From Halichondria panicea (lineage: Eukaryota > Porifera > Demospongiae > Suberitida > Halichondriidae): DNA of 64,000 bases. Shown here in pieces: positions 1 through 64,000 of the stretch. Every line of letters starts with the position of its first letter. The stretch's first letter is position 1. The stretch is from assembly GCF_963675165.1 (NCBI RefSeq), contig NC_087379.1, positions 124,001-188,000 of the forward strand. Direction: 5' to 3'. Below the pieces are notes generated by a model that saw only the letters and a program-made list of their open reading frames with translations, did not search any database and was not told where the DNA came from. A program made the position numbers and the translations under genes.

Positions 1-722
1 ATTGAAATTCAAAAACAAAAACATTCATATTGACCAGGAGCTTGGAATAAAAGGACTTCATCCATGTCTCACATTCTCTTAGCATTCGGACAAGGTAACA
101 GCATGCCCATGCAGAGAGTCCTTCCAGATGGATATCACCAGTTATATAGCTATCATGCACTGTACAAGCTAACTAGCTCATTAGATGAATCAATTCTAAA
201 ATTTCACTAATAACCGTCGCATAATTGGAAAAGCCTGCAGTTGAGCATGCGCTTAAAATAAAGATACGCTTATGGTCGAGTAAGCGCTAATAATCCAGTT
301 TCTACGGTAGCTTACCTAAACAGTCTTTTGTACTAAATAGAACGAGATAATATTATAACTCCAGTTAGCAATAGAACGTAGAGTACTAGTAGCAGTTTCC
401 ATGAAGGCTGCTATCATATAAAGATCACTTGTACAGTCATGTAGCATCGATTTAAGGACGCGTTATAATTTCTTTCTAATTACATGTATGCCTAAGCGCC
501 GGCCAGCAAAAAAATATTTCCAGAAAGGAATATTTGGCGCTCAATTGGAGTAAATAAAAAATTATTTTGTGGAGTTGGTTGGCACTTCTATTAGTCTAAG
601 AGTGCATGGTGCTGTAATTAGAAGATGGTACACATTGTTTCATGTACACTAGCTACACCACACTCCACCATTACCAATGGATACTCCCCTAGCAACCCCC
701 TAGCAACACCACACCCCCTCAC
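1..722. other. Non-coding flank of VPS26 block (copy 1)
   Basis: No gene seen. The same sequence, with small indels, recurs at about 46560-47284 and 55480-56232, each time next to a VPS26 exon, so it is the intron or 3' flank carried with that block. At 55.1-56.2 kb it lies between the two VPS26 exons, which makes it an intron. Confidence 0.6.
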
Positions 723-927
723 CTGCTGTTTGAAGTATCTCCTCTCGTCCTCATCCACCAACACGAGGTTGAAGTAGTAGCGGACACTGAACTTCTTGTT
801 AATGTCCCTCATAGTGGGAGTGAGGTCATAGCCTGCCAGGAACAGACGGATGGGGATGGACTCCCCCCTCACTGGAGCACCATCCATGATCTCATACTTG
901 CCCACCTGCTCATTCTCAGTGTAGATA
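723..927 (-). CDS. VPS26: VPS26-like internal exon, copy 1 (intact)
   Basis: This 205-bp exon encodes 68 residues matching the C-terminal arrestin-like lobe of VPS26, the cargo-adaptor subunit of the endosomal retromer complex. The near-invariant family stretch KYEIMDGAPVRGESIPIRLF is present, then LTPTMRDINKKFSVRYY and RRYFKQQ. An AG acceptor lies just upstream (928-929) and CAGCAG|GTGAGG is the donor. The following exon would lie left of the window; the copy at 56.2 kb shows it as a 17-residue tail. No other VPS26 coding sequence is next to it on the upstream side, where NUP210 exons follow instead, so this is an exon fragment in a duplicated block and not evidence of a whole gene. The reading frame is intact. 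Confidence 0.85.
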
Positions 928-934
928 CTAGGAG

Positions 935-937
<3 letters not shown>

Positions 938-995
<58 letters not shown>

Positions 996-1353
996 TGTGT
1001 GGGGGGGTAGAAGCTGTGTGTGTGGGGGGGGGGTAAGAGCTGTGTGTGTGTGGGGGGGGTAGAAGCTGTGTGTGTGTGTGTGTGTGTGGGGGGGGGTAGG
1101 AGCTGTGTGTGTGTGGGGGGTAGGAGCTGTGTGTGTGTGTGGGGGGGAGGGGGTAGGAGCTGCGTGTGTGTGTGTGTGGGGGGGGGTAGGAGCTGTGTGT
1201 GTGGGGGGGGGGTAAGAGCTGTGTGTGTGTGGGGGGGGTAGGAGCTGTGTGTGTGTGTGGGGGAGGTAGGAGCGTGTGTGTGTGGGGGGGGGGGGTAGGA
1301 GCGTGTGTGTGTGTGGGGGGGGGTAGGAGCGTGTGTGTGTGTGTATGTGGGGG
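938..1353. repeat. GT/G-rich minisatellite abutting the VPS26 acceptor
   Basis: A (GT) run is followed by about a dozen units of the form (GT)n, a G run, then TAGGAGCT. Read on the minus strand each unit ends in a pyrimidine/CA tract followed by AGCTCCTA, the same bases as the real VPS26 3' splice site (AGCTCCTAG). The copies at 47490-47660 and 56440-56575 have only about four or five units. Apparent long reading frames here (His-Thr or Cys-Val repeats) are artefacts of the repeat. Confidence 0.9.
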
Positions 1354-1858
1354 GCAGTTAAACCTGACAACAATCAATGAATTATTCAGTGCTAGAAAAC
1401 TGACATTTTCAATGCATAATTGTACTTATAAGCTTGACAACAGACGCGAGGTCACTCAAAGCAACTATAGAGTCCATCAACACGTACACTATATTGCAAT
1501 ACTCTGCACAGGAAACTGTAGACAATTATGTAATTACGATAACTACAGTGCAGCAAGTGTACCTGAATATTGTGATTGTTGGTCTGAGTCAATAGAGGGC
1601 AGTCTGGCATATGACCATCACTGGTCATATCGTCATGGAAACAGGCTCGGCAGGCACAAGAGATTCTGCAAGGACAAATGTAGCTGTGTATTATTTAGCA
1701 AGGAGACAATGATCCACTATCAGGAGCATGCACGTGGTGTGGCTGTACGTGCCTGGCTATAATTATCCAAACTCATGGAATGGAGTATACCTAGCGTTAT
1801 CTTGTATATATAATTATACAAGCTAAATATACAAATGTCGAGTGTGTGTGGTGTGTGT

Positions 1859-1891
<33 letters not shown>

Positions 1892-1899
1892 GGGCTGAC
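1354..1899. other. Duplicated spacer, no gene seen
   Basis: Unique-looking sequence that recurs at about 23785-24360, 47660-48250 and 56565-57110. It ends in a (GT)n tract at about 1840-1890 directly before a NUP210 splice donor. I see no coding signal on either strand. Confidence 0.6.
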
Positions 1900-2455
1900 C
1901 TCAGTGATGATAATCTTGTGGTTCATTTTGTCAAACACATTCACAGTGATGGCGTAGTCTCTACCTAGTCTCGCGAGCAGACGTGGGAGGGAGGGAACGT
2001 CTGGTAACTATTGCAGCAATTCCGTGGACCCCTGCCAGAATGTTGGCAGTGCCAATCAGATTTGTCCACATCATAGTGGGCGGGTAACACCTCGTATATT
2101 TTCCTATTATATAGCATAAAATAACCGTGAAAAGAAGGATTATTGACTCTAGCAAAGGCTAATTTTAGCATTGAACCATACCTGGCTGTGAAGGAACTCT
2201 AGGACAAGTCTGCTTGCGAGACTAGTCTCTACCCACCTCCAACATCCAGTTGTTGCCGGGGGCGATGGAGAAATCTGGAGAAGGGAGAATCATAAGAATG
2301 CACAATCAGCATTGTTTGTTTAACCCTTTGCTCACCAAGGTGATGAGGAGGGACGACGTGTATTCCAGCACTTGGTTTAGAGGCTGATGGAGTGTGTAAC
2401 ATGTCTGGAGGGTGGCTAAGAAAATGGTGACATCATCGACAAAGCCTCTAAGCAA
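1900..2455 (-). pseudogene. NUP210: NUP210-like exons (copy A), one split by a transposon
   Basis: Two exons of a nuclear pore membrane glycoprotein 210 (gp210) homologue, whose long lumenal region anchors the nuclear pore. Exon 2336-2455 contains a stretch like DVTIFLATLQ and then, in another frame, GIHVVPPHHL, so it is frameshifted. Exon 1900-2274 encodes FSIAPGNNWML followed by VFDKMNHKIIITE, which aligns with the vertebrate motif of a Pro-Gly-x-x-Trp segment followed by VFDKFSNK. Here that exon is cut by a 259-bp insertion at 1966-2224. The uninterrupted form of the same exon is at 25433-25539. Splice sites remain (acceptor CAG before 2455, donor after 1900). Non-functional as it stands. 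Confidence 0.8.
1966..2224. mobile_element. MULE-like MITE with 9-bp target duplication (copy 1)
   Basis: Termini are inverted repeats of about 20 bp (TAGTCTCGCGAGCAGAC at the left, GTCTGCTTGCGAGACTA at the right). The flanking 9-bp direct repeat GTCTCTACC occupies 1957-1965 and 2225-2233. The site is single-copy in the paralogous exon at 25.48 kb, which proves insertion. There is no coding capacity, so it is non-autonomous. A 9-bp target duplication is typical of Mutator-like elements; assigning the superfamily is an inference. Confidence 0.88.
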
Positions 2456-2528
2456 CTGCACACACAAATACAATATTAGGATACTGATGTCTTGTAGGAT
2501 GGCTTCAGTGTAGCCCACCACCAGTTCG

Positions 2529-2977
2529 GTGACCCTTGACCTCTATGGGTGGAGTCTCTGCACTGTTGTATTGGTCAGCTCCAATCAATATTGCTCTGAT
2601 GGTATGGTGATGACCTCTGACCTCCCATGCTTCCGCCTCTCCACCCGATACTCGACAAAGGACAGTACGTGGCAGATTGTACATATATCCATGGAGGGTT
2701 GTAGCATCATGTTCTCAATGACTAGTAGCTTGATGATATCAGGCTCCACCCCCTAGCTGCCACGCCTTCTCCCGTGCCTGTGTGTGTGTAGAAGGGTATG
2801 TGGTGTGGGGTATACAGTGTTGTCACGTTGTTGCCTTGGGGTACTCACCTGTTGTCATACATGCCCTGGTGATGAATCCTAAAGTGCCAGGAATAGCTGA
2901 TAGTTGAATCAGACGGTCATGTCCTTGGTCGTATCAGTGTTGACGCCCGTCACCAGCACCATGTCACCATGGAGACC
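2529..2977 (-). pseudogene. NUP210: NUP210-like exons (copy A), stops and frameshifts
   Basis: Exon 2849-2977 encodes GDMVLVTGVNT, matching the gp210 GDTILVSG segment, between a GCAG acceptor and an ACAACAG|GTGAG donor, but the frame breaks soon after. The next exon, to about 2756, encodes EPDIIKLLVIENMMLQPSMD and then a YRVERRKHGR...SEQY segment; both line up with human gp210 in order. In this copy the codon after SEQY is TGA where the other copies have TCA, an added stop. The joint to the ABCF3 fragment just above (about 3040) falls inside an intron. A pseudogene fragment. Confidence 0.75.
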
Positions 2978-3041
2978 CTGCAGCGGAGGGGATGGAGTGA
3001 GGTATGATACTAAAGGTACGACTATAACAGGAGAGACCAGA

Positions 3042-3636
3042 ATACAGCCAGCTCTGTGAGTGAGTGAGCACAGTGTGTAAGATGGTACTTGATCTACTGG
3101 GTACAGTTACCTTGCTGGTGCTTTGTCAGCGTCTATCTCCTGTAGTGGAAGGTATACCTCAGCCAGCTCATCAGAAGCGCTACACATACAGAGGGAGGGG
3201 CAGATGAAAGGTAAATAAAGTACTGAAAATAAGTGACTGAAAATATACACACAAACCATAATCATACGAATGCTCACTAGCAGTCAAACACACAGTACAC
3301 TACACACTAGGACACCTACACACTGGTAACCCTAATTATAGCTGGACACCAATTTGGTAATAAAATTCATTATTGTAATTTTACTGTACTTAAAACACCT
3401 CCCCCCACCCTTAGTATACAGACCTGCCTGCTGCTGTGTCCTTGTCCCCTGAAGCCAGTAGTTCCCCCTCTCTAGCGAGCAGCTGCACTCTCTCAGTGTC
3501 ACACTTGAGTACACTATCCAGTGCTAGTGTGTTGTCCCCGGTGACCTCTTGCTCCACGTGTAGTACACTCACACCAGCTGGTAGACGCAGCTCTCACGAC
3601 ACGCCATAGAGTGGAGGAGGGTGGACTTGCCAACAC
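3042..3636 (-). pseudogene. ABCF3: ABCF3-like exons, copy 1 (truncated)
   Basis: Pieces of an ABC-F family ATPase (GCN20/ABCF3), a soluble ribosome-associated protein with two ATPase domains. Exon 3424-3636 carries the Walker A remnant GVGKSTLL and the family stretch SVLHVEQEVTGDNTLALDSV. Exon 3111-3179 encodes a helical linker ending EIDADKAPAR. The next exon is cut off at about 3042, where the sequence jumps to NUP210 intron. The first exon has a 2-bp insertion (213 bp against 211 in the best copies), shifting the frame soon after Walker A. The broken exon order and truncation argue against a working gene. Confidence 0.8.
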
Positions 3637-3751
3637 CTGCACGTGTGTGAGGGGGTGTGGTTAGGGCAGGGGAGAGACACACATGTATCACTACAAGTAT
3701 GCTAGCTGCATGGTTAGATATCTGACACTATGTCCGGTTTAGTGTTCAACC

Positions 3752-3783
<32 letters not shown>

Positions 3784-4040
3784 AGTGTGTGTGTGTGGGT
3801 GGGAGTGTGTGTGGGTGGCATAATAATTATACGTGATCATTAATTATTTTTATTGCACTATAATTATATAATAATTATTGGACGCTGGAATTCACCGAGC
3901 AATATTAAGTCATGTTAAAATTGTTTTTAGGCCTAAATCTTTGCACCAAGCTTAATTAACTATTGACTGTAACTCAGGGTCACAGCTTGCACCAGTATCC
4001 CCCTCCCGATCCCCTACACACACACAGTAGGTACACTGAC
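3637..4040. other. Spacer with GT microsatellite, no gene seen
   Basis: Intron-like spacer between the ABCF3 exon and NUP210 exon 1, with a (GT)n/GGGTGGGA tract at about 3750-3820. Counterparts with different repeat lengths lie at 19942-20350, 31255-31698, 41656-42061 and 51379-51753. No coding signal. Confidence 0.6.
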
Positions 4041-4210
4041 CAAGAGAAGCAACCTTGAGGGGAGCTCAGAGTGAAGTTGACCTTGACTCCAGTGCTGGAG
4101 GGGACATAGGGAAGTAAAACCACCCTTACTTTAAGCTTCCCCAGAGAGCTGGCTTTATGAAGGGAGCAGACAAGTGTGAGGACCGTGGCTGCTATCAAGG
4201 CTGCCTTCAT
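4041..4210 (-). CDS. NUP210: NUP210-like first exon with signal peptide, copy 1
   Basis: The ATG at 4210 opens a 56-codon exon starting MKAALIAATVLTLVCSLHKA, a good cleavable signal peptide with a short basic n-region and a hydrophobic core. It continues VVLLPYVPSSTGVKVNFTL and ends at GCFSW before a donor (GTCAGT). Vertebrate gp210 has the same arrangement directly after its signal peptide (KVLLPF...VNFTL...GCYRW). Frame, start and donor are all intact in this copy. The next exon in protein order is not downstream; the ABCF3 fragment is there instead. The last exon of a kinase ends only 170 bp upstream. It could be transcribed, but no complete protein is encoded here. Confidence 0.8.
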
Positions 4211-4380
4211 CTTGCATGATATCTAGTATAGTTTTCAGTGAGTCCACATGGCTTTCTGATATCTCTGACCCCATATGCAACACCCCCTCATCTTGAGCAG
4301 CCCCTCCCCCACTTTGTTTGCAGAATAAGCTAACAAAATTTCTTTACACAAATTAATAATAACACACTCATGCACCAATG

Positions 4381-4610
4381 CTAAGACTCAGAGTCCAATT
4401 GTTTGATGTGGTGTAGCACAGTGTCCATGGAGGGTCTGTCCTGAGGGGAGTGAGAGACACAGGAGGTGATGAGTGGGTGGAGCTCCCTCCATACACCTTC
4501 CATACTCGATAGCAAACCAAGAAATACAGCAGCTTCAGGAAATCTGGCATTCACCACTTCACAAGCAAGCACTCCAAAACTGTACACATCATCTTTGTCC
4601 ATGCACGAGA
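4381..4610 (-). CDS. Protein kinase C-lobe terminal exon, copy 1
   Basis: Last exon of a tyrosine-kinase-like (TKL) Ser/Thr kinase. It begins after a CCCCCACAG acceptor at 4611 and encodes CMDKDDVYSFGVLACEVV (subdomain IX, DVYSFG), a WRELHPLITSC helix, and SPQDRPSM, the conserved Arg of subdomain XI, ending at a TAG. The ATP-binding half is not upstream; NUP210 exons are. A related full-length kinase lies at 13.1-15.9 kb, but there no intron precedes DVYSFG, so these exons come from a paralogue. Intact copies also lie at 20689, 32047 and 42400. Confidence 0.8.
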
Positions 4611-5365
4611 CTGTGGGGGGAGGGAAAATAGGTTCAGGAAATTGCTCACATAAACATAAATAACACAATCTACAATTAAATAGACAGTAGTGTACAACAC
4701 AGGAATAGGGACAGTACTATCCAATGAGAGGTTAATGGATTGTGAATGACACTGTACAAGCTTGATTGCGTTGTAACTATAAATGGGAAATTGCATGACC
4801 AATCTATTGAGTGAATTTCGCAATTCGTAATTGAAAAGTCGCTGTATTTTAAACCCGATAAATTATTATAGTACCAGGAGTTCATGCACTCCTGATGTAG
4901 TACAAAATGGGATCATCATAATTATACACGTATAATAATTATTATTACAAGCCATGTACAAGACTATGTAGCTGGTACCCTACACAGGTTTAGAATTTAA
5001 TATCGCATGCATGCAGGCTGCTATTCCGTGAAAATTAAATCCGCGAAAACCTTTCAACGGTCATTCTACGAAAGTTTATACCTTACCCGCTATACGGTAT
5101 ACAGTACACACTGACAGTGGTGTGCCCGGAATATCTTAATTTTTCAAACCTCCATCTCATAAATGATCCTAGTAAACTATAGGCCTTATTCTGTGGGCAC
5201 ATCTCTGAGTACAAGGGTCAGAGAATAACGAGCAAATTAGGTACACAAATAAATTCTAGAGAATGGATTACAACTTTCCCAGCAAACCTAGTGATGGATG
5301 ACTATCGACACACCCACTACTTAACTGTAACTGTTTCCACATTAACCCCTTTGAAACGTACGTAC
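4611..5365. other. Intron-like spacer with half-MITE, no gene
   Basis: Recurs at 20919-21686, 32277-33027, 42630-43386 and 52317-53065. At about 5033-5105 it ends in ACCCGCTATACGGTATA with nearby 'tacgaaag' and 'ccgcgaaaa' motifs, the terminal repeat of the element that is complete at 24114-24308; a second such end is at about 6340-6375. No reading frame of note. Confidence 0.55.
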
Positions 5366-5496
5366 CTTCCTCGTAAAAAGCCTGCACACTGAAACGTTCG
5401 GCTCCTCCCCCAACAGCAGCTCCCTCGTACGAGTTGTGGTCTCAATACGCTCAATTGAGGCTACAAATACGTCACAACGCAGTGTCTGCCCCGTGG

Positions 5497-5555
5497 CTGT
5501 GTGTGTGTGTAGGGTGGGGGGTGGGTGGGTGGGTGGGTGGGTGTGGGTGTGTGTG

Positions 5556-5598
<43 letters not shown>
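5497..5598. repeat. GT/GGGT microsatellite in NUP210 acceptor tract
   Basis: Perfect and imperfect GT/GGTG repeat directly upstream of the TGQ exon on the minus strand, so it forms the CA-rich stretch before the AG acceptor. Lengths differ in each copy: 21818-21858, 33160-33250, 43518-43682 (longest) and 53197-53275. Confidence 0.8.
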
Positions 5599-5599
<1 letters not shown>

Positions 5600-5689
5600 T
5601 AAAGTTATGGCCGTTCAACAACCCCATCAGTTTAATCAATGGTCTGAGGACTGCATGTTTACGTTGCCAAAACTTGAATTCAGTGGATC

Positions 5690-5900
5690 ATAATTATTTC
5701 AACGACTTTCTGATTTTGTGTAAGCTTAGAAAGAGACCTCAAAGTTCATTACTTCCAAAAAAACAATAAATTCTGGCGGCAACAAAATTTTAGATCGAAA
5801 AACATAATTTGAAAGGTCTCTTTCTAAGCTTTCAGAAAAAAGTATCGTGAGAGTTTTGACATTAGATAAAGTTACGGCTATTGAAAGATGTTCAACTACC
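5690..5900. repeat. Imperfect foldback repeat
   Basis: The motif GCTTAGAAAGAGACCT and its inverse AGGTCTCTTTCTAAGC occur about 110 bp apart and flank an A/T-rich core. The same sequence family appears in each unit (22000, 33420, 43850, 53450) and in the larger foldback elements near 30.5, 40.7, 50.5 and 63.5 kb. Likely an old non-autonomous element. Confidence 0.55.
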
Positions 5901-6610
5901 CCTCCCCTGCATGCTAACTCATCAATTTCAGCCATTTATTGCTAAACAGGAGATTAGAATGGAGTGTGCGTGGGAGTTGTATAATCCTCTTTATGAGCTC
6001 CTAGCAATACATATTGCATAATGTACGGTACCTCTGTTTATCAAAGTGAGCCGTGTTTTTGGTATCCATGGCTACCACTAGGGACTTCCCCTTGGTCCTA
6101 GTGGTGAGCAATCCCCTCCACCTCACAAGACCATTCAGTCACCTGATATAAAAAATGTATTACAATCTGAATTATACAACTGTCTACTACACTTTTCTTT
6201 GATGCAAATGTTCGTATGAACTGTTCTTACGTGCACTTTGTACTCTAAATATTGGTACAGCTCAGGATAGTGACGTTGAACCTATAGCGGTAGAGCAGTT
6301 TTCATTTTTGTATGATGCTCTACAATACGAAAAATACGAACATTTCTACCTCACGAAAATTACTCGCTATACGGTAATTATTATTACAAGCCATGTACAA
6401 GCCTATGTAGCTGGTACCCTACACAGGTTTAGCTCTCAACAAGCTAGCTAGCACACTCACATTCAATTGGTGCTGGTATTTGAACTCTGTTTGGGGGTCC
6501 CAGAGAATGACGAGGTGTTTGGGGGTCACTTGCACTAGGTCGTTGATCTCCACCACCTGGTGCTTGGTTATGAGGGTCGGGAGGTCATGAACCTCACCAG
6601 TGTCTAGGTG

Positions 6611-6777
6611 CTGCAAACAGTCAAGTAACTCAATGACATTATCAGGAATAATCAGAGCCGTGGGTTATAGTGAGGGCGCCCTTGTTTAGAGGGTGATTGA
6701 AGAGCAGTATTTCATTAGACGTCAGTTCTGGTGGATTGCGAAGGAGGAGAGAAAGAAAGAAATTGACACTCAGGGAG

Positions 6778-6816
<39 letters not shown>

Positions 6817-7303
6817 CGTGTGGATAAGTACAGTATGGTGTGCAGTATAATAAAGAATTACATGTACTGTGTACTAGTATACACGTTGCATGCAGTCAAC
6901 ACAATTCCACCAACCTTATGATACTGGGATACCAGACTACATTATGTTCTGGTGGTTCAATTTCAATGGTTTTATGAAGCTCTATAAAATAGCACAATCA
7001 ACCCCCACATTATGAGCAACAAAATGTCAGAAAAAGACCAGGACTGTAGTCCATGGTATTTAGCTGAAATCTGGCTATAATTATGATCAATTTTAAGCAT
7101 ACCAAATGAATGAGCTCCATTTAACATAAAAAAAGCTCCCATAACTTTCAAAAAATTGAAATCAGACTACCGAAATTCAAGTTACAGACTCTCAAAGTGG
7201 TACAGCCACCACTGTACACATGTAACTCTTATAGGAAGTTCTATCAAAGTAATGGTATGCTAAAATCAGTGGCAAAAGTTGTCCCCCTCAACAACACACT
7301 TAC
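6611..7303. other. Spacer with GT tract, no gene seen
   Basis: Holds a (GT)n at about 6780-6815 and an AT-rich segment. Counterparts: 22865-23572, 34269-34973, 44696-45147 (cut by an element) and 54294-54985. Nothing coding recognised. Confidence 0.55.
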
Positions 7304-7688
7304 TATCTGAGTCCTTGTGTTGTAGTGAGGAGGTCTGGGGGGTGCATGGGTAGAGCATTCTGATTGGACGATCACCACGTACATTGAAGTTCCAGTCCGG
7401 TGACCCTTGACCTCTGTGAGTGGAGTCTCCCCACTGTCGTATTGGTCAGCTCCAATGAATACTGCTTTGATGGCATGGTGATGACCTCTAACCTCCCATA
7501 CTTCCATCTCTCCACCCGAACTCGACAAAGGACAGTGGAAGAATGTACACATCGGTTGTAGAATCATGTTCTCAATGACTAGTAGCTTGATGATATCAGG
7601 CTCCACCCCCTGTCACGCCCTCTCCCTCAGACGGACCTTGACCTTGGCCGTACCAGTTTTGACGCCCACCACCAGCACCATGGAGACC
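7304..7688 (-). pseudogene. NUP210: NUP210-like exons (copy B)
   Basis: From 7688 downwards: VLVVGVKTGTAKVKVRL (the [20 protein letters not shown] segment), an in-frame TGA, then GVEPDIIKLLVIENM, and a shortened SSFDKG/YRVE-like part. The left part (7304-7395) encodes GTSMYVVIVQSECSTHAP before a donor. It differs wholly from the equivalent part of the copies at 2.5 and 57.4 kb, although both share GGTGACCCTTGACCTCT at the joint, so this exon may be a recombinant. Stops make it non-functional. Confidence 0.65.
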
Positions 7689-7841
7689 CTGCAGCGGAGG
7701 GGATACTAAAGGTACGACTATAACAGGAGAGACTCAGTACACACGTACACAGAGACAGCATGGGCAAAGAATTCACTGGTTTCAATTTCAATATTCATTA
7801 GCAATGTTACAATAACTCAACAATTTAATAACAAAAATAAA

Positions 7842-10046
7842 CTAGGAAAATATTTGCACTCTATTGTTGTAACGATCAGACACATACACCACACCACACT
7901 GGTCTACTGCTATGCCATCAGGACTGTTGAACTGTCCTGGTCCAGATCCATACGATCCAAACGACTTGAGAAACACTTCATACGCCAACACTGAGACACG
8001 ATTGTTCCCATACTCCCCCACATACACCAGATCATCACTGTCCACACAGATGCTGACAGGGACGTAAAGTGCTTCATTTCCACTGCTATACTTCCCAAAC
8101 TGCGCCAGATAGCCACCATCGGGTGTGAAGACTTGCACTCGATGATTATGATAATCAACCACATACACACAACCACTACGATCGGATGCAACGTCCCAGG
8201 GATAGTTAAACTGTCCATTACCACTGCCTTTACTGCCGAACTTGCTGGAGAATGTGAGGTCAGAGTTGAAGATGTGAAGACAGTGAGCACCCCTATCAAC
8301 CACAAACACCTTCCCATTGACACTGTTGACACACACACCAATCGGATTGTTCAACTGTCCAGGACCATTGCCATGACTACCAGCTGCTATCAGGTCTCCT
8401 CCACGTGAGAACTTCAACAGTCGATGATTACCATTGTCCACCACCAGAATATTGTCATCACCGTCCACTGCAACACCACAAGGACCATTCATCTCCCCAA
8501 CAGCTGTGCCTCGAGTGTCTAATGTTCGCAGCTTGTCTCCTGTGGGGCTAAATATCGAGACAATACCAGCACCCTGTTCAGCCACAATTATCTCCCCAGC
8601 TTGGTTGAGTGCCACTCCACGAGGTCTCTTGAGATCATTGATAGTCTTGATAACAGTTCCTAGTTTATCGATCGGAGTCTTGACTGCCACAGGGAATGGA
8701 CTTCCTGCCACCTCCTCTCCACCCACTCTTACGATCAGCTCGCTGGCCCCGCCCACTGTCAGCTGGTAGGAGATCTCGTACTCTCCCTTCCCTCGTTCCT
8801 TCACAACACATTTTGTGGCTTTGTCAGTTATTTTCGAGATAAGTTTGGCTTCTGGCGGTGCTGAATTTTTGGGGGAGAGAAATTGACAATATGCAGTTAC
8901 TTTTTGTCCAGCGATCGCTTTTTGAGGAATATTAACACAACACAAGACAATGGTTCCAAATTCTTTGCAATCTTTGACTAGCTGAGCAGAAGGCACAAAA
9001 CAGGTGTTGGTTGTCTCACGAGGCTCTAGGGTGTTGGGGTCAAAAGTGTCCACCAGCTCTCTCACTTGCTTCACCACACCTTGCTTCATCTTGAGCACGT
9101 CTCCTGGAGACCCGGTACGAATGCTCTCCCTCACGAAATGCAGGCAGCTGCTACGTTGGGTTTGGAGGATCTCTACCTCCTCTCGCTGAGCAGAGAGGCT
9201 CTTGAGCTTTTGCTGGGTGTGGCCTTCCAACTCCGCCATAAGCTCCCCCTCACGAGCATCAAGAGCTCGACGAATCTCATCAAATTTCGAGTGGATATTG
9301 GTCGCAAGTTTTCCTCCGTGTTCAATAATTTCGGCATGTCGTCCATCCAGATTGACGAGAGCTGTGTCGGTGGCCTCTAGCTGTTTCTCAACGGGTCCCA
9401 GGGAGTCCAGGATCTCTTTCTTGTGGCTCTCAAAGGTGTCGGCAATCACACAGTACTTGTGGTCTTTGTGTATTTGGACGGTGCAATGGATACAGATCAA
9501 CTCCCCACAAGGTTCACAAAAAAGTTTCATATTTTCGTCATGTTTAGGGCAGCGAGGGGACATCTTCTTTGGGGAAACCAAGCGAATCAAATCTCCCTCC
9601 ACTTTTTCAATAGTAACCACTTCGTGACCTTCGAACTCCTCCCATTCTTTGTGCATATCGGTACACTTCTCGCAGATGAACTTGGTGCATTGTCGGCAAA
9701 AGCTGGTGGCTTTACGAGTCGTTTTCACACATTTCTCACAGGCCAATTTCTGAGGCTCTTTCACCTTCTTGAGTGTTTCTTGGATGTCAAAGAGATGGTG
9801 TATATTGAAGGCAGCCTGGAGGCCACTCACACCAGTGGGGGGTAGGGGGGTGGGCCGGCGACACTTGGGGCATTCCAGCTGGCCTTGTCGATTGTGGGCA
9901 ACTATATCCTCGAGACAATGTTGACAGTAGACGTGGAAACAGGAGAGCAGTCGAGGGTTGGTGTAGGGCTCCAGACAGACTAGGCATGACAGCTGGTCCT
10001 CCACTTTGGAGAGAGCTTCTTGAGCAGCACTTGGCCTCTCAGCCAT
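7842..10046 (-). CDS. TRIM-NHL E3 ubiquitin ligase, copy T1
   Basis: Complete 734-residue protein in one exon. It resembles the TRIM2/TRIM3/TRIM71 group: a RING E3 ubiquitin ligase with an NHL propeller that binds RNA or protein. RING at residues 21-62 has all eight zinc ligands (C21, C24, C36, H38, C41, C44, C59, C62). B-box 1 is at about 103-141 and B-box 2 at about 166-200 (CPKH...CEPC...ICIHC). The coiled coil spans about 205-345, a filamin-like domain about 380-470, and six NHL blades about 478 to the end. There is no signal peptide or membrane segment, so it is cytosolic. The ATG at 10046 is chosen because MAERPSAAQEAL is shared by all four copies and an acceptor (CCCTCAG) lies 10 bp upstream, implying a spliced 5' leader. 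Blades 2 and 5 each lack a residue present in the other copies. A variant ATTAAA lies about 15 bp past the stop. Confidence 0.93.
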   Translation of the reverse strand: MAERPSAAQEALSKVEDQLSCLVCLEPYTNPRLLSCFHVYCQHCLEDIVAHNRQGQLECPKCRRPTPLPPTGVSGLQAAFNIHHLFDIQETLKKVKEPQKLACEKCVKTTRKATSFCRQCTKFICEKCTDMHKEWEEFEGHEVVTIEKVEGDLIRLVSPKKMSPRCPKHDENMKLFCEPCGELICIHCTVQIHKDHKYCVIADTFESHKKEILDSLGPVEKQLEATDTALVNLDGRHAEIIEHGGKLATNIHSKFDEIRRALDAREGELMAELEGHTQQKLKSLSAQREEVEILQTQRSSCLHFVRESIRTGSPGDVLKMKQGVVKQVRELVDTFDPNTLEPRETTNTCFVPSAQLVKDCKEFGTIVLCCVNIPQKAIAGQKVTAYCQFLSPKNSAPPEAKLISKITDKATKCVVKERGKGEYEISYQLTVGGASELIVRVGGEEVAGSPFPVAVKTPIDKLGTVIKTINDLKRPRGVALNQAGEIIVAEQGAGIVSIFSPTGDKLRTLDTRGTAVGEMNGPCGVAVDGDDNILVVDNGNHRLLKFSRGGDLIAAGSHGNGPGQLNNPIGVCVNSVNGKVFVVDRGAHCLHIFNSDLTFSSKFGSKGSGNGQFNYPWDVASDRSGCVYVVDYHNHRVQVFTPDGGYLAQFGKYSSGNEALYVPVSICVDSDDLVYVGEYGNNRVSVLAYEVFLKSFGSYGSGPGQFNSPDGIAVDQCGVVYVSDRYNNRVQIFS

Positions 10047-12402
<2,356 letters not shown>

Positions 12403-12508
12403 CTCACGTGCTTTGAACTTGTAGAGGAAAAATCTCTCTTGACCTGACACCACCAGTAGCTGGTAGAAGGTAGGCAGCAATCACTGCATCATCCTCCAGA
12501 GCTGTCAA
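12403..12508 (-). other. Unrecognised single-copy exon-like ORF
   Basis: An open stretch (LTALEDDAVIAAYLLPATGG) sits between a CACACTCCAG acceptor at 12509 and a donor at about 12402-12408. It occurs only once in the window and I do not recognise it. It could be a real exon of NUP210 or another gene, or chance. Confidence 0.3.
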
Positions 12509-12654
12509 CTGGAGTGTGTGTGCAATAATTATAAAGCCAATGTTAGAATTATAGAATTTTAGGCCTAAATCTTCGGCATTAATTAGACACAGATCAGGGT
12601 CACAGCGTGCACCAGTATCCCCCTCCCCTACACACACACAGTAGGTACACTGAC

Positions 12655-12811
12655 CAAGAGAAGCAACCTTGAGGGGAGCTCAGAGTGAAGTTGACCTTGA
12701 CTCCAGTGCTAGAGGGGACATAGGGAAGTAAAACCACTTCCCCAGAGAGCTGGCTTTATGAAGGGAGCAGAAGAGTGTGAGGACCGTGGCTGCTATCAAG
12801 GCTGCCTTCAT
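12655..12811 (-). pseudogene. NUP210: NUP210-like first exon, copy 2 (frameshifted)
   Basis: ATG at 12811 and an intact signal peptide (MKAALIAATVLTLFCSLHKA), then SSLGK. There, 13 bp present in other copies are missing and the mature part runs in another frame. It lies below the split NHR-kinase gene, the same neighbour order as in the other copies. Non-functional. Confidence 0.75.
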
Positions 12812-13067
12812 CTTGATATCCAGTGCAGTATATATAATAGGTAGTTTAGCTTTAAAAGTCCCACACGGCTTTCTGACCTCTGACCCCACGCAACACCCAC
12901 TCATCTTGAGCAGCCCCTCCCCCACTTTGTCTGCAGAGAACACGTAATAATTCTTATAAAATTGACAAAAAAAGACAGCCAAAATAATTATCACACAAAT
13001 AAACTAAATAATGATTAACATGCATGGGGTAGTCGAAAACTATTTCACACGTTTATAAATAAATGTC

Positions 13068-13251
13068 CTAAGGCTCCGAGTCCAATTGTTTGATGTGGTG
13101 TAACACAGTGTCCATGGAGGGTCTGTCCTGAGGGGAGTGAGAGACACAGGAGGTGATGAGTGGGTGGAGCTCCCGCCATACAACTTCCATACTCGATAGC
13201 AAACGAAAAAACAGTTCAGATTTTGGAAATGTTCGAGTCACCACTTCACAA
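13068..13251 (-). pseudogene. C-terminal remnant of the NHR-kinase gene
   Basis: Reads CEVVTRTFPKSELFF, then WRELHPLITSCVSHSPQDRP and a TAG stop at 13068. This is the C-lobe end that should follow FGVL of the kinase exon at 14104. The two parts are separated by 852 bp of inserted DNA. The reading frame of this part is still open, so the break looks recent. Confidence 0.75.
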
Positions 13252-14103
13252 ACTAGTGTTCAAGCTGGCGCTGTGCTAATGCCTCTCGCCATGTTTTTGC
13301 TTTCGCTCAAAAGTATTAGAGTGTTATCTATAATGAATTTTATATTAAAGTTAGCTTATCTATATAAAGTCACTGAGAAGAAAAGACTTATTTACATGCA
13401 TCTATTGTAAGTTATTATTTTTTGTATTATGTGGCTTACCAGGACATCAAGAAAGAAGAAAATTGATTCTTCCAGGATCTGTAGTTCAGTGTATATAATA
13501 TCTAAGAAGAAAAGACCTGTGTACATGCATATTGTTATCTATATTGTTATATGGTAGTGTTTTGTGGCTTACCAGGCCCTCAAGACAAAGATGATTCTGC
13601 CAGGAGGATCTGGATCTGGATCTTGGATATTATTTTCTCACACATGGGGAATGAGCGCGCATGCGCATTACATCCACAGGAATAATTAAAGGGTGTGTCC
13701 AAAGAGATCAATTTTACAAATGGCTACTGTACTGCTAGCTAGCTGTTTTAACAGATATTTTCTGAGTATTGTAGCTAACAAAAAGCTAGCGCTTTAGTGC
13801 AAGGCTAACTCATATGTTGAATAGAAAGTTTGTGCGGACAGATGATGCTATGAAAGATTCTGAAGAGACTGCAACAGCCTTCAATGTGAGTCAAACTAGC
13901 CATAACTCGAGAAAGAAGCTTTAGTTTGCTAATCCACGAATCAAAATCCAAGAGAACGTGGCTAGAAGCCTATAAAAGCTGTTAGTTTTCGTCGCATTGT
14001 AACCGTTGAGCAGTTATAGCTGGAATACACACACACACACACAGACAGACACACACACAGTCAGCTTTACCGTATCCCTCGTGCGGCTACGCCTCGAGGC
14101 ATA
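13252..14103. mobile_element. Insertion splitting the kinase exon
   Basis: Interrupts the codons after DVYSFGVL; TTGT appears at both junctions, a possible 4-bp target duplication. Toward the kinase the insert ends in ATGCCTCGAGGCG; near the other end ATGCCTCTCGCC occurs in opposite orientation, a weak terminal inverted repeat. It includes ACACAC/AGAC repeats at 14026-14058. No transposase reading frame, so it is non-autonomous or composite. Confidence 0.6.
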
Positions 14104-15190
14104 ACAAGCACTCCAAAACTGTACACATCGATCTTTGTCGTCTGTTGTGGTGGTGGTTGTGGGGAGTACGGAGATTGAGGATAGGCCTCAGGGGCAGTGT
14201 ACAGGATAGCACCTTCTCCAGGAGTAGTGGCATCTCGAGCTAGGTTGGCTGATCCAAAGTCAGAGAGTTTGGCAACCCATTTGTTGTTGGGTAGAGAGAG
14301 AAGGAGGACATTAGCAGAGCTCACATCTCTGTGGATGATGGGTTCCCTCTGTCGGTGGAGATAAACCAGAGCTGAGGAGATGTCTCCAAAGATCCTTCGC
14401 TTGTTGGGACCAACACGATTGTCCTGGTAGGCAGAACGTAGAGAGGTATCCAGTAGCTCTGTGACAATCATGGGACCTGTTTGCTCGTTGAGGACGGCAG
14501 CAACAAAGAGGACAAGGTTGGGGTGGCGGATCTGAGCCATGGTGCGAATCTCACGACGAATTCGATCCATCGTAGTCTGTCGTAGGATTTCAGGATACAC
14601 TCGTTTTACGGCCACCGTTGTTCCTCTAAAAGTTTCCTTGGCAACGTAGCCCCAGGCCCCTCGGCCAAGAATCTCGTCCTCTCTAATAGACACCTCCTCT
14701 GGAGACACCTGCCAGAACTCCACCTCCTGAGGGTGGCTGCTACGATTGGTGGCTGAGAGAGAGGCCACTCCTCGTTGGAGGACGTCCACTTGTCCTCTAA
14801 GGGTCCCTATCAGCTGTTGGTTTTCTGTGTCAGATATTTTTCGTTGGTTGTTGGCATATGTTAGTTGTTCATTGGATCTTGCCCACTGTTCATTGGCAAG
14901 TGTTAGTTGTTGCTGTAGTTGAGTGTTTTCTTGGACTTTTTCAGCTACCTCTCGTTGAAGCTCTTGAATGTCTGAGCGTGATTGTATGAGCAGTTCATTA
15001 GCTCTTGTTAGTTGTTGTTGAATATCTTCCACAAGTGGGGTTGAGACTGTTTTTGTGACATCATTTCGTGACTTAGTTGATCCAAACCCTAGTCTTGCAA
15101 ACAACGACTGTGTTCCCACTGCTTTAGGTGTTGCATCCTGTGCTAGTCCCATCTCTCTCAGCCTCTTCTCTGAGTCAGGGTTTCTGGACA
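14104..15190 (-). CDS. TKL protein kinase exon with coiled coil (C-lobe interrupted)
   Basis: Exon with an acceptor at 15191-15192. The first ~120 residues are rich in Leu, Gln and Glu heptads (NELLIQSRSDIQELQREV...) and predict a coiled coil. The kinase domain then has the glycine loop GRGAWGYV, the lysine in VAVKRV, RREIRTM for helix C, the catalytic loop HRDVSSANVLL, DFGSANL, an APE-type YTAPEAY, and DVYSFGVL. Key catalytic residues K, D (HRD) and D (DFG) are present, so the N-lobe and active site are intact. After FGVL the frame runs into the insertion and stops after MPRGVAARGIR at 14067, losing subdomains X-XI. As written the product is a truncated kinase. Confidence 0.85.
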
Positions 15191-15245
15191 CTGTGGGGGA
15201 GTGAACACATGTGACTACACATACACTGTACTAGTAATAGCTTAC

Positions 15246-15582
15246 CAGTGCAAATCTCTGCCTTGACTTGTTTACACAGTGTATACACACTCACGACCCC
15301 CCACATAGGTGTGTCCAGGGGGTAGTCCTTCACACGTACAGACCCTCTCCACACATCATTCACAAACCAGTGGACCTCCTTTTTCAGCGTCAGCAACATT
15401 CCTAAGGAATCACCCTCTACAAAATCATCAGTGTTGAAATCCAGTTTACAGTGTTTCTTGTCCTTGTAATAGAGAGTACGGCCACTAATATTCAGTAAAT
15501 GCTTGTGATCCTCTCGCCATCTCAAATATGTTAACTGTGTCAGTGTCGAATTCTCCGGGTTCTCTCCAGTGAAACCAATTTG
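15246..15582 (-). CDS. NHR (Neuralized) domain, second exon of kinase gene
   Basis: 337-bp exon between a GACAG acceptor (15583-15584) and an ACTG|GTAAGC donor. It encodes IGFTGENPENS, LNISGRTLYYKDKKHC, a VHWFVNDVWRGSV strand pair and PMWGVVSVYTLCKQVKAEI. This is the second half of a Neuralized homology repeat, matching the family pattern (GFT..nP, ...hfginGe..., PLWaliDvYG). It joins in frame with the exons on both sides. Confidence 0.8.
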
Positions 15583-15671
15583 CTGTCAAAGAGAGCGAAT
15601 TAATTTAATATACAAGTACATGAATAAGCTACAGATGATAAGAGATCCGATGCGCTGGTAAAAATTAATAC

Positions 15672-15928
15672 CTTGCACACACCAAATGAGCTCTCACCAT
15701 TCCACCAGCCCAACCTCCCTCCTTCTCTGTCACAGTGACCTTGAGCATCTGTCCAACAACCACTGGCTCACTGGTGAACACTATACCATAGTTATGGCTC
15801 TTAGTCCTAGTGGCTACTGTGTTCCTCTTTGTTAGTTCAACATTCCTCCCCTTGTTCCTATGGAAGGTAACGGGAGAGCTGCTCCATTCCACTCCACCAA
15901 ACAAGACACCATCATCACTTGTAGCCAT
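15672..15928 (-). CDS. NHR domain, first exon of kinase gene
   Basis: The likely start ATG is at 15928 (MATSDDGVLFGGVEWSSSP), then VTFHRNKGRNVELTKRNTVA, GIVFTSEPVVVGQMLKVTV and GGWAGGM before an AAG|GTATTA donor. The FH..KGRNV..., GIVF...VGQ and GW.GG motifs define an NHR domain. In Neuralized E3 ligases NHR binds Delta-type tails or other partners. Here it leads into a coiled coil and a kinase, an architecture I do not know from vertebrates or flies. An upstream coding exon is possible, since the frame stays open to about 16015. Confidence 0.78.
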
Positions 15929-16306
15929 CAGTCTTGCAACACTAGCCCCGCCCCCACATTGCATGTTTACACATAACGCCCCCACATTGCATTCTGTTAT
16001 ACACACACACACCATAGTAGCCTCGATTCCAGGCCGCTCTCAATTGAGAAAGACCTCTGGTGAGAGGGGCTGGGATCGAGGCTAACACCATAGATAATCT
16101 ATGCACACACACACACAACACAGTTAGTGGAGTGGAGTCATATCTTGTAGCCATCTTGTATACCAGCCCCGCCCCCACATTGCAGGGGTACACCATTTAC
16201 ACACACTGCCCCCGCATAATTGTATTCAGTACAACGAACACGTCACACCATAGATAGTATAGTCACACACACACACACATAGTGCAGTCCAATTAGAGCC
16301 AGTGAG
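15929..16306. other. Upstream region of NHR-kinase, no gene
   Basis: CA-rich sequence with two related segments holding GCCCCCACATTGCA and a small element at 16018-16084. It may include the kinase promoter; no motif stands out. Confidence 0.4.
16018..16084. mobile_element. 67-bp foldback MITE with 9-bp target duplication
   Basis: The termini TAGCCTCGATTCCAGGCC and GGGATCGAGGCTA are inverted repeats. ACACCATAG flanks both sides (16009-16017 and 16085-16093). The target length and the TAG-CTCG terminus are like the element at 1966, so they may belong to one Mutator-like family. Confidence 0.8.
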
Positions 16307-16360
16307 CTAATACTTGGTAACACTTTTCCACGGCTTTTCCTTCCTCCACAGCACAATCTC
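16307..16360 (-). pseudogene. VPS26: VPS26-like terminal exon, displaced copy
   Basis: Encodes EIVLWRKEKPWKSVTKY then TAG, after a CCCTGCAG acceptor. EIVLWRK directly follows FKQQ in VPS26 proteins (QEVVLWRK). No VPS26 body exon is upstream here; TRIM-upstream sequence begins at about 16525. The paired copy is at 55080-55133. Isolated exon, so not a gene by itself. Confidence 0.7.
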
Positions 16361-16529
16361 CTGCAGGGGGAGGAGGGTTTATATTATACACAACAGTATA
16401 CGCACTGCAATCGTAATTATAATTCCCTATCGTTAAAACGATTGAATCACTGCATGGTACTTACACATGCACAAACGTATTTATGTATCGTAGAAACTGG
16501 ATTATTAGCGCATGCGCTTTTGGGCTCAT

Positions 16530-16993
16530 ACAATGTCACCCTCCATGTTAACAACACTCCATACCATGTTGAAATTGATCTCACATCATGCACCCATGCC
16601 AATGCACACACACAAGATCACAAAATGTATTCAAATTCATCATAATACAAAATCAGCATACATACATACATACATACATACGGATGATAATCTCTATGTG
16701 TATAATTATGTTAGAACACTCTTAATTGGGTCCATGAGATGCATGGTTGAGTGGACTCCATTGCCCCACCCACTCACACCACCGGCCTTCTCTTGTGGTC
16801 GGGATATTTACACATCAAAACTTTTCTTGCTAATGACAATAATCCAGTGTTGAAGGAATGAGCAATATATACAAGCTCAACAACGCACCAGGAGATACCC
16901 AGCGAGACAGAGACGAAACAATCAACACTATAGGCAAAAAAAACAACAACCCAGGAACCACAACAAAACAAAACAAAGATAGATCATCATTAA
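16530..16993. repeat. Orphan copy of the TRIM-NHL upstream region
   Basis: Matches 10437-10900 closely, including the (CATA)n tract, but no TRIM coding sequence follows on its minus-strand side; it is joined at about 16525 to VPS26 flank. Shows that the upstream region has been duplicated apart from the gene. Confidence 0.75.
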
Positions 16994-17250
16994 ATGTTTT
17001 TATGCCTAGGCCCACCGCATAACATTTCCAACGTATCCGTCCATAACCTCAGCTCAGGATCTCTGAACACTGAACAACTAACACTACTCACTAAAGGACT
17101 CTCCTTCACACCAACCCCTAACATTGATAATACTGTACAATATCACCAACTACTACGTCAATACAATGAGTTCACAAGATCACCTAGACCAATCTACACA
17201 CACGCACTTTCAAGAGAACAACCTGAACAATCCCTTACAGATAGACCATA
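16994..17250 (+). mobile_element. Retroelement fragment (Penelope-like N-terminal region)
   Basis: Reads VHNLSSGSLNTEQLTLLTKG and LSFTPTPNIDNTVQYHQL, the 'NLS..LT..e..LLsKGl.F.P.P' pattern seen just before the reverse transcriptase of Penelope-like and related elements. It stops early and there is no RT domain here. A longer copy is at 61140-61745. Confidence 0.6.
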
Positions 17251-17416
17251 ATTCTACAGACGAATGAAATTTTTATCGAAATCGAATTTTGTAACTTACA
17301 CTCAAGTATAATTATTCACAAATGCCCACTTTAGAAACTAGCATCTTGACTAATGGCAAATCCAACTAAGGTTAGATCTTATACATACTCTCTTTTTCCA
17401 AACACACACACAACTA

Positions 17417-17667
17417 CAGTAGAACCTCGATTATCTGGGCACCTTGGTTCCAGAAGCAGGCCGGATAATCGAATAGATAAACCACGCCTTGATCCACCCA
17501 CTTTATTGATAAACAGCAGTGCCACATGGTTGTCTGCGCATGCGTAGAAGATAAGCAGGCATGTCTCCATGGTAACAGCTACACCGCGCATGCGCGTTTG
17601 AGGGACACGCCCATTTTCTGATCTGATAACAAGAAAACTGCCAAGCCGGATAATCAAGGTTCTACTG
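17417..17667. mobile_element. Pogo/Tigger-like MITE, TA target
   Basis: Inverted termini CAGTAGAACCTCGATTATC and its partner CAGTAGAACCTTGATTATC (read inward) with TA at both flanks. Terminus and TA target fit pogo-type Tc1/mariner MITEs. Internal 251 bp has no coding capacity. Confidence 0.85.
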
Positions 17668-18400
17668 TAATTAGCAAATCCACATCCTCAGAACCAAGGT
17701 TAGATCTTACACTGATTGTACATGTAGCTACAAGCCACAGAACACCTAAACGTAAGATGATACCCAGATATAGGAATCACATGAGCCTAAACGTTAAACA
17801 CAATCGTCATGGTATTAAATTAGCTGCAAAGAAAGAACATCCTCAAAATGGAGAGAAAGATTCTAACGTTGTCACGTGGGTTACATTTTGCTCGTCTCAC
17901 TACTACATCAAACAATAGAACGATCTTTGGGCATTCAATTTCAACAATTTTCTAAGATAATATACCTTTCAAATCTTGCCATCAAAGTTCCGCTACAAAA
18001 CTAATTTGGACACAACCATGGATAATAGCTGAGGGTCCAAGGCCGAAAAATTACACCAAAGAAATTTTGGATTGAAACACATCATTTGAAAGTCTCTTTC
18101 TAAACATTAATTTTAAGCAAATAATATAAAAAATAATTTTGACATTGGATCAACGATACTAAAGTTATGGCTGTTTAGTGTTTCCCTCCTCTAAAAAGAA
18201 TACCCTGACTACAAACAAAAGGATTATATGTACTAGCCTCGTTCACCGGCCTACCCTGGGATCCAGGCTATAATTATATGTACATGACATAATTATGTAC
18301 AGTACATGACCTTGCAGTATTGACCCTAAACACACACCTGGGTACATACTGTCAAGGAGGTCATGATGAACACACACTAACCTGAGGAGATAGGTTCTCC
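17668..18400. repeat. Relic repeat region, no gene
   Basis: Same relic repeat as 11645-12402, ending in TAAAGTTATGGCTGTTTA, then the start of the FARSB block (from about 18190). A 37-bp hairpin-prone segment, TAGCCTCG...CCAGGCTA at 18235-18271, is kept in every FARSB block (29425, 39692, 49145, 62482). Confidence 0.5.
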
Positions 18401-18488
18401 CTGGAGAGTACGGAGGGCAGGTACTGGTTGGAGGAGGCCGTGAGAACAGCTGCACCAGACACACCTCCCAGTCTCACACACACTAGAG
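18382..18488 (-). other. Unrecognised conserved exon (F3), copy 1
   Basis: Encodes LGGVSGAAVLTASSNQYLP and SRENLSPQ between a splice acceptor-like AG and a CCTCAG|GTTAGTG donor. It follows the FARSB-like exon but does not resemble the end of FARSB that I know. Here the upstream TGTGCAG acceptor is changed to TGTTCAG (gctgaac on the + strand). Confidence 0.45.
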
Positions 18489-18505
18489 CTGAACAACAGA
18501 CACAC

Positions 18506-18966
18506 CGGGATGGAGCACGCCCAGTTTCCCGATCACCTTCCCACGTAAACACACCTCTGCACAATGGCCCGGGAAATAGGTAGAGTGTGTGTGCAGGGGA
18601 GGGGGCGGTAAACACAAGCAGTGCAGAAGTGTGGGCAGTGAGCAAGTGTAGTTGTAGGAATTAATTTTCTGACAAAATAATCTTCCCAACACATACACTT
18701 CAAAAAACCTCAAGGCCATTTATTCCCAACAAACTGGACTGAATGCATATACAGTAGTTCCTTCACAAGTCCCTAACACACATACACAGCTGTGCTTATG
18801 CAACCCTCATCTTCAGCTGCCTTGAGGAAGTATCCACTGCCATCTTTGGTGAAGGACACCTCTAGCAGCTACATGACACGGTCCAGTAGTCCATGGATCA
18901 CTTCAAACCCGGGGGTACGAATATAATACACTGCACACAACCGACGATGGTTCCGTGTTCCCACAT
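18506..18966 (-). pseudogene. FARSB: FARSB-like exons, copy 1
   Basis: Exons of the beta subunit of cytosolic phenylalanyl-tRNA synthetase, which charges tRNA-Phe as an alpha2-beta2 enzyme. Exon 18811-18966 encodes VGTRNHRRLCAVYY and TPGFEVIHGLLDRVM, then a TAG where the family has Gln, then LLEVSFTKDGSGYFLKAAE. Exon 18506-18583 encodes FPGHCAEVCLRGKVIGKLGV. Private defects: the donor of the first exon is changed from GTGAGG to ATGAGG, and a 7-bp loss removes the acceptor of the second. Only the tRNA-synthetase C-terminal region is represented. Confidence 0.8.
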
Positions 18967-19290
18967 CTACAGCATAGGACACACAAATTAGTGAGCTTTG
19001 GCACTGCGAGCAATTAGCGGTTTTAAGACACTTTAACCATGGGCTATTATTCATGGTATGGCCAAATTGGCAAATACTTTTATCTCTCAAATATAAACTT
19101 TGATGACAAGTCTTTTTCTAAGCTTTCAGAAAATCAGAAAATCATTGAAATTGTATCCATGGAATTCAAGTTATGGCAGCTAAAAGATAGCTCTGAAAAC
19201 AGGCCTGATTCTGAAAAAACACTCACGCCTTCCCCTAGAAAACAGAAGATTAATTAATGTCAGCACTTCCGTCTCTAAAAAACTGCTTAT
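18967..19290. repeat. Right half of composite foldback repeat
   Basis: Spacer between FARSB-like and ABCF3-like exons. It holds CCATGGGCTATTATTCATGG and the right arm of the foldback element that is complete at 30309-30657; the left arm is deleted here. No gene. Confidence 0.6.
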
Positions 19291-19941
19291 CTTGCAAACA
19301 GTGTCCTGGCCAGATAAAATCTCATTCTTCTGTGGAGTGAAACCCAGACCAGCCAGAATACAGCCAGCTCTGTGAGTGAGTGAGCACAGTGTGTAAGATG
19401 GTACTTGATCTACTGGGTACAGTCACCTTGCTGGTGCTTTGTCAGCGTCTATCTCCTGTAGTGGAAGGTATACCTCAGCCAGCTCATCAGAAGCGCTACA
19501 CATACAGAGGGAGGGGCAGATGAAAGGTAAATAAAGTACTGAAAAATAAGTGACTGAAATATACACACAAACCATAATCATACGAATGCTCACTAGCAGT
19601 CAAACACACAGTACACTACACACTAGGACACCTACACACTGGTAACCCTAATTATAGCTGGACACCAATTTGGTAATTTTTGTAATTTTACTGTACTTAA
19701 AACACCTCCCCCCACCCCTAGTATACAGACCTGCCTGCTGCTGTGTTCTTGTCCCCTGAGGCCAGTAGCTCCCCCTCTCTAGCGAGCAGCTGCACTCTCT
19801 CAGTGTCACACTTGAGTACACTATCCAGTGCTAGTGTGTTGTCCCCGGTGACCTCTTGCTCCACGTGTAGTACACTCACAACAGCTGGTAGACGCAGCTC
19901 ACGACACGCCATAGAGCGGAGGAGGGTGGACTTGCCAACAC
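19291..19941 (-). pseudogene. ABCF3: ABCF3-like exons, copy 2
   Basis: Exon 19731-19941 (Walker A VGKSTLLRSMACRELRLP, then LHVEQEVTGDNTLALDSV) has an open frame, but its AG acceptor is mutated (TGCACG). Exon 19427-19495 encodes the linker. Exon 19291-19369 encodes ILAGLGFTPQKNE; its donor GTAAGC is changed to ATAAGC. The ABC signature (FSGGW in this family) that should follow within the exon is absent, replaced by ILSGQDTVCK or, in another frame, LARTLFAR. Confidence 0.8.
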
Positions 19942-20350
19942 GTGCACGTGTGTGAGGGGGTGTGTGGTTAGGGCAGGGGAGAGACACACGTGTATCACTA
20001 CAAGTATGCTAGCTGCATGGTTAGATATCTGACACTATGTCCGGTTTAATGTTCAACCTGTGTGTGTGTGTGTGTGTGGGTGTGGGTGGGAGTGTGTGGG
20101 CGTGTGTGTGGGTGGGAGTGTGTGTGTGGGTGGCATAATAATTATACGTAATCATTAATTATTTTTATTGCACTATAATTATATAATAATTATTGGACGC
20201 TGGAATTCACCGAGCAATATTAAGCCACGTTAAAATTGTTTTTAGGCCTAAATCTTTGCACCAAGCTTAATTAACTATTGACTGTAACTCAGGGTCACAG
20301 CTTGCACCAGTATCCCCCCTCCCCTACACACACACAGTAGGTACACTGAC

Positions 20351-20520
20351 CAAGAGAAGCAACCTTGAGGGGAGCTCAGAGTGAAGTTGACCTTGACTCC
20401 AGTGCTGGAGGGGACATAGGGAAGTAAAACCACCTGTACCTTCAGCTTCCCCAGAGAGCTGGCTTTATGAAGGGAGCAGACAAGTGTGAGGACTGTGGCT
20501 GCTATCAAGGCTGCCTTCAT
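20351..20520 (-). CDS. NUP210: NUP210-like first exon with signal peptide, copy 3
   Basis: Same 170-bp layout as 4041-4210, with start, signal peptide, VVLLPYVPSSTGVKVNFTL and donor intact; Val replaces Arg two residues before the VVLLPY segment (KVQVVLL). Confidence 0.78.
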
Positions 20521-20688
20521 CTTGCATGATATCTAGTACAGTTTTCAGTGAGTCCACATGGCTTTCTGATCTCTGACCCCATATGCAACACCCCCTCATC
20601 TTGAGCAGCCACTCCCCCACTTTGTTTGCAGAATAAGTTAACAAAATTTCTTTACACAAATTAATAATAACACACTCATGCACCAATG

Positions 20689-20918
20689 CTAAGACTCAGA
20701 GTCCAATTGTTTGATGTGGTGTAGCACAGTGTCCATGGAGGGTCTGTCCTGAGGGGAGTGAGAGACACAGGAGGTGATGAGTGGGTGGAGCTCCCTCCAT
20801 ACACCTTCCATACTCGATAGCAGACCAAGAAATACAGCAGCTTCAGGAAATCTGCCATTCACCACTTCACAAGCAAGCATTCCAAAACTGTACACATCAT
20901 CTTTGTCCATGCACGAGA
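20689..20918 (-). CDS. Protein kinase C-lobe terminal exon, copy 3
   Basis: Open 230-bp exon, 168 bp upstream of NUP210 exon 1 on the same strand. Differs from copy 1 by single residues (FGML for FGVL, NGRF for NARF). Confidence 0.78.
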
Positions 20919-21686
20919 CTGTGGGGGGAGGGAAAATAGGTTCAGGAAATTGCTCACATAAACATAAATAACACAATCTACAATTAAATAGACAGTAGTG
21001 TACAACACAGGAATAGAGACAGTACTATCCAATGAGAGGTTAATGGATTGTGAATGACACTGTACAAGCTTGATTGCGTTGTAACTATAAATGGGAAATT
21101 GCATGACCAATCTATTGAGCGAATTTCGCAATTCGTAATTGAAAAGTCGCTGTATTTTAAACCGGATAATAATTATTATAGTACCAGGAGTTCATGCACT
21201 CCTGATGTAGTACAAAATGGGATCATCATAATTATACACGTATAATAATTATTATTACAAGCCATGTACAAGACTATGTAGCTGGTACCCTACACAGGTT
21301 TAGAATTTAATATCGCATGCATGCATGTTGCAGAAAGGCTGCTATTCCGTGAAAATTAAATCCGCGAAAACCTTTCAACGGTCATTCTACGAAAGTTTAT
21401 ACCCTACCCGCTATACGGTATACAGTACACACTGACAGTGGTGTGCCCGGAATATCTTAATTTTTCAAACCTCCATCTCATGAATGATCCTAGTAAACTA
21501 TAGGCCTTATTCTGTGGGCATATCTCTGAGTACAAGGGTCAGAGAATAACGAGCAAATTAGGTACACAAATAAATTCTAGAGAATGGATTACAAATTTCC
21601 CAGCAAACCTAGTGATGGATGACTATCGACACACCCACTACTTAACTGTAACTGTTTCCACATTAACCCCTTTGAAACGTACGTAC

Positions 21687-22864
21687 CTTCCTCGTAAAAA
21701 GCCTGCACACTGAAACGTTCGACTCCTCCCCCAACAGCAGCTCCCTCGTACGAGTTGTGATCTCAATACGCTCAATTGAGGCTACAAATACGTCACAACG
21801 CAGTGTCTGCCCCGTGGCTGCGTGTGTGTGTGGGTGTGGGTGTGTGTGTGTGGGTGTGATAAAGTTATGGCCGTTCAACAACCCCATCAGTTTAATCAAT
21901 GGTCCGAGGACTGCATGTTTACGTTGCCAAAACTTGAATTCAGTGGATCATAATTATTTCAACGATTTTCTGATTATGTGTAAGCTTAGAAAGAGACCTC
22001 AAAGTTCACAACAAATTCTGGCCGCAACAAAATTTTAGATCGAAAAACATAATTTGAAAGGTCTCTTTCTAAGCTTTCAGAAAAAAGTATCGTGAGAGTT
22101 TTGACATTAGATCAACGGAACTAAAGTTATGGCTATTGAAAGATGTTCAACTACCACTCCCCTGCATGCTAAGTCATCAATTTCGGCCATTTATTGCTAA
22201 ACAGGAGATTAGAATGGAGTGTGCGTGGGAGTTGTATAATCCTCTTTATGAGCTCCTAGCAATACATATTGCATAATGTACGGTACCTCCGTTTTATCAA
22301 AGTGAGCCGTGTTTTTGGTATCCATGGCTACCACTAGGGACTTCCCCTTGGTCCTAGTGGTGAGCAATCCCCTCCACCTCACAAGACCATTCAGTCACCT
22401 GATATAAAAAATGTATTACAATCTGAATTATACAACTGTCTACTACACTTTTCTTTGATGCAAATGTTCGTATGAACTGTTCTTACGTGCACTTTGTATT
22501 CTAAATATTGGTACAGCTCAGGATAGTGACGTTGAACCTAGCGGTAGAGCAGTTTTCATTTTTGTATGATGCTCTACAATACGAAAAATACGAACATTTC
22601 TACCTCACGTAAATTACTCGCTATACGGTAATTATTATTACAAGCCATGTACAAGCCTATGTAGCTGGTACCCTACACAGGTTTAGCTCTCAACAAGCTA
22701 GCTAGCACACTCACATTCAATTGGTGCTGGTATTTGAACTCTGTTTGGGGGTCCCAGAGAATGACGAGGTGTTTGGGGGTCACTTGCACTGGGTCGTTGA
22801 TCTCCACCACCTGGTGCTTGGTTATGAGGGTCGGGAGGTCATGAACCTCACCAGTGTCTGGGTG
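21687..22864 (-). pseudogene. NUP210: NUP210-like internal exons, copy 2
   Basis: Exons 21687-21817 (131 bp, frame lost after LLLGEES), 22287-22398 and 22715-22864 (150 bp, open, NDPVQV). Splice borders are kept. The unit is cut short at 23649, before the TRIM gene. Confidence 0.72.
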
Positions 22865-23044
22865 CTGCAAACAGTCAAGTAACTCAATGACGTTATCAGG
22901 AATGATCAGAGCCGTGGGTTATAGTGAGGGCGCCCTTGTTTAGAGGGTGATTGAAGAGCAGTATTTCATTAGATGTCAGTTCTGGTGGATTGCGAAGGAG
23001 GAGAGAAAGAAAGAAATTGACACTCAGGGAGCTGTGTGTGTGTG

Positions 23045-23079
<35 letters not shown>

Positions 23080-23572
23080 GTGGGTGGGTGGATAAGTACA
23101 GTATGGTGTGCAGTATAATAAAGAATTACATGTACTGTGTACTAGTATACACGTTGCATGCAGTCAACACAATTCCACCAACCTTATGATACTGGGATAC
23201 CAGACTACATTATGTTCTGGTGGTTCAATTTCAATGGTTTTATGGTTTTATGAAATAGCACAATCAACCCCCACATTATGAGCAACAAAATGTCAGAAAA
23301 AGACCAGGACTGTAGTCCATGGTATTTAGCTGAAATCTGGCTATAATTATGATCAATTTTAAGCATACCAAATGAATGAGCTCCATTTAACTTAAAAAAA
23401 GCTCCCATAACTTTCAGAATATATTCTCAATCAGACTACCGAAATTCAAGTTACAGGCTCTCAAAGTGGTACAGCCACCACTGTACACATGTAACTCTTA
23501 TAGGAAGTTCTATCAAAGTAATGGTATGCTAAAATCAGTGGCAAAAGTTGTCCCCCTCAACAACACACTTAC
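22865..23572. other. Spacer with GT tract, no gene
   Basis: Counterpart of 6611-7303; the (GT)n at about 23032-23080 is longer. Nothing coding seen. Confidence 0.5.
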
Positions 23573-23649
23573 TATCTGAGTCCTTGTGTTGTAGTGAGGA
23601 GGTCTGGGGGGTGCATGGGTAGAGCATTCTGATTGGACGATCACCACGT
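23573..23649 (-). pseudogene. NUP210: NUP210-like exon stub
   Basis: Left 77 bp of the exon seen in full at 7304, ending abruptly at CACCACGT, where the sequence switches to unrelated DNA and then to VPS26-block spacer at about 23785. Marks a duplication breakpoint. Confidence 0.65.
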
Positions 23650-24113
23650 CCATGCAGTGATGTGTAGTTGTCAAACGCCCTGGCCCCATACAGTGTTATT
23701 TCAATTTTGGTTCAAAGGACGCACAGGAACTGCAGGCAATTAAGACATTGAAAGTATTGTTGTTTGACAAAATCGACTAAATCTTAGTCCATCAACACGT
23801 ACACTATATTGCAATACTCTGCACAGGAAACTGTAGACAATTATGTAATTACGATAACTACAGTGCAGCAAGTGTACCTGCATGAATATTGTGATTGTTG
23901 GTCTGAGTCAATAGAGGGTAGTCTGGCATATGACCAATCACTGGTCGTATCGTCATGGAAACAGGTTTGGCAGGCACAAGAGATTCTGCAAGGACAAATG
24001 TAGCTCTGTATTATTTAGATTTAGCAAGGGGACAATGATCCACTATCAGGAGCATGCACGTGGTGTGGCTGTACGTGCCTGGCTATAATTATCCAAACTC
24101 ATAGAATGGAGTA
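23650..24113. other. Breakpoint filler plus VPS26-block spacer, no gene
   Basis: About 130 bp of sequence not seen elsewhere in the window, then a copy of 1467-1790 lacking the VPS26 exon. No coding signal. Confidence 0.5.
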
Positions 24114-24308
24114 TTGTATAGCGGGTAATTTTCGTGGGGTAAAATATTCGTTATTTTCGTGGGCAGGCTGACCTCCACGAAATTTTAACGCAGGAGTGGC
24201 TTATCGTAACGTAGGAATACAGGCAGGCAACGAGACTAAACACTCACGAAACTACCGTTTCTCGAGTTGAACGAAATTTTTACCCCACGAAAATCACCCG
24301 CTATACGG
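24114..24308. mobile_element. 195-bp TIR MITE with paralogous empty sites
   Basis: Termini GTATAGCGGGTAATTTTCG (24116) and CGAAAATCACCCGCTATAC (to 24306) are inverted repeats that extend about 36 bp with few mismatches. TA flanks each end. The uninterrupted site GGAGTATACCTAGCG is at about 1786, 48091 and 56994. Half-copies of the same terminus are in every NUP210 spacer. Confidence 0.88.
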
Positions 24309-24975
24309 TATGCCTAGCGTTATCTTGTATATAATAATTACAAGATAAACATACAAGTGTCTAAAGTCTGTGTTGAGTTTGACCTTCATAAAGTTGTCAT
24401 AACTTAATTTGTCATACTTCACTGAAATTCAAAGTCCATTAGTTAAAAAGCCCTTCTATCTATATGCTGTAGAGCTGGTAAGCTCCAACTAGCTAAAAGT
24501 TAGCATTTTCCGTGTAGAAGTCCCAGGCATACTTGTCCACCACATAAAGCATAAACTAGAGCACTAAAGTGCAAACCCTCGGCTGGTGACATGATTATAA
24601 AGAAACCAGAAGACTGATATAATGCAGTGCATATAGTGATGTTGTTATCATCATCCATGACTTGCACAGCAACTCAGGAGCAATAAAACTAAACCAGACT
24701 GGAGGCATGCTGAAACATTTGAGAACAGGTAGTAGTACTATAAATATATGCACTGTGGATTAGGATCACAGCAAAGAAGCATGGAGTCTCAGAGAAGTAT
24801 GGCTCCAGGTCCTGCATGGATCCCAGTCAGCTAAAGCAAGCTTTCTGCTTTAGTGACCCTGTTCCAATATTGTTCCTGGTATATACAGCTTTCTACTTTA
24901 GTGACCCTGTTCCATTGTTTCTGGACCTGGTACAGGATCACTTCAGTTATAAGTAACGCATGTGCAAGTTCTGTT

Positions 24976-25253
24976 CAAGCTACATTTTGCTCGCTTTTAT
25001 TAGACAACGAAGCTTTAACACCGAAAGCTGCCACTATTAGAAGTACTGACTTGTTGTGTGGAGGCTACCCATGCTGTAAACGCAGTGCTAGAGCATCCAG
25101 GTAAGCAGACCCAGTCACAAGCTTCTTAGCTTTTGCTCGTTTTTATTTGACAACGAAGGTTTAACATGAAATTCTGCCACTATTAAAATTAATAACTTGT
25201 TGTATGAAGGCTATCCATGCTGTAAACGCAGTGTTGTGGCATCCAGGTGAGTA
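24976..25253 (+). repeat. Tandem exon-like duplication on the + strand
   Basis: Two related ~125-bp segments begin TTTTGCTCG and end CATCCAG|GTAAGC (about 25101) and CATCCAG|GTGAGT (about 25247), both ideal splice donors. In one frame both encode GYPCCKRS; the second carries a stop upstream. It may be a duplicated exon of an unrecognised + strand gene. Confidence 0.4.
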
Positions 25254-25262
25254 GATTCACCT

Positions 25263-25300
25263 GTCACAAACAAACAAACAAACAAACAAACAAACAAACC
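25263..25300. repeat. (CAAA)n microsatellite
   Basis: Near-perfect run of CAAA units; single copy in the window. Confidence 0.95.
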
Positions 25301-25432
25301 AAACGACTACTATAACCCGTGGCCGCCCACGCGCCTCGGGTTAATGAAGCCATAATTGACCTAATAACTTCCGGGGTTGAACTCAATGCAAATAGACTTT
25401 AGTGTGTGTGTGTGTGTGTGTGTTGGGCTAAC

Positions 25433-25717
25433 CTCAGTGATGATAATCTTGTGGTTCATTTTGTCAAATACATTCACAGTGATGGCGTAGTCTCTACCCT
25501 CCTCCAACATCCAGTTGTTGCCGGGGGCGATGGAAAAACCTGGAGAAGGGAGAATCATAAGAATGCACAATCAGCATTGTTTGTTTAACCCTTTGCTCAC
25601 CAAGGTAATGAGGAGGGACGACGTGTATTCCAGCACTTGGTTTAGAGGCTGATGGAGTGTGTAACATGTCTGGAGGGTGGCTAAGAAAATGATGACATCA
25701 TCGACAAAGTTTCTAAA
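25433..25717 (-). pseudogene. NUP210: NUP210-like exons (copy C), uninterrupted FSIAP exon
   Basis: Exon 25433-25539 (107 bp) reads FSIAPGNNWMLEEGRDYAIT and VFDKMNHKIIITE with acceptor CTCCAG and donor GAG|GTTAGC. It is the only full, unbroken copy of this exon. Exon 25601-25717 has lost its acceptor end; the sequence jumps at about 25717 to a shortened GD exon. Confidence 0.78.
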
Positions 25718-25740
25718 GCTCTATGATATCAACCCTTTCC

Positions 25741-25807
25741 CTCAGACGGACCTTGACAGTACCAGTGTGTTGACGCCCGCCACCAGCACTATGTCACCAT
25801 GGAGACC
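25741..25807 (-). pseudogene. NUP210: NUP210-like GD exon stub (copy C)
   Basis: Reads GLHGDIVLVAGVNT then loses frame. The PDIIKLL exon that should follow is deleted. Confidence 0.6.
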
Positions 25808-25977
25808 CTGCAGCGGATGGGGGGTTGGGTGAGGTAAGATACTAAAGGTACGACTATAACAGGAGAGACTCAGTACACACGTACACAGGGACAGCATGGA
25901 CAAAGAATTCACTGGTTTCAATTTCAATATTCATTAGCAATGTTACAATAACTCAACAATTTAATAATAAAAATAAA

Positions 25978-28185
25978 CTAGTAAAATATTTGCACTCTAT
26001 TGTTGTAACAATCAGACACATACACCACACCACACTGGTCTACTGCTATGCCATGAGGGTATCTGAACTGTCCTGGTCCAGATCCATTTGATCCAAACGA
26101 CTTGAGAAACACTCCCTCACACGTGAACACTGAGACACGATAGTTCACATTCTCCCCCACATACACCAGATCATCACTGTCCACACAGATGCTGATAGGC
26201 GAGTAAAGTTCTCCATTTCCACTGCCTTTCTTCCCAAACTGCCTCAGATAGCCACCATCGGGTGTGAAGACTTGCACTCGAGCATTAATATAATCAGCCA
26301 CATACACACAACCACTACGATCGGATGCAACGCCCCAGGGAGAGCTAAACTGTCCATTACCACTGCCTTCACTGCCGAACTTGCTGGAGAAAGTGAGGTC
26401 AGAGTTGAAGATGTGAACACAGTGAGCACTAATATCAATCACATACACCTTCCCATTGACACTGTTGACACAAACACCAATCGGATTGTTAAACTGTCCA
26501 GGATCATCGCCATGACTACCTACTGCTGCTATCAGGTCTCCTCCACGTGAGAATTTCAACAGTCGATTATTATCACGATCCACCACCAGAATATTGTCAT
26601 TACCGTCCACTGCCACACCTTGAAGACTCTTCATCTCTCCAACAGCTGTGCCTCGAGTGTCTAATGTTCGCAGCTTGTCTCCTGTGGGGCTAAATATCGA
26701 GACAACACCAGCGTCCTGTTCAGCCATAATTATCTCCCCAGCTTGGTTGAGTGCCACTCCATACGGTGTCTTGAGATCATTGATAGCCTTGATAACAGTT
26801 CCTAGTTTATCGATCGTAGGCTTGACTGCCACAGGGAATGGACTTCCTGCCACTTCCTCTCCACCCACTCTCACGATCAGCTTGCTGGCCCCGCCCACTG
26901 TCGGCTGGTAGGAGATCTCGTACTCTCCCTTCCCTCGTTCGTTCACAACACATTTTGTGGTTTTGTCAGTTATTTTGGAGATAAATTTGGCTTCTGGTGG
27001 GGCTGAAATTTTGGCGGAGAGGAATCGACAATATGCAGTTACTTTTTGTCCAACAATTGCTTTTCGAGGAATAACAACATCATAATACAAGGCACCGACT
27101 TTCTTGCACTCTTTGACTAGCTGAGCAGAAGGCACAAAACAGGTGTTGGTTGTCTCACGAGGCTCTAGGGTGTTGGGGTCAAAGGTGTCCACCAGCTCTC
27201 TCACTTGCTTCACCACACCTTGCTTCATCTTGAGCACGTCTCCTGGAGACCCGGTACGAATGCTCTCCCTCACGAAATGCAGGCAGCTGCTACGTTGGGT
27301 TTGGAGGATCTCCACCTCCTCTCGCTGAGCAGAGAGGCTCTTGAGCTGTTGTTGGGTGTGGCCTTCCAACTCCGCCATAAGCTCCCCCTCACGAGCATCA
27401 AGAGCTCGACGAATCTCATCAAATTTTGAGTGGATATTGGTCGCAAGTTTTCTTCCGTGTTCAATAATTTCGGCATGTCGTCCATCCAGATTGACGAGAG
27501 CTGTGTCGGTGGCCTCTAGCTGTTTCTCAACGGGTCTCAGGGAGTCCAGGATCTCTTTCTTGTGGCTCTCAAAGGTGTCGGAAATCACACAGTACTTGTG
27601 GTCTTTGTGTATATGAATGATGCAATCTCGGCAAATCAACTCCCCACAAGGTTCGCAATAAAGTTTCATGTTTTCGTCGTGTTTGGGGCAGCGAGGGGAC
27701 GTCTTCTTTGGGGAAACCAAGCGAATCAAATCCCCATCTACTTTTTGGATAGTAACAATTTCGTGATTCTTGAGCTCGTCCCATTCTTTGTGTATATCAG
27801 TACACTTCTCGCAGATGAACTTGGTGCATTGTCGGCAAAAGCTGGTGGCTTTACGATTGGTAACAGAACACTTCTCACAGGCCAATTTCTGAGGCTCTTT
27901 AATCTTCTTGAGTGTTTCCTGGATGTCAAAGAGATGGTGTACATTGAAGGCAGCCTGGAGGCCACTCACACCAGTGGGGGGTAGGGGGGTGGGCCGGCGA
28001 CACTTGGGGCATTCCAGCTGGCCTTGTCGATTGTGGGCAACTATATCCTCGAGACAATGTTGACAGTAGATGTGGAAACAGGAGAGCAGTCGAGGGTTGG
28101 TGTAGGGCTCCAGACAGACTAGGCATGACAGCTGGTCCTCCACTTTGGAGAGAGCTTCTTGAGCAGCACTCGGCCTCTCAGCCAT
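25978..28185 (-). CDS. TRIM-NHL E3 ubiquitin ligase, copy T2
   Basis: Complete 735-residue gene with the layout of T1 and all RING ligands. The ATG at 28185 is used; the frame is open upstream, but the CTCAG acceptor at about 28195 indicates that this part is intron. Distinctive: a private B-box 1 (CSVTNRKAT, TDIHKEWDELKNHE), B-box 2 of the ICRDCIIH type shared with T3, coiled coil of the DEIRRALDA type shared with T1, and the filamin segment starting RKAIVGQKVTAYC shared with T1. All six NHL blades are full length. Loop residues differ from the other copies (EQDA, DRDN, DISA, DYIN, ENVN, DCYN at the second loop). Confidence 0.94.
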   Translation of the reverse strand: MAERPSAAQEALSKVEDQLSCLVCLEPYTNPRLLSCFHIYCQHCLEDIVAHNRQGQLECPKCRRPTPLPPTGVSGLQAAFNVHHLFDIQETLKKIKEPQKLACEKCSVTNRKATSFCRQCTKFICEKCTDIHKEWDELKNHEIVTIQKVDGDLIRLVSPKKTSPRCPKHDENMKLYCEPCGELICRDCIIHIHKDHKYCVISDTFESHKKEILDSLRPVEKQLEATDTALVNLDGRHAEIIEHGRKLATNIHSKFDEIRRALDAREGELMAELEGHTQQQLKSLSAQREEVEILQTQRSSCLHFVRESIRTGSPGDVLKMKQGVVKQVRELVDTFDPNTLEPRETTNTCFVPSAQLVKECKKVGALYYDVVIPRKAIVGQKVTAYCRFLSAKISAPPEAKFISKITDKTTKCVVNERGKGEYEISYQPTVGGASKLIVRVGGEEVAGSPFPVAVKPTIDKLGTVIKAINDLKTPYGVALNQAGEIIMAEQDAGVVSIFSPTGDKLRTLDTRGTAVGEMKSLQGVAVDGNDNILVVDRDNNRLLKFSRGGDLIAAVGSHGDDPGQFNNPIGVCVNSVNGKVYVIDISAHCVHIFNSDLTFSSKFGSEGSGNGQFSSPWGVASDRSGCVYVADYINARVQVFTPDGGYLRQFGKKGSGNGELYSPISICVDSDDLVYVGENVNYRVSVFTCEGVFLKSFGSNGSGPGQFRYPHGIAVDQCGVVYVSDCYNNRVQIFY

Positions 28186-29180
28186 TGACACAAAACTGAG
28201 GGGGAGAGAAAAGAATAACAATAGGCTAAAAAGGGGGCGTGTCAAGCTTTATAATAATAATAGCAAAGAATTCAAGCAATGAAAACTACAAACAAATGTA
28301 TCAGAACGTGTACAATAATTATGCTCACCTTTAGAAAAGTGTTTAGTAGTAGAAAGAAAAGCTCAAAGCTTGGCAAAAGCAGCTATAGACTCACAGCTCT
28401 CACAGTGACAGGTCAGGTGATGCATGCACAACAATATTCATAGGATCAAAGTATTGATTATGGTTAGACCATAATGGTACACACATACTTGTGGCTATAT
28501 TGCCTAGCAACATTCTACACCCACTCTATTGCTAGCCCTCTGACCAGTTGCCTGAGATACAGACAACACACACTCATACAATGTCACCCTCCATGTTAAC
28601 AACACTCCATACCATGTTGAAATTGATCTCACATCATGCACCCAATGCACACACACAAGATCACAAAATGTATTCAAATTCATCATAATACAAAATCAGC
28701 ATACATACATACATACATACATACGGATGATAATCTCTATGTGTATAATTATGTTAGAACACTCTTAATTGGGTCCATGAGATGCATGGTTGAGTGGACT
28801 CCATTGCCCCACCCACTCACACCACCGGCCTTCTCTTGTGGTCGGGATATTTACGTATCAAAACTTTTCTTGCTAATGACAATAATCCAGTGTTGAAGGG
28901 ATGAGCAATATATACAAGCTCAACAACGCACCGGGAGATACCCAGCGAGACAGAGACGAAACAATCAACACTAGGCAATTATTTCCAAGTGCTCATTGTC
29001 CATCACCCCAATGCCCATACAAGCAGCCTGAGACCACTTGTGTACAAGGAACAAACATCATTATTGAGAGGGATTGAGAATACACACATTGATTAAGAGT
29101 TGGTGCAACTGAAACCCAGCCTTCAAGAGAAGCTCTAAAACTGTCAGACAGTGGACTAGTGGACCTGCTAGACCCAACCC
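28186..29180 (-). promoter_or_regulatory. TRIM-NHL T2 leader intron, 5' exon and upstream region
   Basis: Leader-exon donor CTAAAG|GTGAGC at 28327-28328 and acceptor just above the ATG give an intron of about 130 bp. The upstream part contains (CATA)n at about 28703-28727. Confidence 0.5.
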
Positions 29181-29290
29181 AGTCACTTAGACCAATCTAC
29201 ACACACGCAGTTTCCAAACTGAACATAACACCCACCAAAAGAGAACAACCTGAACAATCCCTTACAGATACACCATAATTATATCTACAG
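29181..29290 (+). mobile_element. Short retroelement fragment
   Basis: CACTTAGACCAATCTACACA through CCTTACAGAT, identical in outline to 61320-61410 and 39290-39390. Too short to classify by itself. Confidence 0.5.
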
Positions 29291-29571
29291 ACAAATGACA
29301 TTTTAACCGAAATCGAATTATGTAACTTAAATGTGTTTAACTACCCCTCCCCTCAAGAAGAGTACGTTTGATCTTTAATGGTTACTAAAGCACACTAACT
29401 ACAAACAAAAGGATTATATGTACTAGCCTCGTTCACCGGCCTACCCTGGGATCCAGGCTATAATTATATGTACATGACATAATTATGTACAGTACATGAC
29501 CTTGCAGTATTGACCCTAAACACACACCTGGGTACATACTGTCAAGGAGGTCATGATGAACACACACTAAC

Positions 29572-29678
29572 CTGAGGAGATAGGTTCTCCCTGGAGAGTA
29601 AGGAGGGCAGGTACTGGTTGGAGGAGGCCGTGAGAACAGCTGCACCAGACACACCTCCCAGTCTCACACACACTAGAG
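29572..29678 (-). other. Unrecognised conserved exon (F3), copy 2
   Basis: Acceptor TTGTGCAG and donor CCTCAG|GTTAGT both intact; open frame LVCVRLGGVSGAAVLTASSN to LSPQ. Best-preserved form together with 39842, 49273 and 62629. Confidence 0.45.
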
Positions 29679-29695
29679 CTGCACAACAGACACAC

Positions 29696-30165
29696 CAGGA
29701 TGGAGCACGCCCAGTTTCCCGATCACCTTCCCACGTACACACACCTCTGCACAACGGCCCAGGAAATAGGTACAGTCTGTGGAGTGTGTGTGCAGGGGAG
29801 GGGGCGGTAAACACAAGCAGTGCAGAAGTGTGGGCAGTGAGCAAGTGTAGTTGTAGGAATTAATTTTCTGACAAAATAATCTTCCCAACACATACACTTC
29901 AAAAAACCTCAAGGCCATTTATTCCCAACAAACTGGACTGAATGCATATACAGTAGTTCCTTCACAAGTCCCTAACACACATACACAGCTGTGCTTATGC
30001 AACCCTCACCTTCACCTGCCTTGAGGAAGTATCCACTGCCATCTTTGGTGAAGGACACCTCCAGCAGCTACATGACACGGTCCAGTAGTCCATGGATCAC
30101 TTCAAACCCGGGGGTACGACTATAATACACTGCACACAACCGACGATGGTTCCGTGTTCCCACAT
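29696..30165 (-). pseudogene. FARSB: FARSB-like exons, copy 2
   Basis: Exon 30010-30165 (156 bp) and exon 29696-29776 (81 bp, YFLGRCAEVCVRGKVIGKL), with all four splice sites present. The TAG after GLLDRVM is the only clear defect in the first exon. Confidence 0.8.
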
Positions 30166-30308
30166 CTACAGCATAGGACACACAAATTAGTGAGCTTTGG
30201 CACTGCGAGCAATTAGCGGTTTTAAGACACTTTAATTGTATACAATAGTGCTTTCTCAGAGCTACAGAATGCGTCTTTGAGTTTGTTAAATAGGACGTTC
30301 CTAACACA

Positions 30309-30660
30309 AGTTATGGCCTCTAAAAGATAGCTCTAAAAACAAACCTGATTTTTCAACAGCCATTACTTTAATACCGTTGATCCAATGTCAAAAATGTTAT
30401 GATTTTCTGAAAGCTTAGAAAGAGAGCTTTCAAATTATGTGTTTCGATCCGAAATTTTGTTGGGGCAATTTGTAATTTTCCTCCTTGGACCATGGGCTAT
30501 TATTCATGGTATGGCCAAATTGGCAAATACTTTTATCTCTCAAATATAAACTTTGATGACAAGTCTCTTTCTAAGCTTTCAGAAAATCAGAAAATCATTG
30601 AAATTGTATCCAAGTTATGGCAGCTAAAAGATAGCTCTGAAAATAGGCCTGATACTGAAA
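30309..30660. repeat. Composite foldback element between FARSB and ABCF3
   Basis: Two direct repeats, AGTTATGGC..CTAAAAGATAGCTCT (30309 and 30613), enclose inverted arms built on GAAAGCTTAGAAAGAG and CTCTTTCTAAGCTTTC around a central ACCATGGGCTATTATTCATG palindrome-like core. Copies: 40576-40936, 50281-50650, 63368-63726. Confidence 0.6.
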
Positions 30661-30734
30661 AAACACTCACGCCTTCCCCTAGAAAACAGAAGATTAATTA
30701 ATGTCATCACTTTCATCTCTCAAAAACTGCTTAC

Positions 30735-31254
30735 CTTGCAAACAGTGTCCTGGCCAGCTCATTCTTCTGTGGAGTGAACCCCAGACCAGCCAGAATACAG
30801 CCAGCTCTGTGAGTGAGTGAACACAGTGTGTAAGATGGTACTTGATCTACTGGGTACAGTTACCTTGCTGGTGCTTTGTCAGGGTCTATCTTCTGTAGTG
30901 GAAGGTATACCTCAGCCAGCTCATCAGAAGCGCTACACATACAGAGGGAGGGGCAGATGAAAGGTCAATAAAGTACTGAAAATAAGTACTGAAAATATAC
31001 ACACAAACCATAATCATACGAATGCTCACTAGCAGTCAAACACACAGTACACTACACACTAGGACACCTACACACTGGTAACTCCCCCTCTCTAGCGAGC
31101 AGCTGCACTCTCTCAGTGTCACACTTGAGTACACTATCCAGTGCTAGTGTGTTGTCCCCGGTGACCTCTTGCTCCACGTGTAGTACACTCACACCAGCTG
31201 GTAGACGCAGCTCGGGACACACCATAGAGCGGAGGAGGGTGGACTTGCCAACAC
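30735..31254 (-). pseudogene. ABCF3: ABCF3-like exons, copy 3
   Basis: Exons 30735-30806, 30864-30932 and 31081-31254. The Walker A exon has lost its 3' end and donor at about 31081. The exon with GLGFTPQKNE is 72 bp instead of 79, and here LARTLFAR follows directly in frame, still without the ABC signature. Confidence 0.78.
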
Positions 31255-31698
31255 CTGCACTTGTGTGAGGGGGTGTGGTTAGGGCAGGGGAGAGACACAC
31301 ATGTATCACTACAAGTATGCTAGCTGCATGGTTAGATATCTGACACTATGTCCGGTTTAGTGCTCAACCTGTGTGTGTGTGTGTGGGTACGGGTGGGAGT
31401 GTGTGTGTGTGTGTGTGTGGATGGGAGTGTGTGTGGGTGGGAGTGTGTGTGTGTGTGGGTGGGTGGGAGTGTGTGGACGTGGCATAATAATTATACGTGA
31501 TCATTAATTATTTTTATTGCACTATAATTATATAATAATTATTGGACGCTGGAATTCACCGAGCAATATTAAGCCACGTTGAAATTGTTTTTAGGCCTAA
31601 ATCTTTGCACCAAGCTTAATTAACTATTGACTGTAACTCAGGGTCACAGCTTGCACCAGTATCCCCCTCCCCTACACACACACAGTAGGTACACTGAC

Positions 31699-31876
31699 CA
31701 AGAGAAGCAACCTTGAGGGGATCGAGCTCAGAGTGAAGTTGACCTTGACTCCAGTGCTGGAGGGGACATAGGGAAGTAAAACCACTGGTACCTTCAGCTT
31801 CCTCAGAGAGCTGGCTTTATGAAGGGAGCAGACAGAGTGTGAGGACCCTGGCTGCTATCAAGGCTGCCTTTGTCAT
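31699..31876 (-). pseudogene. NUP210: NUP210-like first exon, copy 4 (frameshifted)
   Basis: Start changed to MTKAALIAARVLTL by inserted bases, and the signal peptide shifts frame to a stop (CLLPS). A further small insertion (GGGATCGAGCTC) lies near the donor. Confidence 0.72.
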
Positions 31877-32046
31877 CTTGATATCTAGTACGTGTACAGT
31901 TTTCAGTGAATCCACATGGCTTTCTGATCTCTGACCCCATATGCAACACCCCCTCATCTTGAGCAGCCCCTCCCCAACTTTGTTTGCAGAATAAGCTAAC
32001 AAAATTTCTTTACACAAATTAATAATAACACACTCATGCACCAATG

Positions 32047-32276
32047 CTAAGACTCAGAGTCCAATTGTTTGATGTGGTGTAGCACAGTGTCCATGGAGGG
32101 TCTGTCCTGAGGGGAGTGAGAGACACAGGAGGTGATGAGTGGGTGGAGCTCCCGCCATACACCTTCCATACTCGATAGCAAACCAAGAAATACAGCAGCT
32201 TCAGGATATCTGGCATTCACCACTTCACAAGCAAGCACTCCAAAACTGTACACATCATCTTTGTCCATGCACGAGA
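32047..32276 (-). CDS. Protein kinase C-lobe terminal exon, copy 4
   Basis: Open 230-bp exon with acceptor CACAG at 32277-32278; NARYPEA and FAPP-type substitutions in and before the exon separate it from the other copies. Confidence 0.78.
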
Positions 32277-33027
32277 CTGTGGGGGGAGCGAAAATTGGTT
32301 CAGGAAATTGCTCACATAAACATAAATAACACAATCTACAATTAAATAGACAGTAGTGTACAACACAGGAATAGGGACAGTACTATCCAATGAGAGGTTA
32401 ATGGATTGTGAATGACACTGTACAAGCTTGATTGCGTTGTAACTATAAATGGGAAATTGCATGACCAATCTATTGAGCGAATTTCGCAATTCGTAATTGA
32501 AAAGTCGCTGTATTTTAATAATAATTATTATAGTACCAGGAGTTCATGCACTCCTGATGTAGTACAAAATGGGATCATCATAATTATACACGTATAATAA
32601 TTATTATTACAAGCCATGTACAAGACTATGTAGCTGGTACCCTACACAGGTTTAGAATTTAATATCGCATGCAGAAAGGCTGCTATTCCGTGAAAATTAA
32701 ATCCGCGAAAACCTTTCAACGGTCATTCTACGAAAGTTTATACCCTACCCGCTATACGGTATACAGTACACACTGACAGTGGTGTGCCCGGAATATCTTA
32801 ATTTTTCAAACCTCCATCTCATAAATGATCCTAGTAAACTATAGGCCTTATTCTGTGGGCACATCTCTGAGTACAAGGGTCAGAGAATAACGAGCAAATT
32901 AGGTACACAAATAAATTCTAGAGAATGGATTACAAATTTCCCAGCAAACCTAGTGATGGATGACTATCAACACACCCACTACTTAACTGTAACTGTTTCC
33001 ACATTAACCCCTTTGAAACGTACGTAC

Positions 33028-34268
33028 CTTCCTCGTAAAAAGCCTGCACACTGAAACGCTCGGGCTCCTCCCCCAACAGCAGCTCCCTCGTACGAGTTGT
33101 GATCTCAATACGCTCAATTGAGGCTACAAATACGTCACAACGCAGTGTCTGCCCCGTGGCTGCGTGTGTGTGTGTGTGTGGGTGTGTGTGTGGATGTGTG
33201 TGTGTGGGTGTGTGTGTGGATGTGTGTGTGTGGGTGTGTGTGTGGATGTGATAAAGTTATGGCCGTTCAACAACCCCATCAGTTTAATCAATGGTTCGAG
33301 GACTGCATGTTTACGTTGCCAAAACTTGAATTCAGTGGATCATAATTATTTCAACGATTTTCTGATTTTGTGTAAGCTTAGAAAGAGACCTCAAAGTTCA
33401 TTACTTCCGAAAAACAACAAATTCTGTCCACAACAAAATTTTAGATCGAAAAACATAATTTGAAAGGTCTCTTTCTAAGCTTTCAGAAAAAAGTATCGTG
33501 AGAGTTTTGACATTAGATAAAGTTACGGCTATTGAAAGATGTTCAACTACCCCTCCCCTGCATGCTAACTCATCAATATCGGCCATTAATTTTATTGCTA
33601 AACAGGAGATTAGAATGGAGTGTGCGTGGGAGTTGGATAATCCTCTTTATGAGCTCCTAGCAATACATATTGCATAATGTACGGTACCTCCGTTTTATCA
33701 AAGTGAGCCGTGTTTTTGGTATCCATGGCTACCACTAGGGACTTCCCCTTGGTCCTAGTGGTGAGCAATCCCCTCCACCTCACAAGACCATTCAGTCACC
33801 TGATATAAAAAAATGTATTACAATCTGAATTATACAACTGTCTACTACACTTTTCTTTGATGCAAATGTTCGTATGAACTGTTCTTACGTGCACTTTGTA
33901 TTCTAAATATTGGTACAGCTCAGGATAGTGACGTTGAACCTATAGCGGTAGAGCAGTTTTCATTTTTGTATGATGCTCTACAATACGAAAAAGACGAACA
34001 TTTCTACCTCACCTAAATTACTCGCTATACGGTAATTATTATTACAAGCCATGTACAAGCCTATGTAGCTGGTACCCTACACAGGTTTAGCTCTCAACAA
34101 GCTAGCTAGCACACTCACATTCAATTGGTGCTGGTATTTGAACTCTGTTTGGGGGTCCCAGAGAATGACGAGGTGTTTGGGGGTCACTTGCACTGGGTCG
34201 TTGATCTCCACCACCTGGTGCTTGGTTATGAGGGTCGGGAGGTCATGAACCTCACCAGTGTCTGGGTG
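33028..34268 (-). CDS. NUP210: NUP210-like internal exons, copy 3 (TGQ exon in frame)
   Basis: Exon 33028-33159 is 132 bp and reads through as RELLLGEEPERFSVQAFYEE, which fits gp210 (LYLED...KIQALDSEG). The other four copies lack one G here and lose frame. Exons 33688-33799 (frame break shared by all) and 34119-34268 (open) follow in the usual order. The nearest to an ancestral state in the array, but still not a complete gene. Confidence 0.74.
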
Positions 34269-34425
34269 CTGCAAACAGTCAAGTAAGTCAATGGAATGAT
34301 CAGAGCCGTGGGTTATAGTGAGGGCGCCCTTGTTTAGAGGGTGATTGAAGAGCAGTATTTCATTAGACGTCAGTTCTGGTGGATTGCGAAGGAGGAGAGA
34401 AAGGAAGAAATTGACACTCAGGGAG

Positions 34426-34426
<1 letters not shown>

Positions 34427-34486
<60 letters not shown>

Positions 34487-34492
34487 CGTGTG
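34427..34492. repeat. (GT)n microsatellite
   Basis: About 30 units, the longest of the five counterparts at this spacer position. Confidence 0.9.
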
Positions 34493-34973
34493 GATAAGTA
34501 CAGTATGGTGTGCAGTATAATAAAGAATTACATGTACTGTGTACTAGTATACACGTTGCATGCAGTCAACACAATTCCACCAACCTTATGATACTGGGAT
34601 ACCAGACTACATTATGTTCTGGTGGTTCAATTTCAATGGTTTTATGGTTTTATAAAATAGCACAATCAACCCCCCCACATTATGAGCAACAAAATGTCAG
34701 AAAAAGACCAGGACTGTAGTCCATGGTATTTAGCTGAAATCTGGCTATAATTATGATCAATTTTAAGCATACCAAATGAATGAGCTCCATTTAACTTAAA
34801 AAAAGCTCCCATAACTTTCAGAAAATTGAAATCAGACTACCGAAATTCAAGTTACAGGTTCTCAAAGTGGTACAGCCACCACTGTACACATGTAACTCTT
34901 ATAGGAAGTTCTATCAAAGTAATGGTATGCTAAAATCAGTGGCAAAAGTTGTCCCCCTCAACAACACACTTAC

Positions 34974-35520
34974 TATCTGAGTCCTTGTGTTGTAGTGAGG
35001 AGGTCTGGGGGGGTGCATGGGTAGAGCATTCTGATTGGACGATCACCACGTACATTGAAGTTCCAGTCCGGTGACCCTTGACCTCTGTGAGTGGAGTCTC
35101 CCCACTGTTGTATTGGTCAGCTCCAATGAATACTGCTCTGATGGTATGGTGCTGACCTCTGACCTCCCATACTTCCGCCTCTCCACCCGATACTCGACAA
35201 AGGACAGTACGTGGCAGAATGTACATATATCCATGGAGGGTTGTAGCATCATGTTCTCAATGACTAGTAACTTGATGATATCAGGCTCCATACCCTAGCT
35301 GCCACGCCTTCTCCCATGCCTGTGTGTGTGTAGAGGGGTATGTGGTGTGGGGTATACAGTGTTGTCACGTTGTTGCCTTGGGGTACTCACCTGTTGTCAT
35401 ACATGCCCTGGTGATGAATCCTGAAGTGCCAGGAATAGCTGATAGTTGAATCAGACGGACCTTGACCTTGGTCGTACCAGTGTTGACGCCCGCCACCAGC
35501 ACCATGTCACCATGGAGACC
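34974..35520 (-). pseudogene. NUP210: NUP210-like exons (copy D)
   Basis: Exon 35391-35520 has an open frame, GDMVLVAGVNTGTTKVKVRL, with both splice sites. Then EPDIIKLLVIENMMLQPSMD and FVEYRVERRKYGRSEVSTIP in the next exon. The left end (GTSMYVVIV..) is the same recombinant type as copy B. The frame between these parts is broken at the GGGTATGG acceptor area. Confidence 0.72.
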
Positions 35521-35690
35521 CTGCAGTAGATGGGGGGTGGGGTGAGGTATGATACTAAAGGCACGACTATAACAGGAGAGACTCAGTACACACGTACACA
35601 GAGACAGCATGGGCAAAGAATTCACTGGTTTCAATTTCAATATTCATTAGCAATGTTACAATAACTCAACAATTTAATAACAAAAATAAA

Positions 35691-37928
35691 CTAAGAAAAT
35701 ATTTGCACTCTATTGTTGCCATAATCAGACACATACACCACACCACACTGGTCTACTGCTATGCCACAAGGACCGTTGAACTGTCCTGGTCCAGATCCAT
35801 ATGATCCAAACGACTTGAGAAACACTCCCTCACACGTGAACACTAAGACACGATTGTTCCCATCCTCCCCCACATACACCAGATCATCACTGTCCACACA
35901 GATGCTGCCAGGACCGCTAAGTTCTCCATTTCCACTGCCTCTCTTCCCAAACTGCCTCAGATAGCCACCATCGGGTGTGAAGACTTGCACTCGAGCATTA
36001 TAATAATCAGCCACATACACACAACCACTACAATCAGATGCAACGTCATGGGGAGAGTTAAACTGTCCATTACCACTGTCTTCACTACCGAACTTGCTGG
36101 AGAATGTGAGGTCAGAGTTGAAGATGTGAACACAGTAAGCACCAAAATCAACCACATACACCTTCCCATTGACACTGTTGACACAAACACCAAAAGGATT
36201 GTTCAACTGTCCAGGACCATCGCCATGACTACCAACTGCTGCTATCAGGTCTCCTCCACGTGAGAATTTCAACAATCGATTATTACCACCGTCCACCACC
36301 AGAATATTGTCATCACCGTCCACTGCCACACCACGAGGATACTTCACCTCCCCAACAGCTGTGCCTAGAGTGTCTAATGTTCGCAGCTTGTCTCCTGTGG
36401 GGCTAAATATCGAGACAATACCAGCACCATCTTCAGCCACAATTATCTCCTCAGCTTGGTTGAGTGCCACTCACCAAGGTGTCTTGGGATCATTGATAGT
36501 CTTGATAACAGTTCCTAGTTTATCGATCGGAGTCTTGACTGCCACAGGGAATGGACTTCCTGCCACATCCTCTCCACCCACTCTCACGATTAGCTCGCTG
36601 GCCCCGCCCACTGTCGGCTGGTAAGAGATCTCGTACTCTCCCTTCCCTCGTTCCTTCACAACACAGTTTGTCGTCTGATTCGTTGATTTCGATATAAGTT
36701 TGGCTTTAATGTTCAAGGATGGAATTTGGATCAGCTGATGATTTGTGTTTGAAAATCGAAGACTAGTGGATCCTTGTACTCTGGTTTTGTTGAGTCTTTT
36801 TGTAGGGGTGACAGTTACTGATAGTGTGCCAATGGCTCCAAATTCTTTGCAATCTTTGACTAGCTGAGCAGAAGGCACAAAACAGGTGTTGGTTGTCTCA
36901 CGAGGCTCTAGGGTGTTGGGGTCAAAGGTGTCCACCAGCTCTCTCACTTGCTTCACCACACCTTGCTTCATCTTGAGCACGTCTCCTGGAGACCCGGTAC
37001 GAATGCTCTCCCTCACGAAATGCAGGCAGCTGCTACGTTGGGTTTGGAGGATCTCCACCTCCTCTCGCTGAGCAGAGAGGCTCTTGAGCTGTTGTTGGGT
37101 GTGGCCTTCCAACTCCGCCATAAGCTCCCCCTCACGAGCATACAGAGCTTGATGGAGTTCATCGAATTTCGAGTGGATATTGGTCGCAAGTTTTCCTCCG
37201 TGTTCAACAATTTTGGCATGTTGTCCATCCAGATTGACGAGAGCTGTGTCGGTGGCCTCTAGCTGTTTCTCAACGGGTCCCAGGGAGTCCAGGATCTCTT
37301 TCTTGTGGCTCTCAAAGGTGTCGGCAATCACACAGTACTTGTGGTCTTTGTGTATATGAACAATGCAATCTCGGCAAATCAACTCTCCACAAGTTTCACA
37401 ATAAAGTCTCATGTTGTCGTCATGTTTGGGGCAGCGAGGGGACGTCTTCTTTGGGGAGACCAAGCGAATCAAATCTCCCTCAACTTTTTCGATAGTAACA
37501 ACTTCATGACCTTCGAACTCCTCCCATTCTTTGTGCATATCGGTACACTTCTCGCAGATGAACTTGGTGCATTGTCGGCAAAAGCTGGTGGCTTTACGAG
37601 TCGTCTTCACACATTTCTCACAGGCCAATTTCTGAGGCTCTTTCACCTTCTTAAGTGTTTCTTGGATGTCAAAGAGATGGTGTACATTGAAGGCAGCCTG
37701 GAGGCCACTCACACCAGTGGGGGGTAGGGGGGTGGGCCGGCGACACTTGGGGCATTCCAGCTGGCCTTGTCGATTGTGGGTAACTATATCCTCGAGACAA
37801 TGTTGACAGTAGACGTGGAAACAGGAGAGCAGTCGAGGGTTGGTGTAGGGCTCCAGACAGACTAGGCATGACAGCTGGTCCTCCACTTTCGAGAGAGCTT
37901 CTTGAGCAGCACTCGGCCTCTCAGCCAT
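35691..37928 (-). pseudogene. TRIM-NHL copy T3, in-frame stop before the propeller
   Basis: The ATG at 37928 opens 485 codons of RING, B-boxes, coiled coil and filamin domain, all intact. A TGA at 36471-36473 then replaces the Gly codon of the first NHL blade (P-x-G-V). The remaining 260 codons continue in the same frame to the TAG at 35691 with six well-kept blades and no other defect. One base change thus separates ligase body from propeller. The product would be a 485-residue TRIM protein without NHL, unless there is read-through. B-box 1 is of T1 type, B-box 2 of T2 type, coiled coil and filamin of T4 type. Could also be a sequencing error. Confidence 0.9.
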
Positions 37929-38730
37929 TGACACAAAACTGAGGGGGGAGAGAAAAGGATAACAATAGGCTAAAAAGGGGGCGTGTCAAGCTTTATAATA
38001 ATAATGGAAAAGAATTCAAGCAACGAAAACTACAAATGAATGTATCAGAACATGTACAATAATTATGCTCACCTTTAGAAAAGTGTTTAGTAGTAGAAAG
38101 AAAAGCTCAAAGCTTGGCAAAAGCAGCTATAGACTCACAGCTCTCACAGTGACAGGTCAGGTGATGCATGCACAACAATATTCATAGGATCAAAGTATTG
38201 ATTATGGTTAGACCATAATGGTACACACATACTTGTGGCTATATTGCCTAGCAACATTCTACACCCACTCTATTGCTAGCCCTCTGACCAGTTGCCTGAG
38301 ATACAGACAACACACACTCATACAATGTCACCCTCCATGTTAACAACACTCCATACCATGTTGAAATTGATCTCACATCATGCACCCAATGCACACACAC
38401 AAGATCACAAAATGTATTCAAATTCATCATAATACAAAATCAGCATACATACATACATACATACATACGGATGATAATCTCTATGTGTATAATTATGTTA
38501 GAACACTCTTAATTGGGTCCATGAGATGCATGGTTGAGTGGACTCCATTGCCCCACCCACTCACACCACCGGCCTTCTCTTGTGGTCGGGATATTTACGT
38601 ATCAAAACTTTTCTTGCTAATGACAATAATCCAGTGTTGAAGGAATGAGCAATATATACAAGCTCAACAACGCACCAAGAGATACCCAGCGAGACAGAGA
38701 CGAAACAATCAACACTAGGCAGCCCGAACA
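37929..38730 (-). promoter_or_regulatory. TRIM-NHL T3 leader intron, 5' exon and upstream region
   Basis: Leader donor CTAAAG|GTGAGC at 38071-38072; (CATA)n at about 38444-38467. Beyond 38710 the sequence departs from other units. Confidence 0.5.
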
Positions 38731-39841
38731 AACAAACTGGCCATTAAACAAAATTGGTAAGACACATAATGTTTGTCAATCAGCAAAGAACAATGATTAC
38801 AGTATGAAAAGTTCAAATAACATAAAAAAAGTGTCGCAATCAGCTAGCAAGTCATCTTCATCATGACTAGTTTTCATGACGACGAATCTTCTCTCTCTAC
38901 CACAGGAACAAGGAGTAGCACTATCGGTAACCATCAGATCCTCAGGACCTGACCTAGACCTTTCACTATTACTTGAAAGGCTACATGTAGCTAGCCAGCT
39001 AGCTCATACTAAAATAATAAGCTGACATAGCAATAATTGCCATGTGGATAAATGCGTATTGCCAATACTCGAGCAGACATTGAACCAAACAACAGTAACT
39101 GTTACTTAGCTCGGAAATAAAGCTATTTGTGCGGAAAATGGCAAATGGCCGACTGTTATTAACAAACATCATTATTGAGAGGGATTGAGAATACACACAT
39201 TGATTAAGAGTTGGTGCAACTGAAACCCAGCCTTCAAGAGAAGCTCTAAAATTGTTAGACAGTGGACTAGTGGACCTGCTAGACCCAACCCAGTCACTTA
39301 GACCAATCTACACACACGCAGTTTCCAAACTGAACATAACACCCACCAAAAGAGAACAACCTGAACAATCCCTTACAGATACACCATAATTATATCTACA
39401 GACGAATGACATTTTAACCGAAATCGAATTATGTAACTTACAACTGTACACTCAAGTGTATTCACGAATGCCCACTTTAGAAGCGTACATTGACCAAACA
39501 AAAACAGAATTGGACGAGAAACTAGTCTAGTCTAGCTCTTTCTAAGCTTTAAGCAAATAATTGGCATTGGATCAACGGTACTAAAGTTATGGCTGTTTAA
39601 ATGTGTTTAACTACCCCTCCCCTCAAGAAGAGTATGTTAGATCTTTAATGGTTACTAAAGCACACTAACTACAAACAAAAGGATTATATGTACTAGCCTC
39701 GTTCACCGGCCTACCCTGGGATCCAGGCTATAATTATATGTACATGACATAATTATGTACAGTACATGACCTTGCAGTATTGACCCTAAACACACACCTG
39801 GGTACATACTGTCAAGGAGGTCATGATGAACACACACTAAC
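38731..39841. other. Unit-specific spacer with retroelement fragment, no gene
   Basis: 38710-39160 is not seen elsewhere in the window and shows no clear coding signal. 39290-39390 is a short copy of the Penelope-like fragment. 39400-39660 is shared with 48850-49120. Confidence 0.5.
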
Positions 39842-39948
39842 CTGAGGAGATAGGTTCTCCCTGGAGAGTACGGAGGGCAGGTACTGGTTGGAGGAGGCCG
39901 TGAGAACAGCTGCACCAGACACACCTCCCAGTCTCACACACACTAGAG
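39842..39948 (-). other. Unrecognised conserved exon (F3), copy 3
   Basis: Same acceptor, open frame and donor as the copy at 29572. Confidence 0.45.
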
Positions 39949-39963
39949 CTGCACAACAGACAC

Positions 39964-40432
39964 CAGGATGGAGCATGCCCAGTTTCCCGATCACCTTCCC
40001 ACATAAACACACCTCTGCACAACGGCCCGGGAAATAGGTAGAGTCTGTGGAGTGTGTGTGCAGGGGAGGGGGCGGTAAATACAAGCAGTGCAGAAGTGTG
40101 GGCAGTGAGCAAGTGTAGTTGTAGGAATTAATTTTCTGACAAAATAATCTTCCCAACACATACACTTTAAAAACCTCAAGGCCATTTATTCCCAACAAAC
40201 TGGACTGAATGCATATACAGTAGTTCCTTCACAAGTCCCTAACACACATACACAGCTGTGCTTATGCAACCCTCACCTTCAGCTGCCTTGAGGAAGTATC
40301 CACTGCCATCTTTGGTGAAGGACACCTCCAGCAGCTACATGACACGGTCCAGTAGTCCATGGATCACTTCAAACCCGGGGGTACGACTATAATACACTGC
40401 ACACAACCGACGATGGTTCCGTGTTCCCACAT
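39964..40432 (-). pseudogene. FARSB: FARSB-like exons, copy 3
   Basis: Exons 40277-40432 and 39964-40044. The shared TAG is present. Private change: two bases are missing after the GVLHPG codons, altering the downstream intron start. Confidence 0.78.
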
Positions 40433-41015
40433 CTACAGCATAGGACACACAAATTAGTGAGCTTTGGCACTGCGAGCAATTAGCGGTTTTAAGACACTTT
40501 AATTGTATACAATAGTGCTTTCTCAGAGCTACAGAATGAGTCTTTGAGTTTGTTAAATAGGACGTTCCTAACACAAGTTATGGCCTCTAAAAGATAGCTC
40601 TAAAAACAAACCTGATTTTTCAACAGCCATTAACTTTAATACCGTTGATCCAATGTCAAAAATGTTATGATTTTCTGAAAGCTTAGAAAGAGACCTTTCA
40701 AATAATGTGGTTCGATCCAAAATGTTGTTGGGGCCCTAATTTGTAATTTTTCCGCCTTGGACCATGGGCTATTATTCATGGTATGGCCAAATTGGCAAAT
40801 ACTTTTATCTCTCAAATATAAACTTTGATGACAAGTCTCTTTCTAAGCTTTCAGAAAATCAGAAAATCATTGAAATTGTATCCACGGAATTCAAGTTATG
40901 GCAGCTAAAAGATAGCTCTGAAAACAGGCCTGATTCTGAAAAAACACTCACGCCTTCCCCTAGAAAACAGAAGATTAATTAATGTCAGCACTTCCGTCTC
41001 TCAAAAACTGCTTAC

Positions 41016-41655
41016 CTTGCAAACAGTGTCCTGGCCAGATAAAATCTCACTCTTCTGTGGAGTGAACCCCAGACCAGCCAGAATACAGCCAGCTCTCTGA
41101 GTGAGTGAGCACAGTGTGTAAGATGGTACTTGATCTACTGGGTACAGTTACCTTGCTGGTGCTTTGTCAGCGTCTATCTCCTGTAGTGGAAGGTATACCT
41201 CAGCCAGCTCATCAGAAGCGCTACACATACAGAGGGAGGGGCAGATGAAAGGTCAATAAAGTACTTAAAATAAGTACTGAAATATACACACAAACCATAA
41301 TCATGCGAATGCTCACTAGCAGTCAAACACACAGTACACTACACACTAGGACCTAATTATAGCTGGACACCAATTTGGTAATAAAATTCATTATTGTAAT
41401 TTTACTGTACTTAAAACACCTCCCCCCACCCCTAGTATACAGACCTGCTTGCTGCTGTCTTCTTGTCCCCTGAGGCCAGTAGCTCCCCCTCTCTAGCGAG
41501 CAGCTGCACTCTCTCAGTGTCACACTTGAGTACACTATCCAGTGCTAGTGTGTTGTCCCCGGTGACCCCTTGCTCCACGTGTAGTACACTCACACCAGCT
41601 GGTAGACGCAGCTCACGACACGCCATAGAGCGGAGGAAGGTGGACTTGCCAACAC
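41016..41655 (-). pseudogene. ABCF3: ABCF3-like exons, copy 4
   Basis: Exons 41016-41094, 41152-41220 and 41445-41655 with all splice sites intact and an open Walker A exon (VGKSTFLRSM). It lacks the signature motif, and the 79-bp exon ends out of frame with respect to LARTLFAR. Confidence 0.78.
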
Positions 41656-42061
41656 CTGCACGCGTGTGAGGGGGTGTGGTTAGGGCAGGGGAGAGACACA
41701 CATGTATCACTACAAGTATGCTAGCTGCATGGTAAGATATCTGACACTTTGTCCGGTTTAATGTTCAACCTGTGTGTGTGTGTGGGAGTGTGTGTGTGGG
41801 TGGGAGTGTGTGTGTGTGTGGAGGGTGTAGACATAATAATATAATATAATAATTATACGTGATCATTAATTATTTTTACTGCACTATAATTATATAATAA
41901 CTATTGGACGCTGGAATTCACCGAGCAATATTAAGCCACGTTAAAATTGTTTTTAGGCCTAAATCTTTGCACCAAGCTTAATTAACTATTGACTGTAACT
42001 CAGGGTCACAGCTTGCACCAGTATCCCCCCTCCCCTACACACACACAGTAGGTACACTGAC

Positions 42062-42231
42062 CAAGAGAAGCAACCTTGAGGGGAGCTCAGAGTGAAGTTG
42101 ACCTTGACTCCAGTGCTGGAGGGGACATAGGGAAGTAAAACCACCGGTACATTCAGCTTCCCCAGAGAGCTGGCTTTATGAAGGGAGCAGATGAGTGTGA
42201 GGACTGTGGCTGCTATCAAGGCTGCCTTCAT
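42062..42231 (-). CDS. NUP210: NUP210-like first exon with signal peptide, copy 5
   Basis: Intact 170-bp exon (LTLICSLHKA variant; KLNVPVVLLPY), the start of mature protein closest to the vertebrate KLNIPKVLLP form. Confidence 0.78.
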
Positions 42232-42399
42232 CTTGCATGATATCTAGTACAGTTTTCAGTGAGTCCACATGGCTTACTGATCTCTGACCCCATATGCAAC
42301 ACCCCCTCATCTTGAGCAGCCCCTCCCCAACTTTGTTTGCAGAATAAGCTAACAAAATTTCTTTACATAAATTAATAATAACACACTCATGCACCAATG

Positions 42400-42629
42400 C
42401 TAAGACTCAGAGTCCAATTGTTTGATGTGGTGTAGCACAGTGTTCATGGAGGGGCTGTCCTGAGGGGAGTGAGAGACACAGGAGGTGATGAGTGGGTGGA
42501 GCTCCCGCCATACACCTTCCATACTAGATAGCAGACCAAGAAATACAGCAGCTTCAGGAAATCTGACATTCACCACTTCACAAGCAAGCACTCCAAAACT
42601 GTACACATCATCTTTGTCCATGCACGAGA
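42400..42629 (-). CDS. Protein kinase C-lobe terminal exon, copy 5
   Basis: Open exon, but SPQDSPSMNT replaces SPQDRPSMDT: the invariant Arg of subdomain XI, which pairs with the APE glutamate in active kinases, is lost. Confidence 0.78.
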
Positions 42630-43386
42630 CTGTGGGGGGAGGGAAAATAGGTTCAGGAAATTGCTGACATAAACATAAATAACACAATCTACAATTAAAT
42701 AGACAGTAGTGTACAACACAGGAATAGGGACAGTACTATCCAATGAGAGGTTAATGGATTGTGAATGACACTGTACAAGCTTGATTGCGTTGTAACTATA
42801 AATGGGAAATTGCATGACCAATCTATTGAGCGAATTTCGCAATTCGTAATTGAAAAGTCGCTGTATTTTAAACCCGATAATAATTATTATAGTACCAGGA
42901 GTTCATGCACTCCTGATGTAGTACAAAATGGGATCATCATAATTATACACGTATAATAATTATTATTACAAGCCATGTACAAGACTATGTAGCTGGTACT
43001 CTACACAGGTTTAGAATTTAATATCGCATGCATGCATGCTGCTATTCCGTGAAAATTAAATCCGCGAAAACCTTTCAACGATCATTCTATGAAAGTTTAT
43101 ACCCTACCCGCTATACGGTATACAGTACACACTGACAGTGGTGTGCCCGGAATATCTTAACTTTTCAAACCTCCATCTCATAAATGATCCTAGTAAAGTA
43201 TAGGCCTTATTCTGTGGGCACATCTCTGAGTACAAGGGTCAGAGAATAACGAGCAAATTAGGTACACAAATAAATTCTAGAGAATGGATTACAAATTTCC
43301 CAGCAAACCTAGTGATGGATGACTATCAACACACCCACTACTTAACTGTAACTGTTTCCACATTAACCCCTTTGAAACGTACGTAC

Positions 43387-43624
43387 CTTCCTCGTCAAAA
43401 GCCTGCACACTGAAACGTTCGGCTCCTCCCCCAACAGCAGCTCCCTCGTACGAGTTGTGATCTCAATACGCTCAATTGAGGCTACAAATACGTCACAACG
43501 CAGTGTCTGCCCCGTGGCTGTGTGTGTGTGTGAGGTGGGGGGTGTGTGTGTGTGTGTGTGTAGGGTGGGGTGTGTGGGTGTGTGTGTGTGTGGGGGGGGT
43601 GGGTGTGTGTGTGTGCGTGGCTGC

Positions 43625-43681
<57 letters not shown>

Positions 43682-44695
43682 TGATAAAGTTATGGCCGTT
43701 CAACAACCCCATCAGTTTAATCAATGGTCCGAGGACTGCATGTTTACGTTGCCAAAACTTGAATTCAGTGGATCATAATTATTTCAACGATTTTCTGATT
43801 TTGTGTAAGCTTAGAAAGAGACCTCAAAGTTCATTACTTCCGAAAAACAACAAATTCTGGCCGCAACAAAATTTTAGATCAAAAAACATAATTTGAAAGG
43901 TCTCTTTCTAAGCTTTCAGAAAAAAGTATCGTGAGAGTTTTGACATTAGATCAACGGAACTAAAGTTATGGCTATTGAAAGATGTTCAACTATCTCTCCC
44001 CTGCATGCTAAGTCATCAATTTTGGCCATTTATTGCTAAACAAGAGATTAGAATGGAGTGTGCGTGGGAGTTGGATAATCCTCTTTATGAGCTCCTAGCA
44101 ATACATATTGCATAATGTACGATACCTCTGCTTATCAAAGTGAGCCGTGTTTTTGGTAACCATGGCTACCACTAGGGACTTCCCCTTGGTCCTAGTGGTG
44201 AGCAATCCCCTCCACCTCACAAGACCATTCAGTCACCTGATATAAAAAAATCGGAATTATACAACTGTCTACTTCACTTTTCTTTGATGCAAATGTTCGT
44301 ATGAACTGTTCTGACGTACACTTTGTACTCTAAATATTGGTACAGCTCAGGATAGTGACGTTGAACCTATAGCGGTAGAGCAGTTTTCATTTTTGTATGA
44401 TGCTCTACAATACGAAAAATACGAACATTTCTACCTCACGTAAATTACTCGCTATACGGTAATTATTATTACAAGCCATGTACAAGCCTATGTAGCTGGT
44501 ACCCTACACAGGTTTAGCTCTCAACAAGCTAGCTAGCACACTCACATTCAATTGGTGATGGTATTTGAACTCTGTTTGGGGGTCCCAGAGAATGACGAGG
44601 TTTTTGGGGGTCACTTGCACTAGGTCGTTGATCTCCACCACCTGGTGCTTGGTTATGAGGGTCGGGAGGTCATGAACCTCACCAGTGTCTGGGTG
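43387..44695 (-). pseudogene. NUP210: NUP210-like internal exons, copy 4
   Basis: Exons 43387-43517 (frame lost), 44126-44236 and 44546-44695 (HLVILWDPQTEFKYHHQ variant, KNLV for KHLV). Donor of the middle exon is GTATCG. Confidence 0.7.
43518..43682. repeat. Expanded GT/GGGT tract
   Basis: 165 bp of GT with GGGG and GCGTGG interruptions before the TGQ exon; much longer than in the other four copies. Confidence 0.9.
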
Positions 44696-44863
44696 CTGCA
44701 AACAGTCAAGTAACTCAATGACATTATCAGGAATAATCAGAGCCGTGGGTTATAGTGAGGGCGTCCTTGTTTAGAGGGTGATTGAAGAGCAGTATTTCAT
44801 TAGACGTCAGTTCTGGTGGATTGCAAAGGAGGAGAGAAAGAAAGAAATTGACACTCAGGGAGC

Positions 44864-44897
<34 letters not shown>

Positions 44898-45147
44898 GAT
44901 AAGTACAGTATGGTGTGCAGTATAATAAAGAATTACATGTACTGTGTACTAGTATACACGTTGCATGCAGTCAACACAATTCCACCAACCTTATGATACT
45001 GGGATACCAGACTACATTATGTTCTGGTGGTTCAATTTCAATGGTTTTATGAAATAGCACAATCAACCCCCACATTCTGAGCAACAAAATGTCAGAAAAA
45101 GACCAGGACTGTAGTCCATGGTATTTAGCTGAAATCTGGTAAAAAAA

Positions 45148-45437
45148 GCATGCTCCAACTAGTTGGGGGTGGGGTGCGATCTTTAACAGTTGGGTCCAGC
45201 ACTACTTCTCGTTACACCTCTTTCTTTATTTGAGACGCTCAATCTTACCATTGCATGTGTTTCTACATAAGGCTTTTTCGAATTAACTTTTCTTTCTGCC
45301 ACAGCACCGAAACACAAGTGTAAAATAATATTAAATTTGAGACTCTATACAGATGAGCCCTGCCCACCCAAAACTCGAAGTAGTGCTGGACCCAACTGTT
45401 AAAGATCGCACCCCACCCCCAACTAGTTGGAGCATGC
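45148..45437. mobile_element. 290-bp MITE with 61-bp perfect inverted repeats
   Basis: 45148-45208 and 45377-45437 are exact reverse complements, starting GCATGCTCCAACTAGTTGGG and ending CAGCACTACTTC. The 168-bp middle is AT-rich without coding capacity. Single copy here. It sits where the NUP210 spacer ends and unit-specific DNA begins, so no empty site is visible and the target duplication is unclear. Confidence 0.9.
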
Positions 45438-46560
45438 AAGACTATACCAACCCACAATCTTGTTTTCGAACTTTTTGTTACTTCAGTGCGCATGCTCTTC
45501 CAACCCTACTCTTCCCCATTTTTTCACAAAATGTTTTTTGCACTTGTTTGTACACTTTTTTCACTGCATGTACTATTTATACATTTTATAAGTGGTCCTG
45601 GAAAACACGTACAATATTTTAAGTAATGACGTTTTGTAATCGGGGCGTTCCTTTTAGGGTTACCCATCATCTTGTTCACGTCCGTTTGAGTGGCTCATCC
45701 AACATGCAACCGTACTTACCTTAATCACAAAAGTTTTTTACACTTGTTTGTACCTACACTTTTTTCTTCACAGGTACCAGCATAGATTTGTCTATGCCGG
45801 GTTGCTAGCTAGATCAAATATTCAGTAGGTGGCAATCCACCTTTACTATGATAAAAGATCTAGCTAACTATACTCAATATTTTATTTGTACTGTTGCAGT
45901 TTGTGTCTGTCATGATAATTTTCATGAAGTGATGCACAAGCTCGCGCTCGGAGCCTCAGAATGAGGTAACAACCCAGAATGAAGAGCTTCAACGTACGCG
46001 AGCATTAACTGGAGCGGTAAGAATCGACAGTACAAAACACTACTGTTGCTATGGACCTCAAGTGGTTGCTAAGATCAGAGGGGTGTGGCCATGCTATCTG
46101 AGCATGCTCAGTAGGAAAACAATGGCGACCTCACCTCTGTACCTATTAAAGAGGGCGTAGCTTCCACCCTAGCAAATTTAACTTCGAGGTAAAATGATTA
46201 GTGACTGCACTACCCAAGGCGACACAGAACAGTGCGGTGCCATTAGTTTGTCTTGTGGACCTACAGTTCTCTAGCTTACCTTACTGAAGAAACTGAGGAG
46301 AAGAATGACAAAAAGTTGTTGTTTTTTTTGTTTTGCTGTTCTTACAACTTTTTCATACAATGTTCAATTCAGTTTATATTTCACACAAATGTCACAAATG
46401 ATATGGGCAACAGATATATGAACTCAAAATAACTCTGTCTTGTGTCTTGGGTGAGATCCAGAGGGGGGCTTTTTGCTGTTTTCGACCCAACCCTACTATT
46501 AGCACTACCGTGCTAATGATCTATATCATACTATTAGGTTACAGTTCAGTTCATTTACAT
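45438..46560. other. Unit-specific region, no gene recognised
   Basis: The longest stretch with no copy in the window. It has a GTAGGTGGCAATCCACC hairpin at about 45825, (T)n at 46320-46330, and no convincing reading frame or splice pair. It separates a truncated NUP210 unit from a VPS26 block. Confidence 0.45.
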
Positions 46561-47284
46561 CATTGAAATTCATATTATAAAAACAAAAACATTCATATTG
46601 ACCAGGAACTTGGAATAAAAGGACCTCATCCATGTCTCACATTCTCTTAGCATTCGGACAAGGTAACAGCATGCCCATGCAGAGAGTCCTTCCAGATGGA
46701 TATCACCAGCTATATAGCAAGCTAACTAGCTCATCAATTCTAAAATTTCCCTAATAACCGTTGCATAATTGGAATTTGAGTATAAAAAGCCTGCAGTTTA
46801 GCATGCGCTTAAAATAAAGATACGCTTATGGTCGAGTTGTAGTATCCCGAACACAGTGAGGGTTCTACTAGCCCTGAGGACTTCTAAATCATGTGGAAAC
46901 TTCCTAAACAGTGTCTAAGCATTTTAGATCATAGCAACCATGAGTATTTAGCCAATCAGATTTGAATGTTCTTATCTAATCTTTGCTACATGATTTTCTA
47001 AGTAAGTACATGATTTTCTAAGTTGGATAGAACACTTCCTTTAGCCAATCAAATTGCAGTATTTATGGTCTAATTACATGTATACCTAAGCGCTGGCCAG
47101 CAAAAAAATATTTCAATTGGAGTAAATAAAAATTATTTTGTGGAGTTGGTTGGCACTTCTATTAGAGTGGTGCTGTAATTAGAAGATGGTACACATTGTT
47201 TCATGTACACTAGCTACACCACACTCCACCGTTACCAATGGATACTCCCTTAGCAACCCCCTAGCAACACCGCAACCCCCTCAC

Positions 47285-47487
47285 CTGCTGTTTGAAGTAT
47301 CTCCTCCTCCTCATCCACCAACACGAGGTTAAGGTAATAGCGGACACTGAACTTCTTGTTAATGTCCCTCATAGTGGGAGTGAGGTCATAGCCTGCCAGG
47401 AACAGACGGATGGGGATGGACTCCCCCCTCACTGGAGCACCATCCATGATCTCATACTTGCCCACCTCCTCATTCTCAGTGTATATA
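47285..47487 (-). pseudogene. VPS26: VPS26-like internal exon, copy 2 (2-bp deletion)
   Basis: 203 bp instead of 205: two bases are missing in the DEEERRYFK codons, so the frame ends as EEEILQTAG. Residues up to LNLVLVDEE match copy 1; NEEVGKYE replaces NEQVGKYE. Confidence 0.85.
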
Positions 47488-47489
47488 CT

Positions 47490-47660
47490 AGGAGCTGTGT
47501 GTGTGTGGGGGGGGTAGGAGCTGTGTGTGTGTGTGTGTGTGTGTGTGTGGGGGGGGTAGGAGCTGTGTGTGTGTGTGTGTGGGGGGGGGGTAGGAGCTGT
47601 GTGTGTGTGTGTGGGGGGGGGTAGGAGCTGTGTGTGTGTGTGTATGTGGGGGGGGGGCAG
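47490..47660. repeat. GT/G-rich minisatellite, copy 2
   Basis: Four to five units of (GT)n-Gn-TAGGAGCT next to the VPS26 acceptor. Confidence 0.88.
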
Positions 47661-48165
47661 TTAAACCTGACAACAATCAATGAATTATTCAGTGCTAGAA
47701 AACTGACATTTTCAATGCATAATTGTACTTATAAGCTTGACAACAGACGCGAGGTCACTCAAAGCAACTATAGAGTCCATCAACACGTACACTATATTGC
47801 AATACTCTGCACAGGAAACTGTAGACAATTATGTAATTACGATAACTACAGTGCAGCAAGTGTACCTGAATATTGTGATTGTTGGTCTGAGTCAATAGAG
47901 GGCAGTCTGGCATATGACCAATCACTGGTCGTATTGTCATGGAAACAGGCTCGGCAGGCACAAAAGATTCTGCAAGGACAAATGTAGCTCTGTATTATTT
48001 AGCAAGGAGACAATGATCCACTATCAGGAGCATGCACGTGGTGTGGCTGTACGTGCCTGGCTATAATTATCCAAACTCATGGAATGGAGTATACCTAGCG
48101 TTATCTTGTATATATAATTACAAGCTAAATATACAAGTGGTGTGTGTGTGTGTGCGTGTGTGTGG

Positions 48166-48226
<61 letters not shown>

Positions 48227-48250
48227 TGTGTGTGTGTGTGTTGGGCTGAC

Positions 48251-48804
48251 CTCAGTGATGATAATCTTGTGGTTCATTTTGTCAAACACATTCACAGTGA
48301 TGGCGTAGTCTCTACCTAGTCTCGCGAGCAGACGTGGGAGGGAGGGAACGTCTGGTCACTATTGCAGCAATTCCGTGGACCCCTGCCAGAATGTTGGCAG
48401 TGCCAATCAGATTTGTCCACATCATAGTGGGCGGGTAACACCTCGTATATTTTCCTATTATAGCATAAAATAACCGTGAAAAGAAGGATTATTGACTCTA
48501 GCAAAGGCTAATTTTAGCATTGAACCATACCTGGCTGTGAAGGAACTCTAGGACAAGTCTGCTTGCGAGACTAGTCTCTACCCACCTCCAACATCCAGTT
48601 GTTGCCAGGGGCGATGGAGAAATCTGGAGAAGGGAGAATCATAAAAATGCACAATCAGCATTGTTTGTTTAACCCTTTGCTCACCAAAGTGATGAGGAGG
48701 GACGACGTGTATTCCAGCACTTGGTTTAGAGGCTGATGGAGTGTGTAACATGTCTGGAGGGTGGCTAAGAAAATGGTGACATCATCAACAAAGCCTCTAA
48801 GCAA
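48251..48804 (-). pseudogene. NUP210: NUP210-like exons at 48 kb, split by the same MITE
   Basis: Exon 48251-48623 is interrupted by the 257-bp element at 48317-48573. Exon 48685 to about 48804 has lost its acceptor (GCAG to GCAA). The block ends at about 48850, where it is joined to the FARSB block. Confidence 0.78.
48317..48573. mobile_element. MULE-like MITE with 9-bp target duplication (copy 2)
   Basis: Same termini and same GTCTCTACC target (48308-48316 and 48574-48582) as at 1966, so it is the same insertion carried by duplication and not an independent one. Confidence 0.88.
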
Positions 48805-49272
48805 TTGCACACACAAATACAAATACAAATACAATATTAGGATACTGATCAGACGAATGACATTTTAACCGAAATCGAATTATGTAACTTACAACTGTAC
48901 ACTCAAGTGTATTCACGAATGCCCACTTTAGAAGCGTACATTGACCAAACAAAAACAGAATTGGACGAAAAACTAGTCTAGTCTAGCTCTTTCTAAGCTT
49001 TAAGCAAATAATTGACATTGGATCAACGGTACTAAAGTTATGGCTGTTTAAATGTGTTTAACTACCCCTCCCCTCAAGAAGAGTACGATAGATCTTTAAT
49101 GGTTACTAAAGCACACTAACTACAAACAAAAGGATTATATGTACTAGCCTCGTTCACCGGCCTACCCTGGGATCCAGGCTATAATTATATGTACATGACA
49201 TAATTATGTACAGTACATGACCTTGCAGTATTGACCCTAAACACACACCTGGGTACATACTGTCAAGGAGGT

Positions 49273-49379
49273 CATGATGAACACACACTAACCTGAGGAG
49301 ATAGGTTCTCCCTGGAGAGTACAGAGGGCAGGTACTGGTTGGAGGAGGCCGTGAGAACAGCTGCACCAGACACAGCTCC
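49273..49379 (-). other. Unrecognised conserved exon (F3), copy 4
   Basis: LGAVSGAAVLTASSNQYLP variant; acceptor and donor intact. Confidence 0.42.
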
Positions 49380-49416
49380 CAGTCTCACACACACTAGAGC
49401 TGCACAACTGACACAC

Positions 49417-49771
49417 CAGGATGGAGCACGCCCAGTTTCCCGATCACCCACGTACACACACCTCTGCACAACGGCCCGGGAAATAGGTAGAGTCTGTGGA
49501 GTGTGTGTGCAGGGGAGGGGGCGGTAAACACAAGCAGTGCAGAAGTGTGGGCAGTGAGCAAGTGTAGTTGTAGGAATTAATTTTCTGACAAAATCATCTT
49601 CCCAACACATACACTTCAAAAAACCTCAAGGCCATTTATTCCCAACAAACTGGACTGAATGCATATACAGTAGTTCCTTCACAAGTCCCTAACACACATA
49701 CACAGCTGTGCTTATGCAACCCTCACCTTCAGCTGCCTTGAGGAAGTATCCACTGCCATCTTTGGTGAAGG
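49417..49771 (-). pseudogene. FARSB: FARSB-like exons, copy 4 (truncated)
   Basis: The upstream exon keeps only 49727-49771; a deletion removes the VGTRNHRRL..GLLDRVM part, including the shared TAG. The second exon (49417-49493) has a 4-bp deletion and is out of frame. Confidence 0.78.
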
Positions 49772-49833
49772 GCACTGCGAGCAATTAGACACTTTAATTG
49801 TATACAATAGTGCTTTATCAGAGCTACAGAATG

Positions 49834-50238
49834 CAGTGGCGGATCCAGGAAATATGAAAGGGGGGTTCCAAACTACGAGCGCGCAGCGCGAGTAGTGAAA
49901 GTCCCGCGTAGCGCGAAATTGTTTGGGGTTACGCCCACTTCCGGTCACACGTGACTAGGTAAAATCCCAGGGGAAGTCCCATAATAAACTTGCGTAGAGC
50001 TAGCTAGCGCTATAGCTCTGCCACGAACAGTCAACTAGCTAACCTAGGCTAACCTGAACACTCCTTTGGCAGTTGATGCATCAGAACAACAGGTACAATC
50101 ATTGAATCAAGCTACAATACTGATAAATAGCTACAATACTGATAAATAGCTAGCTGGTAGCTGTAGTAAAGCCACAATAGCTTAGTCTGAAAGGGGGGAT
50201 CCATGGCACCCTGGGATCCCCCCCTGGATCCGCCACTG
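49834..50238. mobile_element. 405-bp TIR element with GC-rich palindromic core
   Basis: Ends CAGTGGCGGATCCAGG and CCTGGATCCGCCACTG are exact inverted repeats. GAATG is duplicated at 49829-49833 and 50239-50243. The empty site CTACAGAATGCGTC is present in the FARSB blocks at 30.26 and 63.32 kb. The interior has GAGCGCGCAGCGCGAG and CGCGTAGCGCGAA, also palindromic, next to the left end. The terminal sequence resembles common hAT-type MITEs, but the visible target repeat is 5 bp, not 8. Confidence 0.88.
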
Positions 50239-50725
50239 GAATGTGTCTTTGAGTTTGTTAAATAGGACGTTTCTAACACAAGTTATGGCCTCTAAAAGAT
50301 AGCTCTAAAAACAAACCTGATTTTTCAACAGCCATTACTTTAATATCGTTGATCCAATGTCAAAAATGTTATGATTTTCTGAAAGCTTAGAAAGAGACCT
50401 TTCAAATGATGTGTTTCGATCCGAAATTTTGTTGGGGCAATGCGTAATTTTCCGCCTTATTATTTTCCTATTATTCATGGTATGGCCAAATTGGCAAATA
50501 CTTTTATCTCTCAAATATAAACTTTGATGACAAGTCTCTTTCTAAGCTCTTTCTAAGCTCTCAGAAAATCAGAAAATCATTGAAATTGTATCCACGGAAT
50601 TCAAGTTATGGCAGCTAAAAGATAGCTCTGAAAACAGGACTGATTCTGAAAAAACACTCACACCTTCCCCTAGAAAACAGAAGATTAATTAATGTCAGCA
50701 CTTCCGTCTCACAAAAACTGCTTAC

Positions 50726-51378
50726 CTTGCAAACAGTGTCCTGGCCAGATAAAATCTCATTCTTCTGTGGAGTGAACCCCAGACCAGCCAGAATACAGTC
50801 AGCTCTGTGAGTGAGCTAGTGAGCACAGTGTGTAAGATGGTACTTGATCTACTGGGTACAGTTACCTTGCTGGTGCTTTGTCAGCGTCTATCTCCTGTAG
50901 TGGAAGGTATACCTCAGTCAGCTCATCAGAAGCGCTACACATATAGAGGGAGGGGCAGACGAAAGGTAAATAAAGTACTGAAAATAAATACACACAAACC
51001 ATAATCATACGAATGCTCACTAGCAGTCAAACACACAGTACACTACACACTAGGACACCTACACACTGGTAACCCTAATTATAGCTGGACACCAATTTGG
51101 TAATAAAATTCATTATTGTATTTTTACTGTACTTAAACCACCTCCCCCCACCCCTAGTATACAGACCTGCCTGCTGCTGTGTTCTTGTCCCCCTGAGGCC
51201 AGTAGCTCCCCCTCTCTAGCGAGCAGCTGCACTCTCTCAGTGTCACACTTGAGTACACTATCCAGTGCTAGTGTGTTGTCCCCGGTGACCTCTTGCTCCA
51301 CGTGTAGTACACTCACACTAGCTGGTAGACGCAGCTCACGACACGCCATAGAGCGGAGGAGGGTGGACTTGCCAACAC
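50726..51378 (-). pseudogene. ABCF3: ABCF3-like exons, copy 5
   Basis: Exons 50726-50804, 50866-50934 and 51167-51378. An extra C in the Walker A exon (212 bp) shifts its 3' end out of frame (LLASGGQEHSS). Confidence 0.78.
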
Positions 51379-51753
51379 CTGCGCGTGTGTGAGGGGGTGT
51401 GGTTAGGGCAGGAGAGAAACACACATGTATTACTACAAGTATGCTAGCTGCATGGTTAGATATCTGACACTATGTCCGGTTTAATGTTCAACCTGTGTGT
51501 GTGTGTGTGTGTGTGGGTGGGAGTGTGTGTGGGTGGCATAATAATTATACGTGATCATTAATTATTTTTATTGCACTATAATTATATAATAATTATTGGA
51601 CGCTGGAATTCACCGAGCAATATTAAGCCACGTTAAAATTGTTTTTAGGCCCAAATCTTTGCACCAAGCTTAATTAACTATTGACTGTAACTCAGGGTCA
51701 CAGCTTGCACCAGTATCCCCCCTCCCCTACACACACACAGTAGGTACACTGAC

Positions 51754-51920
51754 CAAGAGAAGCAACCTTAGCTTGATGGGAGCTCAGAGTGAAGTTGACC
51801 TTGACTCCAGTGCTGGAGGGGACATAGGGAAGTAAAACCACAGGTACGTTCAGCTTCCCCAGAGAGCTGGCTTTATGAAGGGAGCAGACGAGTGCATGTG
51901 AGGACCGTGGCTGCCTTCAT
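51754..51920 (-). pseudogene. NUP210: NUP210-like first exon, copy 6 (frameshifted)
   Basis: Signal peptide damaged: MKAATVLTC then a shifted frame, by loss of the IAA codons and a CATG insertion. An insertion (TAGCTTGAT) is also present near the donor. Confidence 0.72.
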
Positions 51921-52088
51921 CTTGCATGATATCTAGTACAGTTTTCAGTGAGTCCACATGGCTTTCTGATCTCTGACCCCATATGCAACACCCCCTCATC
52001 TTGAGCAGCCCCTCCCCCACTTTGTTTGCAGAATAAGCTAACAAAATTTCTTTACATAAATTAATAATAACACACTCATGCACCAATG

Positions 52089-52316
52089 CTAAGACTCAGA
52101 GTCCAATTGTTTGATGTAGTGTAGCACAGTGTCCATGGAGGGTCTGTCCTGAGGGGAGTGAGAGACACAGGAGGTGATGAGTGGGTGGAGCTCCCGCCAT
52201 ACACCTTCCATACTCGAGCAGACCAAGAAATACAGCAGCTTCAGGAAATCTGGCATTCACCACTTCACAAGCAAGCACTCCAAAACTGTACACATCATCT
52301 TTGTCCATGCACGAGA
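52089..52316 (-). pseudogene. Protein kinase C-lobe terminal exon, copy 6 (frameshifted)
   Basis: Two bases lost in the LLSSMEGVW codons (CTCGATAGC to CTCGAGC) shift the frame. The original stop position is at 52089. Confidence 0.78.
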
Positions 52317-53065
52317 CTGTGGGGGGAGGGAAAATAGGTTCAGGAAATTGCTCACATAAACATAAATAACACAATCTACAATTAAATAGACAGTAGTGTA
52401 CAACACAGGAATAGGGACAGTACTATCCAATGAGAGGTTAATGGATTGTGAATGACACTGTACAAGCTTGATTGCGTTGTAACTATAAATGGGAAATTGC
52501 ATGACCAATCTATTGAGCGAATTTCGCAATTCGTAATTGAAAAGTCGCTGTATTTTAAACCCGATAATAATTATTATAGTACCAGGAGTTCATGCACTCC
52601 TGATGTAGTACAAAATGGGATCATCATAATTATACACGTATAATAATTATTATTACAAGTCATGTACAAGACTATGTAGCTGGTACTCTACACAGGTTTA
52701 GAATTTAATATCGCATGCATGCAGGATGCTATTCCATGAAAATTAAATCCGCGAAAACCTTTCAACGGTCATTCTACGAAAGTTTATACCCTACCCGCTA
52801 TACGGTATACAGTACACACTGACAGTGGTGTGCCCGGAATATCTCAATCCTCCATCTCATAAATGATCCTAGTAAACTATAGGCCTTATTCTGTGGGCAC
52901 ATCTCTGAGTACAAGGGTCAGAGAATAACGAGCAAATTAGGTACACAAATAAATTCTAGAGAATGGATTACAAATTTCCCAGCAAACCTAGTGATGGATG
53001 ACTATCAACACACCCACTACTTAACTGTAACTGTTTCCACATTAACCCCTTTGAAACGTACGTAC

Positions 53066-54293
53066 CTTCCTCGTAAAAAGCCTGCACACTGAAACGTTCG
53101 GCTCCTCCCCCAACAGCAGCTCCCTCGTACGAGTTGTGATCTCAATACGCTCAATTGAGGCTACAAATACGTCACAACGCAGTGTCTGCCCCGTGGCTGC
53201 GTGTGTGTGTAGGGTGGGGGGTGGGTGTGTGTGTGTGTGTGTGGGGTGTGTGTGTGTGTGTGTGTGTGGGTGTGATAAAGTTATGGCCGTTCAACAACCC
53301 CATCAGTTTAATCAATGGTCCGAGGACTGCATGTTTACGTTGCCAAAACTTGAATTCAGTGGATCATAATTATTTCAACGATTTTCTGATTTTGTGTAAG
53401 CTTAGAAAGAGACCTCAAAGTTCATTACTTCCGAAAAACAACAAATTCTGGCCGCAACAAAATTTTAGATCAAAAAACATAATTTGAAAGGTCTCTTTCT
53501 AAGCTTTCAGAAAAAAGTATCGTGAGAGTTTTGACATTAGATCAACGGAACTAAAGTTATGGCTATTGAAAGATGTTCAACTATCCGTCCCCTGCATGCT
53601 AAGTCATCAATTTCGGCCATTTATTGCTAAACAAAAGATTAGAATGGAGTGTGCGTGGGAGTTGTATAATCCTCTTTATGAGCTCCTAGCAATACATATT
53701 GCATAATGTACGGTATCTCTGTTTTATCAAAGTGAGCGTGTTTTTGGTATCCATGGCTACCACTAGGGACTTCCCCTTGGTCCTAGTGGTGAGCAATCCC
53801 CTCCACCTCACAAGACCATTCAGTCACCTGATATAAAAAATGTATTACAATCTGAATTATACAACTGTCTACTACACTTTTCTTTGATGCAAATGTTCGT
53901 ATGAACTGTTCTTACGTGCACTTTGTATTCCAAATATTGGTACAGCTGAGGATAGTGACGTTGAACCTAGCGGTAAAGCAGTTTTCATTTTTGTATGATG
54001 CTCTACAATACGAAAAATACGAACATTTCTACCTCACGTAAATTACTCGCTATACGGTAATTATTATTACAAGCCATGTACAAGCCTATGTAGCTGGTAC
54101 CCTACACAGGTTTAGCTGTCAACAAGCTAGCTAGCACACTCACATTCAATTGGTGCTGGTATTTGAACTCTGTTTGGGGGTCCCAGAGAATGACGAGCTG
54201 TTTGGGGGTCACTTGCACTGGGTCGTTGATCTCCACCACCTGGTGCTTGGTTATGAGGGTCGGGAGGTCATGAACCTCACCAGTGTCTGGGTG
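53066..54293 (-). pseudogene. NUP210: NUP210-like internal exons, copy 5
   Basis: Exons 53066-53196 (frame lost), about 53717-53827 (donor GT changed to AT) and 54144-54293 (open; KQLV for KHLV). Confidence 0.7.
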
Positions 54294-54454
54294 CTGCAAA
54301 CAGTCAAGTAACTCAATGGAATGATCAGAGTCGTGGGTTATAGTGAGGGCGCCCTTGTTTAGAGGGTGATTGAAGAGCAGTATTTCATTAGACGTCAGTT
54401 CTGGTATAATTATTGCGAAGGAGGAGAGAAAGAAAGAAATTGACACTCAGGGAG

Positions 54455-54505
<51 letters not shown>

Positions 54506-54985
54506 GATAAGTACAGTATGGTGTGCAGTATAATAAAGAATTACATGTACCGTGTACTAGTATACACGTTGCATGCAGTCAACACAATTCCACCAACCTT
54601 ATGATACTGGGATACCAGACTACATTATGTTCTGGTGGTTCAATTTCAATGGTTTTATGAAGCTCTATAAATAGCACAATCAACCCCCACATTATGAGCA
54701 ACAAAATGTCAGAAAAAGACCAGGACTGTAGTCCATGGTATTTAGCTGAAATCTGGCTATAATTATGATCAATTTTAAGCATACCAAATGAATGAGCTCC
54801 ATTTAACTTAAAAAAAGCTCCCATAACTTTCAGAAAATTGAAATCAGACTACCAAAATTCAAGTTACAGGTTCTCAAAGTGGTACAGCCACCACTGTACA
54901 CATGTAACTCTTATAGGAAGTTCTATCAAAGTAATGGTATGCTAAAATCAGTGGCAAAAGTTGTCCCCCTCAACAACACACTTAC

Positions 54986-55030
54986 TATCTGAGTCCTTGT
55001 GTTGTAGTGAGGAGGTCTGGGGGGTGCATG
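54986..55030 (-). pseudogene. NUP210: NUP210-like exon stub at a duplication joint
   Basis: Only 45 bp of the exon remain; at about 55030 the sequence continues with the VPS26 3' region also present at 16250. Confidence 0.6.
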
Positions 55031-55079
55031 ATAGTATAGTCACACACACACATAGTGCAGTCCAATTAGAGCCAGTGAG

Positions 55080-55133
55080 CTAATACTTGGTAACACTTTT
55101 CCACGGCTTTTCCTTCCTCCACAGCACAATCTC
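55080..55133 (-). CDS. VPS26: VPS26-like terminal exon (paired copy)
   Basis: EIVLWRKEKPWKSVTKY then TAG. Phase 0 start after the CTGCAG acceptor fits the phase 0 end of the exon at 56233, 1.1 kb upstream on the same strand. The tail is much shorter than in vertebrate VPS26, which has about 50 residues after QQ. Confidence 0.75.
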   Translation of the reverse strand, partial: EIVLWRKEKPWKSVTKY

Positions 55134-56232
55134 CTGCAGGGGGAGGAGGGTTTATATTATACACAACAGTATACGCACTGCAATCGTAATTATAATTCCC
55201 TATCGTTAAAACGATTGAATCACTGCATGGTACTTACACATGCACAAACGTATTTATGTACCGTAGAAACTGGATTATTAGCGCATGCGCTCTTGGAGTC
55301 AATAGCAGAGCTCTATACGCTTATATTCGAGAATGCACCTATAATGCTGTCATTTCGAGCCCCACCCAGCAACCGGATGTCTCTGTGATGAGTGCTGACT
55401 CGCAAGCTGGCTAGAAAGTGAGCAAGCAAGGAAAGCAGGCAACCCTAACTGGATCTATATCATACTATTATGTTACAGTTCAGTTCATTTACATCATTGA
55501 AATTCATATTATAAAAACAAAAACATTCATATTGACCAGGAACTTGGAATAAAAGGACCTCATCCATGTCTCACATTCTCTTAGCATTCGGACAAGGTAA
55601 CAGCATGCCCATGCAGAGAGTCCTTCCAGATGGATATCACCAGCTATATAGCTATCATGCACTGTACAAGCTAACTAGCTCATCAATTCTAAAATTTCCC
55701 TAATAACCGTCGCATAATTGGAATTTGAGTATAAAAAGCCTGCAGTTTAGCATGCACTTAAAATAAAGATACGCTTATGGTCGAGTTGTAGTATCCCGAA
55801 CGCAGTGAGGGTTCTACTAGCCTTGAGGACTTCTAAATCATGTGGAAACTTCCTAAACAGTGTCTAAGCATTTTAGATCATAGCAACCATGAGTATTTAG
55901 CCAATCAGATTTGAATGTTCTTATCTAATCTTTGCTACATGATTTTCTAAGTAAGTACATGATTTTCTAAGTTGGATAGAACACTTCCTTTAGCTAATCA
56001 AATTGCAGTATTTATGGTCTAATTACATGTATACCTAAGCGCCGGCTAGCAAAAAAATATTTCAATTGGAGTAAATAAAAATTATTTTGTGGAGTTGGTT
56101 GGCACTTCTATTAGAGTGGTGCTGTAATTAGAAGATGGTACACATTGTTTCATGTACACTAGCTACACCACACTCCACCGTTACCAATGGATACTCCCTT
56201 AGCAACCCCCTAGCAACACCACACCCCCTCAC
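55134..56232. other. Intron between VPS26 exons
   Basis: Left part to about 55300 is the flank shared with 16361-16525; from about 55460 it matches 46540-47284 and 1-722. No other exon seen. Confidence 0.6.
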
Positions 56233-56437
56233 CTGCTGTTTGAAGTATCTCCTCTCCTCCTCATCCACCAACACGAGGTTGAGGTAGTAGCGGACACTGA
56301 ACTTCTTGTTAATGTCCCTCATAGTGGGAGTGAGGTCATAGCCTGCCAGGAACAGACGGATGGGGATGGACTCCCCCCTCACTGGAGCACCATCCATGAT
56401 CTCATACTTGCCCACCTGCTCATTCTCAGTGTAGATA
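56233..56437 (-). CDS. VPS26: VPS26-like internal exon, copy 3 (intact)
   Basis: 205-bp open exon (NLVLVDEEERRYFKQQ) with both splice sites. With 55080-55133 it is the only VPS26 exon pair in proper order. Upstream on the minus strand come NUP210 exons, so the N-terminal arrestin lobe is missing. Confidence 0.85.
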
Positions 56438-56439
56438 CT

Positions 56440-56575
56440 AGGAGCTGTGTGTGTGTGTGTGGGGGGGGGGTAGGAGCTGTGTGTGTGTGTGGGGGGGTAG
56501 GAGCTGTGTGTGTGTGTGTGGGGGGGGGTAGGAGCTGTGTGTATGTGTGTATGTGGGGGGGGGGGGCAGTTAAAC
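56440..56575. repeat. GT/G-rich minisatellite, copy 3
   Basis: About four units, including a GTATGTGTGTATG variant. Confidence 0.88.
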
Positions 56576-57073
56576 CTGACAACAATCAATGAATTATTCA
56601 GTGCTAGAAAACTGACATTTTCAATGCATAATTGTACTTATAAGCTTGACAACAGACGCGGGGTCACTCAAAGCAACTATAGAGTCCATCAACACGTACA
56701 CTATATTGCAATACTCTGCACAGGAAACTGTAGACAATTATGTAATTACGATAACTACAGTGCAGCAAGTGTACCTGAATATTGTGATTGTTGGTCTGAG
56801 TCAATAGAGGGCAGTCTGGCATATGACCATCACTGGTCGTATCGTCATGGAAACAGGCTCGGCACAAGAGATTCTGCAAGGACAAATGTAGCTCTGTATT
56901 ATTTAGCAAGGAGACAATGATCCACTATCAGGAGCATGCACGTGGTGTGGCTGTACGTGCCTGGCTATAATTATCCAAACTCATGGAATGGAGTATACCT
57001 AGCGTTATCTTGTATATATTATAATTACAAGCTAAATATAAGTGTCTAGTGTGTGTGGTGTGTGTGTGTGTGG

Positions 57074-57110
<37 letters not shown>

Positions 57111-57359
57111 GATTCACAGTGATGGCGTAGTCTATACCCACCTCCAACATCCAGTTGTTGCCGGGGGCGATGGAGAAACCTAAAAAGGGATAATCATAAG
57201 AATGCACAATCAGCATTGTTTGTTTAACCCTTTGCTCACCAAGGTGATGAGGAGGGACGACGTGTATTCCAGCACTTGGTTTAGAGGCTGATGGAGTGTG
57301 TAACATGTCTGGAGGGTGGCTAAGAAAATGGTGACATCATCAACAAAGCTTCTAAGCAA
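57111..57359 (-). pseudogene. NUP210: NUP210-like exons at 57 kb
   Basis: Exon 57111-57179 retains FSIAPGNNWMLE(V)GIDYAITV only; the VFDKMNHK half and donor are deleted into the GT repeat. It has no MITE (empty site TCTATACCCACC). Exon 57240-57359 has both splice sites. Confidence 0.75.
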
Positions 57360-57432
57360 CTGCACACACAAATACAATATTAGGATACTGATGTCTTGTA
57401 GGATGGCTTCAGTGTAGCCCACCACCACTTCG

Positions 57433-57881
57433 GTGACCCTTGACCTCTATGGGTGGAGTCTCTGCACTGTTGTATTGGTCAGCTCCAATGAATATTGCTC
57501 TGATGGTATGGTGATGACCTCTGACCTCCCATGCTTCCGCCTCTCCACCCGATACTCGACAAAGGACAGTACGTGGCAGATTGTACATATATCCATGGAG
57601 GGTTGTAGCATCATGTTCTCAATGACTAGTAGCTTGATGATATCAGGCTCCACCCCCTAGCTGCCACGCCTTCTCCCGTGCCTGTGTGTGTGTGTAGAGG
57701 GGTATGTGGTGTGGGGTATACAGTGTTGTCACGTTGCCTTGGGGTACTCACCTGTTGTCATACATGCCCTGGTGATGAATCCTGAAGTGCCAGGAATAGC
57801 TGATAGTTGAATCAGACGGACATTGTCCTTGGTCGTACCAGTGTTGACGCCCGCCACCAGCACCATGTCACCATGGAGACC
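57433..57881 (-). pseudogene. NUP210: NUP210-like exons (copy E)
   Basis: Exon 57752-57881 (GDMVLVAGVNT, then frame lost) and the EPDIIKLLVIENMMLQPSMD exon, here with SEQYSLELTNTTV intact before a TAG. Same left-end type as copy A. Confidence 0.72.
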
Positions 57882-58049
57882 CTGCAGCGGAGGGGGTGGA
57901 GTGAGGTACGATACTAAAGGTACGACTATAACAGGAGAGACTCAGTACACACGTACACAGGGACAGCATGGGCAAAGAATTCACTGGTTTCAATTTCAAT
58001 ATTCATTATCAATGTTAAAATAACTCAACAATTTAATAACAAAAATAAA

Positions 58050-60284
58050 CTAGGAAAACATTTGCACTCTATTGTTGTCAATATCAGACACATACACCAC
58101 ACCACACTGGTCTACTACTATGCCAAGAGGATGCTTGAACTGTCCTGGTCCAGATCCCTGTGATCCAAACGATTTGAGAAACACTCCCTCACACGTGAAC
58201 ACTGAGACACGATTGTTCCCACTCTCACCCACATACACCAGATCATCACTGTCCACACAGATGCTGACAGGCTCGTTAAGTTCTCCATTTCCACTGCCTC
58301 TCATCACAAACTGCCTCAGATAGCCACCATCAGGTGTGAAGACTTGCACTCGAGCATTATAATATTCAACCACATACACACAACCACTACGATCAGATGC
58401 AACGACATAGGGAGAGTTAAACAGTCCATTACCCCTGCCTTTACTGCCGAACTTGCTGGAGAATGTGAGGTCAGAGTTGAAGATGTGAAGACAGTGAGCA
58501 TAGATATCAGTCACATACACCTTCCCATTGACACTGTTGACACAAACACCAATCGGATTGTTAAACTGTCCTGGACCATCGCCACGACTACCAACTGCTG
58601 CTATCAGGTCTCCTCCACGTGAGAATTTCAACAGTTGATGATTACCACGATGCACCACCAGAATATTGTCATCACCGTCCACTGCCACACAATGAGGATA
58701 CTTCATCTCCCCAACAGCTGTGCCTCGAGTGTCTAATGTTCGCAGCTTGTCTCCTGTGGGGCTAAATATCGAGACAATACCAGCATCGTGTTCAGCCACA
58801 ATTATCTCCCCGGCTTGGTTGAGTGCCACTCCATAAGGTGACTTGAGATCATTGATAGTCTTGATAACAGTTCCTAGTTTATCGATCGGAGTCTTGACTG
58901 CCACAGGGAATGGACTTCCTGCCACATCCTCTCCACCCACTCTCACGATCAGCTCGCTGGCCCCGCCCACTGTCGGCTGGTAGGAGATCTCGTACTCTCC
59001 CTTCCCTCGTTCCTTCACAACACAGTTTGTCGTCTGATTCGTTGATTTCGATATAAGTTCGGCTTTAATGTTCAAGGATGGAATTTGGATCAGTTGATGA
59101 TTTGTGTTTGTAAATCGAAGACTAGTGGTTCCTTGTACTCTGGTTTTGTCGAGTCTTTTTGTAGGGGTGACAGTTACTGATGGTATGCCAATGGCTCCAA
59201 ATTCTTTGCAATCTTTGACTAGCTGAGCAGAAGGCACAAAACAGGTGTTGGTTGTCTCACGAGGCTCTAGGGTGTTGGGGTCAAAGGTGTCCACCAGCTC
59301 TCTCACTTGGTTCACCACACCTTGCTTCATCTTCAGCACGTCTCCTGGAGACCCGGTACGAATGCTCTCCCTCACGAAATGCAGGCAGCTGCTACGTTGG
59401 GTTTGGAGGATCTCCACCTCCTCTCGCTGAGCAGAGAGGCTCTTGAGCTGTTGTTGGGTGTGGCCTTCCAACTCCGCCATAAGCTCCCCCTCACGAGCAT
59501 ACAGGGCTTGATGGAGTTCATCGAATTTCGAGTGGATATTGGTCGCAATTTTTCCTCCGTGTTCAACAATTTCGGCATGTCGTCCATCCAGATTGATGAG
59601 AGCTGTGTCGGTGGCCTCTAGCTGTTTCTCAACGGGTCCCAGGGAGTCCAGGATCTCTTTCTTGTGGCTCTCAAAGGTGTCGGCAATCACACAGTACTTG
59701 TGGTCTTTGTGTATTTGGACGGTGCAATGGATACAGATCAACTCCCCACAAGGTTCGCAATAAAGTTTCATATTTTCGTCGTGTTTAGGGCAGCGAGGGG
59801 ACGTCTTCTTTGGGGAGACCAAGCGAATCAAATCTCCCTCTACTTTTTCGATAGTAACGACTTCGTGACCTTCGAACTCCTTGTATTCTTTGTGTATGTT
59901 CGTACACAGATCGCAGATGAACTTGGTGCATTGTCGGCAAAAGCTGGTGGCTTTACGAGTCGTTTTGGAGCATTTCTCACAGGCCAATTTCTGAGGCTCT
60001 TTCACCTTCTTGAGTGTTTCCTGGATGTCAAAGAGATGGTGTACATGGAAGGCAGCCTGGAGGCCACTCACACCAGTGGGTAGGGGGGTGGGCCGGCGAC
60101 ACTTGGGGCATTCCAGCTGGCCTTGTCGATTGTGGGCAACTAAATCCTCGAGACAATGTTGACAGTAGACGTGGAAACAGGAGAGCAGTCGAGGGTTGGT
60201 GTAGGGCTCCAGACAGACTAGGCATGACAGCTGGTCCTCCACTTTGGAGAGAGCTTCTTGAGCAGCACTCGGCCTCTCAGCCAT
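58050..60284 (-). CDS. TRIM-NHL E3 ubiquitin ligase, copy T4
   Basis: Complete 744-residue gene; ATG at 60284, stop at 58050. RING ligands all present. B-box 1 is private (CSKTTRKAT, ICDLCTNIHKEYKEF), B-box 2 of the T1 type (ICIHCTVQ), coiled coil DELHQALYA and filamin segment TPTKRLDKTRVQG as in T3. The longer filamin segment explains the extra residues. The six NHL blades have their own loop set (EHDA, HRGN, DIYA, EYYN, ESGN, DIDN); two canonical residues are replaced (G to C in blade 2's P-x-G-V, D to H in its second loop). No frame defects. Confidence 0.94.
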   Translation of the reverse strand: MAERPSAAQEALSKVEDQLSCLVCLEPYTNPRLLSCFHVYCQHCLEDLVAHNRQGQLECPKCRRPTPLPTGVSGLQAAFHVHHLFDIQETLKKVKEPQKLACEKCSKTTRKATSFCRQCTKFICDLCTNIHKEYKEFEGHEVVTIEKVEGDLIRLVSPKKTSPRCPKHDENMKLYCEPCGELICIHCTVQIHKDHKYCVIADTFESHKKEILDSLGPVEKQLEATDTALINLDGRHAEIVEHGGKIATNIHSKFDELHQALYAREGELMAELEGHTQQQLKSLSAQREEVEILQTQRSSCLHFVRESIRTGSPGDVLKMKQGVVNQVRELVDTFDPNTLEPRETTNTCFVPSAQLVKDCKEFGAIGIPSVTVTPTKRLDKTRVQGTTSLRFTNTNHQLIQIPSLNIKAELISKSTNQTTNCVVKERGKGEYEISYQPTVGGASELIVRVGGEDVAGSPFPVAVKTPIDKLGTVIKTINDLKSPYGVALNQAGEIIVAEHDAGIVSIFSPTGDKLRTLDTRGTAVGEMKYPHCVAVDGDDNILVVHRGNHQLLKFSRGGDLIAAVGSRGDGPGQFNNPIGVCVNSVNGKVYVTDIYAHCLHIFNSDLTFSSKFGSKGRGNGLFNSPYVVASDRSGCVYVVEYYNARVQVFTPDGGYLRQFVMRGSGNGELNEPVSICVDSDDLVYVGESGNNRVSVFTCEGVFLKSFGSQGSGPGQFKHPLGIVVDQCGVVYVSDIDNNRVQMFS

Positions 60285-61139
60285 TGACACAAAACTGAGG
60301 GGGGAGAGAAAAGGATAACAATAGGCTAAAAAGGGGGCGTGTCAAGCTTTATAATAATAATAGCAAAGAATTCAAGCAACGAAAACTACAAACGAATGTA
60401 TCAGAACATGTACAATAATTATGCTCACCTTTAGAAAAGTGTTTAGTAGTAGAAAGAAAAGCTCAAAGCTTGGCAAAAACAGCTATAGACTCACAGCTCT
60501 CACAGTGACAGGTCAGGTGATGCATGCACAACAATATTCATAGGATCAAAGTCAGTATTGATTATGGTTAGACCATAATGGTACACACATACTTGTGGCT
60601 ATATTGCCTAGCAACATTCTACACCCACTCTATTGCTAGCCCTCTGACCAGTTGCCTGAGATACAGACACACACACTCATACAATGTCACCCTCCATGTT
60701 AACAACACTCCATACCATGTTGAAATTGATCTCACATCATGCACCCAATGCACACACACAAGATCACAAAATGTATTCAAATTCATCATAATACAAAATC
60801 AGCATACATACATACATACATACATACGGATGATAATCTCTAGCTATGTGTATAATTATGTTAGAACACTCTTAATTGGGTCCATGAGATGCATGGTTGA
60901 GTGGACTCCATTACCCCACCCACTCACACCACCGACCCTCTCTTGTGGTCGGGATATTTACGCATCAAAACTTTTTTTGCTAACGACAATAATCCAATAA
61001 TCCAGTGTTGAAGCAATGAGCAATATATACAAGCTCAACAACGCACCAGGAGATACCCAGCGAGACAGAGACGAAACAATCAACACTTGGCAAAAAAGAA
61101 AATCCCAGGAACCACAACCACATTCAACAAAACAAACAA
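60285..61139 (-). promoter_or_regulatory. TRIM-NHL T4 leader intron, 5' exon and upstream region
   Basis: Leader donor CTAAAG|GTGAGC at 60427-60428, acceptor next to the ATG, (CATA)n at about 60803-60827. Confidence 0.5.
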
Positions 61140-61745
61140 AGATAGATTTTCTACCACGCACAACATTCCCAACGTAATCGTCCATAACCTCAGCTCAGGA
61201 TCTCTGAACACTGAACAACTAACACTACTCACTAAAGGACTCTCCTTCACACCAACCCCTAACATTGATAATACTGTACAATATCACCAACTACTACGTC
61301 AATACAATGAGTTCACAAGATCACTTAGACCAATCTACACACACGCAGTTTCCAAACTGAACATAACACCCACCAAAAGAGAACAACCTGAACAATCCCT
61401 TACAGATATACAGACGACTACATACAACAATGCTCTCTTGTACTCTGTGACCAAAGTACGTACAGATTAACACAACAACACCAACTAAACTAGACATTTT
61501 TCACCAGAATTAAACGCAATACACAAAAACCTCATGTTTACTTCCCAACCCCCAAAATACAAAACTTCCCAAGTTCTATGGAATACCCAAAATCCACAAA
61601 ATATGTACGACACTACCCCGGTACGACCAATAATTTCCCATTCTAATTCCATGCTCTCCCCTTCTGCCCACTTCATGGATCACGTACTACAACCACTCGC
61701 ACGCTCTTACACAGATTACCTAAAGTGCTTTTTAACAAGGAATCT
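61140..61745 (+). mobile_element. Broken retroelement with reverse-transcriptase remnant
   Basis: VHNLSSGSLNTEQLTLLTKG as at 16994, then downstream KFYGIPKIHK and, after a frameshift, VRPIISHSNSMLSPSAHFM and LQPLARSYTDYLK. The FYGIPKIHK...RPIVS...LQPL order is the start of the reverse-transcriptase domain of Penelope-like and some other elements. It ends before the catalytic motif. Stops and shifts make it dead. Confidence 0.65.
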
Positions 61746-62628
61746 TATAATGGTATAAAAAACTTTGAATTTCAGTAAAGTATGACAAAGCGGTTATGAC
61801 AACTTTATGAAGGTCAAACTCAACACAAATAGACTTTTAATTATAGCATCTTGACTAATGGCAAATCCAACCAAGGTTAGATCTTATACATACCCCCTTT
61901 CCAAACACACACACACAGCAAATCCACATTGAGAACCAAGGTTAGATCTTACACTGATTGTACATGTAGCTACAAGCCACAAACACCTAAACGTAAGATG
62001 ATACCCAGATATAGGAATCACATGAGCCTAAACACAATCGTCATGGTATTAAATTAGCTGCAAAGAAAGAACATCTTCAAAATGGAGAGAAAGATTCTAA
62101 CGTTGTCACGTGGGTTACATTTTGCTCAAACAATCTTTGGGCATGCAATCAACGATTTTCTGATATAAAAATTACATTTCAAATGTTGCCATGAAAGTTC
62201 AAATTATTTTGAGCTACAATTGGACACAACCTTAACCATGGATAATAGCAGATGGTCCAAGGCCTAAAAATTACACCAATTGGATTGGATTGAATTAAGC
62301 ACATCATTTGAAAGTCTCTATAAACGACGAATATAAATTTTGACATTGGATCAACGGTACTATATAAAGTTTATGGCTGTTTAAAATAATGTGTTTAACT
62401 ACCCCTCCCCTCAAGAAGAGTATGTTAGATCTTTAATGGTTACTAAAGCACACTAACTACAAACAAAAGGATTATATGTACTAGCCTCGTTCACCGGCCT
62501 ACCCTGGGATCCAGGCTATAATTATATGTACATGACATAATTATGTACAGTACATGACCTTGCAGTATTGACCCTAAACACACACCTGGGTACATACTGT
62601 CAAGGAGGTCATGATGAACACGCACTAA
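61746..62628. repeat. Relic repeats, no gene
   Basis: 61752-61835 is the inverse of 24363-24440; 61860-62400 is the third copy of the relic seen at 11645 and 17670; from about 62390 the FARSB block starts. Confidence 0.5.
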
Positions 62629-62735
62629 CCTGAGGAGATAGGTTCTCCCTGGAGAGTACGGAGGGCAGGTACTGGTTGGAGGAGGCCGTGAGAACAGCTG
62701 CACCAGACACACCTCCCAGTCTCACACACACTAGA
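62629..62735 (-). other. Unrecognised conserved exon (F3), copy 5
   Basis: Open frame and splice sites as at 29572. Confidence 0.45.
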
Positions 62736-62753
62736 GCTGCACAACAGACACAC

Positions 62754-63223
62754 CAGGATGGAGCACGCCCAGTTTCCTGATCACCTTCCCACGTAAACAC
62801 ACCTCTGCACAACGGCCCAGGAAATAGGTACAGTCTGTGGAGTGTGTGTGCAGGGGAGGGGGCGGTAAACACAAGCAATGCAGAAGTGTGGGTAGTGAGC
62901 AAGTGTAGTTGTAGGAATTAATTTTCTGACAAAATAATCTTCCCAACACATACACTTCAAAAAACCTCAAGGCCATTTATTCCCAACAAACTGGACTGAA
63001 TGCATATACAGTAGTTCCTTCACAAGTCCCTAACACACATACACAGCTGTGCTTATGCAACCCTCACCTTCAGCTGCCTTGAGGAAGTATCCACTGCCAT
63101 CTTTGGTGAAGGACACCTCCAGCAGCTACATGACACGGTCCAGTAGTCCATGGATCACTTCAAACCCGGGGGTACGACTATAATACACTGCACACAACCG
63201 ACGATGGTTTCGTGTTCCCACAT
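62754..63223 (-). pseudogene. FARSB: FARSB-like exons, copy 5
   Basis: Exons 63068-63223 and 62754-62834 with all splice sites; carries the shared TAG after GLLDRVM. Confidence 0.8.
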
Positions 63224-63801
63224 CTACAGCATAGGACACACAAATTAGTGAGCTTTGGCACTGCGAGCAATTAGCGGTTTTAAGACACTTTAATTGTATA
63301 CAATAGTGCTTTCTCAGAGCTACAGAATGCGTCTTTGAGTTTGTTAAATAGGACGTTCCTAACACAACTTATGGCCTCTAAAAGATAGCTCTAAAAACAA
63401 ACCTGATTTTTCAATAGCCATTACTTTAATACCGTTGATCCAATGTCAAAAATGTTATGATTTTCTGAAAGCTTAGAAAGAGACCTTTCAAATTATGTGT
63501 TTCGATCCGAAATTTTGTTGGGGCAATTTGTCATTTTCCACCTTGGACCATGGGCTATTATTCATGGTATGGCCAAATTGGGAAATACTGTTATCTCTCA
63601 AATATAAACTTTGATGACAAGTCTCTTTCTAAGCTTTCAGAAAATCAGAAAATCATTGAAATTGTATCCACGGAATTCAAGTTATGGCAGCTAAAAGATA
63701 GCTCTGAAAACAGGCCTGATTCTGAAAAAACACTCACGCCTTCCCCTAGAAAACAGAAGATTAATTAATGTCAGCACTTCCGTCTCTCAAAAACTGCTTA
63801 C

Positions 63802-64000
63802 CTTGCAAACAGTGTCCTGGCCTGATAAAATCTCATTCTTCTGTGGAGTGAACCCCAGACCAGCCAGAATACAGCCAGCTCTGTGAGTGAGTGAGCACAG
63901 TGTGTAAGATGGTACTTGATCTACTGGGTACAGTTACCTTGCTGGTGCTTTGTCAGCGTCTATCTCCTGTAGTGGAAGGTATACCTCAGCCAGCTCATCA
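63802..64000 (-). pseudogene. ABCF3: ABCF3-like exons, copy 6 (runs off the window)
   Basis: Exon 63802-63880 (79-bp form, no signature motif) and the start of the linker exon from 63938; the Walker A exon would lie beyond the window end. Confidence 0.75.

Follow-up and report, generated by a model that had tools for sequence, protein, structure and literature searches.

Diversification of NHL propeller residues at registers of known RNA contacts in three families of TRIM-NHL genes of the sponge Halichondria panicea

A stretch of 64,000 nucleotides of the Halichondria panicea genome (the window; positions 124001-188000 of contig C3 in the 131-Mb genome of 39 contigs that we searched) carries four tandem copies of a TRIM-NHL gene, which differ mainly at places recurring in each blade of the NHL propeller. 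These places match in register the ligand contacts of a solved NHL-RNA complex, amino-acid change at them exceeds both silent and intergenic change, and the same pattern recurs in three families of the genome. It is likely that these genes form a germline-encoded repertoire of predicted intracellular RING E3 ligases with diversified recognition faces, and its role is probably in defence or in the distinction of self from non-self.

TRIM-NHL genes in the window and in the genome

The minus strand of the window holds four TRIM-NHL reading frames at 7842-10103, 25978-28248, 35691-37985 and 58050-60341 (T1 to T4), the third of which consists of two ORFs divided by a stop. An earlier note on this DNA had described four near-identical TRIM-NHL genes in tandem. 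The four frames were confirmed, but T3 has an in-frame TGA, and thus three of the four genes are intact. The intergenic DNA is duplicated too, so the genes belong to tandem units. The features are listed below in window coordinates; in the register names, p is the Pro of P-x-G and d is the Asp of D-x-x-N.

3037..7348, no strand assigned: intergenic block, part of the tandem duplication unit, with 95-97% matches (BLAST pieces) near 19-24, 31-35, 41-45 and 51-55 kb
7842..10046, minus strand: T1, intact TRIM-NHL gene, one open-frame CDS from ATG with RING, two B-boxes, putative coiled-coil region, filamin-like part and six NHL blades
7845..8669, minus strand: T1 NHL propeller, with 28 core hypervariable columns (p-1, p+1, d+1 and d+2 of the six blades and four of GS-x-G)
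8804..8953, minus strand: stretch of 150 bases in the T1 filamin part; the cassette of T1 and T2 is unlike that of T3 and T4 (41-45% DNA difference between types)
9852..9995, minus strand: T1 RING domain, its C3HC4 spacing preserved in 23/23 sampled genes of the window's own family (A)
25978..28185, minus strand: T2, intact TRIM-NHL gene, open frame
25981..26811, minus strand: T2 NHL propeller
35691..37928, minus strand: T3, TRIM-NHL gene with a single in-frame stop, otherwise full length
36471..36473, minus strand: stop codon TGA of T3 where the propeller begins; T1 carries GGA (Gly of the first P-x-G-V) here
58050..60284, minus strand: T4, intact TRIM-NHL gene, open frame with Pfam matches
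58053..58883, minus strand: T4 NHL propeller

Pfam searches of T1 and T4, two of the four genes, returned RING, two B-boxes (PF00643, two stretches in each gene), a filamin repeat and NHL repeats (PF01436; E = 3.6e-39 in T1 and 6e-28 in T4). The C3HC4 ligand spacing of the RING and two B-box-like patterns are present in 48/48 sampled genes of the three families. For the putative coiled coil, residues 184-349 of T1 match TRIM3 chain 8amr, and the best solved relatives of the propeller are Thin, TRIM71 and TRIM2. By the defining features RING, B-boxes and NHL propeller, the genes belong to the TRIM-NHL class, with a putative coiled coil and putative ligase activity. Between T1 and T2 lies an ORF (14067-15230) for a kinase whose kinase domain looks incomplete. 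Pfam searches of three anonymous window ORFs gave no match for two and a weak match under the cut-off for one.

Each family search scored 60 candidates, and the numbers of places are therefore lower bounds. Family A occupies at least 29 places; one is on C8 and the others are on C3, at 69-256 kb, 635-794 kb and 1.86-1.92 Mb. Family B has at least 35 places, mostly on C3 at 5.1 and 5.88-6.31 Mb, and family C at least 60, on C11. Proteins of A and B are about 38-40% identical, and the NHL parts of B and C show 38-41% identity to T1. In a midpoint-rooted tree of 48 sampled genes and six others, A, B and C each form their own clade (support 0.94, 1.0 and 1.0). For the rate tests we used 23 of the 29 places in A, T3 and five broken or partial places being dropped, 12/35 in B and 13/60 in C; the B and C samples are not random, as we picked genes with long open frames that ranked high in the lists. 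Among viral contigs, one stretch matched a pattern and none encoded a relative. In one six-frame genome search with the Antennapedia homeodomain, which could miss an intron-split homeodomain, the nine best matches show 39-49% identity; that no match exceeds 49% would fit an animal that, like a sponge, lacks Hox genes.

Variable registers of the propeller and the ligand face

Among the six pairs of T1-T4 (T3 included), 75.9% of residue comparisons differ at 18 codons, namely the residue after Pro and the two residues inside D-x-x-N of each blade, whereas the NHL framework differs at 9.4% (34 contact and GS-x-G codons taken out). The earlier note had pointed to these 18 codons and to a framework that barely changes, and all of its 24 second-loop quartets are found in the T1-T4 translations. 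Its two variable places per blade are, however, too few, in that variation also affects the residue before Pro, GS-x-G and the position following N in D-x-x-N. A fixed ligase body, also claimed there, holds in part: the RING/B-box/coiled-coil part (RBCC) shows 7.2% residue difference in the window, but the filamin part shows 25.4%, family A has at least three types of filamin cassette, and the B-box region is variable as well. At the nucleotide level, 43-44% of the first and second positions of contact codons (with GS-x-G) differ within the window. Aligned intergenic blocks differ by 2.1% (range 0.6-7.2%; 65,659 pairs of aligned bases in 63 BLAST pieces, with simple repeats masked), a figure biased toward similar stretches because gaps are uncounted and BLAST pieces were used. 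Third positions differ by 5.3% in the NHL framework and by 5-8% across the window genes, above the intergenic figure. This excess may be a sign that the genes are of mosaic ancestry.

The hypervariable codons recur at equal places of each blade in families A, B and C (23, 12 and 13 genes), around P-x-G, inside D-x-x-N and in GS-x-G. In A, 30 NHL codons have an amino-acid entropy of at least 1.5 bits; their nucleotide entropy averages 1.34 at position 1, 1.07 at position 2 and 0.59 at position 3, and the means over the remaining NHL codons are 0.13, 0.12 and 0.17. The corresponding values are 1.12, 1.21 and 0.45 for the 18 high-entropy codons of B, and 1.12, 1.05 and 0.72 for the 22 of C. With a FUBAR-like codon model written for this analysis (a codon being called selected at P(beta>alpha) >= 0.9), selected NHL codons number 31/276 in A, 12/261 in B and 25/256 in C. 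Outside p-2 to p+2, d-1 to d+4 and GS-x-G there are hardly any (A 0/194, B 0/181, C 1/175). The filamin part holds 2/112, 0/134 and 0/120, and the RBCC part 4/345, 0/345 and 18/344 in A, B and C; in family C, selected codons thus form another patch, around B-box 1, which also departs from a fixed ligase body.

To define contacts externally, we used zebrafish LIN41, for which the structure report on its NHL domain with RNA hairpins names 14 contact residues inside the cavity on the 'upper' surface, on the other side from the filamin domain (PMC5908797). With one numbering offset, the DrLIN41 chain agrees in residue type at 14/14 of the contacts named there, and all 14 fall in the registers p-2, p-1, p+1, d+1 and d+2, which we took as the contact registers. 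Selected codons are strongly enriched in them relative to other NHL codons, with 18/30 versus 13/246 in A (P = 1e-12, Fisher's exact test), 8/28 versus 4/233 in B (P = 2e-6) and 18/29 versus 7/227 in C (P = 6e-15). Because variation here falls in the registers through which LIN41 contacts RNA, the hypervariable residues would, by homology, sit on the known ligand face. The prediction of the earlier note that they lie on one face rather than being scattered is borne out by sequence register.

Every sampled gene has a contact set of its own (A 23/23, B 12/12, C 13/13). The number of contact columns at which two genes differ ranges from 12 to 25 (of 28) in A, from 8 to 19 (of 26) in B and from 1 to 23 (of 28) in C. 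In C, the two most similar genes, L059 and L065, lie about 139 kb apart and have 27/28 contact residues in common. Among the 1317 core contact residues of A, B and C, Tyr makes up 15.0%, Gly 11.8%, Asn 9.3%, Ser 8.4% and Arg 8.2%, and Lys plus Arg 14.7%. Tyr, and Trp with 2.9%, are above the expectation from base shuffling within columns (11.6% and 1.5%). This composition may resemble that of antibody paratopes.

Selection at contact codons

The earlier note had proposed diversifying selection and had named dN/dS at the loop codons as one of its checks. Pooled Nei-Gojobori estimates with codon bootstrap intervals (A with 20/23 genes, the three intact window genes being excluded) at the contact registers are 2.16 (1.36-3.85) in A and 2.43 (1.43-4.79) in C, above 1 as proposed, and 1.13 (95% 0.57-2.59) in B, whose interval spans 1, so B alone is not clearly above 1. 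At the further loop registers the values are 3.96 (2.02-9.50), 1.53 (0.82-3.83) and 2.05 (0.65-11.58) for A, B and C. They are 0.38, 0.23 and 0.41 in the rest of the NHL part, 0.28, 0.23 and 0.23 in RBCC, and 0.65, 0.62 and 0.47 in the filamin part. The Nei-Gojobori dS is itself two to three times higher at the contact registers than in the NHL rest (A 0.252 versus 0.086, B 0.350 versus 0.160, C 0.206 versus 0.075), which may or may not result from path counting in multiply hit codons.

Copies of family A have recombined (PHI-like test, 0/500 permutations in each of three partitions). A neutral one-tree simulation gave zero false-positive codons in two runs each at omega 1 and 0.38, and a neutral two-tree simulation gave 21/276 in A, 2/261 in B and 6/256 in C. 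Because recombination inflates the counts of the per-site model in simulation, these counts serve for position and not as proof, and three tree-free tests were added. On the RBCC tree, the selected codons number 38/276 in A, a figure that includes all 31 given above, 27/261 in B and 34/256 in C.

One of the tree-free tests is the window comparison of contact codons with intergenic DNA and framework third positions given above. In another, core contact codons of A need at least 2.36 base changes per site at position 1 and 2.07 at position 2, versus 0.60 at fourfold framework sites; the corresponding minima are 1.15 and 1.62 versus 0.44 in B, and 1.57 and 1.50 versus 0.15 in C. Three or more bases occur at position 1 in 86% and at position 2 in 79% of A contact codons versus 5% of fourfold framework sites; the third positions of A core contact codons average 1.11 minimum changes versus 0.60 at fourfold sites. 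Among blade pairs with zero silent framework difference (A 330/1518, B 16/396, C 136/468), contact residues differ at 72% in A, 32% in B and 61% in C, versus 5.8%, 4.3% and 6.0% for the framework. In pairs with the same residue, silent differences at contact versus framework codons are 7.4% versus 5.7% in A, 9.3% versus 10.3% in B and 3.3% versus 4.8% in C. The p+0 codon, which encodes Pro at all six blades in most A genes, is flanked by two hypervariable codons. Its third base is a single base in at least 21 of 22-23 A genes at 5/6 blades (the sixth is mixed, with 15 G, 7 T and 1 A) and alike in 13/13 C genes at 6/6 blades; in B, three blades are constant and three are mixed (6/6, 9/3 and 9/3). 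A regional mutator should ignore codon boundaries, yet p+0 mostly holds its third base, and amino-acid selection is therefore the simpler cause, with B as the weakest case. As judged from these comparisons of coding sequence, positive selection at the putative ligand face is clear in A and C and site-wise in B.

We used column correlations and Mantel tests to examine whether existing loops had been shuffled as blocks. When pairs are grouped into five bins of silent divergence, the proportion of contact residues that differ stays at 0.69-0.72 throughout in A, and goes from 0.49 to 0.58 in B and from 0.61 to 0.68 in C, where the pair L060 and L063 differs at 21/28 contact residues with 0.013 silent differences per codon. 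Contact distance is unrelated to RBCC distance in all three families (r = 0.08-0.13, P = 0.21-0.24); with NHL framework distance it correlates in B (r = 0.39, P = 0.008) and not in A or C. Contact columns of A are almost uncorrelated overall (r = 0.01), and contact codons up to three codons apart correlate with r = 0.03 in A, 0.17 in B and 0.23 in C. Silent difference next to contact codons versus at least nine codons away is 0.088 versus 0.034 in A, 0.150 versus 0.086 in B and 0.050 versus 0.081 in C.

Origin and possible role of the diversity

Loops in repeat proteins are frequently variable, and it could be argued that these solvent-facing loops drift freely under relaxed constraint and have no recognition role. 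Drift, however, cannot exceed the neutral rate and the contact codons do: in A they show 3.4-3.9 times as many base changes as fourfold sites, in the window they differ about 20 times as much as aligned intergenic DNA, and their dN/dS is 2.16 in A and 2.43 in C; moreover, 7/32 of the most variable A codons listed have a single third base and several bases at positions 1 and 2. Relaxed constraint is therefore hardly credible. A targeted mutator, acting by hypermutation or template copying with selection in a secondary role, would agree with contact differences that in A are close to saturation whatever the silent divergence, with the high values of C even at low divergence and the small rise in B, with the nearly uncorrelated contact columns of A, and with the elevated dS at the contact registers of all three families. 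Against this, the variation tends to end at codon boundaries, the third base of p+0 being held at 5/6 blades in A, 6/6 in C and only 3/6 in B, and silent differences in same-residue pairs are not clearly raised at contact codons. We regard such a mutator as improbable; one blind to codon position is disfavoured, although its rejection is weaker for B, with three of six p+0 codons mixed, and in view of the raised contact dS.

More weight belongs to the possibility that old variants have been retained and shuffled by gene conversion, selection opposing the homogenisation of contact codons, in place of fresh substitutions. The recombination signal in A, the shared tracts and filamin cassettes, the greater silent difference beside contact codons in A and B, and the nearly equal contact sets of L059 and L065 in C all point in this direction. 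Yet nearby contact codons are hardly linked in A, with somewhat more linkage in B and C; family C lacks the rise in silent difference beside contact codons, and the excess of bases would still require selection. We regard shuffling as a possible but doubtful main source of the diversity. As to the ligand, the propellers might have diversified in RNA recognition as LIN41 or Brat recognise RNA, for gene regulation or antiviral RNA sensing, rather than in protein recognition. LIN41 does contact RNA through the registers that vary here, most contact sets carry a mildly positive net charge (positive in 15/23 A, 12/12 B and 10/13 C genes), and TRIM56 offers a precedent, since its restriction of Zika virus is reported to depend on RNA-binding activity (PMC6623546). 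However, Lys or Arg stands at 8/14 of the contacts named for DrLIN41, compared with the lower share of Lys plus Arg and the frequent Tyr in these sets, and single genes of A have net charges between -5 and +8 (between +1 and +4 in B and between -1 and +3 in C). Regulators of fixed mRNAs are also not expected to diversify at nearly every copy, and we consider RNA recognition unlikely.

We therefore favor a repertoire of ligases diversified by selection. In such a repertoire, each gene joins a slowly changing ligase body (RING, two B-boxes and coiled-coil region) to a six-bladed NHL propeller with about 28 hypervariable ligand-face residues. New copies would come from tandem duplication, and their contact residues would then be replaced codon by codon under positive selection, while purifying selection, and probably also recombination between copies, would keep the scaffold uniform. 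Each ligase would bind its own target via that face and then ubiquitylate the target or signal by ubiquitin; the targets would most likely be allelic markers of self, or else foreign or fast-changing proteins (or RNAs) that belong to viruses or symbionts. The dN/dS of 1.13 in B, the raised contact dS, the recombination in A with the false positives of the two-tree simulation, the L059/L065 pair and the excess of third-position over intergenic difference in the window count against this explanation.

TRIM5alpha, a restriction factor of primates, is encoded by a single gene or few genes. Its positively selected sites are concentrated in the viral recognition motif of the ligand domain (as cited in PMC2657112); it is thus alike in the clustering of selected sites in a TRIM ligand domain and unlike in that this domain is B30.2. 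The finTRIMs of teleost fish, as presented in the same paper, are likewise duplicated TRIM genes with positive selection in ligand-domain loops, weaker here in family B, and a recombination point has been found in them (PMC2657112). Their ligand domain is B30.2 (long variants), whereas here it is NHL, with about 28 core contact columns over six blades in three families of one genome; B30.2 was absent from T1 and T4 in the Pfam search (E 0.001). In the fungal NLRs het-d and het-e, highly conserved WD40 repeats with a role in non-self recognition are described as being exchanged within and between family members (PMC4986451; PMC12222747). Here, in contrast, predicted RING E3 ligases with NHL blades were compared across paralogues, and neither a NACHT/NOD domain nor WD40 repeats were found by Pfam in T1 or T4. 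The finTRIMs and the fungal WD40 NLRs are the closest parallels, and by domain content the H. panicea genes are members of neither. LIN41/TRIM71 shares the filamin part and an NHL propeller with contacts at equal registers of the upper face; most of its RNA-contact residues are given as identical between species (PMC5908797), while here the contacts differ among nearly all sampled copies of one genome. With immune and allorecognition receptor repertoires, the genes would share diversifying selection at ligand-contact residues, as assigned by register and weaker in family B.

Rapid tandem expansions are reported for animal TRIMs in general (PMC3503706). Among the matches listed in the literature, as far as titles and abstract openings tell, there is no description of hypervariable NHL propellers or of repertoires built on them, and the passages of a sponge immune-repertoire paper considered here (PMC8242945) mention NHL solely in a domain legend. 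On balance, we are inclined to think that the three separately expanded families represent a previously undescribed animal recognition system, consisting of more than 100 predicted germline E3 ligases, each carrying across its six NHL blades an antibody-like paratope in which Tyr, Gly, Asn, Ser and Arg abound. Part of this reading is that turnover in family A has been so fast that the sharing of contact codons ceased to reflect how closely the copies are related.

The NHL propellers that have been studied best belong to developmental regulators and bind RNA or protein. If the present reading is true, the NHL propeller is a further evolvable recognition scaffold beside B30.2 and the fungal WD40, and a repertoire varying exactly the NHL contact residues would make TRIM-NHL ligases a class of immune-type or allorecognition receptors. 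With dozens of natural contact sets on one scaffold, an NHL specificity code would become directly testable. The finding would also bear on how animals without rearranging receptors may recognise many targets inside their cells.

A second variable patch at B-box 1

All three separately expanded TRIM-NHL families of the H. panicea genome, that is, the window's own family A as well as families B and C, have a second variable patch around where B-box 1 ends, at the following positions:

118-137 (reference L039): family C
about 126-140: family A
about 121-140: family B

Several codons of the patch in family C have a posterior probability of a nonsynonymous rate above the synonymous rate, P(beta>alpha), near or >0.95.

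Related copies outside the window

Two genes of family C, L059 (C11:1216887) and L065 (C11:1077404), lie about 139 kb apart and have 27 of the 28 contact residues of the NHL propeller in common, unlike other pairs in this family, whose contact residues differ widely. We read this likeness as a recent copy or conversion. An additional small cluster of TRIM-NHL genes is found in the same genome (contig C17, 1.40-1.45 Mb), and its genes are 54-56% identical with those of family B.

Cassettes and intergenic DNA of the tandem genes

8804-8953: cassette segment of the filamin-like part in T1, the first of the four tandem genes
11044-11644: (CA)n/(TG)n array, about 600 bases long, upstream of T1
14067-15230: protein kinase ORF, between T1 and T2
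3037-7348 and 50788-55030: example pair of intergenic blocks compared

The window's long (CA)n/(TG)n arrays comprise the one listed and smaller tracts. The kinase ORF has a coiled-coil-like N-terminal part, and its kinase domain looks incomplete.

A comparison of the filamin-like segment across L009-L032 shows that family A has at least three alternative cassettes: T1 and T2 share one, T3 and T4 another, and L029 and L031 carry a third. The T1/T2 and T3/T4 cassettes differ by 41-45% in DNA, whereas the flanking stretches are almost identical. Between the tandem units, aligned intergenic DNA shows a difference of 2.1%, which is lower than the 5-8% at third positions within the genes of the window; this would fit genes of greater age or mosaic ancestry.
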